A DNA stretch of 64,000 nt from Meloidogyne chitwoodi (taxonomy: Eukaryota; Nematoda; Chromadorea; Rhabditida; Meloidogynidae), in NCBI GenBank assembly GCA_015183035.1, contig JACZZP010000005.1, positions 2,418,001 to 2,482,000 of the forward strand. The letters are read 5' to 3'. The position numbers and the translations under genes are program-made. Below the pieces are notes generated by a model that searched no databases, was not told the DNA's origin, and was given only the letters and a program-made list of their open reading frames with translations. Below, piece by piece: positions 1-64,000 of this stretch (positions are counted from its first letter, which is position 1; every line of letters begins with the position of its first letter).

Positions 1-186
1 CTTAGACCTCGTCTTAGTTTAAAATGTTGTTCCGTTGAAACTAATTTTGGCAATGATTTAATTTCTAAACCTTTTATTTATGACATTTCTAAGCATTATG
101 TAACTGAAGAATTTTATAAAGATGAAGAAATTAAAGAGTACAAAACTAATAAGTGGATTAAATTCTTTTGTTTTTTAAATAATTGA
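1..186 (+). CDS. 3' terminal exon of an unidentified gene (partial)
   Basis: An open frame runs from the first base of the window to a TGA at 184-186 and encodes 61 residues. It begins LRPRLSLKCC and ends KWIKFFCFLNN. The 5' part of the gene lies outside the window, so the product cannot be named. The frame is lysine-, phenylalanine- and asparagine-rich and has no recognisable domain. The A+T-rich stretch that follows holds a dispersed hairpin at 233-267. Confidence 0.45.
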   Translation, partial: LRPRLSLKCCSVETNFGNDLISKPFIYDISKHYVTEEFYKDEEIKEYKTNKWIKFFCFLNN

Positions 187-690
187 TATATTTTTTTTAA
201 TTAATTTTTGAATAAATACAATTGTTAATTTATTAGCTAAAATGAATTTTAGCTTGCAAAAATATTATCGCAACAACAATAGACTCCAAATATATTATTC
301 TATTTATTGACAGACTCTTATAATTTTGAAAATAAATTAATGCCTATTAAATAAAATTTATCAAAAATCAACTAAAAATTGTTGTCTTAACTAATTTTTT
401 AATTCTTCAATAATTACTAACTAGCAAAGGTCTATTGTTGAGATCAACCTAGAAGATCGAAAGCATAGATATCACCAAAATATCAACACTAAACTTTTTT
501 GAATTTTAATGTTGACATTTTGGTTCCAATCTGTAGGGTAATAAATCTTAAGGGTTTCGATAGGTCGAACAATTTATGTTGTCGTAAAATTTAAGAAATT
601 TAATGACAAAAATTTTGGACAATAAAATTACCTATTTAGAAGGAAAAACCTTCAAAAATATTTAAATTCCCTAATATTAAAATAAAAAAA
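187..690. other. intergenic stretch without a gene
   Basis: No coding exon is supported here. A hairpin of the dispersed TTTTTG(T/C)AAG family lies at 233-267 on the minus strand, with stem AGCTAAAAT/ATTTTAGCT. Around 450-535 there is a degenerate relative of the small inverted-repeat element seen at 26104-26187, sharing CCAAAATATCAACACTAAA. Confidence 0.5.
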
Positions 691-3600
691 TTAATCAAAA
701 TTAATATCAAACAATTCAGACGTTAACAATTCAAAATTTTCATCTGACATTAAATCGCGTTCATTAAAAATTTTAATAATTTCTGATTCTGTTGTAGAAT
801 TGAAAAAATCAGAATCTTTAAATATATTTATTTATTAAAAAATAAATTCTTTTAAATTTACCATAAACAGGCAAAAGACCAGCAACTTCCAATGCTGCTG
901 GTACAAATGTTGAAGTTAATGTTCCACCAATATAAAGTCCTTCTAAAAAAATAAATTTAAAAATTACCTAATTAGATATTTAAGAAAAATGGGTGAAAAA
1001 ATTAATAAAACAATTTATGGGCATATCACTTAAAACTAGAAAGAAATTTTAGCCTTAAAAATTCTAGGCTTACAAAAATACGAAATCTACAAGGTCCATT
1101 GATTTCAGAATATAATCTAAACGTTATTAAAAAAAAATTTTTGAAAAATTTGATATTATGCAAATAAAAAACTCAAAACTCTCTTCCAAATAACACACAT
1201 TAAAAAATTAAAAAATAAATAAACCTTTTGAAGCTTTCCTTGGAAAAAGAAAAAGAGTTACAAATTCATTCAAATAATTAATTTGCTCATTATCATTTAC
1301 TTCACTTTTATTAAATTCTTTACTTCTACAAACAAATAAATTATGTGCAATGCCTTTTTGAATAAGAAATTTTATAATTTTTTCTACTGACCTTTTTAAA
1401 AATAAAAAATTAATTTTAATTATTTTTTGTATGTTTTACCTAGATATTAGTTCAATACAATTTTTATTATTAATTTGAAATACATATGCTGGCAAATACC
1501 AATTTGGTCGTTGAAGAAGGTATAGCCAATTATATTTTGTTGGAATTACCTAAATTTAATATTTTAAAATTAACTATAAACACATGGGTATAGAGGAATT
1601 TTTTTACTATTTTTTTATTATTTTACTTTATTTTCTATCCACATTTAAAAAATAAGTCAAATCAAATTCAAATAATTTTATCAAATATTAGAAAAAATTT
1701 GAATTTGGCCCATCTCAATATTAACCCAAAAATTCCATCTTCTCATTTTAAGGGTCAAAATTAAATAAAAAATATACTTTTAATGTTTTTTCCATAATTC
1801 CTCCTTTACAAGACCAAAATAATGTTTGCAAATGTAAATGATTTACGCTGGCATGTGCCAATAATCCATTAAAAATAATTAAAAAATTATTATCCTCAAT
1901 TAAAAGCATTAATTCTATTGACATTTTAATAGCTTCAAAATTAAGTATTTGGGGCAAACAATTTTTTGGTGATGGAATAAGAAGAGAATGTCCGATAGAT
2001 AATGGACTTGCATTTATAGCAATTAAACTTTGAGAAGAATTTTGATTAGAAATTGAATTTTCTTTTGTAATTTTATGCATGTGGAATAAACACTGAAAAT
2101 TTAAAAAATATTAAAAAATTGTTTAAATATGTAGTTAATTTTATTTAGGTATTTTTAATTTTTTAGGGTACTTTTAGTGATTAAAAAAATAAAAAGTTCA
2201 CAATTTTTATTAAAAATTTTTTTATAAATTTAAGTTTTAAAAATTAATTTTCCAAATTTTTAAACCTCTTCTTGTTTCAATTTTGTAAAATTCCAGAGTT
2301 TTTCATCAAAAGGCTGGCAAACACTTTCAAATTCCATCGGTTTTCTTCTTTTTCTGCAACGATCTTCGTTTAGCTTAAACAATTTATAAAATATTAAAAT
2401 TTATAAAAGCCTTAGAATCAGAACTAAATTAACTTTTTTAATAAAACAGAATATAATCAAAATCGTAATAAATCAGAACAAATTAGAACATCAGAACATA
2501 ATGAAAATCAGAAAAACATAGAATAAAAATCAGAACATAAGAAAAACAAATCAGAACATCAGAACATAAATGAAAATTAGAACAAAAATCAGAATATCAA
2601 AAATCAGAATTTTAGAAGAATCAGAAAATCAAGCCAGAATAATAAGTACCATTTACACTATTTCGTTAACTTTGCTTGATCTTCAGGCTCAAGGAAGGCT
2701 TATTTCTCCAGTTTTTAATTAATATTAATTAATTTGCTAAATATTGTAATTTAGCGTGATAAAAATACCTAAGTAAGAAAAGCGATGTTGTCGAAACTTC
2801 TCTAATATTTTTGGAAGCCAATATTTTCTTAGGCTAAATTCTCATTTCACGTAAATTTGTTTAATAATTAAATTAGTACTTAATTAGGTCAATATTTTTA
2901 ATAAATTTGGTTTCAGAACAAGATCATTACTGTTTAAAAGTCAACACACTCATAGAGATGACTGAGTTGAACGATCACACTTTCGAAAATGTGGAAATAC
3001 TCTCATATAAGAAAACCCTTGAAAATCGTAAAAACTATAGGGGAAAGTAAGCTCATTTTAGCTTATTACCTAGGCTGCTCTCCAATATTAAAAATAGATT
3101 AAAGTGATAAATACCAATTTAATTATTCGAACAAGTTTATTTAAATTTTATATATATAATAGCGAATGTTTCAAAAAAACATTTCATATAATTTTTATAT
3201 TACATTCCTTTGTTAGTCCTTTCTCGAGTATTTCACTTAATATTTTTGTAAGTCAAGCAGTGCTTAGGCTAAAATTTCTCGAGTCTTTTTTCAAGTAACT
3301 TTGAAGAAAAGGTTTCTTTTATTTCTTCTGATTAAAAAATGTTCTCATCAAAATAAGAAAAAGATTTTTCTTCCCTAATCAATGTATATAGATACAAGTT
3401 AATTTACAACGTATTAAATTGTAAAATTAATAAAATATATTAGTAAAAATGGATTTAATACTTTATGTGTTTAGACTTCTCGTTGTATTATTTTTGTAAG
3501 TCTTAGCTTTTCCTAAGACTAAATATTTAAAATATTTTTTATTTTTCACAAAATTCAATATATTTTATATAAACCATTTAGAGTTAAAAAATTCAAATAA

Positions 3601-3951
3601 ACCAAAGAATTAATTTTAAAACTACACACAATTTAAAATAATTAAAAAATAAAAACCTGTAAACAAATGTTATATTGTCCTTCCAATTTTCGTAATTTGC
3701 AATCTCCAATTTGATAATTTAGAGTTCCCTTTTTTGCAGCAATTTCCCATTGATTTAACAATTTGGATTTGAACTAAAAATTTAATTTTTAAATTATAAA
3801 TAAATTTAAATTAAATAACTCCAATTAATTTTCGTTCATCAGAGCAAATAGAAAGATTAATCAATAAATCTTGATCAGAATATTTTAAAGTTGAAAATGA
3901 TGAAGATGAACAACTTGAATTATTTAAATTAGAATCTTCTTCTGCAACCAT
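691..3951 (-). CDS. GDPGP1: GDP-D-glucose phosphorylase 1 (GDPGP1 / C. elegans mcp-1 type)
   Basis: The family splits GDP-glucose with phosphate into glucose-1-phosphate and GDP in the cytosol and is thought to clear misused GDP-glucose. Eight exons are visible: 3951-3820, 3773-3657, 2373-2266, 2092-1778, 1549-1440, 1391-1225, 942-862 and 815-691. All junction phases agree and give 384 residues; human GDPGP1 has about 385. Landmarks in order are WEIAAKKGTLNYQIGD (residues ~50-66), LNEDRCRKRRKP at the start of exon 3, FDEKLWNFTKL, INASPLSIGHSLLIP, and the HIT/GalT-type motif NHLHLQ with the histidines at about 204 and 206. After that come YNWLYLLQRP and GIAHNLFVCRS. ATG 3951 gives the only full N-terminus. 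The donor of exon 1 (GTTATT) is weak. Intron 2 (1.3 kb) carries three dispersed hairpins. Confidence 0.9.
3401..3520 (+). repeat. Sm-site-like hairpin element, subfamily A
   Basis: The upstream block CGTATTAAATTGTAAAATTA starts at 3410. After a variable stretch comes TTATTTTTGTAAG (3488-3500) and the stem-loop GTCTTAGCTTTTCCTAAGAC (3500-3519). It lies in intron 2 of the GDP-glucose phosphorylase gene, antisense to it. Two simpler family members are at 2804-2837, with the GGAAG variant, and at 3241-3272. Confidence 0.6.
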
Positions 3952-4035
3952 TTATTTAAATACTTCCTTTACTAAAAAGTAAATGACCTTTAAAGAATTA
4001 AAAAATTAATTTTGAGTGCTTCGCATGGTTCTCGC

Positions 4036-4319
4036 TAGAATTCGGAATTTTGAAAAATCCGGGACCGGGAAATTGAAAAAGGAACTAACGGGAGGAACAT
4101 GGGACCTGGAAAACCGGAAATTCCCGTTTTTCAGGTCCAAAAATAACCGGGTCTCGGCCGGGAAACCGGGAATCCCGGGACTGAGAATTGGAAATATAAT
4201 GACCGATCGAGACCCGGACCGGGAAAACCGGGTATTCCAGATCCCGGTTTCATCCCTTTGCATCTAAAAAAGCCGGGAAAAAGGACCGGGAAACGGGAAC
4301 GGACCCGATCCGGGCTCTA
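4036..4319. mobile_element. hAT-like miniature element with CCGGG words
   Basis: The element begins TAGAATTCGG and ends CCGGGCTCTA, with an imperfect terminal inverted repeat. It is flanked by GTTCTCGC (4028-4035) and GTTTTCGC (4320-4327), an 8-bp target duplication matching at 7 of 8 bases, as expected for hAT. The interior is G+C-rich and made of CCGGGAAA, GACCCGG and GGGACCGGG words, sharply unlike the surrounding DNA. Confidence 0.6.
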
Positions 4320-4339
4320 GTTTTCGCTCAAAATAAGTT

Positions 4340-4970
4340 GCGGTAAACCTTTCGAATACTGGATTTTTTTTAAAACTGCTAAATTATATATCATTCGAAA
4401 GAGCTCGTCGAGCTGAGTTGAATGACACTAAAATTAGTCCGCGGAAACATGTATGGACCAAGTTACAGATCCCCAAAAATTGAAAAACCATAGGAGGGAG
4501 TAAGCTCATTTGGAGTGATTACCGCGGCTGCACTTAAATTATTTTCACTGAATTAATTATTTTGTTGTAATTTGCGCCGTAGAATAACGCATGTACCAAA
4601 AAGCCAACGAGAGATGAGCTCCCAAATGAAGAAGTCATAAAACACTCCCAATAGGTCCAAGTTTGACGTGTTTCCAGCAAACTTCGATCCTTCATAACTT
4701 TGTTTAAAATCGTTCAATCAAGACAATTTTGGTCTCATTCGATAGGTCTCGAAGAGCACTTTCGAAAGAACTATCATACTCATCTTTGAATTTTTCACCC
4801 CAAAAAAGAGCTTACTCCCCCCTATGGTTTTTCGATTTTCATATTACAAAAAATATAGTTCCGCGCCTTTAAATAAATTAAGAATGCTTTTTTATAGTGC
4901 TTCAAATCATTTAAGATCGATTTAGATCATTTAAAAAAAAATCCAGTATTCGAAAGGTTTTCCTAAGTTG
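4340..4970. mobile_element. inverted-repeat element, CCCCTATGG-core family, copy 1
   Basis: The ends carry an inverted repeat containing AACCTTTCGAATACTGGAT. The core has AGTGATTACCGCGGCTGC, CAATAGGTCCAAGTTTGACG and CTTACTCCCCCCTATGG. The same core occurs at 13105-13715 and 39807-40432, but with different terminal sequences. No transposase frame is present. The superfamily is unassigned. Confidence 0.55.
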
Positions 4971-5159
4971 CTATAAAAAGGCGACTTTGAACCGGCCTTG
5001 AACGAAAAAATAATAAATCTATTGATTATCCAAATGAATAGAAAACTCTCCATATTCATTTACCATTTACATATTTTTTTCCCAAAAATTTTGAAAAAAT
5101 AATTGCAAATAAATGAAAAATTTTTATTTGACATAAACATTTAACCAAATTAAACGCAG

Positions 5160-5345
5160 ATTAATTTAATTGTTTTTTCCATTTAATTTCACAAATTGTT
5201 AACCATGATTCTTATTTATGTGAATAAAGTCTATGTATGACCACCTCTTATTGCCTTAGGCAAAAATCAATAAAAAACATAGACTAATAATATATAATTT
5301 GTCCAAAAAAAATGTAGAGGGGCCACCTCTTCTTCAAAAGTGCCG
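5160..5345. mobile_element. remnant right end of a Merlin-type element
   Basis: The stretch from about 5170 closely matches the right part of the element at 30653-31193, including the coding tail around TTCACAAATTGT and the terminus AAAGTGCC. No matching left end is visible nearby, so it is a fragment. Confidence 0.5.
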
Positions 5346-5550
5346 CAGCAAACCTTTAAATATTTTCGATTTTAGGAGGAATTATATTTCGGTCCTGTTC
5401 AGCTTTCTTTTTATATTTCACTAAAATAGTTGAATAATTTAATTACTAAACATTTTTTATTTTAGATTCTATATTTAATAAACTCAAAAATTAGGCCCAA
5501 AATTTCCAAAAAATAAATATATTTAATAATTTTATTTAAAACCAACTACA

Positions 5551-8500
5551 ATGAAAGAAGAAAAAAATCAACATTTAATAAAATTAGGGTAAGAACGATT
5601 CAGAGTAGCTAAATTTCATTTTATCAATTTATTAACAATCTAGATAATTAATTTATTAATCAAAAATTTTTAATAAACATTTTATTTTTAAAAACATGAC
5701 GTTTCGGGTACTTTTTATTTTTTATGAGCGAATCCGTTTTTGAGCTTTTTCTAATGTTTAATTATTTTTAATTAATTAAAAAAGTAATTTTTGAGCTACT
5801 CTAAATCGTTTTTTTATCACAGGAATACATTAAAAAATAAAACAAAAACTTCTTTGCCTCTTGAATTAATTGTTAATATATTTGAAGAAGCTAATAATTT
5901 ATTTTATAATAATTTACAAGAAAGGTAATTATAAAAAATATTTGTCATTCTCAAAAATTATTAATTTGTAATAAGTTAGGAAATAATAAATGTGTGTAAT
6001 TAATTAATTTTTATTAAAAAAGGACTTTTCCTTTATGAGCACAAATGTCCGCAAGTTTTATCCGCAACTCTTTTATATTTTATTATTTACTTTGGAACAT
6101 AGATATATACTAATATTTTTTAAGATAATCCCTTTGTGAAAAATATTACTTGCGGATAAAACTTGCGGACATTTGTGCTCATAAAGGAAAAGTACCAAAA
6201 AAATAAGTTAAAAAATATTTTATAAAATTAACATGAATTTCTATCAAATTTTGGAAGATTTTTCATCACCTAGTCATTTCTATTAATAAAATATTAATAA
6301 AAAATAATTGGTAAATGGCAATAATATTTTATTCTTTATTTTATAAAATTTTTTACTCAAATGTTGATTTTAAAATGTCGGTCCGCTTGGGTACACCTCA
6401 ACTGAGTCTGCACGACTGAGTCACGTTTTGTTCAAATTCAACTAAATTCGTTTATTTTCATCTCATTCGACTCATCTCGAAGAGCTCTTTCAAATGAGTT
6501 ATAATTTGTATTTTTATATAATTCGTATCTAGGAAAAAAGTTGAGTTAAATTTTAAAACGATGACTCAGTTGAGCCAACTCAGTTTAACTGCTCCACGTC
6601 TGCTTCGCACTGCGATTAAAATACTAAAATAATTTGTTTTAATTATTTTAGCCTGTCAATATTATTCTGTACAAAACAAACAACGCCAAGAACAAAAAAC
6701 CAACTAGAAGAATACTGTTATGAACAAGCCAAAAATTTACTAACATCTTCAGCAGTAGTTTACTTTTCTTTTGGAGAAATTTTTAAAAATACAAAGGTGA
6801 GGTATTTTTTAATTTGTTAGATTATTAAGTGATTTTTAATTGTAATATTCAAATTTTAAAATTTTCTGAATCTCCCTATTCCCTCCTGAATTTCCTCATT
6901 GGAAATCCAACCGAAATTTTCCATAAAAACATTTCAAAAAGTTAAAAATGAATTTGACACTGAACCGACCCTTTTAGGGGAACACAGAAATGGCAGCACT
7001 TAACTGACCCCATCCCATTTTCCATATATCAAAGAATAGACTGAGGCAAGAAAACGTTGACTGGTGGAGTTGAACTTCAAATAATCCTTTTATTTTGACA
7101 GAAAAAAAATAAAATAGTTCTTTCTTAATTGGAATTGGGTTTATTCATTCAATAATTTATGTTTTATAAATTAAAAACAATTTTTTAAATTTTTTCAAAA
7201 CATTTCCCAAACTTCAACTTCTTTTTCTAGATAATATAATATTTTTTATATTTAAAATCAACCTTTAATTTAACCAAAATATACAAATAAATATTATTCA
7301 ACATTTGATTTAATTAATATTCTGATAAAAATATAATTATTAATTGGATAAAATTAAATTCTTCTACTAATAATTAAATTTATTACTTAAAATTTAATTA
7401 TTTTTAAAATATTTATTTATTTCCAGTTGATAAATTTAAAAAAGCAACAAAAATTAAAGATGGAAGCGAATACTTTGATTAATAAATTAAATAACTGTTT
7501 AGATAATACACAAAATATAATTAAAGACATCACTAATTATAAGAATGAAACAACCGAAAAGATTGCAAAATTAAGAAAAGAAAATTCAGAAAAATTTGAA
7601 AAATTAAAAAAAGAGAATGAAACAAGAATGGAAGATTTAAATAAAGAAAATGATGAAATTTTTTTAAATTATGAAAATCAGACAAATGTTAATTTTAATA
7701 CATTTATTTTAAGACTGGAAACAAATACTCACGAAATAATTGATACGAAGAATTCTGTCGGTGATTTCATTAGAGGTATTTATTATTATTAAATAAAATA
7801 ATATTTACAAAATATAAAAAATATATATAAAAATAATAAATAATAATAAATTTTATTATTATTAAGAGGCAACTAAAAGAAAAATTCAAGAGGAAAAATT
7901 TTATACTCAATCAAAGAAGAGAAAGAATGATAGTGAAATTGGTAAATTTAAAAAAAATTAAATTTTGGATAAAATAAATTCTTGATTTATTGGACAATAT
8001 TCCCAACTAGTTAAGATAAATTAAGTAAAAGTAATTAATTTTTTTTAGTACAATTTTGAGCAAATAACAAATTTAAAGGAAAAATAATTTTTTTGAATTA
8101 ATTTTTAATTTGTCTTTCCTTAAAAAAAATATTTAGAAAAAGTGTTAATTTGTATTAGCTATTTTTTATTAATAATTAATTCATATCCTTGGTCCTTTTT
8201 TTTAAATAAAAATTAAAAAATTAAATTTAGATTTTGTTGACGATATTGAACAGGAAGATGATGAAAATGGAGGTAATGACACTGACAAAGAAGAAAAGGA
8301 CGATAATAATTCAGGTAATTATTTTAAAAATTGGATTGAAAAAGTTATTAAATATTTTATATTACACATCTGTGTGGGTGACTTTTTAGAAATTTTTAAT
8401 GAAAATTTTTAATTTAAAAATTTTATACCATTCCTTTTTTATTTTTTTCTTGTTATTTTTTCCTTTCAATTTATTAGTCCAACAATAATATTAAAAAAGT

Positions 8501-11500
8501 TTAATTGCAACTAAAAAAGCATTTTTTTAGTTATTGCTACACCAACTATTATCCCCTATGGTAATTTTAATGCACAAAATAGTGCTGAACTGTTATCTAA
8601 AAATATGAAAGTGGTTGGAATTGATAAAGGAAAAATAATCAAATTTCTTATAAAGTTCACTAATGCACAGCGTCAGGAAGTAAAAAAAAATTATTTTTAA
8701 ATTAAAAAAAAATTTTTTTAGATTTTAAAGTAGGGTTAGAGCTTAATCAAAATTCTATCTTTTGGATTTTTCGAAAATTTTAACAAAATTTTTATTTTTT
8801 TTTCGATTAACTATTATTAGAAAACTAATGAACAAAAATTTTTCAAACCGTTTACGTTTTACATATTTATTAAAAAAGTTATAGCAAAGAAATTTAAAAA
8901 ATATAGATTTTATCAGACAGAAATGTCTTTACCACTTTTATAATCTATAAATAATGGATTTTTAAAAATTCTGTTTTTTTTAAATAATATTGAAAAATTT
9001 ATAATAGTAAACTTGTATTTTTAAAAACTGAACTTTTGATAAACATTTTTTAAATTTTCCAAGATTTCTCAAAGTTATAAGCACTTATATGGAACAGAGA
9101 TGGTTGATGAGTTAAAAAGTTTACTTTCAATTGAGTATGAAGTAATTCTAAGGGCATTAATGGATCGTCCAGCATTTTACGATGCTGCTCAGCTTCGACG
9201 AGCAATAGAGGTAAATTTTATTTAAAAATAAGTGCCCTAATTTTTTGCAGAATAATTGAGTATTAAATTTTACAAAAGGGGCACTACTTTAATAAATAAA
9301 AGCTAATAAAAACTCGAAAATAGCAATTAAAATCCAGATTTTGACATTTTTTTAATTTTAAATAAAATTTTATTTTTAGGTTTGCAAAGAAGAAATTCTT
9401 ATAGAGTAAGTAATAAATTTATAAAAATATTTTTTTTTAGTTTAAAATTAAATATTTTGTTTCCTTTTTATAAAATAAATTGGGGATAATTTACACATCA
9501 TTGATAGAAATTTCATGTTAAATTATTAAAACTACATATATTTTTTAATCAATTTATTAAAAAAATTTATTTACTTTACATAAAAATTACAAAAAGTTTT
9601 TTTAAGGATTATGTTAACCAGAGATAACACACAAATATTATTAATACGTTCAGCGTATTTAGAGCTTTATGGTAATGAAATTGAGCGTGATATTATAGGA
9701 GACAGTCCTGGGTATTTTGTACGTTTGCTTGTAGCACTTTGTTCTGGTTCTCGAAACGAATCAAACATAACCGATCCTGTAAGAGCTAATGAGGTAATTT
9801 TTTAAAATATTGGAATAAAAATTTTTTTTATTAAATATTTTATGGTCAGAATAGGGGTTTTGCGTTTTCCGGTACCGACTCAGGCGAAATCCTGAAAATT
9901 AGGGGATGCTAGCTCAATTCTAAATATTCCCATTAAATTTATATTTCAATAGAAACATAAATAAAACTTTCCGGATAAAACTTTTTACTTACACTTCCAA
10001 GTTTATTTTTTACAATTAGTTATGGAATAATATAATTGCAAATAAACTTGTTTACTTACACTTCCAAGTTTATTTTTAAGTTTGTAAATTTATTTTTACA
10101 ATTGTAATAATTTATATAGAGCTTTCTATTTAAATACTTGAATTTTGGAAGATTTATAATTTTAATAACTTAACTCAAAGTATAAAGCAAAAAAACTGAC
10201 CTTTGTTTTATTACAAAAATTAGTTTATACATTTTTACTTTAGGATGCACTTAAACTTTATCGTGCAATTAAATGTCGGCTTGCAAGATATGAAGAAGAA
10301 TTTATTAGAATTTTGGCAAATGAAAATTATGAGCAATTACGATTGGTAAGTTTAATTATAATTTTTTTAAATTTTATTTATTTAATTATTTCCTTTCACT
10401 CTTAATATTATTTAGAGTAATATATAACTAATTATATTATGTAGAGTATTTAACTTGTAGGATTTAAGCCTCACCAATTGATTAATCAACACACTTGGTT
10501 AACACCATTTTATCAATCCCCGTTTGGCCTATTGATAAGTTGACCAATAACGTGTTGATCTATAGGTGTTGATCAATTGGGTTGCCAAGTTGATTTAAGT
10601 GCACAAAAAACAATATTGGATAGTTTATTTTTTGAAGCCAAAGTGCTTCATTATTTACAAATCTTTAAATCCATTTTTACATCACACGACAAATAAGTTT
10701 AGAAATTTAAAAATAGTAGGTGCGGCTATTACTCAAATTATTTTTTTAATAACCTCAAATCCTAATTTAATTAATTAATTTTTATTGGACAAGGAACACC
10801 TTTGGAATTTTATAAAGCTTTATTTGTAAATTAGAATTTTAATAAATTATTAAAAATTTCTCTTAAATTTTTCTTTATAGACTTTGAATGAGTTTCAACA
10901 CTTATTTGGACCAATAGATCAGGCAAGATCAGGCAATTATAACCAAATTCGGGTTAATTTCAAATTAATTTAAATTTAATTATTTTGTTTAAATTTTTAA
11001 AAGAATTTAAATTTGAAAATTATTTATCAAGATTTTAATTTTTTTCAATTTTTTTTAGTAGTGAAATACGGCATTGTCTGTTATCAATAGTAAAATTTAT
11101 TACTAATAGTTCTTCATATTTTGCCGAATTAATATTTAAAGCAATTCATGGTTATAAACCTTCAAAGGACCTTGATTTGGTAAATAAAATTTTGTGTCCG
11201 GTATAATTAAATTTTTCGATTTTTTAAAAATCGATCGAAAAATTTTCATATTTTTTCAATTTTCAAAAAAAACTTAATCTACCCTCTACCGGTTGCTAAA
11301 TTAACCCTTATTTCATTTTAAATGTATTTCAAAATTTTTAAATTTATTTTTACGAACTATAGAAGTTAAAATGGAATGATCTGTTAAGGGACAAAAAAAA
11401 AATCAAAATTAAATTTTTCCAAAATTTAAAATAAATTTTAATTAATTTTATTTAAAGATTCGGTTGGTAATTACGCGTTCCGAGCATGATTTAAGTGATA

Positions 11501-11665
11501 TATGCACCATATATAAATTAAATTATCGAAAATCATTAGAAAATGAAATGGCATCTACTTATCTATGGAGTTATAAAGTATTAATATATTAATTTTAAAT
11601 TTTTTTAATTAACCTAATTATTTTAGGATTGTTTGATTTCGATAGTTAAAGGAAATAAGCAATGA
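5551..11665 (+). CDS. annexin paralogue with coiled-coil N-terminus; frame broken in repeat 3
   Basis: Annexins bind acidic membranes through four ~70-residue repeats, usually with calcium. Exons: 5551-5588, 5823-5924, 6652-6796, 7427-7775, 7867-7941, 8231-8314, 8531-8679, 9064-9210, 9380-9405, 9607-9793, 10244-10345, 10881-10952, 11059-11179, 11458-11577, 11627-11665. Residues 1-~265 form a new N-terminus: a K/E-rich coiled coil (exon 4), a basic patch KKRK and an acidic stretch. The annexin core starts at IIPYGNFNAQ and ends VKGNKQ. Compared with the paralogue at 27433-38883, all four GxGT calcium loops are altered (VVGIDK, VCKEE, RLARYEE, GYKPSKD). Exon 12 holds GATCAGGCAA twice in tandem (10917-10936); the extra 10 bp shifts the frame so that splicing to exon 13 meets TAG at once. 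With one copy the length would be about 581 residues. It is either a decaying gene, an allele or an assembly error. Confidence 0.8.
6022..6196. mobile_element. miniature inverted-repeat element with TTGCGGAC motifs
   Basis: Long inverted repeats of about 45 bp start GGACTTTTCCTTTATGAGC on the left and end CATAAAGGAAAAGTACC on the right. Each arm has two spaced copies of a GCGGA motif (TTGCGGATAAAACTTGCGGAC on the right, shown here as two abutting motifs). It lies in intron 2 of the annexin paralogue. Other copies are at 32600-32812 and 54370-54800. Confidence 0.65.
10468..10600. repeat. small inverted repeat in an annexin intron
   Basis: ACCAATTGATTAATCAACAC near 10475 pairs with GTGTTGATCAATTGGG near 10577. 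It looks like a miniature transposon but no target duplication was found. It lies in intron 11 of the annexin paralogue. A direct repeat of TTTACTTACACTTCCAAGTT is in the preceding intron, near 9988 and 10050. Confidence 0.4.
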
Positions 11666-12634
11666 AAAAATGTTTAATTAAAGTTTGAATTAACAAGGGC
11701 AATATTCAATTATTTTTTACATTTGGTAAATCGAAATATTTCAAACACTTTTCTTATATTTTTTATTTTGTTGGGGTAAGACCGTTCAGAAATAATAACT
11801 TTCCATTACTAATAATTTAAAAATTTGGTTCTTTTCAGTTATGCTCAAATTGTCTGCATGTTTTTGTCCTTAAATATTTATTTTTCTCAAAGAGATTATT
11901 TATAAAAAATATTTAATCTTTTGATTATATTTAAGATGATTGAAGGTAATGGAATCTAAAAATTTAAATTTACCAATTTCAAAAAACTCCTTTTTAAAAA
12001 TCCCTAATGAAACCGCTTCAAAATTTCTTAAAATTGTAGAATTTTTCATAGAACAACTTGCGGACAAAACTTGCGGACTTTTGGAAGCATAAAGGAAAAG
12101 TATTTCCAAATACATATAAAAATTTTTTCGAAAAAAGTTTGAAAAATGTTGAAAAAAAGTTTTTTGAAATGAAAAAAGCGATTAATTCAAGGGGCAAAGT
12201 TATTGTTTTATTTTTTAATTTATTGTGGTTATTTTTATATTTTCATTCATTTTGTCAGGGAATAAAAATATATTTTCTTTTAATTTTTTAAATAATTATA
12301 TTAAGTACTAATTGTCTGCCTATAACCGGATATTCAAGAAATTTATTTTTTGCAAGACTTCCGGATATAATTATTACAATCCTTAAGTCAGGAAAGTGCC
12401 AAAAAATGTTTTTAAGTATGATTCTTAGAGTGTAAAATTGTTTAAAGCAGTCACTGTAGGAATCTATCACAATTTAAAAATATGCTTATAACTAGATCGT
12501 CAAAATTTTGGTTCTCCAATTAATACGTTTTTACAAACAAATAAATTTTTATAAATTTTATTATTAATTCCCAATATTTCTTCAAAGTCAAAACCCATAA
12601 AATTGACATTTTATTCCCAAAATTAAAAAATATA

Positions 12635-12762
12635 TTAAATACAAAGTATTAAATTGTAAATTTAATAAAAAGTTATCAAGCATAATTGTTTTAAGATAAA
12701 TGTAGCTATGTGACCTATCATCATGTATTTTTGTAAGTTTTAGCTTTTGATAGAATTAAAAG
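12635..12762 (+). repeat. Sm-site-like hairpin element, subfamily A
   Basis: Block AAAGTATTAAATTGTAAATT at 12643, then about 60 variable bases, TGTATTTTTGTAAG ending near 12737 and the stem TTTTAGCTTTTGATAGAA, partly decayed. Confidence 0.5.
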
Positions 12763-13104
12763 TTAAATTATTAAAAAAAAAATTTAATTTGAAATTACAG
12801 AAATATTTTACCATTTGGACTGTTCGATTTACAAACATTTTATTATTGCATAAATTGCTTAATATATGATTTTTCAAAAAGTGGATAATTAAAATAATTG
12901 AATTAATCATTAAAAATGATTGATTTATTATTTCTTTTTATTTTTGGATGTCAAAGCATTCTTTGACAAATATAATTATATTTATTTTTTTTTGTTTGGT
13001 AATGCAATAATTTGAAAAAAATAGAAAAGGTGGAAAAACTTGTTTCTTAAATGGCACTTTTTTAAAATCAAAATTTAATAAAATTAATTTAAATTTTTGG
13101 CTGT

Positions 13105-13715
13105 ACTATAGTATACCGGACGCAAAATTTTGTATCAAAAGACATACCATTCGATTCGTCTCGACGAGCTGAGTCGTTTGGTACAACTCTCATGATGCGG
13201 AAATTCCTATGAACCGAGATACTGGTCCCTGAAAATCGTAAAACCATAGAGGGGAGTAAGCTCCTCTATGTGATTACCGCGGCTGCTCATAAATTGTTTT
13301 CGCTGAATTAATTATTTTGTTGTAATTATAGCTGTAGAATAACGCATGTACCAAAAAGCCAACCAGGGATGGGCTCTCACACGAAGAAGTGATAAAACAC
13401 TCCCTATAGGTCCAAGTTTGGCGTGTTTCCATCAAACTTCGATCCTTCATAACTTTGTTCATAATCGTTCAATCACGATGATTTGCATCTCATTCGATAG
13501 GTCTCGACAAGCTCTTTCGAATGAGCTATTATACACAATTTGAAATTTTCACCCCAAAAATGTGCTTACTCCCCCCTTTGGGTTTTCGAATTTTAGGGGC
13601 TTGTATCACGACTTTTAGGCATTTCCGCATCATGAGAGTAGTACCATTCGACTCAGCTAGTCGAGACGAATCGAATGGTATGTCTTTTGATACAAAATTT
13701 TGCGTCCGGTATACT
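13105..13715. mobile_element. inverted-repeat element, CCCCTATGG-core family, copy 2
   Basis: Terminal repeats begin TATACCGGACGCAAAATTTT and run about 160 bp with few mismatches, including CATTCGATTCGTCTCGAC. The core shares ATTACCGCGGCTGC, AACGCATGTACCAAAAAGCC and CCAAGTTTGGCGTGTTTCC with the copies at 4340 and 39807. Flanks are CTATAG and CTAAAG, so the target duplication is uncertain. Confidence 0.6.
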
Positions 13716-13763
13716 AAAGTATATCCAAATTTTTTAAATGAGAAATAAAAACCATTTAAATAT

Positions 13764-13898
13764 TTAGTCTTAGCAAAAGCTAAGACTTACAAAAATATAA
13801 TTTTGATTGTCCGGTATATATATAAAATTCGCAAATACTAATAAATCCATTTTGTCTAATACCTTTTTATTAAATTTAAAATTTAATACTTTGTAAAA
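13764..13898 (-). repeat. Sm-site-like hairpin element, subfamily A
   Basis: On the minus strand the order is block, variable stretch, TATTTTTGTAAG and the stem GTCTTAGCTTTTGCTAAGAC, a perfect 8-bp pairing with loop TTTT. The block on the plus strand reads TATTAAATTTAAAATTTAAT near 13869. Confidence 0.6.
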
Positions 13899-14277
13899 TT
13901 AAAAAAATTTTTGAATCACATAATTTTATTTTTGCATAATAAATAATTTTCCAAAAAGTGGAAAATTAAAATATTTAAATTTAAAAAGTGAGGTATCGAA
14001 TAATTGCCTTTGATATCGAATTTTGTATTTTTGTAAGTCAAATTATTCTTTGACTAAATTAACATATAGGTATTTAGCTATCATTATTAAAAATTAACCC
14101 TATAACTCAATAATTTAAAAAATAATCTTAGAAATCGTCAAAATTTGAATCTTTAATTAATTTATTCTTACAGAACATAAAATTTTAATTGTTGTTATTA
14201 ATTCATACTGTCCTACAGAGTCAAAAATCATAAAATTTGCAATTTTTATTTTATTTTCTAAATTTAAAAAAATTAAA

Positions 14278-14402
14278 TGCAACGTATTAAATTGTACATT
14301 TATTAAGATATTAGACATTGTTAATTGATTTATTTTTAATTGTTTTCCACTTATATATGCATTAAGTATTTTTGTAAGTCTTAGCTTTTGCTAAGATTAA
14401 GT
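14278..14402 (+). repeat. Sm-site-like hairpin element, subfamily A
   Basis: Block CAACGTATTAAATTGTACAT at 14280, variable stretch, AGTATTTTTGTAAG (14366) and stem GTCTTAGCTTTTGCTAAGAT. Three more hairpins without clear blocks are at 14024-14058 (+), 14510-14543 (-) and 14704-14738 (-). Confidence 0.6.
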
Positions 14403-14925
14403 ATGTAGATTGTTTAATAATTTTTTTAATCTTTCCTTCGTTACTATTATTCAGAAAAAAAAATTAAAAAAAAAAAGCTTTTATATTAAATAAAAGATTA
14501 TCAAGAAATTTTAGCCTAAGCAATGCTTGGCTTACAAAAATATTAATTTTTTTATAATTTATTTATTCAATTTTTAATTTATTTTTTTAGCTAATTTATT
14601 AATATATTTGATATTAAACGACTAAAATAATTTTTAGGTTGTCATTGTTTTTATGGGATATAAAGACATTAGATTATTGTCAAAAATGTTAAATCACTTT
14701 TTATTTTAGCCGAAGACATGCCTGGCTCACAAAAATATCGAACGACCTAGAAATTATCAACATATTTCATCACTACTTTGATCCATTTATATAACAGATT
14801 TATTAAACCATTTAATATTAAGCTAATATTTTAGTTTGAAAACTCTGCAAAATAATAGAAAATCAGGTTTTTTCGACATAACTCAATAGAAAAGTTTCAA
14901 TTTCATTTGATTTCTTTGTAATTAG

Positions 14926-16523
14926 TAAGGGGCGGATTTTTAGTCAAAATAAAATTGCAAAATAGTCGCCTAAAATAGTCACTAAAAATCCAAAATAGTC
15001 ACCAAAATAGTCACAAAAAAGTCACAAAAAATCAAGTTTAAAATACAAAAATGTGTATAAAAAAAATTTTTTTAATCTAAATAAGGTCAAAACAAAAAAT
15101 ACTAGTCATTTTTTTGTCATTTTTTAAATTATAAACGCAGATTAAATATTTCTCAAAATTGGCTTAGTAAAGCATTCGTTTCTTATGAAAAAATGTCAGT
15201 AAGCGACAAAGTGACAAAATGTCACAAAGAAAAAATTGACAAAATGCCAGATAAATTTTTTTTTATTTTTACTTAGGGTGTCCCATAAGTTCTGCACGTT
15301 GGTACGCCATTTTGCGTACAGTAGTCCAATTTTTACAAGTGATATACCAAATTAAAGTTCTAACTGTGCACTACAAGATGACCGAGGCACTTTTCCCAAT
15401 TTTCATTTCTGGCAGAGATATAGCGGATATCCGGGATATACCAAACTTCCTTAATCCGGATATATGTCAAAAAAATTTTTTAATTTTTTTTTAATTTATA
15501 TTAAAATTCTGCGTATTTTTATGAATAGAATGCAAAAAAATCCACAAAAAATTATGAATTTGAGTCGAGTTATGATTTTTTGAAACTTTACTGCTTTTTA
15601 CCCTAAATTTAAAAAAAAAATTGAAATTTTTTTTATTATATATAAATGTTAGCTCATTTGAAAGAGCTCGTTGAGATGAGTTGATTAAGAGCAAATCAGC
15701 TCGATTTAAAAAAATTTAAACAAAGTTATACTCAAAGGACAAAGCTTATCATAAATGATTACAGTTTTTCCAGCGCTGTTAAAATTCAACCAAATTTATT
15801 AATTTTGCTCTTAATCAACTCATCTCAACGAGCTCTTTCAAATGAGCTAACATTTATATATAATAAAAAAAATTTCAATTTTTTTTTTAAATTTAAGGTA
15901 AAAAGCAGTAAAGTTTCAAAAAATCATAACTCGACTCAAATTCATAATTTTTTGTGGATTTTTTTGCATTCTATTCATAAAAATACGCAGAATTTTAATA
16001 TAAATTAAAAAAAAATTAAAAAATTTTTTTGACATATATCCGGATTAAGGAAGTTTGGTATATCCCGGATATCCGCTATATCTCTGCCAGAAATGAAAAT
16101 TGGGAAAAGTGCTTCGGTCATCTTGTAGTGCACAGTTAGAACTTTAATTTGGTATATCACTTGTAAAAATTGGACTACTGTACGCAAAATGGCGTACCAA
16201 CGTGCAGAACTTATGGGAAACCCTAAGTAAGAAAAGTTGAAAGAAAAATTGAAAAATTGTTTAAACTTAAGAAGTTTTCCAACTTTTTATAAATTTTTCT
16301 GATTTTTAGGCATAAATATCTTGAAAAAGCACAAAAAAGTCAAAAATAATACCAAAAAGTCTAAAATAGTCAAAAAGTTATAAAAAGTCTAAAATAGTCC
16401 AAAATAGTCAAATAAAAGTCGTTCAATACTCTTCCAACCGAGCTAAAAACACGTTTTTTGAACGTTTTACGTTATGCCAATGTCGCAAAAAAAAAAGTCA
16501 TTTGACTAAAAATCCGCCCCTTA
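14926..16523. mobile_element. hAT-like element with AAAATAGTC words, host of a mariner palindrome
   Basis: Terminal repeat TAAGGGGCGGATTTTTAGTC on the left, with its complement ending CCGCCCCTTA at 16523. A perfect 8-bp target duplication GTAATTAG flanks it (14918-14925, 16524-16531). Both arms consist of repeated AAAATAGTC and AAAAGTC words. The interior is occupied by the palindrome at 15270-16229, inserted later. Confidence 0.75.
15270..16229. mobile_element. near-perfect ~960-bp palindrome, mariner-like foldback element
   Basis: The arms 15270-15698 and 15802-16229 are almost identical inverted copies around a ~100-bp spacer. The ends read TACTTAGGGTGTCCCATAAG on the left and, on the reverse strand at the right, TACTTAGGGTTTCCCATAAG. 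The terminus style and flanking TA suggest Tc1/mariner. Open frames in the arms appear as mirrored pairs differing by one residue, so they are not host genes. The near identity points to recent insertion or arm conversion. Confidence 0.7.
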
Positions 16524-16943
16524 GTAATTAGTTTTAATGAATAAAATAACATTTTTATTTGATTCTATTATTACCTTCCATTCATAAAAAGAACTAGGTA
16601 AAAATAATTTTTTGAAGGATTAATTTTTAATTTGGAACCCAGCCAAGATTGTGCAAAGACCAATTTTGCCAAGTCAAATAATTGAAATTTTTTAAATTAT
16701 TTTTATTTATTCTTAGTTAGATAAAAAACAATACAAAAAACAAATTTTTTTCGAATTTTTCAAAAATTAGAAAAAATATCTCCTTTTTAATTTAATTTTA
16801 GAATACTAACCTTAAACTAACTTAACCTTATTTTTTAATCAAAAATTTTCTAACAAAAAATTTTTTTAGTCATTCATTTTTCAAATACAAAGGAGTGTTT
16901 TTTAATTAAGAAGAAGAGGTAAAAACATTTTAAATTTAAATAT

Positions 16944-17629
16944 TTACTCTTCTTCTTCCTCTTCTTCTTCGCCTTCATCATCTTCACCTCCATCGTCATC
17001 ATCATCTTGATCATCGCCCTCAGCTCCGCCTAAATTTTTAAATTTAATTTTTTATATCAATATTTAGTAGCTTAATGCCCTCATCCCCCTCCACTGATTT
17101 TGAACATTTTGTCCAATAAATTCCAAAATTTATTTAAAAATATATTTATTTACCAGCATCATCATCATCGTCTTCATCATCATCTAATACTTCATCATCA
17201 TCTTCCTCTTCATCAACAGCCCCACTTTCAGCATCACTCTCATCACCCCCATCTTCACTGCCTGCCAATTTGTTATCTTCAACAATTTTTTTCGTTAATT
17301 TTGGTTCTGCAGAAATTGCTTCATTATCGGCGTCTTCTGATGCTTTTTCTTTAGCTGCTTTAATTTATTAAAATTTAATTTAAAACTAATCATTTATTTT
17401 TTTTGTTAAAAAACCTTTTAAATTATTTTCTGTTTTTGCCAAATCATTTTTTGCTATCTTAAAGAAAAAAAAATAATTTTTAAAGAAAATTAAAATTAAA
17501 AAAAACCTCTCCATTATCAACTTTTTTTGTTTTATTTGCAATAATTCCGTCATCATTGCCATTTTCTTCTCCAGCATGAGCCCGCTTTTGTGGCTGTGCT
17601 GGTTTCTGTTCTGCATTTGTTGCGCTCAT
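16944..17629 (-). CDS. acidic, prothymosin-like nuclear protein
   Basis: Four exons: 17629-17507, 17457-17415, 17357-17154 and 17029-16944, in phase, 151 residues. The start MSATNAEQKPAQPQKRAHAG is followed by a basic KTKK patch, an alanine/lysine/glutamate stretch, then long runs of Asp and Glu (DEEEDDDEVLDDDEDDDDD) and a final run of eight Glu before TAA. Composition and layout fit prothymosin/parathymosin-like histone-binding proteins or another acidic chaperone. That is inference from composition only, because acidic tails evolve convergently. The poly-His frame on the opposite strand is the antisense of the acidic codons. Confidence 0.65.
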
Positions 17630-20600
17630 TTTTAAAATTGATGAAAATTAAAATAGTTAATTAATTTAAATTAGTGTTGAATCTCCAACAAAAATAAAAT
17701 TTTAGTTGAAATAAGTTGCTTAAAAAACTAAAAGTTGAATAAAAAAATTAATTTAATTTTTAATAAAATTATTCGCTATTTATTCAATAAGAAAAATGTA
17801 AACTGGAAAAATGCTAATCCATTTAATTGCTGCGATTAAATGGGATGTTATGCAAGAGAAGAAAAATAGAGAAAAATAGAAAAAGAGAGAGAAGAGAGAA
17901 AAAAAAAATGGCTGAAAAAATAAAATTGTGTTTGAATAAATGGCGGGTGAAATGGTTATTTTATTGGATGTTGGCCAATTTGAAAGAAAAATGTGAAGAA
18001 AAAAGAGAGAAAAAAGGTTTTGATTGGAAAAATGAGAGAAATATATTTATTTAACACAACAAAATTTAAAGTTAGGTTGATTTTTATTTTTATCCAAGAC
18101 ATTAAAAATTTGAAAACAAAAAATAACTAAGAAATAGGGTCTGATATTAATGATTGGGTAATTTTTTATAAAAAAAGATTCTCCTCTTTTATTTCTTCAC
18201 AAAGTTCCCCCCTTATTTCGCCTTTAACAACTAAAAAAGGGAAGAAATTAGTCCTGATTATTAGAGTCTAAAAATCATTAAATTTTTCTTTTTTAAGTAA
18301 ACATGAAAATTTCAAAATTCGCAACAAATACAGGTTACAAAAACACGAGGAAATATTTTGGTTCCGAGTCTTGAAAAATTTTTTTCGCATTCATGCTATG
18401 GCAATATAAAAAAGTGTTCTTCCCAATGCCACAAGCATTGACAGGCATATATTTTAGAAAAAGAAAAAAAATAAAAATAAGAGAAAGAAGGTTACAATAA
18501 GCCCTCTAAGCAAGTGTTTGCCTCAATAAGTATCGCCCCATATATTCGCTTTTATTTTTTTATTTTTCTGTATTTCTCTTTTCTATTGCTATGGGTAAAT
18601 TGAGATGCTGAAAAGAATATTTAAAAGGGATAAAAATAAAAAAAATAGTTAAAAGATCACCCGTAAGAAGATCAAAAAAATCTATTTTTTAAATATTTTC
18701 TTTTCATTTTTGAGTCTGTTAAAAAATAAATTTTCGCAGTTTTAAATTATATTTTAGTTATTGAAGGTGATCTTTTGGATTGACTTTTTTGTATTTTAGT
18801 CAAAGAAAAAAGGAGACATTTGTGCAGTAATATTTTATATTTAAGTTTGCGGATTCGGAAAATTTAATATTTGGGAATTCTAAAATGCCAAATATACGCA
18901 AAGCATATTCACATGTTATCAAGTGAAAAAAGAGGTTTATTAACAAAATAAGCTAAAAATAAATAATTTAGTGTTATTTTGTCAATTCATCAAAATCAAA
19001 CTTGGAAATTTTCTAAAAATCTTTTTAAAAAGTTAGTTATAAAACAAGACGATTGTCGACGTTGTCTTGTCGACGAAAAGCTTCGTTTTGACAAGAGAAA
19101 ATTTTTAACATTAAAATTTGAGAGAGACATACTCTCACATATATAAAGGGAAAATAAAGGGGAATGAAGAGAAAGGCCTTCAATCGAGAAAAAAGGGCTT
19201 CTTTTTCGTTTTTCATCGTAGAAAATAAAATTCTATCCCCATTGCTGAGTCTTGGAGAGTAAAAAAAAAAAGAAAGCTGCATTTTTATATAATGGAGGCT
19301 TTGTGGGTATAAATTGGAGAGAAGGAAAGCGCTCACTACTGTTGGAATACTAAATTGAAAATATAAAGAGAGACTCTACTGCTATGGACTAAAATAGGAG
19401 TATCTTGCGTTGTTGGCTTGCTTCCTCCAATGTACTTTTGCCCTCGAAAATAGAAATTGCGGAGGAAAAATGCGGACATAATTTGAGGTAAAACATTTTT
19501 GCGGACAAATTTTGCGGATTAAATTATCAAAGTTTAGAAGATTTGAAAATATTAAACAAAATTATAATTTAATATAAAAAAATTTTTTAATAGAAAAAAC
19601 GATTAATCAAAAAATAAAAATAAAATTTTAGCCAATAATTTTTGCTTTATTGGTAATTAATTTAATAAAAAACGAGCTTTTAAAATTAACTTCGTATTTG
19701 CCCCTAATAAAGTACATGAGAGTATAAACAAGAGATTTTTGCATAAAAAAGTAAAGAAAAATGTCCGCAAATATTTTGTGAAGAAGAAATTTTCTCATTG
19801 AGAGTGTAAGGCTATCCCTCATGTGAATAAAAAAACTGTTCAATTGTTTTGACCTAAATTCAAATTAGTTAGTTGAATTTTTGGACATTTAGTCAGGCAA
19901 TATTTCAATTATAAAAAATTTTATAAAACTTTTTTATAATAAAAACAGAACAAAAAATTGTCCGCAAATTTTGTCCGCAAAAATATCAGTAGTTATATTA
20001 AACGAAGGTTTTGGGCGAAATGAAATAAATATTATAAAAAAGTATGGCGATGAATGTGTCACACACAGCACCGACAACAACCTCTCAAAAATATAAAAAT
20101 TTGTTCTCTGTGGTGAAAATAGTAGTAGAGATTTGGTCGTCGCGAAGAGAAGACCGCGGCGAAGTAAAAAGAGTGTGTCCCCCACAAGTCCAGCGCATTT
20201 TGTTTCACAACAATTCTCTCTCTTACTCTAGTATTCTTTAGTATTTTTTTCTTTTTCTATAACTATAATAGTTACTCTAAATATCCATTTTCCATCTCTT
20301 TTTTCTCTTCAAATTTTTTAAATTAAATGGGTTATATTTCGGCGCATACTTTTGGAAATTAAAAAACTCATGTCAGAAAAAATTTATTTATAAAAAAATA
20401 GAGTAAAAAATCACTAAATAAATTATTTGTTAGAAACAGCCTGTATCGTTAATTTAAAGTATGGATGTTTTAGTCAGAGAATTATTAGTCGTGTACTGAA
20501 CTGTCGTATTTTGCCTGTTGTACCGAAATGTCGCTTACCAGAAGTTGTTTTTCATAAATTTTTTTATGGATATGTTTTCATTTCGTTTCATTTTGTCGAA

Positions 20601-20719
20601 TTCAAAATATCATTCGAAAAGTTGTTTTATTTTTTATTTCGTTTTTTTTTGTAATTTATTTTCCCTTATATTTTAAATTAATTTTACTAAGGTTATTTAA
20701 TTTCTTTTATCTATTAAAT
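17630..20719. other. intergenic stretch, no supported gene
   Basis: I see no exon with homology. A minus-strand frame of 99 codons at 19037-19336 has no signal peptide, domain or splice support and is probably chance. An inverted-repeat element with TTGCGGAC motifs lies at ~19490-19988. The purine-rich stretch at 17830-18050 may belong to the upstream region of the acidic-protein gene, and 20040-20350 to that of the hydrolase gene. Confidence 0.4.
19490..19988. mobile_element. inverted-repeat element with TTGCGGAC motifs
   Basis: TTTTTGCGGACAAATTTTGC near 19497 is repeated inverted as GTCCGCAAATTTTGTCCGC near 19960. The ends are poorly defined and no transposase is visible. Confidence 0.45.
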
Positions 20720-22135
20720 ATGGATAACTCTTCAATAACACCGCCAGAGTTGATAGAAATTGATAACGAAAAAATAGCTACACGTCATCGAAATGGAAAC
20801 AATCCAGATGTATTTTGGTTAGGAGGTTATCGTTCAAATATGCTTGGAACAAAAGCACAAGCTTTAGATTGCTGGGCAGAAAAGAAAAATATTTCATTTA
20901 CTCGACATGATTATTCGGGTTTAAAATTAACTTAATTTTTATAATTTTTTCTTAAAAAATATTTGATTCTAGTGGAGCAGTGTTTGACTTTTTTGCGGAC
21001 TAATTTTGCGGACATTTTTTCTTTCATAAAAAAGTCCGCAAAATTAAAAAAGAATCTGCAAAAACGCCATCTACTTTTAATTAAAATTAAATATTTTTAT
21101 TTATTTAAGGACATGGTGAGTCTACGGGCAAATATTTTGAAGGAACAATTTCCAAATGGGTGTCTCAAAGTTTAACAGTTTTTTCTCGTTTTGCTAAAAA
21201 TAACAAACAAATATTAATTGGTTCATCGTTGGGAGGCTGGATTGCTCTTAGAATGGTTAAAGAATTAAATAAAAAGGTTTTTTTAATTTTTAAATTTTTA
21301 AATTTTTTAAAATTTAGCCTCCTTTTCCCATTGCTGGTTTATTGTTAATTGCTCCAGCACCAGATTTTACAAAAGAATTGATTGAACCCAGACTTACTGT
21401 TGAAGATCGTGAAAGTTTAAAAACAAAAGGATTTTTTGATGAAAAGTCTGAGTATTTTGAAGAAAATATTTGGCGATTGGAGACACTTGAAGTAAGCAAA
21501 CGTTTAACGAACATCTCACACTACGAAATTTAAAAGAAAATCAAAAAAAATTTTGAATTTTTTAAAATTTTATTTTCTAATTTTTGGGTGGTAACCAGGG
21601 CTGAGTCGAAATTGGAAAAAAGTCGAAATCGAAATTCCTTCGAAATCGAAATTTTTTAATTTCGCGAAATCGAAATAATTCGAAAGAAAAACCTCGAAAT
21701 TTCGGTTTTCGAAATCGAAATTTCGTCTCAGCCCTGGTGGTAACCTGTCCAACTTCTTAGGATATTTATTTTTTAAATTAAAAATATATATTTAGGATGC
21801 CGAAAAGAATAATCTTGTTTTGTCTTCAAATTTTAATCCAAATTGTCCAGTACATATAATTTATGGTTTAAAAGACACTTCTGTTCCACTAAAATTGGTT
21901 GATAAATTAATTAGTGTATTACCAACTGAAAGTGTTGTTAAAACAATTATTGAAGATGGAGATCATCAACTTTCACGACCTGAGGTTTTTTAATTAAAAA
22001 GAGAATGTCTTTGAGAAAATAAACAATTAGCTATTTTATTAATCTTAAAATTGAAAAAATTAAAAAAATCAAATTTAGGATATCAAATTAATTCTACGTT
22101 CTTTGGATGATTTGATTGCTAAAGAAGGTGTTTAA
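20720..22135 (+). CDS. alpha/beta hydrolase, ABHD10-like (serine thioesterase/esterase)
   Basis: Five exons: 20720-20918, 21110-21276, 21318-21491, 21796-21984 and 22079-22135, in phase, 261 residues. The N-terminal FWLGGYRSNMLGTKAQAL matches the oxyanion strand region of ABHD10 and its bacterial relatives, followed by HDYSGHGES. The nucleophile elbow GSSLGGW places Ser at about 106. The acid is Asp ~207 in YGLKDTSVP and the His is ~237 in GDHQLS, so the catalytic triad is complete. ABHD10 is a mitochondrial depalmitoylase and glucuronide esterase in mammals; the substrate here is unknown. No clear targeting peptide precedes the fold. AATAAA is at 22227. Intron 1 holds TTGCGGAC motifs (20988-21055) and intron 3 a 141-bp hAT element. 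Confidence 0.85.
21596..21736. mobile_element. hAT miniature element with CGAAAT words
   Basis: The element starts CAGGGCTGAGTCGAAATTGG and ends CTCAGCCCTG, flanked by a perfect 8-bp duplication GTGGTAAC (21588-21595 and 21737-21744). The interior consists of TCGAAATCGAAAT-type words. It sits in intron 3 of the hydrolase gene. Confidence 0.8.
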
Positions 22136-22300
22136 AAAATTGAGAAAAGTTGACTGCATAATTTATTATTAAACATTGCATTTATGTTTTTTAGTGTTTA
22201 TTTATAATTTTGGTTTATTTGGCCTGAATAAAAAAAGTTTTCAATCTAAATTGTTTATAAAATTTAATTCTTTGTAAGAAATAAATAAATGTTAAAAAAA

Positions 22301-22430
22301 TTAGTCTTAGCGAAAGTAAGACTTACAAAAATATATAATGTCGTATGAAAACGTATTACACTTAAATCACAATAAATTAATGTCTCATATATCCTTTTAT
22401 TAAATTTACAATTTAATATTTTATAAATTA
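22301..22430 (-). repeat. Sm-site-like hairpin element, subfamily A
   Basis: The plus strand reads TTAGTCTTAGCGAAAGTAAG, then ACTTACAAAAATA, a variable stretch, and the conserved block TTTTATTAAATTTACAATTT near 22396. Confidence 0.55.
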
Positions 22431-22520
22431 ACTAATATCAGCTAATGAAACGAAATTTTTCTTATTTGATAAAAAAATAAAATGTTCTTATACAAAATTA
22501 TTTTAAAAAATATATAAAAA

Positions 22521-22665
22521 TTTTAGCCTAAGCAATGCTTGGCTTACAAAAAATATATTAGTCCAAAGTACTGTCAACAGCAACATAAAATTGTAATATA
22601 AATTTATATAAAATATTTTTTCAAAAATTCGATATTATTTAAATAAAATTCAAAAATTTAGGTAA
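22521..22665 (-). repeat. Sm-site-like hairpin element, subfamily B
   Basis: Stem AGCCTAAGCAATGCTTGGCT, then TACAAAAAATA, a variable stretch and the block ATTCGATATTATTTAAATAA near 22628. The same block follows the hairpins at 1047 and 36541. Confidence 0.55.
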
Positions 22666-24686
22666 ACTTTGATTGCTTTAAAATATTTAGAAACCTTTGC
22701 AAACATACTCATATTCTTCTCCGAAAATCTACAACAAAATAAAAATTTTTCATTATTTTTAAAAAATTTTCTGTTTTGCTAGCAAATGTTTGCAAATATG
22801 TTAACAAATTATTATTTTATTTTTTCGGTATAACAATCATACATGGAAAAGTTTTTTTTAATTCAAAAATTGTGTTGATTTTATGCCTCCAAAATAAATT
22901 AATTAAAAAAATTTTCTAATAAAAGTTGCTAACAATTGACAGCAAAACGGAGCACTTTTTATTTTTAAGGGTTTGAGAAAGACAATTTTAATAATTAAAT
23001 ATACCTAATTGTAAAAATGTTAAAAAATTTAGTCTTAGCAAATTTAAGAGTTCAAAAATAAAACAACACCGAAATTATTATGAAATAGCACTACAATTAA
23101 ATCAATTAACTTTGAAATTAAATTGTTTGTTTACATCCGCTAATGAAAAGAAGAATTTATTTTTCTCATTTTGTATAAACATTTTTCAAACAGAAAAGAA
23201 AAATAAAAAAGCACATCTAAAAAATTACTTAAAAAAATACAAAGAAATTTTAGCCTAAGGAATGCTTGGCTTACAAAAATAAAAAAAGAATGCGAATGAA
23301 AAAAATAACTATTAAATCCATTGTGTCTAATATCCTTTATTAAATTTAAAATTTAATACTATACTAACTAAAATTTTGTGGAGCATATTTTAATAGTACA
23401 TAACTAGTTTACCTCCACAATTTTTAAAAAATGTGGGGAAACTTAGATAATTACATAAATGAGCTTACTCCCCCCTATGGTTTATGGATTTCAAATTTGC
23501 TCAAGAATTTCCATACTTTGTAATCATTCGATTCAGTTAGCTTGATGAATGTCGAATAGTAACTCTTAAATGTTTTTCTTCGCTACAATATTCATAAAAA
23601 ATTGTTGACATAAACTAGATGACGCGCCGAAATTTACTGATCGTTAGTTGCTGCTCAAAGCTTCTGGACTCAAACTTCTGGTTTTTCAAGAAATGAATAA
23701 GAATTAATAACAAAATTGTTAAATAAATTATGTTACTTGTTTCCCTTTAAATAGAATAATTCTTTTTTGAACTTTGCGGACAACGCAACTTTCGGTCTAC
23801 AAGTTTCCCTTCACTAACAGCTAGATTAGTACAAATTAAATATTTAAACAAATTTAAATTAAATGAAAATTTAGCCTAAGAAAATCTTGGCTTACAAAAA
23901 TATCATATCATTATTTTAACAAACGGTTATCCAATTTTTATTACGCTAAATTATGTATAAATACAACAATTAAATAAAATAATTAATATTTATTAAAAAC
24001 AAGGGAAATGAGTCCTTTTCTTAGGCGTAAAAGATTAAGCGAATTTAACGAAATAATTAGTCTTTCTTATTTTTAGGAAATTTATTAAAATTAAGGTTGT
24101 TTTGTTTTAATATATTGTTAGAGAAGTAGAGTGCCCAAATTTGTTAGAGTAACTAAAACATAGAAAACATTAAAATAAATATTCCGTTTAACGTATTTTC
24201 AAGTAATAAACCTCTCAAAATTAGCCTTCTAAATTTCGTGCCACAAGACATTTCATCTCAACGGCAAAAAAAACCACATTTCGTTCGCACGAGTCAACGT
24301 TTTTTACCATTGGGACGAACTGTCTGATAATTTTTGTGACGAAATGTTAGGAAACGCTAAAATATATTTGAAGCAGTAGACATTTAAATCTAAAATTTAA
24401 AAAAGAGATTAACTTAAAAGGTGATAGGTAAAATTGTTTTTGAAATGGCTAAAATTGTGAGAAAAAAATAATAAAAAGATTAACATTTTTATCATTTTAA
24501 AATTATGATTCTCAAAAAAAGTTAAGTCCTTTAGTGATAAGATAAAATTTTAAAATCATTTTAAAAACAATATTCAAATTCCTCAAAATTGAGGGGAAAA
24601 TTGACAAACAATTCAAGTGTTAATTATGTAAATAATCTAGACAATTCTTTTTTGCCTTTTTGTGGACCACCCTAACAAAAGTTTGA

Positions 24687-24694
24687 GTATAAAA
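24687..24694 (+). promoter_or_regulatory. TATA box of the secreted-protein gene
   Basis: GAGTATAAAAGC lies about 110 bases before the ATG at 24803 and 30 bases before the CTTCGTCC stretch, the likely start region. It is the clearest core promoter in the window and suggests strong, regulated transcription. Confidence 0.55.
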
Positions 24695-24802
24695 GCAACT
24701 CAAACAATTCATTAAACATACTTCGTCCTCGTAGCCGAAGACATCTTCTCTAATTTACCTTTTTGCCTATTCCAAAAGTTCAACTAAATCAACTGTTCCA
24801 AA

Positions 24803-27137
24803 ATGGGAATAAAAACATTGTTAGGATGTATTCTAATTGTTGGCCTTAATATTGGAATTTTGGCAACAAAGTGTCCACATCCTCGAACAAATACATTCAG
24901 TAGTCATCAAAGTAACTCTGACAGTCAAGCACATCGTGAATGTAAAGTTGACTCAATTTGTGATTGTTCTGCTACACCCGCTTCAACAGCTTCAACAACA
25001 TCTGCTGCGGTCACTTCAACTTCTGATTCATCAAGTCCATCTACTGGTGAAGAAAACACAGAAACATCTTCTGCAAGCTCAGTCTCCGCTAGTGATGATA
25101 CGACTGTCTCTGTTTCAAACTCAACATCTGGACCTTGCCAGGCTGTTCTTGTAACTGAATTGAGAAGAATTAAAATTAAATATTTGACTGTTTCTCAACA
25201 GGTAATAATTTAATTAAAATAATTAAAAATAATTATTTATTTTTAATTTAAAGCAAATCTTGGAATTTTATATTCGACTAATAGAAATAGAGTTGCTCGA
25301 TATAACATTGACTCTAGAAAAGAAGGTGATTAAATGTGCGGGTCATTTAAAGATTTGCTTCAATAAAAATCCTGACATTGAAAAATTGATCGGCTTTGTC
25401 AAAATTACTGGATGGGGAAGAGTTTTCGAATTTGTTCATGCTGGATTGAGTTATGGGGCCTCCAACATGAAAAATGCATTCAAATCAAAGGACAATTCTG
25501 GAAACTGTGATGTGACTCAAGCACTTGAAGCTGCAACTGCCAACGACTCTTGTGGACCAAATACAACTGTTATAGCTGTTACATATATAAAATGGTTTAA
25601 GAAAATCTCTCTTAAAGATGATGATGATTGTCCTGATGAACGAAAACATGCTTTAATTTCAAAGATATTCCGCAAGCATATCGCACTTAAGGCTCCTCCA
25701 GCATTATTGGCATGTATGTCGAAAGCAGAGATCTCTGGATTTGGAACTTTTGAATTATACATCACTTACTGCGATATGGTAAATTTAAATAACTAAGCAA
25801 TATTGAAAACGAGACGGCTTTTTTTACGGACATAAAAATGGTCAAATAAATTCTATCCATTAAAAGCCAATAATATACTTGTTCAGTGTGGAGCAGCCTC
25901 GGTAATCACTTAAATGAGCTTACTCCCCCCTATGGTTTTTCGATTTTCATAAGCTTGTATCTTGGCTCAAAGATATTTTTACAAATTCCCCAACCTTTAG
26001 ATCGACAAAGTTTTTTGAGATCTTTCAAATAACATCTCATTTAACATAAAATAATTTCCGCAAAAAAAGCTGTCCCATCTTTAATATTCCCTATAAGAAT
26101 AATTCCCAGAAGATCATAACCAAAATATCAACACTAAAATTTAAAATTAATTACTCAGTGTTGATATTTTTGTTATGATCTTCTGGAATGATTAAAATAA
26201 ATTAAAATTTTATTAGTTTGTGAGCTTTGCTTCAATTGGTAAATCATTCTTGGGTGGAGATGCTGATAGCTCCCCTCTGATCCAATCTCTCAACAGCTCT
26301 ATCAATTCAAATGAAACTGCTCAAAGCTATAACGCTACAACAGTTAATAATTGCAACAACTTTGTTTCAAACCTTAAAAGCTACTGGAGAATTCAATTTG
26401 ACCATGTTAGACGTTTAAAATTTGTATCAGCACAATTCTCATTTTTGAACTCAGATGAACATGAGTGTTTATACAAAACAATGATTACTGCAGGTAACGA
26501 GAAATGTCAATTTTCTGAATTCATCACTGCTTCACACTACGTTAGTTTATATTATATTGTTATTGTTCGTCCCCTTGGCGGGCTATTAACTCAACAAAGG
26601 ATCATTCATATGGGTTGCCCCAGTAATTGATCATATCCACCAAACCCCGATCGTACTGGACCGTCCCACTTACCTGTTAAAGCCCTCCCGGCACTACGGG
26701 GGCAACCCTAGTTATTTTCATTGGAAATTAAATTTTCTGTTTTTCAGAGCACAAACAACAATATTACCTTTAATAATCAACCTATTCCTCAAGATTATGC
26801 TCGTTGTTGTAAGCGTGACAAAAATAACAACACAGAAACGATGCAAGCATTAGATGATTTTAGATCACAACTTACAGGCTCATATAGCGTGTATAATATG
26901 GCATTCAATAGCAATTATAATTCCATGAAAAACTGCATCTTTAACAATGAAGACTATAATGCAGCTTTTTCATGTGTCGTTCCAATTTTAAAGAATTGCT
27001 TTACAAATGTACCTACAGTTAGAGCAATGCTTATGAAAACAGTAATTTGGTCAGTTTATATCGAATATCCTTCTTTTGAACTTGGAACATTTGGTGGAAC
27101 AAATGGAACTAGTGCTGGAATGTGTGGATGCAGTTAA
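24803..27137 (+). CDS. secreted protein with Ser/Thr-rich linker and Cys-containing domain; unknown function
   Basis: Four exons: 24803-25201, 25254-25778, 26217-26540 and 26748-27137, all phase 0, 545 residues. MGIKTLLGCILIVGLNIGIL is a signal peptide. A short Cys-containing N-terminus (KCPHPR, ECKVDSICDC) leads to a ~70-residue Ser/Thr-rich linker, probably O-glycosylated. The rest is a helical region with cysteines scattered in all exons (GNCDV, DSCGP, DDCPD, NNCNNF, CCKRD, MCGCS at the end), suggesting disulphides. It is extracellular. I recognise no family. A strong TATA box and AATAAA at 27322 frame the gene. Intron 2 carries a partial core repeat and a small inverted-repeat element; intron 3 carries a G+C-rich insert. 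A gland or intestinal product is plausible but not shown. Confidence 0.75.
25885..26075. repeat. partial CCCCTATGG-core repeat
   Basis: The sequence GAGCTTACTCCCCCCTATGG and the following GATTTTCAT match the core family at 4340, 13105 and 39807. Only one side is kept. It sits in intron 2 of the secreted-protein gene. Similar partial copies are at 2900-3090 and 23440-23580. Confidence 0.5.
26104..26187. repeat. 84-bp inverted-repeat miniature element
   Basis: CAGAAGATCATAACCAAAAT at 26107 pairs with ATTTTTGTTATGATCTTCTG near the right end. The arms are about 33 bp and nearly perfect. It lies in intron 2 of the secreted-protein gene, just before the acceptor of exon 3. Confidence 0.65.
26605..26712. 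repeat. G+C-rich inverted-repeat insert in an intron
   Basis: TATGGGTTGCCCCAGTA on the left pairs with TACGGGGGCAACCCTA on the right. The interior (CCCCGATCGTACTGGACCG) is far more G+C-rich than its surroundings. It looks like a foreign miniature transposon, but no target duplication is clear. It lies in intron 3 of the secreted-protein gene. Confidence 0.4.
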
Positions 27138-27432
27138 ATGGAAGAAAGGAACACCCAATACAATGAGGGAAATATTTTAATGTCTTAAATGTGTTCACTC
27201 CCTCACCCTGTAGTTTAGATTGTCAACACCGCTTATTTAAATGTAAATTTATATAAATTAATTTCCTTAGTTCTAATATTCTTTCGCTTAATTGTAGTTT
27301 TTCTTTGTTTTAATTTTTGGAAATAAATTGCGGTTGTTGTTTTATTTTTTGTAAAATAATACTTTATTAGGTTAATTGATAAAAATTGGTAATTGATATA
27401 ATTATAATCAAAGTCTGTTTAAGTAATATTTG
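27138..27432. terminator. 3' ends of two converging genes
   Basis: The secreted-protein gene (+) and the annexin gene (-) converge here with 295 bases between stop codons. AATAAA at 27322 serves the plus-strand gene. No exon or repeat is visible. Confidence 0.45.
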
Positions 27433-30400
27433 TCAATGATAGAAGCCTTTAACAATAGCAATCAGACCATCCTAAAATAATTTTTTTACTTAAAAATAAA
27501 TAAATTTCAATAATCTCTTCCTAAGGAACCATGCCTCCATTAAAAATAAAGCCCAGAGAAGTTTAAGAATATAAAATTAAAAAACCTAAAACGCCCTTAA
27601 AACCCTCATTTTAAAATTTTTTACTTTATATGCCCCAGAACAATCAGATGCAATTGCTTGTTCCAAAGAAGTGCCATAATTTTGTTGATAAGCAGAGCGA
27701 ATGTCACCCATATCAATTTCAGAACGAGTAACAACCAAACGGATCTTTAAATAAATTAACTATTTTTTAAATATTTTATTTATTTACTAAGTCATTATCT
27801 CTAGTTCCAAAGCCCTTCATTGAGTAATAGATCAATTCGGCAAAATAAGCTGGACGATTTCTAATACTTTTAATAATTGCTAAAAGTCCATCACGTATAT
27901 CTCCACTAAAAAATAAATTCAAAAAATATAAAATTATTTTATGAATAACCTAAATTCAGCAATTATTGCTTGGTCAATTGGATGTCCGCATACTTTTTGA
28001 TATTCATTAAATATCTAATAAAGAAAGGTTTAGAGTAATTTCTTAAAAAAATAATTATTTTGTTAGTATTTAATTTATTTGTCTTTTTTCTTAATATTAA
28101 ATAATGGAAATAATAAGCTTATACATATTAAAATTTTTAGTCTATAAAATACTAGACTTCTTTGTGCTTTGAATAATATTTTTGTAAGCTAAATTTCTTT
28201 TGGCTAATTATTTTTTAAGATAAATAGTACATCTTTAAATAAATTTTATTAAATTATTTTTAAATTTATTTGGTCCTTTTTGATTAATATCAAATAATTA
28301 AATAATATAGGCTTATATGACAATTATTACTTGTTAAGTATGCAAATGAAATAAACTTTATATAAACGTATATTTTTGGAAGCCAACAGTGCTTTTGGCT
28401 ACTTATTTTTTAAATACATTTTTTAAATAAATTTTTAATTTTAAAACAAAAAAACTTAAAAAAGAATATTGTAAGTCTAAAATAGAAATTACTTGCTTAA
28501 AGTCTTATGTTGTATATTAATAGTAGTCGACACCTTTTAACTGTCTAGTATAAATACTATATAAGCATTAGTAATAAACCAGTTTTTCTCTCTTAACTCA
28601 ACTCTACCTCCAACAATCTCCTTTTACCCTTAAGATTTTTTTTATTTTAGACTAAACAATAATCTTAACCTTGCTAAAGTGAACAATCTACTTTTTTAAT
28701 TTTTAATAGGGGCCACCAAAATAATTAAAAAAATTAAAAATTTAATTTACCAGACGTAATTGATTATAATTTTGAGCTGATAGAATAGCAATGAAAGCAG
28801 ATTCATCTGTTCCAAGACGTGATTCACCCGCACGATAAAGCTTAGTTGCATCCTAAAATGAAAAAATTTATGTATAAGTAAAGGGAGCAAATGAAGACAC
28901 CGAGGGAAAGTTTTAGGACCTGAGACTTTTTTTCTTAATTTCTAGGCTTTTGCTCACACAAATAATTTTAGATGCTTTAAAATGGGCTATACCTTGAAGA
29001 TGATTTTCTTTTTCAAAATTTACATTTTAAAAATATTTCTAAAAGTTTTAATTGTTTTCAAGCTGGGTCTTTCTTTACAAAAATTTAGCCTTATAGTTGC
29101 ACTATTTTTTAATTAAGTTTAAATGAAATGAAAAAAGTTTAAGCCTTTAAAATAAATTATTTTGCTAAATATATAAAATTATTTTAAATAAGTAATAAAG
29201 GATTAGTAAATTATTTAATTATTCAAGGAAGTGTTGTGTAGAAATGCTTTATTTTTGTAAGCCAAGCAAAGCTTAGGCTAACCTTTAAAAGCACTGATGG
29301 GAAAGTTTCAATTCCGGAACTGGAACTATGAAAATAAAAATGCAGTTCCAGAACTATGAACATCCAAAAACATGTTCTGAAAGTAGTATCGGTTCCAGTG
29401 GAAATTTTGGAACTTTTAACTGTTTAAAAGCTCTAAAGAGTAGAGTTCGGATCAATATAATATATTATAGATATTTTTCGAGATATTGGACCAATGTTTT
29501 TTCGATATATCGATCGTAACTCAATTCTGGGCTCTAATTCAAAATAATATTTCAAGCCTTTAAAAGCAATTATTTTGCTAAATATATTAAAATTATTTTA
29601 AAGTTAGTAATAAGATTTTTAATTTATTTGATTGAGAATGGTTTGCAGCAGTGATGTCCCGGTTCCGGGAACCGGCACCGGTTCCCACGGTTCCACTTCC
29701 GGTTCCGGAACCGGAACCGTGGAACCGTCAAAAATTGGAACCACTCCGGAACCGGAACCGTGGAACCGTAAAATTCGTAGAACCGGTTCGGAACCGGTTT
29801 TGGAACCGTCCATTTTTAATATTTATATAATTATTTTTTGAAACGAAAGTAATAAATTGATCGATTTTCATGAATAATTGATCCTCAAGAGATTATTCAA
29901 GTTAATTTGCCAATGGCCAGTGGTTGGAAAATCGTACCAACTTTCGTACTCGTCCTCGTACTTTGGTACGAAGTACGAGTACGAGCAAAAAATAATGCTG
30001 GTACGAAGTACGAGGGAAAAAAATGACTAAAATACGAGGTACGAGGCATAAGTACGAGCTCGTACTCTCGTACTCAAGGTTTAAATTTTCGCCAAATTTC
30101 TTTCTTTTCCATGTGGAAATAAAATTTTCACTCCATTCCTCTTCCTCCAATTTATTTTTACAAGCGAGAAAAGAAAAGGAATGTTTATATATATGTAATT
30201 TACTTATTTGTTCAAGTATGCATCTATGGTTTAGTGGTTAGTGCGTTAGTCTGTTTTAGTAAATTGGTTGAGGTTCGAAGCCTTTAATAAGGGAAAGGAA
30301 TTTGGAGTTATTAATTGCTGCTAGAGTCACTTATTTTTAAAAATTTTAGAAGCAAAATTAAATCAGAAATTTTCGTCTACGGCACTAAAAAAGTGTAATT

Positions 30401-33400
30401 TTTGGCAGCAGATGTTTAAAAATTTTTGCCTGCGGCACTGAAAATGATGAATTTTTGGCAAATAAGTGCAATAATGATTCAAAATTTTCGCCTGCGGCGC
30501 TATGAAAAAACTAAATTTATGAAAATTTACCCAAAACGCAAGAAAAAATATAAGGAAAGTACAAGGTTCGAGTACGAGGGTAAAAATAAGACTGGTACGA
30601 GGTACGAGTACGAGGAAAAAAATGGCTGGTACGAAGTACGAGCAAAATTGAAGGCACTTATTAAGAACGGGTGGCTCTTTCTGCGGATTTTTTTTGCGGA
30701 CTTTCTATTATAAAATTTAGTAGTATATATTATTTGATTTTTGCCTTAAGGCAAAATAAAGGAGTTAATAGACTAACAAAAAGGTGTAAATGTTTCTGAC
30801 CCAGTTATTTACATTATTTGTTAATCGATTATTTAGAAAAATGATTCAAACTCTTAAAAATTTTACTTTGTTACAATTATACAACAAGCTCACCAGAATA
30901 GGAATTTCAACAATGGCTGGTAGATCTTAAATTGCTTCATCAACGTAGAACCTGTGATTGTGGGAGGGAAAACATTAATGAATTTGTTTGGAGACAACGT
31001 TTTAAAGGACCAGATTGTTTTTTCCATTTAATCTCACAAATTGTCAATCATGATTCTTATTTGTGTGAATAAAATATATGTACTCCTTTATTTGCCTTAA
31101 GGCAAAAATCAAATAATATATACTACTAAATTTTATAATAGAAAGTCCGCAAAAAAAATCCGCAGAAAGAGCCACCCGTTCTTAATAAGTGCCAAATTGA
31201 AATTTCCAACCACTGATAATGACTCGAGGCCTTAATAATCGGACTCAAGAAAAATTACTTTCACGGAAATTGATGATCCATCTTAATTTGAATAAAAAAG
31301 AATGAACAATTTTCGACAATATATTATTTTTGAATAAAAAATTTTATTTTATGCTATTTTATCATATTTAAAAAAAATTTTCTGGAACCGCTTCCGGAAC
31401 TGCTGATTTTTTTTTGGAACCGGAACCGAGGAACCGTTAAATTTTGGAACCGCTTCGGAACCGGAACCGTGGAACCGTCAAAAATTGGAACCACTCCGGA
31501 ACCGGAACCGCGGAACCGAACAAAAATTTGGAACCGGGACATCACTGGTTTGCAGTTCTAGTTCTTTTATATTTTTGTAAGCCAAGCAATGCTTAGGCTA
31601 ATTTTTAAAATCACTTTAATAATTTTAAATAAATAATTACTTGATTAGCCCTCAAAGTATCGGTTAACATAGATTCATCACGAGCACCAGTACACAAAGC
31701 TACAAGCATTCGTTTGAAATAACCAGAAGTTTCTCCAATCATATCACGCTCTAAATCACTACCATAAAGTTGGGCGTAAGCAGAACGAATTTGAATAATT
31801 TGGGCATTTGAACGAGTTGTCATAATTCTTAAATATATATTTTTTAAATTTTTTTTATCAAATTTAAAATTTTGTTTTACGAGAAAAAAGATACTTTAAT
31901 AAAAAATAATTTTTTTAAATAAAAGAAAATTATTTTTTTACTGTAGGTTATTTGATAAAGGGGAAGTCTACCTATTTATAAAGGAAAAGGAACATACCAA
32001 ATAAAAAACATAATTTTCAAATTAAAATAAATTATTCTTAAATTTTTTACTTACTCTATTAGAATGTGCTCTTTTGTGCCTAGACCCTGAAAAATATTTA
32101 AATTTTATTAAAATTTCAAAAAATAATTAAATTTAACCTCCATAGCACGTCTTAACTGTGAAGCATCATAATAAGCAGGATGATCCATCAAAGCCATTAT
32201 AAGGTGTTCAAAATCACCAGAAAGCTCACTTTTCAATTCTTTTATTAAATCTTTTCCATACATTTGTTTAAATGAGCGACAAACCTTTGAAAAAAAATTT
32301 TGAAATTTTTTTAAGTTTCATTAAAAATTCTAAAAAATTTGAAAAAATAAAAAAAAATTCCAAAAAATTCAAAAAGCAAAATTTTGCTACAACTTTTAAT
32401 TCTATTTAATTAATAGACAAAAATTTTTTGTTCACTTCCTGTCTCTGTGCATTACTACAATTAACAATAGCTTGAATAATTTTGCCTCTATCACATCCAA
32501 ATCCTTTCATAGCTTTGCGCAGCAATTCAGCAGTATTTTGTGCATTAAAGTTTGGATTAGGGCGAATACTTGGAGTAGTCATAACTAAAAAATGTTTATT
32601 TATTAATTATGCTCTTAAATGTCCGCAAGTTTTGTCCGCAAATAATTTTTTTCAAAAGTATTATAAAAAAATATATTTATAGGCATATTTTGCACAAATA
32701 TTATAAATGTTTATTTTTAATTTTTTTTATTGGTATAGACTCCAAAATAATAAATAAAGTAAAAAAGTTGCGGACAAAATTTGCGGACGTTTGAGAACAT
32801 AATAGGACCAAAAAAACATTTTAAAAATAACAAAAAATCTAAAGGGGTCGAAGGATCGATGCCTCTCTTTGGCTAAACTTTTTTAATTTAATCCCTACTA
32901 TTGAACTTTTAAGGATTAAAAAGGTGAGAATATAATGAGGATAGAATTAAGAGAAAATATCGCTTAGAAAAATATTTGTAGAAACCCTTAAAAATTAAAA
33001 AAATGATAAAAAATGAAGAAAATAATTAAAGGAGATTAGTGCTCTTCTCACTCTAATAAATGTAAAAATATCACAATTTTTTCCGGTTGGGTAAATATAT
33101 AAAACAAACAAAAACATACTTAGCAGATGTGCATCATTAAAAAAAAGTGAATAGAAAGAGAAAGAAAATTGTATAAAATGATGATTCATTTAAAATATTG
33201 AGAAAAATGTAAAAAAATAGAATTAAGCAGTGAATTAAAAAAATAAAAATAAATTTTTTCTACATATTTTTGAAGTTATTAAAAAAAATTAAAATAGAGT
33301 GAAAAAAGCAAAAACCTGAAATTTAGTCTAAACAGAAATTTAGCTATTTTTGCTTAATAATAAATATATGAAAAAAAAAATAAAATATTAATTTCTAAGA

Positions 33401-36400
33401 GTACGCAATATTATTGTGGGTTTGTTGTTCGTCGTTTTTTGTAAGTCAAGCAATGCTTAGACTAGAAAAAGAAAAAATAATTAAGATTTATGTATTTTTA
33501 GTATAAGCGTGCCCAATAAGAATTAAAGTACTTTAGAAATCTTTAAAAGGTATCAGTTTGAAAATAAGCGAATTTGCTATTTTTTAAGCACAGACCTTTT
33601 TAAAAATAAAAACACCAAAAATAAAGCTAAATAATGAAATTAAAAAATTAGTCAAAAAATTTAGCTAATTTTGCTTAATATTGAATAAATAAATGAAACA
33701 ACTGTAAATATAAATTTATATGAATATGAAAATATAAGTTGATTTGCTGTAAACTTGTATTTTTGTAAGTCAAAGCATTGCTTTGACTAAAAAGTTGATG
33801 CCAAACTTAAACAATAATTTGTCAAATCAGAATATAAAATAATAAAAAATTAGCATAATTAAAAAATTTAGCTCTATTTCGCTTAATATTAAATATATGA
33901 AAAAAATTTAAATATGTATTAATTTATAAAAGGATGTTTATGTATTTTTTAAAAACCATTCTATGTAGTTTTGTAGGTCAAGCATTGCTTAGACCAAATA
34001 AAAATTAAATTTTAATTTAGTTGAAAAATAAAAATGTTTGTTTTTACCGATTCGATCTTTTGGGTATAAGAAATAGCCTAAAAACAAAAACTCTCATTTA
34101 TTTAAGACATTTTAATATTAGTCAAAAAAACATTTCTATGATATATTTATTTTACTTTTAATTTATTTAAAATCACTTTTACCAGAAGGTTCATTTCCAT
34201 ATTGAGAAGAATAATTAGCAGACATATTTGGTGGATTATGTGGAGGATTGTTATAAGCATTTGAATAATATTGTGGTTGCTGTGGTTGTTGTTGTATTCC
34301 GCCCCCTCCGCTTGGATAAGGTGCAGCACCTTTAGATGTATTTTAATTTTTTTAATTTTAAATTATAAAATTTATTAAAATGATCATTAGAGTCTTGTCA
34401 AAAAATAACATGGAAAATTAAAAGAAAAAATATGCTTCGGGCGATGGATTTCGCAAAATATCAATTTTTACCTGACTCGCCAGGTATCCAAAAATATATA
34501 ATGAAGTAAATTTTATTTATATCGATAAGACCAAAAATGGACTAATTATTTATTTAAATAATAAATCTAATTTTTAATACTATTCAAAGGTGGATGAGTT
34601 TAAAAATAAATGATATATTTATTAAAATTACCTCCTGTCGGATATGGCGCATACTGCCCCCCAGAAGGTTGATTAGAATAAGGCAATGACTGTTGTGGAT
34701 AAGGCGGTGCATTAGTAGTATTAGTAGAACCACCACCAACATTAAATCCTATTGGAGGAGCAGCAGGCGAAGGATAATAAGAATTTCCACCACTTGGGGG
34801 ATATGCTTTAAATTTTTTTTAAAGAATTTTTTAAAAATTAATTTACGAAAGTTTATTTTGTTAAAAACAAAAAGAGGTAAATTAAATTTAAAAACGTTCT
34901 CTCCATAATTTTACACGGAACTCCCCACGAATTTTCAATTAAAAAAAAAGTCATTTGGAATTTTTAAAGATTTTTAAACAATAACGATACTTGACAAAAA
35001 GTGCAAATAAAAACGAGAAAAAATATTTTAAAAAAAGACTAAGAATAAAATATTTAATTGCTAACAAATGGGTGGTTTACATAGTCTAAAAGGTTGACAT
35101 CTTTTACCTGAAAATCAGGTATCCAAAAATTTAAGCTGATATAAAAACTCAAAAATAATTTACCAATTTTATTGTACATAGGTATATATACAATACAAAC
35201 AAAATTTTATATATTTTTCAAAATTTTACCTGACGGGTAAGTCTGTTGTTGCATTGTTGGACCTAATCCTTGTTGTTGTTCATAACCACCGCCAATTCCA
35301 TAACCACTCCCCATTTGGGGATAACCTCCCCCACCACATTGTGGAGGAGGATTGTATTGATTATTAGTATTTTGTCCTTCTTTCCCATAAGGCTGATAAT
35401 AACCGCTAGAAGGATTGTTAGGTTGTGGTGGAGGATAACCACCTCCACCACAGTTGTTGTTGTTGTTTCCGTACATTTGTTGAGGAGATTGTTGCTTTAA
35501 AATAATTTTTTTTTTAATTTTTAAAAGGTTTAAAAATAAAAATTAAAAAAGTGTTTTTAAATTAATTCTACACAGTTAAAAAAATAAATAAAAAAAACAA
35601 GGGATTTTATGCGTCAATAATTTCAAAAATAAATAAAAATAAAATTAGAGCGAATTTCTTGTTTTTTAGTTTTATCAGAAATAATTCAAAATCAATAAAT
35701 AACCTTTATTGATTTTTACATTTTTAAACAGAAAATAAGCTATATTGTTTATTTTCTAAACATTTAAGAATAAACGAAAAAAATTTCTCAATATTTTGAT
35801 TCAACAAAACTAAAAAAAGAAAATATATCGTTGACAATTTTGTCTTTTTCTGTCGGATGAGAGTATTAAAAATATGCTAAATGATCGTACAAATATGCAT
35901 CTTATGAAAATAAAGCAGGCAAAAATAATAAAATTTATTACAATTTAAAGAATGACACACCGTTTTTTTATTAAAATGACTCATTTTAAATTGTTTATAA
36001 AATTTATTGAATTTTTTATGAGAAATATATTAAAAATGTGTTAAAAAGATTAGCCGACTTTTGCGGCTGACAAATGAGACATTTGCGGAAACCAACTTGC
36101 GGCCAAGACATTTGCGGCTTACCCCTATTTTGACATTTGCAGTTCCGGATAAAAAGTTGTTTAAAAAAATTTAAAAAATCATATTTTGGAATAATTAACT
36201 TAGTGGGCGAAGTCTGTCCGAACAATTAGGGACCGAGTTACAGACTCTTGGTTAAAAATATTTAGTCTTAGCTTTTGCTAAGACTTGCAAAAATAAACGA
36301 TCCCAAAGAAGAAAATAAGAAGTAATAAATTTGTATAAAATCAATTATCTATATATCTAAATTCTTTTTATTAAATTTAATACTATGTAAATTAAATTGT

Positions 36401-38883
36401 TTTCATATATGTATGTATATTAATAAAAATTTTCTTTTTTTTTTAAATTTTTTCTTTTGTTAATAAAAAAATATTTTTTTTAATCATAAAAAAAATTATA
36501 AAAATCTCTTCTACAAAATACAAAAAAATGCTAACAAAAAATTTTAGCCTAAGCAATGCTTGGCTTGCAAAAATAAATGATCACTTCCCACACAATATGT
36601 TTAACAACATAATTTAATCTAAAAATTAATAAAATAATTTTTGAAAATTTTGCTATTATTTAAATAAAAGTTTAATTTTTTTGCTTTAAAGAAATATTTG
36701 AACACACTCTCCCCAGTATATTTTTCCAAAATATTTTTAAAATACAAAACATTAAAATTTTTTAATTATTTTTAAATAATTTAACATTTTACCAGAAAAA
36801 GTGCAAATTTTATCCGCAAATTTTTTAACAAATTATTTTATTTGGCGATATTAATAATCATTTATAGATAATTAATTTCCCAGTCAGACAAAAAATTGTT
36901 TATTTTATTCCTCTAAAATAAATTTTATTAAAAATTTATTGATAAATTTGCGGACTTTTCTGGAAAAACGAAAAGTACTACCACAAGGCAATTTTAATAA
37001 TAATGAAATTAAAAAAATTCTAAAAAATATTAGTCTCAGCAAAAGCTAAGACTTACAAAAATACTTAACAAGGACCTATAGCATCACAATCAAATCAATT
37101 TATGTCAAATACATATAAACCTTTTTAATAAATTTACAATTTAATACTTTGTAAATTTAAATTGTGTTTTTATATCCACTAAAATTAAAGAAAAAATTTT
37201 TTCTAATTTGATAAAAAACATTCAGGAAAAAAACAAATAAACTTAAATAAAAAATACTTTCAAGAAATTTTAGCCTAAGCAATGTTTGGCCTACAAAAAT
37301 ACAAAAACGGACATCTGAACTCACAAACATTACAATGTATTATAAACATTATACAAAATGTTTTTGAAAAATTTAACATTAAATGAACTTAAATTTAAAC
37401 AAATCTTTTGCTTGCTTAAAAAAGAAAAATATATCTTTGAACGTTGAACGAAACTTTCGGACCGAAACTTTGGGATTGACACTTTATTTTAAAGAAAAAT
37501 TGGTTTATTATTTGCTTTTAAAAGGTCCAATTGCTACAATAATTTAACTAAAACTTTTTTAATTTTTGTGTTAATTCTTAAAGTGTTGGCTCTTAATTTA
37601 GAAGCATCTGTCCGAAAGTTTTGGCATTCCAAGTTTATGACTCCAAAATAAAATAATTAATTAAATAATTTTATGATAAAGTTTGCGGACTTTTTGGCCA
37701 TACGATAAAGTAAAGGTAAAGTACTACTTTTATTTTAATAGTTTGAAAGACAATTTAAATATTAATGGGATTAAAAATGTTTAAAAAATAAATAAATTTT
37801 AGTCTTTAGCAAAAGCTAAGACTTACAAAAATACACCATGTTACGACGCCCAGAATACGTATTAAATCAACTTGTATCTTCTAATATCTTTTTATTAATT
37901 TACAATTTAATACTTTGTAAATTTAAAATATATACAGTATTCATTTTAGAAAGAAAATAATTGTTCTCATTTGATAAAAAATTAAAAAAAAACAAGAAAT
38001 TTTAGCCTAATAAGGCTTACAAAAATAATAAAGCACAGCACACAACTACGAATTAATTATATAAAAAAGGTATACATACATATTTAAAATATTTTTTGAA
38101 AATTTTAATATTATTTAAGAGAATTCGGGTAAATTTAATTAATTTTAAAAAAGTTTATTAATTTTTAAAAAATATTTTGTCTAACCTGTTGAGTATTAAT
38201 ATTCAATTTATTCCCAATTGTTGTAGTTATTTTACCAAAAATGTCACTAACTGCTTCTGGAAGGTTTGATTGATTATTTGAAGGTTTTTGTTGTTGTCCA
38301 GGATTATTAGTTGAATTATTATTGTTACCGAGAAATTTGTGTTTAAGTGTTGAAGTCTTTTAAAAAATAAAATTAATTAATTAATAAGACAATTTTTTAA
38401 AATTTAAAAAAATTAAAAATGTCAATAAACAAATAACCTTTAAGGCCAAAAGTGCTATGGAAACGAACAATATAATTTTTAAAAAATAAATTAATTTAAC
38501 TAAATTAGTAAAATAAAAAAGGAAAAAAACAAAAAAATATAAATAGTTTACTAAAAAATAAATTTTCAAAACAAATAGAATTTAAAAATTGGAGATTTTT
38601 GATTAACCAAAATAATTAAAATAATTAAGGTCAAGTTATGGTAAAATTTAAAAAATTATAATTATGCGGAATTTTGTCTTTAAACTCTAAAAAAATTTTT
38701 TAGGCAAGAAAATGCCTTCCAAAAATATAAAACAGGTCAATAAAGATGTAATAAAATTATTTATTTTAATTTTATTATTAAACAAGTATTTTTTAAATAA
38801 TAAATATTGTTTAAAAAATTAATTTTAGTTTTTTAATTACATACCACATAATCTTGCACAGCAGATTTGATAGGATTAGACAT
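27433..38883 (-). CDS. annexin A7/A11-like protein with P/Y/G/Q-rich N-terminus
   Basis: Exons: 38883-38845, 38356-38186, 35494-35230, 34805-34632, 34329-34183, 32584-32436, 32284-32138, 32086-32055, 31827-31641, 28852-28751, 28014-27950, 27905-27788, 27744-27625 and 27471-27433; 584 residues. Residues 1-265 are N/Q-rich, then P/Y/G-rich ([17 protein letters not shown]), like annexin A7/A11. The core has four repeats with loops KGFGCD, GLGTKE, RLGTDE and KGFGTR; three keep GxGT, and the first has Cys for Thr. The core would bind calcium and membranes; the N-terminus may drive condensation or partner binding. The join 34183/32584 is inferred: the core exon starts at an acceptor two bases before ATG, the donor TCTG/GTAAAA is phase 1, and the paralogue at 5551 splices at the same codon and phase. 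Otherwise the N-terminal part would end at TAA 34163 (271 aa) and the core would start at ATG 32582 (318 aa). Confidence 0.8.
28100..28210 (+). repeat. Sm-site-like hairpin element, subfamily C
   Basis: Block near 28095 (TTAATATTAAATAATGGAAA), then AATATTTTTGTAAG and the stem AGCTAAATTTCTTTTGGCTA. A sister copy at 28285-28405 has the same block (TTAATATCAAATAATTAAAT) and the variant TATATTTTTGGAAG, which looks closer to a canonical Sm site. Confidence 0.55.
30220..30295 (+). other. tRNA-like sequence with A and B boxes inside a hAT-like element
   Basis: TGGTTTAGTGGTTAGTGCG resembles the D-arm/A box of tRNA-Glu or -Gly and GGTTCGAAGCC at 30272-30282 is a perfect B box. No full cloverleaf with a 7-bp acceptor stem forms, so it is a tRNA-derived, SINE-like internal promoter rather than a working tRNA. 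Confidence 0.5.
30653..31193. mobile_element. 541-bp Merlin-type element, innermost of the nest
   Basis: Terminal repeats of over 100 bp start GGCACTTATTAAGAACGGGT and contain TTTTTTGCGGACTTTC and GCCTTAAGGCAAAA. A perfect 8-bp duplication AAATTGAA flanks it (30645-30652, 31194-31201). Inside, a plus-strand frame near 30945-31070 ([20 protein letters not shown]) resembles the C-terminal end of ISXO2-like transposases. The rest of the transposase is deleted, so it is non-autonomous. Confidence 0.75.
32600..32812. mobile_element. miniature inverted-repeat element with TTGCGGAC motifs
   Basis: ATGTCCGCAAGTTTTGTCCG near 32629 pairs inverted with GGACAAAATTTGCGGACG near 32771. It lies just upstream of the first core exon of the annexin gene, within the intron that joins the N-terminal exons to the core. 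Confidence 0.55.
33345..33468 (+). repeat. Sm-site-like hairpin element, subfamily C
   Basis: Block TTTGCTTAATAATAAATATA near 33349, variable stretch, TTTTTTGTAAG and the stem GTCAAGCAATGCTTAGAC. Confidence 0.55.
33660..33793 (+). repeat. Sm-site-like hairpin element, subfamily C
   Basis: Block TTTTGCTTAATATTGAATAA near 33676, variable stretch, GTATTTTTGTAAG and the perfect stem GTCAAAGCATTGCTTTGAC. Confidence 0.6.
33865..34000 (+). repeat. Sm-site-like hairpin element, subfamily C
   Basis: Block TTTCGCTTAATATTAAATAT near 33877, variable stretch, AGTTTTGTAGG and stem GGTCAAGCATTGCTTAGACC. The outer pair here is G-C where the two neighbouring copies have other pairings. Confidence 0.55.
36262..36398 (-). 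repeat. Sm-site-like hairpin element, subfamily A
   Basis: Plus strand: AGTCTTAGCTTTTGCTAAGA, then CTTGCAAAAATA, a variable stretch and block TTTATTAAATTTAATACTAT near 36367. Confidence 0.55.
36541..36680 (-). repeat. Sm-site-like hairpin element, subfamily B
   Basis: Plus strand: AGCCTAAGCAATGCTTGGCT, then TGCAAAAATA, a variable stretch and block TTTGCTATTATTTAAATAAA near 36649. Confidence 0.55.
37030..37160 (-). repeat. Sm-site-like hairpin element, subfamily A
   Basis: Plus strand: TAGTCTCAGCAAAAGCTAAG, CTTACAAAAATA, a variable stretch and block AATAAATTTACAATTTAATA near 37126. A block-less copy of subfamily B is at 37270-37303. Confidence 0.6.
37800..37925 (-). repeat. Sm-site-like hairpin element, subfamily A
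   Basis: Plus strand: AGTCTTTAGCAAAAGCTAAG, CTTACAAAAATA, a variable stretch and block TTTACAATTTAATACTTTGT near 37900. The variable part shares no word with the sister copy at 37030, although both flanks do. Confidence 0.6.
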
Positions 38884-39493
38884 ATGAAATAAAAATAAAA
38901 ATAAATAAAAATTATTTTTAAAATTTATTAAAATAAAATTAATTTTAAAGTGAGATACTGAAGTGAAAGGACAGTTCAGTACTGAACAATTATTTGACCC
39001 ATAATTTAATTAACTCAAATAAATTTTTATTAATTGAAAGCTATGGAATATACATATTCTTTTAAAGGGACCGAACTAATCCAAAAAGTTACAAGGCCTA
39101 ATAAGTTATTTATAAAGGAAAAATCGAAAATTTTCGACCCTTAAATTCTTTTTATTAAAAAAAATTTAATATGAGAGCCCTTATAATTATATTTTACAAT
39201 ATATTATTACAATATTAATTAATTAATTAGATAATTAATTTTACTAATTAATTGGGCAAATTAGTTTTTTAAATTTATTGTTAAAAGAAATAAATTTGAC
39301 GAATTATAAAAAAAATGTTTAAATGACTCATATGAATACAACTTTTGTTTAAAAAGAGAAAGAAAATATTTAAAAGAATCGATCAAAAAATAAATGATGA
39401 AACATGACCGAAACTTGTTTCTTACAGCCTTTATTTCCTTTCTACTGGAAGAAAATAAAGTTATAAAAATTAGTGTTGAATTTATAAAACATA

Positions 39494-40718
39494 CCGTATT
39501 TTCTCTAATACAAGCGCACGCTCTAGTAGAAGCGCACGCTCCAATAGAAGCGCACCCTACGAAGGGGTTGAAAAATAAAAGCGCACGCTCTATTAGAAGC
39601 GCACGTTCTAATACAAGCGCAAATTACCATAAAATGCTCAAAATTTTTTTAAATAGTATCTACATATTTTATTATAATTGCTTTTGCATTTTAATATATG
39701 GATTCGACTTCCGGTTCGGAAATTGATGTTGTTGGAGAGTGTTCAAGCATTGTTGTAGGCGAATGTTCGACAAAAAAGGCGAACATCTATATATAGAAAA
39801 CTGACACGTAGTATACGTGGTATTTTGTGTGTGATTCAATCCGGGCAAGTGCGGTATCATTCGATAGATCTCGAAAAACTGAGTCGATCTAGGGGTGGAG
39901 GAATCGAACGAATGTTCCTGAGCCGAGATACAGACCCCTGAAAATTGTAAAAGTGTAGGGAGGGCCAAGCTCATTTTGTGGTAAAAAATTCAAATATGAG
40001 TATGAGCTCATTCGAAAGAGCTCTTCGATACCTATAGAATGAGAACAAAATTGTCGAGATTGGACGATTTTGAACAAAGTTATGAAAGATCGATGTTTGC
40101 TGGAAACACGTCAAACTTGGCTCTATTGGGAGTGTTTTATCACTTCTTCATTTTAGCGCCCATGGCTGGTTGGCTTTTGGTACATGTGTTAATTTACGGC
40201 GCAAATTACAACAAAATAATTCTGTGAAAATTATTTAAGTGCAGCCGCAGTAATCACATATAGGAGCTTACTCCCCTCCATAGTTTTACAATTTTCAGGG
40301 GTCTGTATCTCAGCTCAAAAAATCCGTACTACTTCCTCCACCTCTAGATTGACTCAGTTTTTCGAAAGCTATCGAATGACACTTACTTGCCGGGATTGAA
40401 CCACAGACAAAATACCTGTTATACTACAGGAAATTCAAAGAAATTTCAGAAATTTTGGCTGAAATTGATCTCAATGAAGATAATGAAAATAGAATTGAGA
40501 GTGACAATTCAATAGAAATTTAAAGTTAGCTTTAAATTATTTATTATACTTAAAGTTTGTGATAAAAAATTATTTTAATTTTTAATGGTAAAATGAATTA
40601 GAAACTTGTTGAAAAATAAAAGCGCACGCTCCATTTGAAGCGCACCCTCCATTAGAAGCGCACCCTACGAAGAGGTTGAAAAATACAAGCGCATGCGCTT
40701 GTATTAGAGAAAATACGG
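39494..40718. mobile_element. TA-flanked element with AAGCGCACGC words
   Basis: Terminal repeats CCGTATTTTCTCTAATACAA and its complement are flanked by TA (39492-39493, 40719-40720), as in Tc1/mariner. Both arms repeat AAGCGCACGCTC words, and GTTGAAAAATAAAAGCGC occurs in both. The middle carries a second element at 39807-40432. Confidence 0.65.
39807..40432. mobile_element. inverted-repeat element, CCCCTATGG-core family, copy 3
   Basis: The ends start GTAGTATACGTGGTATTTTG and, inverted at the right, GTAGTATAACAGGTATTTTG. The core AACACGTCAAACTTGGCTCT and ATTACTGCGG matches the copies at 4340 and 13105 in reverse orientation. Confidence 0.6.
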
Positions 40719-40799
40719 TAATAGAATTTTCCTTAAGAATTGATTTTCAATTTAATGGTTTTTAAGTATAGATATTAAAAAAGTAACTGAATTATATTG

Positions 40800-41250
40800 T
40801 TTTGTTTAAATGCTTGTGTTTATTATTTTTGTAATTTGTTTATATTTTTGTATGTTTAGTTTATTTTTGTAAGTTTTGTTTTATTTTTGTATGTTTTTTG
40901 TAATGTTTTGTTTAAATGTTTGTATGTTTTATTTTATTTTTGTAATGTTTAGTTTATTTTTGTAAGTTTTGTTTTATTTTTGTATGTTTTTTGTAATGTT
41001 TTGTTTAAATGTTTGTATGTTTTATTTTATTTTTGTAATGTTTAGTTTATTTTTGTAAGTTTTGTTTTATTTTTGTATGTTTTTTGTTTTTGTAATGTTT
41101 AGTTTATTTTTGTATGTTTTGTTTTATTTTTGTATGTTTTTTGTTTTTGTAATGTTTTGTTTAAATGTTTGTATGTTTTATTTTATTTTTGTTATGTTTT
41201 TTGTTTAAATTTTTGTATGTTTTTTATTTTTGTAATGTTTGTTTAAATCA
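40800..41250. repeat. T/G-rich minisatellite
   Basis: Tandem ~100-bp units made of TTTATTTTTGTAAGTTTTG, TTTTTGTATG and GTTTAAATGTTTGTATG. The basic word is close to the TATTTTTGTAAG motif of the dispersed hairpins but has no stem-loop. Confidence 0.7.
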
Positions 41251-41406
41251 CAGAATTCAATTAAATAAGAATGAATTTAAATTTGCAACTTGAATATTTA
41301 TTCCACCTTTAGATTAATTTAGACAATGTATATTGGAGGAATATTTATTATTAATTTAAAATCCCATTTTTTTTTCATTTTTATAAATTTATTCATTTCA
41401 ATTTTC

Positions 41407-41666
41407 TTAAGGCATTAAAGTTGTTTGAGGTTCATTTGTGTGTTTTTTTAGATTTTTCTTGTGAGGTTTGCCAGTGTATGAATGATGTGGTCGTTTTGGA
41501 TCAGGATCAGAAATTGCCGCCTAAAAAAAATAAATTTAAATTTTTTAGATTAAAATTAAAAAAAATTAAATTTGAAATCTACATCTGGTTTAAACTCAAG
41601 AATTCCTTCAGCCACAAAAAATTGAACAGCAATTAAAAAGAAAATAAAAATTTGTTTAACTTGCAT
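41407..41666 (-). CDS. small secreted basic peptide, 65 aa
   Basis: Two exons, 41666-41583 and 41520-41407, phase 0. MQVKQIFIFFLIAVQFFVAEG is a strong signal peptide. The mature part is short, basic and rich in His, Lys and Pro, with ISDPDPKRPHHSYTGKPHKK and a possible dibasic cleavage site at KR. The donor GTAGAT and the acceptor after a T-run are both acceptable. I do not recognise a family. SxPDP..xHH recalls the plant CLE peptide motif that some parasitic nematodes mimic, but the match is partial and may be chance. Confidence 0.5.
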
Positions 41667-42081
41667 TTTTATTTTTTAAATTTATTAATTTGAAATTTTC
41701 TTTTTTGATAAAATTAAAATAATTCGAGTACCTTTTATTAAGCCAAATTTACTCAAAAAATTCAAATTTGTTTAAACAAATGTTTATTAAATTTAAAAAT
41801 TAAAAGAAAAATGACGATGTGGTATTAATATAAATTTACTTATCTGTTTTATTCTTAATATAGATATAATTCGTGATTTAAATTTTATTTTAATAAATCT
41901 AAAAATTTTAAAATATATTAAATTGGTACAATACAAAGATAGAAAATTTAATATATTTAATTTAAATAAAATATTATAGTAGTGTTAATCAGAAAAGCCA
42001 CTGTTGGCAATATCGTTAAGGGCGTTTCCCAATTTTAGAGGATTCTGGTAACAAATTTAAATATTTATTAATTTAATTATT

Positions 42082-42330
42082 TCACAGATTTAAATTATTT
42101 TCAATATTATTTCCATCATTAGAAATTGTTCTTTTATTTTCTTTTATTTGCGTTTCTTTTGCCTCCTGAATAGTAATAGAAGATTGTCTCTTAAATAACA
42201 ACCAAATGCTAAAGCCTATTCCAAAACATACAAATATTAAAATTAATAAAAGTGATAAGAGTAGAATAATTCCAACAATTGAAATTCCATTAGAAGTTGA
42301 ATAATATTTACTTTCAGAATACCAAGCCAT
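42082..42330 (-). CDS. small single-pass membrane protein, 82 aa
   Basis: A single-exon frame starts MAWYSESKYYSTSNGISIVG, has one long hydrophobic helix (residues ~17-46, IILLLSLLLILIFVCFGIGF), then LLFKRQ and a polar tail. By the positive-inside rule the N-terminus would be outside. No family is recognised. Reality rests on length, composition and the clear membrane segment; splicing to further exons cannot be excluded. Confidence 0.45.
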   Translation of the reverse strand: MAWYSESKYYSTSNGISIVGIILLLSLLLILIFVCFGIGFSIWLLFKRQSSITIQEAKETQIKENKRTISNDGNNIENNLNL

Positions 42331-43262
42331 TTTTATTATTAAAACTTTTTATTGGGAATGTAAATAAAATAAAATTTTAAGATTCAACTTAAAAGTTAAA
42401 AAATAAACTTGAAATCAAAGTTTTAAGTTAAAAACAAAAAATAAACTTGAAATTAAAGCTTGAACTTAAAAACATAAAATAAACTTGAAATTAAAGCTTG
42501 AACTTAAAACATAAAATAAACTTGAAATTAAAGCTTGAACTTAAAAACAATAAACTTGAAATTAAAGAATGATATCTGACTTAAATGATCATGAAACTTG
42601 AATGTAATGCTAGCCCCGAAGTGCGAACTTAATTCTTGCATTTTTATGAATAAAGTATATAAACTTAAATTGATTTACTTGCTTAAGTAAAAAACATTTT
42701 TGTATTATAGCAAAAGCATAACTCACCAGTTTTGAGTGTTGTTTGCTGATATACTCAAAATGCTTTAAACACTTAAAACTTGAATAAAGTCAATAAATTA
42801 TATATTTTTAGTTCCGTAAATTGAAATTATATAGTAGTATAGTAACAAACTGAAGAAATAATTTAATAAAATTTTTGAATTTTTAATGACTTGAAGATTA
42901 TAGATGAAAGGGAAATAATCAAAAGAATCTTTTAAATTATAAAGCATTGCTAACAAATAATTAAGTGGACAAATTTAGTCAAAGATTAATTTGACTTCCA
43001 AAAATAACCTGAAGATCTGGACTTTCCACTGGATCATCGAATTTTAAAATTTTTTTTATTATTCAATTATTGAAAAATTATCTATTATCCAATTTGTGCT
43101 TTTAAATAAAATATCTAATTCAAAAAAATTTGTTTTTTATTTTTGGATTAGCGCCTATTTTTTAGAAATAAAATTGTGACAAATAAAAATTCACAAATTT
43201 TATATAAATTTTTTCTTTCATAAAATTTAATGAGGAAAAAAAATAAAAATTTATAAAAAAAA
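42331..43262. other. intergenic with a 42-bp tandem repeat
   Basis: No exon is supported. At 42378-42570 a unit near 42 bp (AATAAACTTGAAATTAAAGC followed by TTGAACTTAAAAACATA) is repeated about four times. A dispersed hairpin is at 42975-43010 (-), with stem GTCAAAGATTAATTTGAC. Confidence 0.6.
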
Positions 43263-46200
43263 TTAATGTTGATAACCGGTCAATTTTTCCTGCAAGGATT
43301 TTACAACACTTTGTAATCTGATAACCTCTGCTTGTAACTCCCTTTCACGTTTTCTTTCATCTTCTACTTGTTTTTCCAAATCCTGGAAAAGAAAAAAGAA
43401 AATTAATTTGATAAAAACTAAGATTTAAAAACACAAAAAATTTAAATAAATATTCAAATTTTAACAAAAAAATTTTTTCAAAAAATACCGCTATTCTTTG
43501 AAGCTTCCTTTGTCTACATTTTGAAGCCGCTAAGCGATTTCTTGCCCTTTTCCTGGGAAAATAAATTTAAAGGATTTTGCTAAAACATTAATTCAATTAT
43601 AAATTTTACTTAATATATAAAAATTAATTAGTTATTCTTTTAAACATTTTTATTGTACAAAAGAAAATGTTTTCAGTGTTTCCTATTGTATTTTTGTAAG
43701 CCAACAATTTTATTTGTTAGGCTAAAATGTTTAATTAAATGTTAAACCTTTCAAGTTTTTTCATGTCATGTTCACCAATTCCAATTATTCCATCGTAGCT
43801 TAAAAAAAATAAAATTAATAAATTTATTCAAAATTAAATAGTTTGTAAAAATAATTAATTTTGGTGTTTATGAAATTTTAGCGATTTCGACAAATTAGAA
43901 TTTAAAGACCGGACATTATAGTTTTTAGCCAGGGTAAGGCCCCAGCTTCCAAAAATACAAATTTTTCATATATTATTGTAGGTAAGTTGGATTTACGAGA
44001 TAAATTTTGCTCATAAATAATTTAATAAATTAATTAAAATATATTAAGCAAAATTATATTTTAATAAAGTTATTAAAAGTAAACTAATCATTTGAAAATT
44101 TTTTCTTTTTTTTCCCCCGTTGCATATTTATGTAATATTAGGGATGGGAAAGTTTCGGATTTCGAATTTTTAGGTCATTTTTATTTCGGTTTTTATTTTC
44201 CAATTTTGCCCATCCCTGTTATATACCTATATATTTATGAATTATGTCTTTGAATAGGAATTCATAAAATAGTCAAAACTGTCCTATATATCCCTTAAAA
44301 ATTAACTAACCCATTTAAAGTATTGCCATTAGATAAAATATTAATTCTTCCATTAATTCTGGGAGAACTTTCATTTGAGATACTACTAGAACGTCTATTA
44401 CTGTCAGAATTAGATAGTGGACAACCATTTATATTATTTGGCTTAAAAAATATTAAAAAAAATTTTTTTAATTTTTTTAAATATTTACCATTTGTGTATC
44501 AATAAGTAGTTCCATTTGTTCGTCACTAAAATTAAGCAAAAAATTAAATAATTTTACTATTTTTGAATAAATATATGTAATTGTCAAAATTACATAAAAA
44601 TTAATTTGACTTTTTATTTTAAAATATTAAAAAAAGAATTTTAAATTTTTTGTATTTAGACGTAGCTCTGATGCTTATAAAAAAGTTTATAAACTCCAAA
44701 GTATTTTTTAAAATTAAAAGTTTACTTAATATAAATTTATTCAACTTAACAAGTTTTAAATATTGATTTAAATTTATTGTGGTAGAAGAAGTCGTTACAA
44801 TCATTGGAATATTTTTGGAAGCCATTTATTATGGCTAACAATAAGATTTATTTTTAAATTATCCGACTACATAAATTTTGTTAAATTATAAGGATCAGAG
44901 ATGTTTCGAAACTAAAAATATCAAAAAACGAAAAAATTATAAAAATATCAAAACGAAAATCGAAACAAAAAATACCTCGAAAATCGAAAATCAAAATTTC
45001 GAAACAACTCTGGTATGAAAGGCTTGTAAGTATATACTTATTGTAAAAAAGCCTGTCAAAATTAAATATATAACAATCAAATTAATTTCGACTTTAGAAT
45101 TTTAAGAATTAAAATAAATTTTAGAATTTGATAAAAAAAATTTTGTTACTATAAAGCCCTTATGAAATCACACAAAATTAATTACTATTTTAAAATAAAA
45201 TTTATCCCCAAAAATATTTAATAGTATAAATTTGTTCAATTTAACAACTCTTTTAAATATTGAATAAAATTTAAAGTTTGTTTGTGAGCCCCCAGCTGAA
45301 GAAACGAATATTTTTGTAAGCCATTTATTATGGCTAATATTTATTTTTAATATAGCTTGACCAACACAATTTTTAATTAATTTTATTAAAAAAATTAAAA
45401 AATATATTTACCAATTTGTAGATTGATTAGTTTCTTTTTTAATAAAAGAATTATTTGATGAATATTTTTGTATTCCTCCACTATTATTATTACTAGTTGT
45501 TTGAGTATTTAATAAAGGTTGTAATGTTGCTGATACACAAATATTATTAGAACGTTGTTGTTGTTGTTGATGAAATTGTTGGGAAGAATTATGCGGATTA
45601 AATTCTATTGATGATGTTGTTGGTGATGTAGCGGCAATGGCAGCAGCAGCTTGACCAAGTTGAAAATATTCCATAAATCTGAGAATTAAAAAATGTTAAA
45701 AAATATTTAAAATTGTAAAAAATATTTAAAAGTTTAAAAATGTTTGCGTTCAACTTTTGCGGACAACTTTAATTTAATTATTAACTTGCAATTAAACTAA
45801 ATTAGCCAAATAAAATTGGCTTACAAAAATAAAAGAGTGTTTAGCTTATATCAACATTAAATATTAAAATTAAATACCAAAATAGAATTTTAAATAAAAT
45901 TTTTTATATTTTTCAGTTTAATATACTTTAATTAATAAAGGATGACTGACAAAAATTAATAGAATAAAATACTTAAGGAAATTATTAAGTTCGCAAACTT
46001 AAAAATAGGGTATTCAATAAAAAAAATACGTAAATAATAAATGTGCAAAAAATATAAAGGTTAAAAAAATTTTTTTAGTTTTTTCTTAAATTTTTTTTCC
46101 AAACTTTTTTAATAAAACAGAAAAATATTTACGAAACACCTGAAACATTTCTAAGTTTTTCATTAAAAAAATTAAATTAAAAATAAACTTTTATATAAAT

Positions 46201-49200
46201 TTTAAAAAAACAACCTTTTAGCTATATTATTAGCAGTTTCTGACTGGGAAGAAGTATCAAGTACTGTATTGTTGGGAACAACTAATTGTTTTTGTTGTTG
46301 TTGGTTTACTAATATTTTGGGTAAATCAAATGTTTGTTGTTGATGTTTTTGCAAACAATTAATTGTTTCTATTGTATTATTTAAATTGTTTGTTGTTGTA
46401 ATTGTTGAATTGGCAGCGGAAACAGATTGTATTAAACAATTATTTGTTGTTTTATTAATTGATGATGATAAAGGAGAAAGTGATGAATTAGGTGTATGTG
46501 CAAGGCTAAGTAAAAGTTTAACGGCAGCTAAATTTTAAAAGAAAATTTTAAAATATTTTGTAGAAGCAGAAAAAATTTTTTTAGCCAAACAGCTAGGGTA
46601 AGATGTTTTTTTGCGGAATAAAATTTGCGGACTTTTTTAATTTATCCACAGAAAAAAATATTTCACAAATTATTTAGCCAAGGAAATAATTAGCTTACAA
46701 AAATAATTACACCAAATAAAAACAACATGCATATTATAAATTAATCAATATAAATATAAACATTTTAAATTAAAATATTTTATATTAATTAAGCTAAGTG
46801 TGTTCTAGCATGTCTCAATAATTTTTAAATTTTGTATAACTTTAATTAAAATGTAAAAATAAAAAAAAAATTTTTGAACGTTAAATATTATTTTATTCTC
46901 CCCTATACCCTATCACAAATTATAAAATTTTTTTTAATCTAATTTTTTGCCAAATTAAAATAAAACAAACATGGAGAGGTTGCCTGAAATGTTGATAATG
47001 AAATATCTTTGCCTTGAAATTCTTGCAAAGCTTCTAAATTTTTAAAATTAAAAAATAAAATATTTAAATTAATTAACTCTGCCACCCTTCAGCAAATTTT
47101 TCTTGTTCACTAGTAACGATTTTAGGAAATAAAATTGTTGAGGGTGTTGGTGTTTCTAGTTTTTGTTGTTGTTGTTGTTGTTTAAGATTTTGTTGTGTTT
47201 GTTGTTGTTGAAAAGAAGATTGATTAATTAAATTAGAAGAAGAGAGATTATTATTGCCTGTTTGTTGAGCGGCAACTATTAATACATAAAATAATATTTT
47301 TTTTAATTTAAAAAAATTTTTTTTTTAAATTTTTAAAAAATGCTTAAAAATAAGAATCGAAAAATTAAAAATTTATTAACAAAATTACTTTATTGAAAAA
47401 AAATTTTTTTAATAAAAAAAAAACGTGGTTATACTACACAAACCCCAAGGCATGGATTTTTTTCTTTTAATCCAAAGGCATTTTTTGGGCGTTATGAAAT
47501 AATTATTTATGGGCAGAATTTTTAATGGATTCAGATCTTTGGTCCGGTCTAGTTAAATAAATTAAATAAATAATCAGAGTCCAGAAAATGATTTTTTAAA
47601 ATTTCGATCTCTTTTAGGTTGTCCATAAATTTAAAAAATTCCATAAAAATTATAAAATAACATTTTTGGTCAGAAAATATTATTTTTAAATTCTCCCCCT
47701 TTTTTACTTTCTTAACTAAATTAAAAAATTATTTAAAAAAATAATTAAATAAAATTAAAATAAAATAAATATTTAGCTAAGAAAAAATGTGTTTTTTTTT
47801 TTAAAAAAGAAAAGGTTATAAAATTCCCCCAACAGATTCTTTAAAATAGAGTTGCGAATATATTCTCAAAAATGTGTAGAAAAAAAAATAAATGATTAGT
47901 CATCTTTTTGTTAAAAAATAAATAGAAGGTATTAAAATGCAACAAAAAAATTTTTTTTTGTTCAAAGAAAAATTTTTTTTTTGATAATAAAAGATTTAAT
48001 AAACATAAAATTGTGATATTTAATAAAATATCTTTTGATATAATAAATTAAAAAAATTAAAATTTATTTAGTCTATTTTTAATTATTTTAGTCTTATTAG
48101 CAAAATAGCTAAAACTAGAGTTGTACACTTTTCTGTATTCCGGAATTATAAATTCTCTTCAGAGCTCTTGTAATAAAGGCCACTTTCTCATGTGATAAAG
48201 ACGCAGAAATTGTGTACAGTTCCGGAAAAGAGCAGGTCATTTGACGTTTCTCTAACCTCTACTATCCACTGGTCAGTTTTTCTGCGTCTTTATCAACGAG
48301 AGAGTGGCCTTTATTACAAGAGCTCTGAAGAGAATTATGTAATTCCGGAATACAGAAAAGTGTACAACTCTACTCTAAATAAACTTTGGTGTGATTAATA
48401 TTAAAATTTTATTTTTATTTTTTATTTGAAAAGTTTAAATTTAACAATTTAATTTAAATTGCCTGCAACCAGAAAAGCCTTTATTTTTGTAAGCTGAACT
48501 TTGCTTCAGCTAAAATTTTATTTAAAATCCTCGATTTTAAATATTTAATAAAATTTACTAAAAAGATGACCAAAAATCAAAAAAAATTTTTTGATCATTT
48601 AGAGTGGATCAACTCAATTTAAAAATAATTAAAAAAAAATCAAAAAAATTCTTTAAATAAAATTTTAGCTGAAGCAAATTTCATCTTACAAAAATATACA
48701 GTAAACTACTACATTTAAAATAATACTGAAAATGTTAAAATAAAAAATAAAATTAAATATTAAAAAGGTAACAATATCTTCTTTTTATTATTTTTTTTTT
48801 ATTAAAAGGGCCAAAATTCTAAAATATTTTTTAAGTCAATTATTTTTAAATTTATTTATTTAAGCGATCATTTTTTAATTAAATTTAATTTTTACAAGAA
48901 TAAAATTTAAAAAAAAATTTAAAGAAAACGCAAATAAAAACGCATCTTTCAAAAGAAAATTTCCATAAAAATCCTAAAAAAAATTTTAATTTTTGATTTG
49001 AATTTTAGCTGAAGCAAAGTTCGGCTTACAAAAATAATTCATGATTACATAGATAACCCAGACAATATTTTTAAATTAAAAAAAAATAATTTAAAAATAT
49101 ATATTAATTAGCCAATTCCTTTTTTAAAAAATTTTGCTTTTTAAATTGCTAATAAATTAAAAATAAATATGAGGGAAAAGCATAAATAAATATTTATAGG

Positions 49201-52200
49201 AACAAGGAACGTAATGGTACGAATATAAAAGGAAAAAAAATAAAAATAAATATAAGAGAGGAAAAAGGGCAAAAAGAAGAGAGAATTTGCCGTTATCTCC
49301 TCTTAATGTGTGAAAAAATAAAATTGAAGAATAAAATTAAAAAATAAAGGTGAGAGCAGAAAAAAAACAATTTTTAATATTTAAGTGTTGTTATGAAAAA
49401 AATTGGGAAAATTGTTTTTAAAATAAATATATATTAATAAATTTCAAAATTAGAAAACAACTAAAATTAATTTTAAATTGAATTTTAGCTGAAGCAAAAA
49501 TGTTCAGCTTACAAAAATAACAAACAATTATGTGGAGGAAAATATTCACAAATTAAATTATTATATAAACCTTAAAATGAAAAATAAAATAAAAATTATA
49601 TATTAACAGAGATTCGAAATAAAGAAAGGCAAAAACATCCAAAATATTTTAAAAGATTAAAAATGCTCTAAATCAGTAGCATTAAATAGGTGGATTTAAA
49701 TAAACAAAATTGGGTTGTGGTCAGGGCTGGATCGAAACTTCGAATTTTCGAAATCGAATATTTTCGATTTGATGAAATTAAATATTACTGCGAAATCGCA
49801 AATATTCAAAAAAAAATTTCGAAAATCGAAATTTCGACCCAGCCCTGATTGTGGTCACACTTGTGCGCAAATTTGAGGTTTTTAACATTTTTTAAGAAAT
49901 TTATTTATTTTTAATTTACATCTTTTAGCTAAGAAACTTCCTTAACTTACAAAAATAAGCCTATTAAAGAACAACAGAAGCAAATCATTAGTTTTTTTTA
50001 CAAATTTTAAAAATAAATTTTAATATAATATTTAATATTAAGCATTTTAGCAGAGTGAAAAAAAGATGTTTTTTCAGGTTTATAATTAGCTAAGAAAACC
50101 TCTTAGCTTCCAAAAATAAACAACAAATCTCCCAAACCGTGATAACATTTTATAGATTTATACCAATTTTTAAATGTATAAATTTAATATATTATTTAAT
50201 ATTAAGCATTTTATAAGGGGAAAAAATATTTTAATTTTTTTATTTATTGTTTTAGTATTAATGCTTACTGTATTCGAAATTATTTTTTATACCCTAGTAA
50301 AAGGCTTAATATAAAATTTTTAAATTGGATTCACTTAAAATGAGCTAAAATTTAAATATAATACACTGATGGCGCCCAATTTTGTGGTATCGTATTTTTG
50401 TAAGCTAATTGTTTTTTAGCTAAAAAAATGAAACTAAGAAAATTGATTAAAAAAAAGAATATTAAAAAAATTAGCTTAAAAATTTAATTTGTAAAATTGG
50501 TAAAAAATTAAAATAAAAAATGAAGAAACAAAAATATAAAATGGAGAGATAGAGCAAAAATCTCAACTAAACACATGTATTTTATTTAAAAACCACCCTC
50601 TATAAAAGCGCACCTTTGGAAAATTAGTCAAAAATTTTTTAAATATAACCCTAATTTAAAAATTTTAAAATAATATTCCAAAAATTATAAAATTATTAAA
50701 AAATAAAAAAACTAACGTAAAATCTTCTCTGGAGAAAGGAGAAGAGATGCTGAATCTAACAAAGAAATGGGCAAAGATAATGGCGATATTCCATTATTAT
50801 TGTTGTTGTTTCCATTAAGAAAAGAGTCATGAGGTTTTAAATTATCTACAAAAAATAAATTAAATTTAATATAATGAAATATTTTGCTTAATATAAATTA
50901 GTTAAAAATTTTAAAAATAAATAGCCACAATACAAAAAAAATGTGTTCTGTCTGGCATGAGTTGTTTATTTTTGCAAGTCAATTTAATTGACTAAAAATA
51001 ATTTTTATTAATAAGACAATTCTTTTACAAGTGTTAAAGTGTCATAGGTTTTTTTTGGTAATTTGTCTCCAAAATTTTGTTGTGCTTTACAAAAAATTTT
51101 CGATTAAATTTGCCTTATTAGTCGCGTGGAAACTAATTTACTTAGACAGCTTGTAAAAAATTTTTATAAAATATTTTGCTTAATATGCATCAGGGTTGCC
51201 GCGGGTTGAGCTCAAGTGTCGGGTCGGGTTTCGGGTCGGGTCGTCGAAATTTCCTCGGGTCGGGTTTCGGGTTTCGGGTTGAGCTCGAATGTCGGGTCGG
51301 GTTTCGGGTCGGGTTTCGGGTCGGGTTTCGGGTCGGGTTAATTTTCATAAATTTCGGGTTTCGGGTAGTATTAGCGCCGCAGGCGAAAATTTTGTATATT
51401 TTTGCCCTTAATTGCCAAAAAGATTTTTTGCGTCGAAGGCGAAATTTTTTGAAAAATTTTGTACTTCAGCTGCCAAAAAATTACATTTTTACACCTAAAA
51501 CAAAAATTTTTTAAATTTGTTAAACCTTTGTTACAACAAAAATTCCCTATTTAGCGCCGCAGGCGAAAAATTTTAAAAAATAATTCCACCTTAGTTGCCA
51601 AAAATTCACCTTTTTTAGCGCTACAGGCGAAAATTTAGGACTTCTAATTTATTTAAAAAATTGCAAAACGAGCGAAAATAAAGTCCGACGGTAATTAATG
51701 TATAAAAAAGGATTTATCCATCAATAGGAATCGAACCCAAATTTTTTATAGAAGTAGACTAACCTACTAACCACTCAACCACAAGCGCACTTACGTTAAA
51801 GCAAATTAAAATAAGAATAAATTTTTCTCTTATTAATTTTTTTCTCTCTCCTCCATGCAAAAGGGTCAGAGAAGTAAAGAGAAAGAGAAGGGTAAAAATT
51901 TTTATAATGTCGGGTATCGGGTAATGTTGGAAAGGTCGGGTCGGGTTCATCTAAATTTTCTCGGGTCGGGTTTCGGGTCGAAAAAAAGGCCGGGTTTCGG
52001 GTTTCGGGTAACCCGCGGCAACCCTGATATGCATTTATTTAAAATTTAAAAAGTAACAATAGATAGTACAAAGGAAAATAAAAATAATAAACCTACTCCG
52101 CATGCGTATTGTATTTTTGTAAGTCAATATTAATTGACTAAAAATAATCACTAAAAATATTCCAATTTTTCTGTTTCAATTTTTCAGTAATTTTTCCCCA

Positions 52201-55200
52201 AAATGTAGAGTATTGTGCATAATAAAAAATTTCGATTCTAAATCTTTTGTCATAAGTGGATTACTAAACTCATACAGCTAATAAAAAAATCGGAAAATAT
52301 TTTGCTTAATATAAATTAATTAAAATTTAAAAAATAAAGATAAGTAAAAAATGAATAATGTCGTTTTTTGTTTTGGCGAAACTGACTTTTTATTTTTGCA
52401 AGTCAATTTAATTGACTAAAAAATAGTTAAAAAAGTTGAGGCAATTTTTCTAAGTTTCAATTTATATCTTTCCTCAAAATATTCACCCTCATTTTTGTTT
52501 TCAATATTTTCTCAATTTAAATATTTTTTCGAGTTTCGAAATAATCAAAAGCTTAGATATTTTTTCAATTCTCTATTAGGCAATCTTAAGCAATTTGGGC
52601 ACACTTTAAATAATCGCAGTGGCAAAGTAAAAACGTGTTTTTAGGGGTTATCGAGGGCGCTGATTACGAATCTGATATCAGTTTTTCCTTATCACTAATT
52701 CTTATCATTTTATCAATTAAAAAAATCAGATTTATAATTTCAAGGGAAAAAGTTTAAAGATCGAAAAGAATATCAATTGTTAACTGGGTAGTGGCGCCCC
52801 AGTTGTTTACGATTGCCCTCATATTAAAAACCAAAGATAAGAAAAAACAAATTAAAGATAAAATTAAAGAAATTAATTTTCACTCAATAAATAATAATTT
52901 TTAATTAAATTAATTTATTTTAATTTTTTACCTTTACTAAAATCCAATTTTAAATGTGTTCTATCTCTAGTATAATTACTAAATCCATTATTGGTTTGTT
53001 CACTATTTAAATCATTATTTAATAATTTTGAAGTAGAGGAGGAGGAGGTAGTACTATTAAAAGAGGAAGAAGAGGTTAAAGAGGTTGTTATTGTTGTTGA
53101 TTCTATTGAGGATGTTGAGAGCATTGGATTAATTAATTTATTATTTATTTGTTCAATTTTTGAATTTTGAAGTTTTTGGTCTGCTAAAAATAAAATAAAT
53201 TTTTTAAATTAAATTTAAAAAATTTTTTTTTAGTTACTCAAACAATATTAATTCATTTAAGCTAATAAAACGGGTTCTTTTGGCCGTCAAAAAAAAATTA
53301 GGTCTAGTAAACATTCTTGAATTTTCAGTTTTTTAGGATGACGTAAATAAAAAAGGGGTCTAAAAAATTTTTGAAAAAATTTTTAAAATTATTTTAAATT
53401 GAATAAAAATTGATTTTAATAAACTGATTGGAGGTTGACCCCAAAAATATAATTGTTAACCTAAAGATAAAAAAATTAGCAAACAATTAATTAATTTTTG
53501 ATAAACTTTTTTTGTTTAATATAAATTAATTTATTTTTAATAGTTTAAGAGTATATTTTGTTAGGGTTAAAATAAAGGGTAAATAATTTATTTATTATTT
53601 TTGCAAGCTAATTTCTTTTAGCTAACATATACATACAAACTCTAAAGTTTGATTTTGGTTAGTATTTTAATTTATTTAAAAAATATTTGGTTCCAAAAAA
53701 GTTTTTTTGATCAAGTTTAGGACCCTGTAGGGAAATAAAGAAGGGTATAAATATTTTTTCAGTTATCTTTTTTTGAAATATATTTAAAAATTAAATTAAA
53801 TGTGTAAATTACTAAAAAATTAAAAAAAATATTTTAATTTAAAAAATTCTAAAATAGGAAAAAAAAATTAAATAAACAAAGGAGGGTTAAAAAAAATCAA
53901 AAAATATAAAAAAATGAATTTTAAAAGAATTTTTCAAAAAAATGTTACAAAGTTAAAAAATAAATTTACAAAAATTTCTTTAAAAAAAATAAAAGAATTT
54001 TTTCTTAAAAAATTTACAAAAAAAACTTCTTTTATTTAATCTAAAACAGAAATTATTGACGTACAGAAGAAGGCTTTTTTCCCATTTTAAATATCTAAAG
54101 TTAATTAATCCCTACAGGTATGCATTAAAAAAACTAAAAAAAATCTTTACACCTTTTCTTACTTTAAATAAAAAAATTGGCTTCAATCCGTTGCCATAGG
54201 GAATTAGAAAAAAATAATTTTTTAATATTTACTAAGAACACTTTGCAAGCAACTTTTTTTTTATAAAAAAAGATATTTTAGGAAATTAATGTAAATATAA
54301 CACATAAAATTTTTTTTTAATTTTAAATTATTAATTTAAGTCTTTAAAAAAAATTTCTTTTGCTAAAAAGGTACTTTTCAATTATAGGCCCAAATGTCTG
54401 CAAGTTTTTATCCGCAATTCTTTATGCTTTATTACTTATTTTGGAAGTGTTTTTCTTAAGGGATTTCAGAGAGAAATTTTTGAAATTGTTACTCATTTAG
54501 TAAAATTTTAATTTTTTAGATTCCTCTGCTTACCAAAAGTTTTTAATAATTTTTAATAATCATTGTTGAAAATATTTTCATAAATATATGTATGTATTAG
54601 AGATGAGCAAAATTGGAAAATAAAATACGAAATCCGAAACAAAATTTAAAAAATAAAAACCTAAATACGATATAAAAATCAACTAAAAACAGAAATACGA
54701 AACTTTCCCATCCCTGATACCTATGTATTTTTTAAATAATCTCTTTGATAAAAAAATATTAGGAAATAAACTTGCGGATATTTGGGTCTATAAAAGTACC
54801 CAAAAAATGAAAAAATAAATTAAGGGTATAAAAGATAAAAATGGGGGCAGTGTCTTCTTTTAAAAACATTAATTAAAGCTGGGCAAGAATATTTTAAAAA
54901 AATTGAATGAAAAAACAAATATTTTATGATTTTAATTCTTATATAGGAACCCAAAAAATGCATAAATTTATTAGACATTTCTAAAAAATTTAGAAAATAT
55001 TTTAATGGTAAAGCTAAAATAAACTACTATTAGCCTGATATCAGGCCCCAAAAATAATCCTTATCGAATTAGAGGAACAAAAACAATTAAATTAATAATT
55101 TTAATAAATAAAGTTGACTAAATAAAATAGCTAACATTAATTAAAATCAATTTTTAATTAAAATTATATAAAATTGCAAAATAACCTACAACTAAGCATG

Positions 55201-55741
55201 AAGTTTTTTAGCTTTTTTTCAGAAAATACAAGTCAGGATATGCACAAAAAAAGTACAATTAAACAAGAATTTGTTGAAAATTAAGTTAACTTAATCCTTA
55301 ATTTTTCGAAAAATATAATGTCATATTTGGCATTTAAATCAAAAAATTCAAAATTGAAAAAATTCCTAAAAAAAAATAAATAAAACTACCCACTTAAACT
55401 TTTGCTTTCTAATTAATAAAAAATATTTTATTTAATCAACTTTATTTACTAGAAAAATAAGAAAACATCGGTGTGTTGTGCGTAGGACGATATTATTTTT
55501 GGAAGCCTAACATTTAGGCTAATAATTCTTTTATTAAATTAGTTTGATAAATTATTTTTTAAAATATCTAGAAAATTCTCAAACTAAGAAATTAAAAAAA
55601 ACCTTGAAAATTAGAATTAACAGTTTTTATTGTATCCAATGCAGATGACGTCATCGCCTCACTTTTAGAGATCTCAGAAGATAAGCAATCAATATTATTT
55701 TTATTTTTTACTTCATTTTGTTCCGACGATTCCAAATACAT
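43263..55741 (-). CDS. jun-1: Jun-type bZIP transcription factor
   Basis: Jun proteins bind TGASTCA or TGACGTCA as dimers. Exons: 55741-55603, 53183-52932, 50845-50717, 47275-47078, 47033-46971, 46527-46215, 45678-45412, 44525-44489, 44441-44311, 43798-43748, 43552-43489 and 43382-43263, in phase, 587 residues. The basic region KRARNRLAASKCRQRKLQRI (~527-546) is Jun-specific. The zipper DLEKQVEDERKRERELQAEV continues IRLQSVVKSLQEKL; heptad d positions are L-E-L-L-L, so the second leucine is Glu. FAEGWQKALQEF matches Jun's FADGFVKAL segment. The rest is expanded by Asn/Gln/Ser runs. Exon 1 contains TGACGTCA (55646-55653). Introns of up to 3.4 kb carry hairpins and transposons; the end of exon 5 (46971, GTTTGT donor) was chosen to keep phase. 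Confidence 0.87.
44896..45012. mobile_element. hAT-like miniature element with CGAAA words
   Basis: The ends are CAGAGATGTTTCGAAAC and, inverted, CAGAGTTGTTTCG; the interior repeats AAAATCGAAA-type words. No target duplication is clear. A shorter relative (GGGATGGGAAAG...CCCATCCCTG) is at 44151-44218. Both lie in introns of the Jun gene. Confidence 0.5.
48118..48370. mobile_element. TA-flanked miniature inverted-repeat element, 253 bp
   Basis: Terminal repeats of about 95 bp start GAGTTGTACACTTTTCTGTA and are nearly perfect. TA flanks both ends (48116-48117, 48371-48372), as in Tc1/mariner. It lies in intron 3 of the Jun gene. Confidence 0.7.
49722..49847. mobile_element. hAT miniature element with TCGAAA words
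   Basis: Starts CAGGGCTGGATCGAAACTTC and ends CGACCCAGCCCTG. Flanks GTTGTGGT and ATTGTGGT match at 6-7 of 8. It is a close relative of the copy at 21596, in Jun intron 3. Confidence 0.75.
50308..50430 (+). repeat. Sm-site-like hairpin element, subfamily C
   Basis: Block AAGGCTTAATATAAAATTTT near 50303, variable stretch, GTATTTTTGTAAG and stem AGCTAATTGTTTTTTAGCT. Confidence 0.55.
50882..51000 (+). repeat. Sm-site-like hairpin element, subfamily C
   Basis: Block TTTTGCTTAATATAAATTAG near 50882, variable stretch, TTTATTTTTGCAAG and the perfect stem GTCAATTTAATTGAC. Confidence 0.6.
51191..52026. mobile_element. hAT-like element with TCGGGTTTCGGG words and a tRNA-like core
   Basis: Starts CAGGGTTGCCGCGGGTTGAG, ends AACCCGCGGCAACCCTG; perfect 8-bp duplication ATATGCAT (51183-51190, 52027-52034). 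Both arms (51195-51370, 51905-52020) are made of TCGGGTTTCGGG words. The core has four GCCGCAGGCGAAA-type motifs (51373-51635) and a minus-strand tRNA-like sequence (51716-51790). The insertion splits the upstream block of the hairpin element at 52110. Confidence 0.8.
51716..51790 (-). other. tRNA-like sequence with A and B boxes
   Basis: On the minus strand TGGTTGAGTGGTTAGTAGG is an A-box-like D arm and GGTTCGATTCC a perfect B box. It is the counterpart of the sequence at 30220-30295. Confidence 0.5.
52300..52425 (+). repeat. Sm-site-like hairpin element, subfamily C
   Basis: Block TTTTGCTTAATATAAATTAA near 52301, variable stretch, TTATTTTTGCAAG and stem GTCAATTTAATTGAC. The copy at 52110-52145 has stem GTCAATATTAATTGAC and its block lies beyond the hAT insertion, at 51176-51190. 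Confidence 0.6.
52579..52817. mobile_element. Merlin-related non-autonomous element
   Basis: Starts GGCAATCTTAAGCAATTTGG and ends ACGATTGCC. About 120 bp, including CGTGTTTTTAGGGGTTATCG and TACGAATCTGATATCAG, match the terminal repeat of the Merlin element at 61462-62217. The right half has diverged and the target duplication is imperfect. Confidence 0.6.
53508..53630 (+). repeat. Sm-site-like hairpin element, subfamily C
   Basis: Block TTTGTTTAATATAAATTAAT near 53511, variable stretch, TTATTTTTGCAAG and stem AGCTAATTTCTTTTAGCT. Confidence 0.55.
54370..54800. mobile_element. TTGCGGAC-type element carrying a nested hAT fragment
   Basis: Left GGTACTTTTCAATTATAGGC with TCTGCAAGTTTTTATCCGC; right CTTGCGGATATTTGGGTC and TATAAAAGTACC. 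Inside, at ~54600-54717, a word element ends CCCATCCCTG. It lies in Jun intron 1. Confidence 0.55.
55646..55653. promoter_or_regulatory. CRE palindrome in Jun exon 1
   Basis: TGACGTCA is a perfect binding site for Jun/ATF/CREB dimers and lies within the first coding exon (Met-Thr-Ser-Ser codons). Vertebrate jun is autoregulated through a related site in its promoter. Function here is inferred. Confidence 0.4.
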
Positions 55742-57124
55742 TTAGGAAATAAAAAAGAAGAAAATATTTCGGGAATTTAAACTGAAAAAATTAAAAAAAA
55801 TAATGTAAAATTATTAAAAACCTGAGAATGTCAAGAGAAATAAATTTTTGGTTTTTTAGGGCAATCACAGAAATAAAAATAAAATATAAATTGAAAAATA
55901 AAATTAAACGAGTTAATTAATTCCTAAAATGATAATTTTAATTAAAATATAAAGTTTAAGGATTTTTGTAGTGTAGAAAAAGTCCGCAAAAGCAAAAGTC
56001 CGCAAGTAAGAATATCTCGCTTGTAATTGGATAATTTATTTTTTTAACGTTTTTTCTAGCTTTTTTGAACAAAAAAAATTAAAAATATTCTCGTGTGACA
56101 AAAGTAGGTAAACTAGAAAATAGAATCGAGAAAATGTTGTAAATATTTGTAATTTTTAGTTTTGTCAGCAAAAGTCCGTAAATTTTTATCCGCTATTTTT
56201 ATACTTAATATTAATTTTATTTGTAGGAGGACAACACGGGTAAATTATTGAAAGCCTACATATTGAATTTCCGTTGAGGGAATACGAAAAGAAGAAAGAA
56301 ATTGATGCATTTGATAAATTTTAAAATTGCAGATAAAAATTTGCGGACAAACAGAAAAATTAAGAAAACGAGTTTAAAAGACACAATTGAGTATATGAGT
56401 ATTATTAATTATTTAATTTTATAGCTAAGTTTAAAAAGTTTAATTTAATAAATTACCCAACAAAAATCATTAAAAAAGAAAAACGTTTGCTTATTAAATA
56501 GATAAAATTAAAACTTGAATTTTATGACGTACACAAGCTAATCGATAAAAGACGCGTAAACTGCTAATTATTATATATATAGTTGCTATCTAAATAACAT
56601 TTTTAGTACAAATTAAATGTAGAGCAATTTTCTGCAAGTTAAATTAATGTTCTTTGTTAATAAAATTGGAAAGAGTCACGCCATATGGACATTAGAGTCT
56701 GATTGTTATAAAGATAATTTTGGAAATATCTAGCTAACTTTTGAGTCAATAAACTTTTCAATAATTTCATGTAAATTACGAATAGACAAAATAATAAAAT
56801 ATTTGAATCTGCCCAAATTTATTTTGTTAATTGGTCAAATAATTAGCTAAAATAAATTTTAGCTTGCAAAAATAATCAAAAGAGCAGGTTGCAAGCATAT
56901 TCCTACCCTGAACAATAATCTTATAATATTAAAAAAAAATTAGTTTATTTATATTTAACAAGTTGATTTTATCTAAAAATTTGACTAAACTTTTTAAACA
57001 AATGAGATTCACTTAAAAAAGTGAGATATGATCCTGGCTTATCTCAACAAAATAAATTCTTCTGCTAGTACATCAATTTATGAATAAAAATTAATAAATA
57101 AAACAAATTTTTAGTTGAGATTTT

Positions 57125-57262
57125 TGATAAACTTTAATTTAGTATGCATTAATTTATCTTTAAAATTGTTTGAGTATATTAAAATAGAAACATATTTGAA
57201 CTCCGCTTGATCCAAGAGCATCAATTTATTTTTGTAAGCTAAAATTTATTTTAGCCAATTAT
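57125..57262 (+). repeat. Sm-site-like hairpin element, subfamily C
   Basis: Block near 57131 (TTAGTATGCATTAATTTATC), variable stretch, TTATTTTTGTAAG and stem AGCTAAAATTTATTTTAGC. Confidence 0.5.
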
Positions 57263-57551
57263 TTGACAAAAACCATTAGAGGACTAAAACACTTTGTTTT
57301 GGCTATTTTGTTAGCCCAATAAGTGGTACTTTGCTGTTCTGCAATGAAGAACGATTCAGAGTTGACCGATTCAGAAAAGTCCGTATATCATTTTTATTTT
57401 AAATTTTTTCAAATATTTTATGTCAATCGAGGAGTTCGAAAGGTAGAAATATTTTTAATTAATTGAATCAAGGAAATTTTAAAAAAATATTAATTGGTTA
57501 ATCTGTTGAATAACTTTCTTCCTTCAAAAATTAAACTGCTTGATAAACTTT

Positions 57552-58129
57552 GGTACTTATGCCCTTATTCCACCCCCCTCCTTCTTCAATGCCGCGCCTT
57601 TTTTTACTGCGCCGAAAAAATATTCTAGACTGCTTGATTGAAATTGCCTTAGGAAGACTTTGATGTGTAAATATGTATATATTTATAAATTAATAAAAAA
57701 AAAGAAAACAAAACAACAGAAATTAAAAAGGAGGCATAAAATTGTTAATCCCATTCAAAATATCATCAAAAACAGATTTGTTGTTGATATTGGACGAGCG
57801 ACGGAACAAAAACACACATTTCTCACAATTACGTTCTTGATGCAAAATCCCACGTCGTTGAAAGAATCTAATGCTTCCTAATTCATGATCACCGTTTCCA
57901 AGTTCATTAATATTACGAATTAATTGATCATAGTTCATTTTAATAATGTGTTTATTTTTTAAAATGATGGCACAAATAGTAACGCTATCATTTTAAATTT
58001 AACATGCCTTTACACATCAAAGTTTTCCTAAGGCAATTTCAATCAAGCAGTCTAGAATATTTTTTCGGCGCATTAAAAAAAGGGCGCGGCATTGAAGAAG
58101 GAGGGGGGTGGAATAAGGGCATAAGTACC
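57552..58129. mobile_element. 578-bp Merlin-type element with a truncated transposase
   Basis: Terminal repeats of about 115 bp start GGTACTTATGCCCTTATTCC and contain AGTCTAGAATATTTTTTCGG (right arm). A perfect 8-bp duplication TAAACTTT flanks it (57544-57551, 58130-58137). The minus-strand frame 57938-57723 (71 aa) has GSIRFFQRRGILHQERNCEK, resembling the N-terminal part of ISXO2-like transposases. The DDE domain is missing. Confidence 0.75.
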
Positions 58130-58729
58130 TAAACTTTTTAGTCAATTAAAAATTGGCTTACAACAATATAAAGTGTCGAATGCTGCATGCACAAATTTTT
58201 ATTTTTCAGCTATGTTTAAGCAAATAAATAATTTGTAAAATTTATATTATTAAATTACTCTAAATTATTACGTTAATTTTTTAAAACATATATAATTAAT
58301 TTAATTATGTAAAACAAAAGGGAAAATAAAAATTTACGTATTGAGCACTCAATTTGGAATTCTATATTTTTGTAGGTTGGACTTAGCCTCCAACTAATAT
58401 TTGATTTTTGAGCACAATGTTAAAGCAAGACAATACTCAAAAGTCCAGACTCACCCGTTTTGCTAAATATTTGTTAAAGAAAATGAAATGCCCATTTTGT
58501 CGTTTGTCGAATTGTCGAATTTCTAAAGTATTCCTAACTAGTTGCAGGACAATTGTGCTCAATATTATTTTATATAAAAAGTAGAAATAAGGAAAAGGCT
58601 AGAGGCGAAAGACTGCGTCTTGCGATTAACTGGACATGTCCAGTTAACACAATTTTTGTTTTTTAGTAAAATTTAAAATTTTTGTTATTTTTTAAATGTA
58701 TAATTTTTATTTATTTTTTAGCATTATAA

Positions 58730-60897
58730 ATGGACAAAAATTTGGAAAATATTCCAGAAATAACTTCAAGCATATTGGATGGCTATTTATTTTGTAAATA
58801 TTGTAATGGCAATTTTCAATACAAAAATTCACGTTTAGCTGAACATTTGCTGCTTGAAAAACATTTAAAATCTAAGAAACATTTAAAGGCTAAAGCTGGT
58901 ATTGAAGGTTTATTTAACTTTTTATTTTTTTGGGAAGGGAATTTGGTTGAAATATTTTGACGTTAAAATTCTCAAGAAAAACGTCAATTTTTGCTTATAA
59001 AAATTGCCATTTAATAGACTAAAATATGAAAATTAAATTTTTATCTGCTGGTTGTTTTGCCTAATTTTTGATTTAATGATTTCTTTTAAATTCGGGGTTC
59101 CTAAATTTTTATTTCAAATTTAAACCCAATAAATTTTTATATTTTTTATTTCCAGAAGAGTCAAGTTCTACTAAACAATCTTCAAAGACAAACGACAGGA
59201 CAAAATCAGAATTAACAAAAAAGTTTGTTGAAATGAATGAAAAAGAAAATGATCAATTTATTAATGTTGTTGAGAGGAATAAATTGGAGGAGGAAGAAAA
59301 TTGTAATTCTGGTAAATTAAATTTTTTTTAAATAATTTTTTAAATGATGAGCTGCATATGGGAGTCATGCAAGATTTCTCTGAATATTAAAAAATTAAAA
59401 AAGATATAATTAAATTTTTGAGACTCTAATAGGGTATGAGACATAAATTAGAGTACCTCTTCTATTTTATTAAATTTATTTTTTTAAAAAGATTTTGAAA
59501 ACAACACTGAAAATGATTCTCCATCTACTTCAAAAATTCCACAAAATATTATTGACACAGTTTTTACAGCATACAAACTCGGACTTAGAAAAGAAAAAAT
59601 TGCCAAAATGTTTGATATTGACATTTCTACTTTAGATAAAATTAAACAACTACATGGAATAAAATCGAGAAAACGAAAACTTTTTCCTGAAGATTTTGAC
59701 AAGGTTACATCACTTTTTAAAAAAGGAAAGTCACGAAAAGAGATTGCGAAAATATACGGCGTTCATCCTACGACTATATCTCTTTTTATCAAAAATTCAA
59801 AGAATAAAATTGAAGTTAGTTATTTTGATTAACAAAAATATTTTTAATAGAATTCGGGGTTCTTATATTTGTTTATTGGGGTTCTTATATTTTGGGGGTT
59901 CTTGTATTTGTTTATTGAGGGTTCTTATATTTGTTTATTGGGGTTCTTATATTTTGGGGGTTCTTGTATTTGTTTATTGAGGGTTCTTATATTTTGGGGG
60001 TTCTTGTATTTGTTTATTGGGGTTCTTATATTTTGGGGGGTTCTTATATTTGTTTAGTTGAGTTCTTATATTTATTCATTTTTGTTTTTATTATTTTTAG
60101 GGAAGAGTGAAACGTCCAAAATCACCTGATTCTTCCGACGATGAAATTGACAGTGAAGATTTAAATATAACAAACAAAAATGATGACATTCTTGTTGAAG
60201 AACAACAATTTAAGTAAAAAATTTAAAAAATAATTTGCTAAATTTTCATTATTTTAGAATACTTCATTCCTGCTTTAATAATAAAGGAACGCAGACAATG
60301 AATACTCCAGCTGAATATTTATCCAATCTTTTCAAATTGAAAATTTATAAGCTACAGGTATATTTAAAATTTATATTTTTTTTCAAATTTCTTTTTCTAA
60401 AAAAATTTTTTATTTTAAAGCAAAATATGGCACAATCTCGTTTTCACTACAAATGCCCAGATTGTACTTTTAAGTTACGCAAAATGCATTTTATTCCAAT
60501 TATTTACTTAATTATTGATCATTTTTTGGACTGTAAAGAACATCTCGTTATGGAAAATATTCGACAAATATTTCTTGAAGAAAGGTTTATTTTTTATTTT
60601 TTTAATTTGGAAAATAGCAGAAGACTCCGAAAAATTTTTATTTTTGTAGTGAAGCTTTTAAATCTTTTCTTGGTCCCAATTTCAACCATTTTTATAAATT
60701 ACCAAGAGAGGCTGAATTGACATTGTATTTCTTTCTCTAATTTAAATTTTTATATATTTTTTTATTTAAGTTATCCTAAGAGCCGTAATTCTTTTAAAAG
60801 ATGTTCTCTTAAAATTCCTGAATATCAAGATGATGAATTTTACGATAATTTGAGTTTTGTTGAAGATGATGAGGAAAGTGATTATTTTGAAAATTAA
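58730..60897 (+). CDS. undescribed protein with two zinc-binding motifs and tandem helix-turn-helix motifs
   Basis: Eight exons: 58730-58898, 59156-59311, 59492-59814, 60101-60213, 60258-60357, 60421-60584, 60650-60724 and 60771-60897, in phase, 408 residues. Residues 22-45 give C-x2-C-x13-H-x5-H (FCKYCNGNF..H..KHLKSKKH), a C2H2- or BED-like finger. Residues ~139-160 (GLRKEKIAKMFDIDISTLDK) and ~187-209 (KGKSRKEIAKIYGVHPTTIS) are two resolvase/homeodomain-like HTH motifs separated by KSRKRK. Residues ~299-328 give C-x2-C-x7-H-x10-H-x3-C-x2-H, another possible zinc site. The tail is acidic. It is probably a nuclear DNA-binding protein, perhaps derived from a transposase, but no DDE domain is seen. 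ATG follows an AG acceptor by eight bases, so it may be trans-spliced. Intron 3 holds a minisatellite. Confidence 0.7.
59860..60070. repeat. intronic minisatellite
   Basis: Units of about 21-24 bp based on GGGTTCTTATATTTGTTTA and GGGGGTTCTTGTATTTG, repeated about nine times in higher-order pairs. It lies in intron 3 of the zinc-finger/HTH gene. Confidence 0.75.
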
Positions 60898-61461
60898 TAT
60901 TTTTAAAATATAATTTTTGATAAATTTTTTTTTCAATGTTTTATTATATTTTTTTTTATCAGAAATGGAATTTCGGAACCAAAAGTTTTGGAACATCTTA
61001 AAATTTCAAAAGTTAAGGTTATGAAAATTCTAAAAAATTAGTCAAAGAAATTTGACTTGCAAAAATACTAAGAAGATCCCGATGAAAAATTACGTATTCA
61101 TTAATTTTATTAATTTAAAATAAAAATTATTGCTAAAATTAAATATTATTCACATTGATAATTTTACTAAACCAGAATTATTTAATATTTTCAGATGTTA
61201 TCGGAGAGGTTCTATTTTTACGTTGCCCAAGTTTGTTATTTGTTGGGAAAGTTTGCTTAATAAAATATTTTATATTTTGGTTTAATTAATATATTCGGTG
61301 GATTTTGCCTTTGATGCGCGTTGATGTATTTTCTATATATTTTTGGATATCAGCATTGGATGCTGATAAATTTTACTCTGGCAATATTGTTTTTATTGAT
61401 GGATTAAGACATTGAAAGATTTCTGTCTTCAAATATCAGCCTTGAATATCACTATTAATTG
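60898..61461. other. intergenic stretch, hairpins only
   Basis: Hairpins are at 61036-61070 (-), stem GTCAAAGAAATTTGAC, and 61340-61375 (+), TATTTTTGGATATCAGCATT with stem ATCAGCATTGGATGCTGAT. No exon is supported. Confidence 0.45.
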
Positions 61462-62217
61462 GGCAATCTTGACCTATTGGGGCTCCACCCCAAATATTCG
61501 CAGTGGCATAGTTAAAACGTGTTTTTAGGGGTTATCGAGGTCGCTTATTACGAATCTGATATCAGTTTTTTCTTATCACTAATCCTTATCATTTTAACAG
61601 TAATTTTAAAAATCACAGATTTTATCAATTTTTTAAAAAATCACAGATTTCATAATTTGTAGGCTCTATCAGATAGCGGTTACAAATGTCTCGGAATCAT
61701 TGGTTCCATTGAACCACATGTTGCTCACTAACTCCACACATTGCTGCTTGTGAAAAAGCAGAAATTCCTTTAGCCCAAAAGTATGCGAGCATAACAAACT
61801 GTTTCAAATTGGAGTTGACAAGAAACGATCCATGACGGAGTGCTAGCTTCTTATTGCATCGTGGAGCTCCCTGGTGCCTGCGCTGACAGCGCCAGACAAT
61901 ACCATCACCCCTACTCACTCTACGATTTTTACTCATTTGCTGATTACATGATGGGCATAGTGGTGGTACAGACCGTAAAATGTTACGTTGTTGTAAAAAT
62001 TGAATAGCAGATTCTTTTGTATTAATAAGTTGAGTAATTTGGAAAATATCCATGATAAAATCTGTGATTTTTAAAATTACTGTAAAATGATAAGGATTAG
62101 TGATAAGAAAAAACTGATATCAGATTCGTAATAAGCGACCTCGATAACCCCTAAAAACACGTTTTTACTATGCCACTGCGAATATTTGGGGTGGAGCCCC
62201 AATAGGTCAAGATTGCC
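61462..62217. mobile_element. 756-bp Merlin element
   Basis: Terminal repeats of about 165 bp start GGCAATCTTGACCTATTGGG, with a perfect 8-bp duplication ATTAATTG (61454-61461, 62218-62225). It encodes the truncated transposase at 61697-62053. The 8-bp duplication and GG terminus are typical of Merlin. Confidence 0.85.
61697..62053 (-). pseudogene. truncated Merlin (ISXO2-like) transposase
   Basis: A 118-residue frame starts MDIFQITQLINTKESAIQFL and carries a zinc ribbon (CPSCNQQM..WRCQRRH..RC) followed by LRHGSFLVNSNLKQFVMLAY and SAFSQAAMCGVSEQHVVQWN. This is the N-terminal third of Merlin/ISXO2-like transposases. The frame stops just before the catalytic DDE domain, so the protein cannot cut DNA, though it might bind element ends. 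It lies wholly between the terminal repeats of the 756-bp element. Confidence 0.8.
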
Positions 62218-62818
62218 ATTAATTGTTGATAAACAAATTCAAATTTTTTTCTGTTTTGTCTAGGCAGGAATTGAAAATTTCCAGACCTTAAGAGAACAGA
62301 AATTACAAGGAAAATTAATTTAGTCAAAAGATATTTGACTTGCAAAAATATCAAGAGCTTCGAGAGCTGCAGAAATCATACAAAACTAGAGATACCGATT
62401 TAAGTAAAACATTTAATAAAAAATTTACTATTTTACAAATTTCAAACAAACCAGCACGGAATTAATTTTAAAGTTCTCTCGAAGGTTCTGTCTAAACCCT
62501 TCATAATACTCAAATGTCCTCAAACATTGATTTTGATTTAAATTGTCGACGTGGAAAACGTGTAAGGAGTCGCTCTCTTCTTTCCCCCTTTTCCCTATTA
62601 AGAGAAAAAAGTGAGTGAACAGACAGTGAAAAGTGAAAAAAGACAGTGAGTGTTAGAGAAAAAATAATTTCAACACATGCACTCTCGCGCATTTCTCCCC
62701 TCATGCTTGCACTAAATCACACTTAAAAATGCCTCATTAAGGGGAGGGGAGAGGAGACGTTTTGTATTTCTTTTTTTTCTTAAGCATTCCTTCTTTCACA
62801 TTTTTATTTACCTTAAAA
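62218..62818. other. upstream region of the small acidic secreted-protein gene
   Basis: It holds one dispersed hairpin at 62322-62352 (-), stem GTCAAAAGATATTTGAC, and pyrimidine/purine-rich stretches (62560-62760). No TATA box or exon is clear. Confidence 0.4.
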
Positions 62819-63253
62819 ATGCGTGAAGGCTATCCTCTACCCAAAATTAAATTTTATTTAATTTTAATTTTTTCATTGGTTAATGTAACGGAGTCTTTTA
62901 TTAACGGGGAATGGTCAAATTACAAAGATAAATTAGTTGAAAATGAACAAAATTTGAAAAAAGGTGAAGAAATAGCTTTAGGCGATAATTATGTCAATGG
63001 TGATGAAAATAAAAATGTTGAAATGATTAAAAATAAAAATGAAAAAATTGAAGGAAATGAGAACGGGAATGAATTGTTAAGCGATTTAAATGATACTAAA
63101 GGAGTTGAAAATTTTAAAGAAAAGGATAAGGAAACAAAAAATCAAGATGAGGGAGTACAAGGTGATCAAATATATTTTTTTATTTTTAATAAATTTTGGT
63201 CGTTTTTTTTAGTTCAACAAAGGGTTTTGATTGAAAAGAATTTAAAAATATAA
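62819..63253 (+). CDS. small acidic secreted protein, 127 aa
   Basis: Two exons, 62819-63161 and 63213-63253. The 51-bp intron (GTGATC..TTTTTTAG) is in frame, so retention would still read through. MREGYPLPKIKFYLILIFSL and VNVTES form a signal peptide. The mature part is rich in Glu, Asn and Lys with no cysteines (GEEIALGDNYVNGDENKNVE) and is probably disordered. It has one or two N-x-S/T sites. No family is recognised. Small secreted acidic proteins are common among nematode gland products, but nothing here proves that role. Confidence 0.55.
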   Translation: MREGYPLPKIKFYLILIFSLVNVTESFINGEWSNYKDKLVENEQNLKKGEEIALGDNYVNGDENKNVEMIKNKNEKIEGNENGNELLSDLNDTKGVENFKEKDKETKNQDEGVQGDQIYFFIFNKFWSFFLVQQRVLIEKNLKI

Positions 63254-64000
63254 TAATTTTATTCGCCTATATTCGTAAAAGCATTAAATTAAGAAAGTTC
63301 CTATAATTAAAGGGTCTCTTCTCTTTAAAGTCAAAAATTCCCAAAAAATTTATTAAACATTGGCCAATAAAAATTTACCTAGAATAAAATAAATAGTCAA
63401 AGAAATACTTTGACTTACAAAAATAATCGTTTTATCATTAATTATTCCAACAAATTTATTTTTCCAATAAGTATAAATTAAATCATTAATGGTAAATTTA
63501 ATATTATCAAATAAAAATAAAATAATTATATTAAATTAAATCTAGTCTAATTCAGTTACATAAACCCTCTAATTGAGAGTAATTTTTCTATTTGAATTTA
63601 CCAATTCTGAAAGTAAAATTCAAATAAAATAAATAAAAATTAATTACCTAATTTAGTCTTAGCAAAAGAGCTAAGACTTACAAAAATACAGACACAAAGG
63701 AAAAATTTTCACCATAATGTTGTAACTTCAGTAAATTTAAATAGAAAAATATAAATAATAATTTATACTATACAGTTTTCTTGGACCATGAGATCGCAAA
63801 AATAACAAAATAATTCCCAATTTTAATTCATCTAAAATTCCTTAAATCTCTTAAAATATTTCAATTTTCTTCTCTTCTCTTTTAATTTCACAAAAATATT
63901 TTTTAAAAGGTGAAAACACTCAATTGATAAACAAATTTCCATTCCTTAGCAACTTGTCGGATGAATCTATAAAGCAATTTAAAGAAATAACAATTAATCC
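63254..64000. other. 3' flank with two hairpins, no gene seen
   Basis: Dispersed hairpins lie at 63395-63428 (-), stem GTCAAAGAAATACTTTGAC, and 63652-63690 (-), stem GTCTTAGCAAAAGAGCTAAG. No exon is supported up to the window end. Confidence 0.45.

Follow-up and report, generated by a model that had tools for sequence, protein, structure and literature searches.

The 64,000-nucleotide stretch of Meloidogyne chitwoodi DNA analysed here, hereafter the window, raises the question of what the nearly 60 dispersed hairpins are that it carries, each joined to an Sm-site-like sequence. The preliminary description proposed either a multicopy family of small RNAs, not described before and carrying an Sm site, or a hairpin transposon. 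Judged from the DNA sequence, they probably belong to a set of snRNA-like (Sm-class-like) RNA genes, several hundred in number and very short, whose 5' ends are hypervariable and whose organisation resembles that of nematode piRNA clusters. The proposed small-RNA family is upheld at the sequence level by covariation, by TATTTTTG and by a promoter motif, from which the RNA itself is presumed.

Copies in the window and layout of the units

The copies were located using a covariance model trained on 100 copies. As listed in Table 1, the model (E ≤ 0.05) gave 57 matches within the window, where recovery is partly by construction because 38 of the 100 copies come from the window itself. The matches lie on both strands, as described before, and 56 of the 57 positions listed previously fall within 10 nt of a match. 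The model adds a copy at 12939 and misses the copy previously placed at 61340, which is deviant and has its own promoter motif (61338, score 7.5, 86 nt upstream). The earlier estimate was about one copy per kilobase; the spacing is not even, with gaps of 9.2 and 7.6 kb. Exact TATTTTTGNAAG occurs 52 times in the window, three of these inside a tandem repeat at 40.8–41.2 kb; the remaining 49 all have a stem (at least 5 of the first 6 pairs, counted from the second A of GNAAG), compared with 0 under the same stem criterion in the reversed window sequence.

The hairpin is joined to the Sm-like motif as claimed, but it makes up just the 3' end of a longer unit. A typical unit consists, in order, of a promoter-like motif, an AT-rich spacer, a unique GC-richer segment, TATTTTTG and the hairpin; the units thus have a common tail, made of a probable Sm-protein site and the hairpin, and differing front ends. 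Three features had been overlooked, namely the promoter motif, the unique segment of higher GC content at the 5' end and the organisation in blocks; they move the comparison from SmY and SL RNA towards piRNA-type loci.

Table 1. Units and other copies in the window. Sm-like sites with hairpins were placed by the covariance model, promoter motifs by score (in brackets).
Feature	Positions	Strand	Promoter motif (score)	Sm-like site+hairpin	Remark
unit	233..355	-	332-355 (6.2)	233-264	
unit	1049..1164	-	1141-1164 (16.8)	1049-1080	
Sm-like site+hairpin	2806..2837	+	weak (2.3)		
unit	3151..3272	+	3151-3174 (9.5)	3241-3272	
unit	3403..3522	+	3403-3426 (9.5)	3489-3522	
unit	12638..12759	+	12638-12661 (7.2)	12726-12759	
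unit	12854..12970	+	12854-12877 (10.5)	12939-12970	absent from earlier list
unit	13764..13897	-	13874-13897 (9.8)	13764-13797	
unit	13931..14057	+	13931-13954 (11.9)	14026-14057	divergent with 13764 unit
unit	14276..14400	+	14276-14299 (9.3)	14367-14400	
unit	14511..14622	-	14599-14622 (8.0)	14511-14542	
unit	14706..14826	-	14803-14826 (10.3)	14706-14737	
unit	22301..22427	-	22404-22427 (7.5)	22301-22333	
unit	22523..22643	-	22620-22643 (12.2)	22523-22555	
unit	23250..23367	-	23344-23367 (7.4)	23250-23281	
unit	23871..23997	-	23974-23997 (8.2)	23871-23902	
unit	28086..28207	+	28086-28109 (10.0)	28177-28207	
unit	28279..28402	+	28279-28302 (12.2)	28371-28402	
unit	29161..29281	+	29161-29184 (5.9)	29250-29281	
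Sm-like site+hairpin	31570..31601	+	absent (best -10.6)		GGAACCG-type repeat upstream; possibly a broken unit
unit	33349..33465	+	33349-33372 (12.0)	33434-33465	
unit	33670..33790	+	33670-33693 (12.8)	33758-33790	
unit	33878..33997	+	33878-33901 (12.1)	33966-33997	
unit	36262..36391	-	36368-36391 (10.6)	36262-36295	
unit	36544..36664	-	36641-36664 (10.8)	36544-36575	
unit	37030..37155	-	37132-37155 (9.6)	37030-37063	
unit	37270..37387	-	37364-37387 (8.7)	37270-37301	
unit	37799..37921	-	37898-37921 (9.6)	37799-37833	
unit	38002..38119	-	38096-38119 (8.7)	38002-38027	short hairpin
unit	38700..38815	-	38792-38815 (7.2)	38700-38727	
unit	42975..43093	-	43070-43093 (10.6)	42975-43006	
unit	43605..43725	+	43605-43628 (8.4)	43689-43725	
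unit	43925..44052	-	44029-44052 (7.8)	43925-43957	GC-rich hairpin
unit	44721..44838	+	44721-44744 (12.5)	44810-44838	
unit	45216..45337	+	45216-45239 (7.1)	45309-45337	
unit	45802..45917	-	45894-45917 (6.6)	45802-45831	
unit	46674..46793	-	46770-46793 (8.8)	46674-46705	
unit	48390..48513	+	48390-48413 (5.8)	48482-48513	
Sm-like site+hairpin	48665..48696	-	not found (0.4)		
Sm-like site+hairpin	49005..49036	-	not found (-1.2)		
Sm-like site+hairpin	49485..49519	-	not found (-0.4)		
unit	49925..50046	-	50023-50046 (10.8)	49925-49957	
unit	50086..50210	-	50187-50210 (10.0)	50086-50118	
unit	50301..50423	+	50301-50324 (8.8)	50393-50423	
unit	50883..50995	+	50883-50906 (13.2)	50967-50995	
Sm-like site+hairpin	52112..52141	+	not found (-0.9)		
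unit	52301..52419	+	52301-52324 (12.6)	52391-52419	
unit	53511..53625	+	53511-53534 (9.4)	53596-53625	
unit	55408..55522	+	55408-55431 (7.4)	55494-55522	
unit	56843..56977	-	56954-56977 (5.4, distance 103)	56843-56874	
Sm-like site+hairpin	57227..57258	+	weak (3.4 at 57134-57157)		
Sm-like site+hairpin	58138..58168	-	weak (4.3 at 58232-58255)		one mismatch in site
Sm-like site+hairpin	58365..58397	+	weak (2.8)		site TATTTTTGTAGG
unit	61038..61154	-	61131-61154 (7.5)	61038-61067	
deviant unit	61252..61368	+	61252-61275 (7.5)	61338-61368	TATTTTTGGATA + hairpin; missed by covariance model
unit	62320..62439	-	62416-62439 (10.2)	62320-62350	
unit	63393..63512	-	63489-63512 (5.9)	63393-63425	
Sm-like site+hairpin	63653..63688	-	weak (4.7 at 63753-63776)		

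Conserved and variable parts

The promoter-like motif, TTTRCWTAATATTAAATATTTNAA, is 24 bp long and AT-rich. A site was called by EM in 163 of 174 units, and 138 of these 163 sites begin 84–96 nt upstream. A promoter score of at least 5 was obtained for 48 of the 58 window units compared with 1.3% of random places, where the motif was trained on these same copies. Of 147 exact copies, 32 score below 5, as do 6 of the 27 copies with one mismatch. The pattern TAATAT-N65..94-TATTTTTGBAAG, a test which reaches beyond the training region, has 262 occurrences genome-wide compared with 2 for the reversed pattern, all on C1-C25 among the matches listed (100 of 262). No initiator (YR) peak marking a start site was found in the units. 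The motif was not found upstream of the U2 or SmY genes of this genome, and a connection with the snRNA machinery is therefore argued from position and layout.

After the spacer of about 35–40 nt, the GC-richer segment extends over roughly 20–30 nt and has almost nothing in common between copies. Its GC content is 0.355 compared with 0.135 in the spacer and promoter, being higher in 167 of 174 units, and only 2 of 1564 12-mers are shared between segment cores. In the few pairs of related units, promoter and hairpin are more alike than in unrelated pairs, and the likeness of the segments is no greater than between unrelated units.

The constancy of the Sm-like site was evaluated on candidates chosen blind to it, where the promoter, AG...CTAA and pairing were required and TATTTTTG was not. 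This choice gave 76 candidates compared with 0 in the control, and TATTTTTG was exact in 72, with one deviation in 3 and two deviations in 1, which bears out the earlier statement that the linear motif is almost constant. The base before the A of the core is T, not a purine, in all 76, which counts against RAU4-6G. The canonical-looking Sm site noted before, TTTTTGGAAG, does occur, but only as a minority form: the N position among 187 copies in 264 kb is T in 111, G in 36, C in 35 and A in 5.

Hairpin pairing, genomic arrangement and alternative readings

The letters of the hairpin vary while the pairing is kept. As many as 91.3% of the cells are paired compared with 81.8% after shuffling (0 of 500 as high) and 8–48% in slid controls, and both sides are changed in 77 cells compared with 29.4. 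Columns 13-33 hold C-G in 57, U-A in 36 and U-G in 5 of 99 cases; at the inner pair 15-29, 28 cells lack pairing. Two of five covariation measures gave no clear gain over shuffling; 4 pairs were altered on both sides compared with 3.9, and there were 12 pair types compared with 10.3 (25 of 500 as high).

Because the hairpin carries compensatory changes, it appears to be kept as RNA, which speaks against piRNA-like loci without Sm proteins. Such loci would produce a short capped RNA of about 25–30 nt, with the T-run and hairpin serving as a polymerase pausing or termination signal. This reading is possible, although rather unlikely; it is consistent with the promoter motif, the block layout and the unique segments. 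The succession of a GC-richer segment and an AT-rich block resembles the nematode piRNA pausing profile outlined in passages of PMC6436959, and Strongyloides ratti, also of clade IV, has clustered 21-22U RNAs, without an upstream motif according to passages of PMC9203780. However, all 76 motif-blind candidates have the G of TATTTTTG, and 71 have the A that follows the N position, which is more than a pause signal would be expected to need.

The genome searched (47.48 Mb, 30 contigs) matches that of Meloidogyne chitwoodi Race 1. Among the matches listed, most copies form blocks on contigs C25 and C26, and smaller sets occur on C12 and C16/C17. A mobile hairpin or MITE-type family might be suggested by 12 divergent pairs, which form modules of 256–334 bp with one hairpin at each end, and by local homology between several modules that ends at or near the hairpin ends. 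Nevertheless, no target duplication was seen when the 12 modules were inspected by eye. Neighbouring units are mostly tandem (104, compared with 35 divergent and 34 convergent), the hairpins mostly differ (174 distinct among 187), and the concentration in a few blocks of the 47-Mb genome, among the matches listed, also counts against mobility, as does the stem covariation. Of eight lone motif loci on C1, three have no hairpin by the hairpin search and the other five reach promoter scores of at most 0.9. The plain transposon alternative fails a test of this analysis, is accordingly disfavoured and seems improbable.

Spliced-leader-type RNA genes that encode many distinct leaders would share the Sm-like site and 3' hairpin of SL RNA, in a nematode host, and are very improbable. 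In the 20 nt preceding the Sm-like site, 131 of 173 units contain GT compared with 141.3 after shuffling, and 46 contain GTA compared with 51.7; neither is above shuffled, and therefore there is no conserved splice donor. Furthermore, SL1 leaders were found at 36 places in the genome (at most 2 mismatches; control 0), and 34 of these places are on contigs other than C25 and C26. Protein-bound DNA landmarks, such as meiotic pairing-centre-like sites, would fit a short motif in either orientation concentrated in few chromosomal blocks (among the matches listed), but are very improbable as well, as the polar multi-part layout, the RNA-type covariation including G-U pairs and the GC-richer unique segment would be unexpected.

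Proposed products and comparison with known systems

For the favoured snRNA-like genes, RNA polymerase II, together with a SNAPc-type factor, would start close to where the unique segment begins, giving an RNA of roughly 50–70 nt that ends just past the hairpin. In SmY RNA, SL RNA and U7, an Sm ring sits on the site and the hairpin blocks 3' trimming; here likewise, the ring would form on AUUUUUG and the hairpin would protect against trimming. The variable 5' segment would be the working part, most likely a target-pairing guide, and the cluster may constitute a repertoire resembling the 21U-RNA clusters of C. elegans. No target was found in the searches made: 21 nt from the 45216..45337 unit and 22 nt from the 50301..50423 unit had no second match in the genome, sense or antisense, with up to 3 mismatches, and 173 segments gave no excess against 363 kb of DNA (1413 matches, compared with 1409 reversed and 1605 shuffled).

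The SmY of this genome has ACATTTTTTGGAG followed immediately by a hairpin, and the 3' half of the units resembles SmY RNA (RF01844) in this order of Sm site and hairpin. In contrast to SmY, the units lack a conserved body upstream of the Sm-like site. The genome has a single SmY match, on C5, and an Rfam search of the window gave no match, which rejects SmY itself and agrees with an undescribed family. The nematode SL RNA (RF00198) also has an Sm-like site and a 3' hairpin, whereas the units lack its conserved splice donor and the SL1-type genes lie mostly elsewhere. U7 snRNA, of about 60 nt, consists of a target-pairing 5' segment, an Sm site and a 3' hairpin, an arrangement that the presumed unit RNA would share; U7 has a single conserved 5' segment and one target class, whereas the segments here vary from copy to copy.

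The 21-22U RNAs of Strongyloides ratti, proposed as a piRNA replacement, are likewise from clade IV and genome-clustered; their upstream sequence is AT-rich and their downstream sequence AU-rich. Unlike the units, they are reported without an upstream motif, and the cited passages describe no Sm-like site or hairpin for them (PMC9203780). The type I 21U-RNA loci of C. elegans, as passages of PMC6436959 and PMC9203780 present them, resemble the units in having a promoter motif upstream of each locus, a unique short RNA sequence, large clusters and AT-rich surroundings. The units differ in their motif, in having a constant Sm-like site with a hairpin on the 3' side of the unique part, and in number, with hundreds here and thousands there. 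Piwi is reported, in passages of PMC6436959 and PMC9071541, to be lost outside clade V and the plectids. The repertoire, if true, would sit in a clade from which both Piwi and 21U-RNAs are reported to be missing through loss.

Dispersed hairpins with a covarying stem

In a search of the window (average GC approximately 25%) using R1, a covariance model of the Sm-like site and hairpin, 57 matches were obtained at E ≤ 0.05; R1 was trained on 100 copies, 38 of which came from the window. These matches coincide with 56 of the 57 positions at which the preliminary description had placed dispersed hairpins, bearing out that observation. The exact motif TATTTTTGNAAG occurs 52 times in the window and is accompanied by a hairpin at 49 of these places, compared with none in the reversed sequence; the other three belong to a tandem repeat that imitates the motif (see the table).

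In the 264-kb piece of DNA that includes the window and its surroundings, the element finder, which also excluded tandem-repeat copies and hairpins without an A directly after them, yielded 187 elements, consisting of 147 exact, 27 one-mismatch and 13 two-mismatch copies. The reversed sequence gave 17 elements (1 one-mismatch and 16 two-mismatch) and three Markov sequences gave 19–31, with no exact copy in either control. One-mismatch copies numbered 3–7 in the Markov sequences, and a few of the 27 may be chance matches. The two-mismatch copies were left out of most statistics because their number was no higher than in the reversed and Markov (16–24) controls, and the kept set comprises the 174 exact and one-mismatch elements. 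A loose scan permitting 2 mismatches gave too many matches by chance, both for the motif by itself (282, compared with 195 expected) and for the motif with a hairpin (191, compared with 81 in the reversed sequence).

The hairpin sequences are distinct in 174 of the 187 elements, a number that equals the size of the kept set by coincidence. In the 100 aligned copies, 99 of which are distinct, the stem pairing is kept through two-sided changes, and three of five covariation measures lie above all 500 shuffles and two do not, in a MAFFT alignment made without use of the structure. Single-sequence folding gives the four outer pairs a mean probability of 0.81, compared with 0.06 for a shuffled inner hairpin; 147 of the 174 elements exceed 0.5, compared with 7 after shuffling. 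The Sm-like site differs weakly in the same folding (unpaired probability 0.60 compared with 0.51).

When candidates were chosen by the promoter, AG...CTAA and pairing only, 76 were found, compared with 0 in the control, and TATTTTTG, which was not used in the choice, is exact in 72 of them, with one deviation in 3 and two in 1. The N position is occupied by T in 46, C in 18, G in 12 and A in 0; the letter after it is A in 71 of the 76, and the next A and G were selection criteria. When the AG and CTAA letters were waived, the promoter and six pairs selected 456 places, compared with 80 in the control; exact TATTTTTG is present at 95 of them and at none in the control, and the remainder are taken as mostly chance pairings near promoters.

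Promoter motif and clustering in the genome

The EM method applied to the 174 upstream regions yielded TTTRCWTAATATTAAATATTTNAA, a 24-bp AT-rich promoter-like motif. Its posterior exceeds 0.5 in 163 of these 174 copies, on which it was also trained, and in 138 of the 163 it begins 84–96 nt before TATTTTTG. The motif is invisible in an alignment anchored on the Sm-like site because its distance varies, and was revealed by k-mers and EM. In the 264-kb piece, a promoter score of at least 5 is reached by 115 of the 147 exact, 21 of the 27 one-mismatch and 5 of the 13 two-mismatch copies. The pattern TAATAT-N65..94-TATTTTTGBAAG occurs 262 times genome-wide, with a variable gap and some places counted twice, compared with 2 for the reversed pattern; the 100 places listed, of which C25 has 73, all fall on contigs C1–C25 and not in the region used for training. 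No initiator was found at the units.

A snRNA-type promoter common to the units and this genome's own snRNA genes was not found among the U2 and SmY genes scored. The unit-motif score is −0.4 to 4.1 upstream of six intact U2 loci, −0.1 to 4.8 at three divergent U2 loci measured from an inner word (one further locus being unscored), and 2.5 upstream of SmY. The 90th and 95th percentiles of random 160-nt stretches are 4.1 and 6.8 forward and 3.1 and 4.0 reversed, which makes the top U2 values borderline relative to the reversed control. Because the U2 genes have their own upstream block, different from the unit motif, and the SmY score is low, the term PSE-like is used here for position only.

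The whole genome comprises 47,477,280 bases in 30 contigs. Patterns for just two of the stem types were searched in it. The pattern TATTTTTGBAAGCC-N6..20-GGCTAA occurs 112 times, compared with 0 in the control, and among the 100 places listed, 55 are on C26, which carries the window at 2418001–2482000, 42 on C25 and 1 each on C12, C16 and C17. The pattern TATTTTTGBAAGTC-N6..20-GACTAA occurs 86 times, again compared with 0, with 68 on C26, 11 on C25, 5 on C12 and 1 each on C1 and C7. The places listed span C25:0.12–0.86 Mb and C26:1.80–2.59 Mb. On C26, the stretch 2.268–2.278 Mb is unit-rich, 2.158–2.168 Mb contains one unit that has the promoter motif, at a score of 11.3, and sample stretches at 1.71 and 2.62 Mb show no convincing units. 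The first 63 kb of C16 and C17 carry units at near-identical coordinates, so that the two contigs are apparently haplotypes of a single locus.

Genome-wide, 849 occurrences of the bare motif were counted, compared with 309 for the reversed pattern, and the excess of approximately 540 is the sole estimate of the family total. Of eight bare-motif loci examined on C1, three have no hairpin according to the finder, and at the other five the promoter score, taken at the exact motif, does not exceed 0.9; CTAA follows at only one of these five (L008), whose hairpin is unusually long. On this evidence, the C1 loci look like chance matches.

In the 264-kb piece, divergent neighbours cluster at 195–209 bp apart (9 of 35), as if back-to-back promoters were shared, and such pairs recur as modules. 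Individual features in and around the unit blocks are collected in the table.

Table. Individual features of the window and of the two unit blocks
Position	Strand	Feature	Observation
24788–27137	+	Series of four ORFs	In unit-free stretch, 23.9–28.2 kb; three searched, no Pfam match
31409–31570		GGAACCG-type repeat	Directly 5' of a unit without promoter motif; broken unit possible
40824–41236		Tandem repeat of TATTTTTGTA-type units	Imitates motif without hairpin
49722–49847	+	Sub-threshold MIR7504 match	40.2 bits and E 2.7e-4 (gathering score 83); may be a long inverted repeat with imperfect arms
59488–59832	+	ORF	Helix-turn-helix and CENP-B_N-type domains; transposase-like
61697–62119	−	ORF	No Pfam match at E ≤ 0.01; resembles an ISXO2-type transposase zinc-ribbon region
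C25:405100–405121		SL1-leader match	0 mismatches; inside unit block
C26:2311959–2311980		SL1-leader match	2 mismatches; inside unit block

Differing 5' segments

The segment that follows the AT-rich spacer and precedes TATTTTTG has a GC content of 0.355, compared with 0.135 in the spacer and promoter, and is the higher of the two in 167 of the 174 elements. Only 2 of 1564 12-mers of the segment cores are common, no two cores are identical, and the sub-motif common to the segments is mild (TGTTG 25, compared with 9.2). That GC is raised in a segment whose letters are not conserved points to selection for composition or diversity, as opposed to neglect.

In 37 pairs taken from 161 for the similarity of their upstream flanks, the segment identity is 0.54, compared with 0.51 for unrelated elements, and the spacer identity is 0.73, compared with 0.59; this test is biased because the choice favoured divergent pairs, in which the upstream flank is the partner's promoter. 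In a repeat test, pairs were picked on the sequence more than 230 bp upstream. Of 11 such pairs, 8 were in register and comprised 13 elements; two of the pairs resemble common repeats rather than duplications. In the eight in-register pairs, the segment identity of 0.53 equals the unrelated baseline of 0.53, and the identities elsewhere are 0.78 in the near upstream (baseline 0.61), 0.82 in both the promoter and the spacer (0.66 each), 0.88 in the hairpin (0.68) and 0.68 downstream (0.61). These values indicate that after duplication likeness is lost in the segment and kept in the promoter, spacer and hairpin. The clearest example is the pair 88293− and 90453+ (coordinates of the 264-kb piece), whose upstream sequences are identical over a long run; unrelated-looking segments follow, after which the Sm-like site and hairpin are nearly alike again. 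When pairs were instead picked by their sequence far downstream, 5 of 8 were in register and the segment did not stand out, since its identity (0.58) was close to baseline, as was that of the near downstream flank (0.60). The segment may change faster than the free-running flank, a comparison based on these few pairs.

No excess of matches to the segments was found in 363 kb of this genome's DNA, and two tested segments had no second match genome-wide.

Comparison with known RNA classes and elements

The units carry the A-U4-6-G core followed by a 3' stem-loop that marks the Sm class, in the form of TATTTTTG and the covarying stem. The Sm site is given as RAU4-6G, with a purine before the core, in the accessible text of PMC2200864; this purine is absent from the units, T being present in 76 of the 76 candidates. 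The purine is not treated as decisive, because this genome's own SmY has C at that position. Judged by sequence, the units are filed as Sm-class-like, not as Sm-class members. A search of the window against Rfam 15 at gathering scores gave 0 matches, so that its approximately 57 units have no counterpart there and none matches the SmY model RF01844; the genome contains one SmY, on C5, which, like its SL1-leader matches, points to a nematode. At a relaxed threshold, 36–56 kb gave 6 Rfam matches, 0 of which overlapped units when compared by eye. In the accessible text of open-access papers, the family was not found, including by its motif in four letter forms; no paper matching the motif letters is on nematodes by title, and the main text of the 2025 M. 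hapla genome paper (PMC12643312), as far as accessible, does not contain piRNA, snRNA or non-coding.

All of the conserved parts fit an Sm-type RNA gene, and all of the variable parts fit a repertoire. According to the accessible parts of the literature, Piwi and 21U-RNAs are missing, wholly or for the most part, outside clade V (PMC6436959, PMC6468775, PMC9071541), SNAPc sites are the reported origin of the Ruby motif (PMC6436959), and S. ratti has clustered piRNA-like 21–22U RNAs (PMC9203780); on these grounds, a guide repertoire is inferred. In this genome, 38 Piwi-domain matches were counted, many of which are fragments of a single gene, a count at the level of the domain and not of the clade. 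We tentatively propose, as a possibility that is less likely than not, that a Piwi-less nematode has a replacement guide system, in which hundreds of individually promoted genes would produce RNAs packaged by Sm proteins. Each RNA would combine an invariable handle, made of the Sm site and hairpin, with a hypervariable 5' guide renewed after each duplication, and the resulting repertoire would keep evolving against sequences of mobile or foreign origin.

The closest rival reading retains the analogy with piRNA loci but interprets the T-run and the hairpin as a signal for pausing. A MITE family is disfavoured: the copies are not alike, 174 of the 187 hairpins being distinct, and target site duplications were not seen by eye at 12 divergent modules. 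SL RNA genes are very unlikely since the conserved GT donor after the leader was not found (GT 131 of 173, compared with 141.3 shuffled). A peptide gene has no support because ATG occurs in 75 of the 174 elements, near the 71.8 of shuffled sequences.

Should the guide role prove wrong, the units still resemble an RNA family with several hundred members. With this family, the question of how clade IV nematodes police their genomes without Piwi can be tested directly, and existing RNA data would serve for part of such a test.

Upstream of the units, the most strongly enriched words and the motif given by EM are AT-rich and differ from the Ruby motif CTGTTTCA, a comparison that covers these words and the EM motif. 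Like 21U/piRNA loci, the units have their own upstream motif at a set distance, a unique sequence at each locus and a clustered arrangement. If the proposed guide role is true, the units would represent a second use of the snRNA-type gene layout for building a guide-RNA repertoire.
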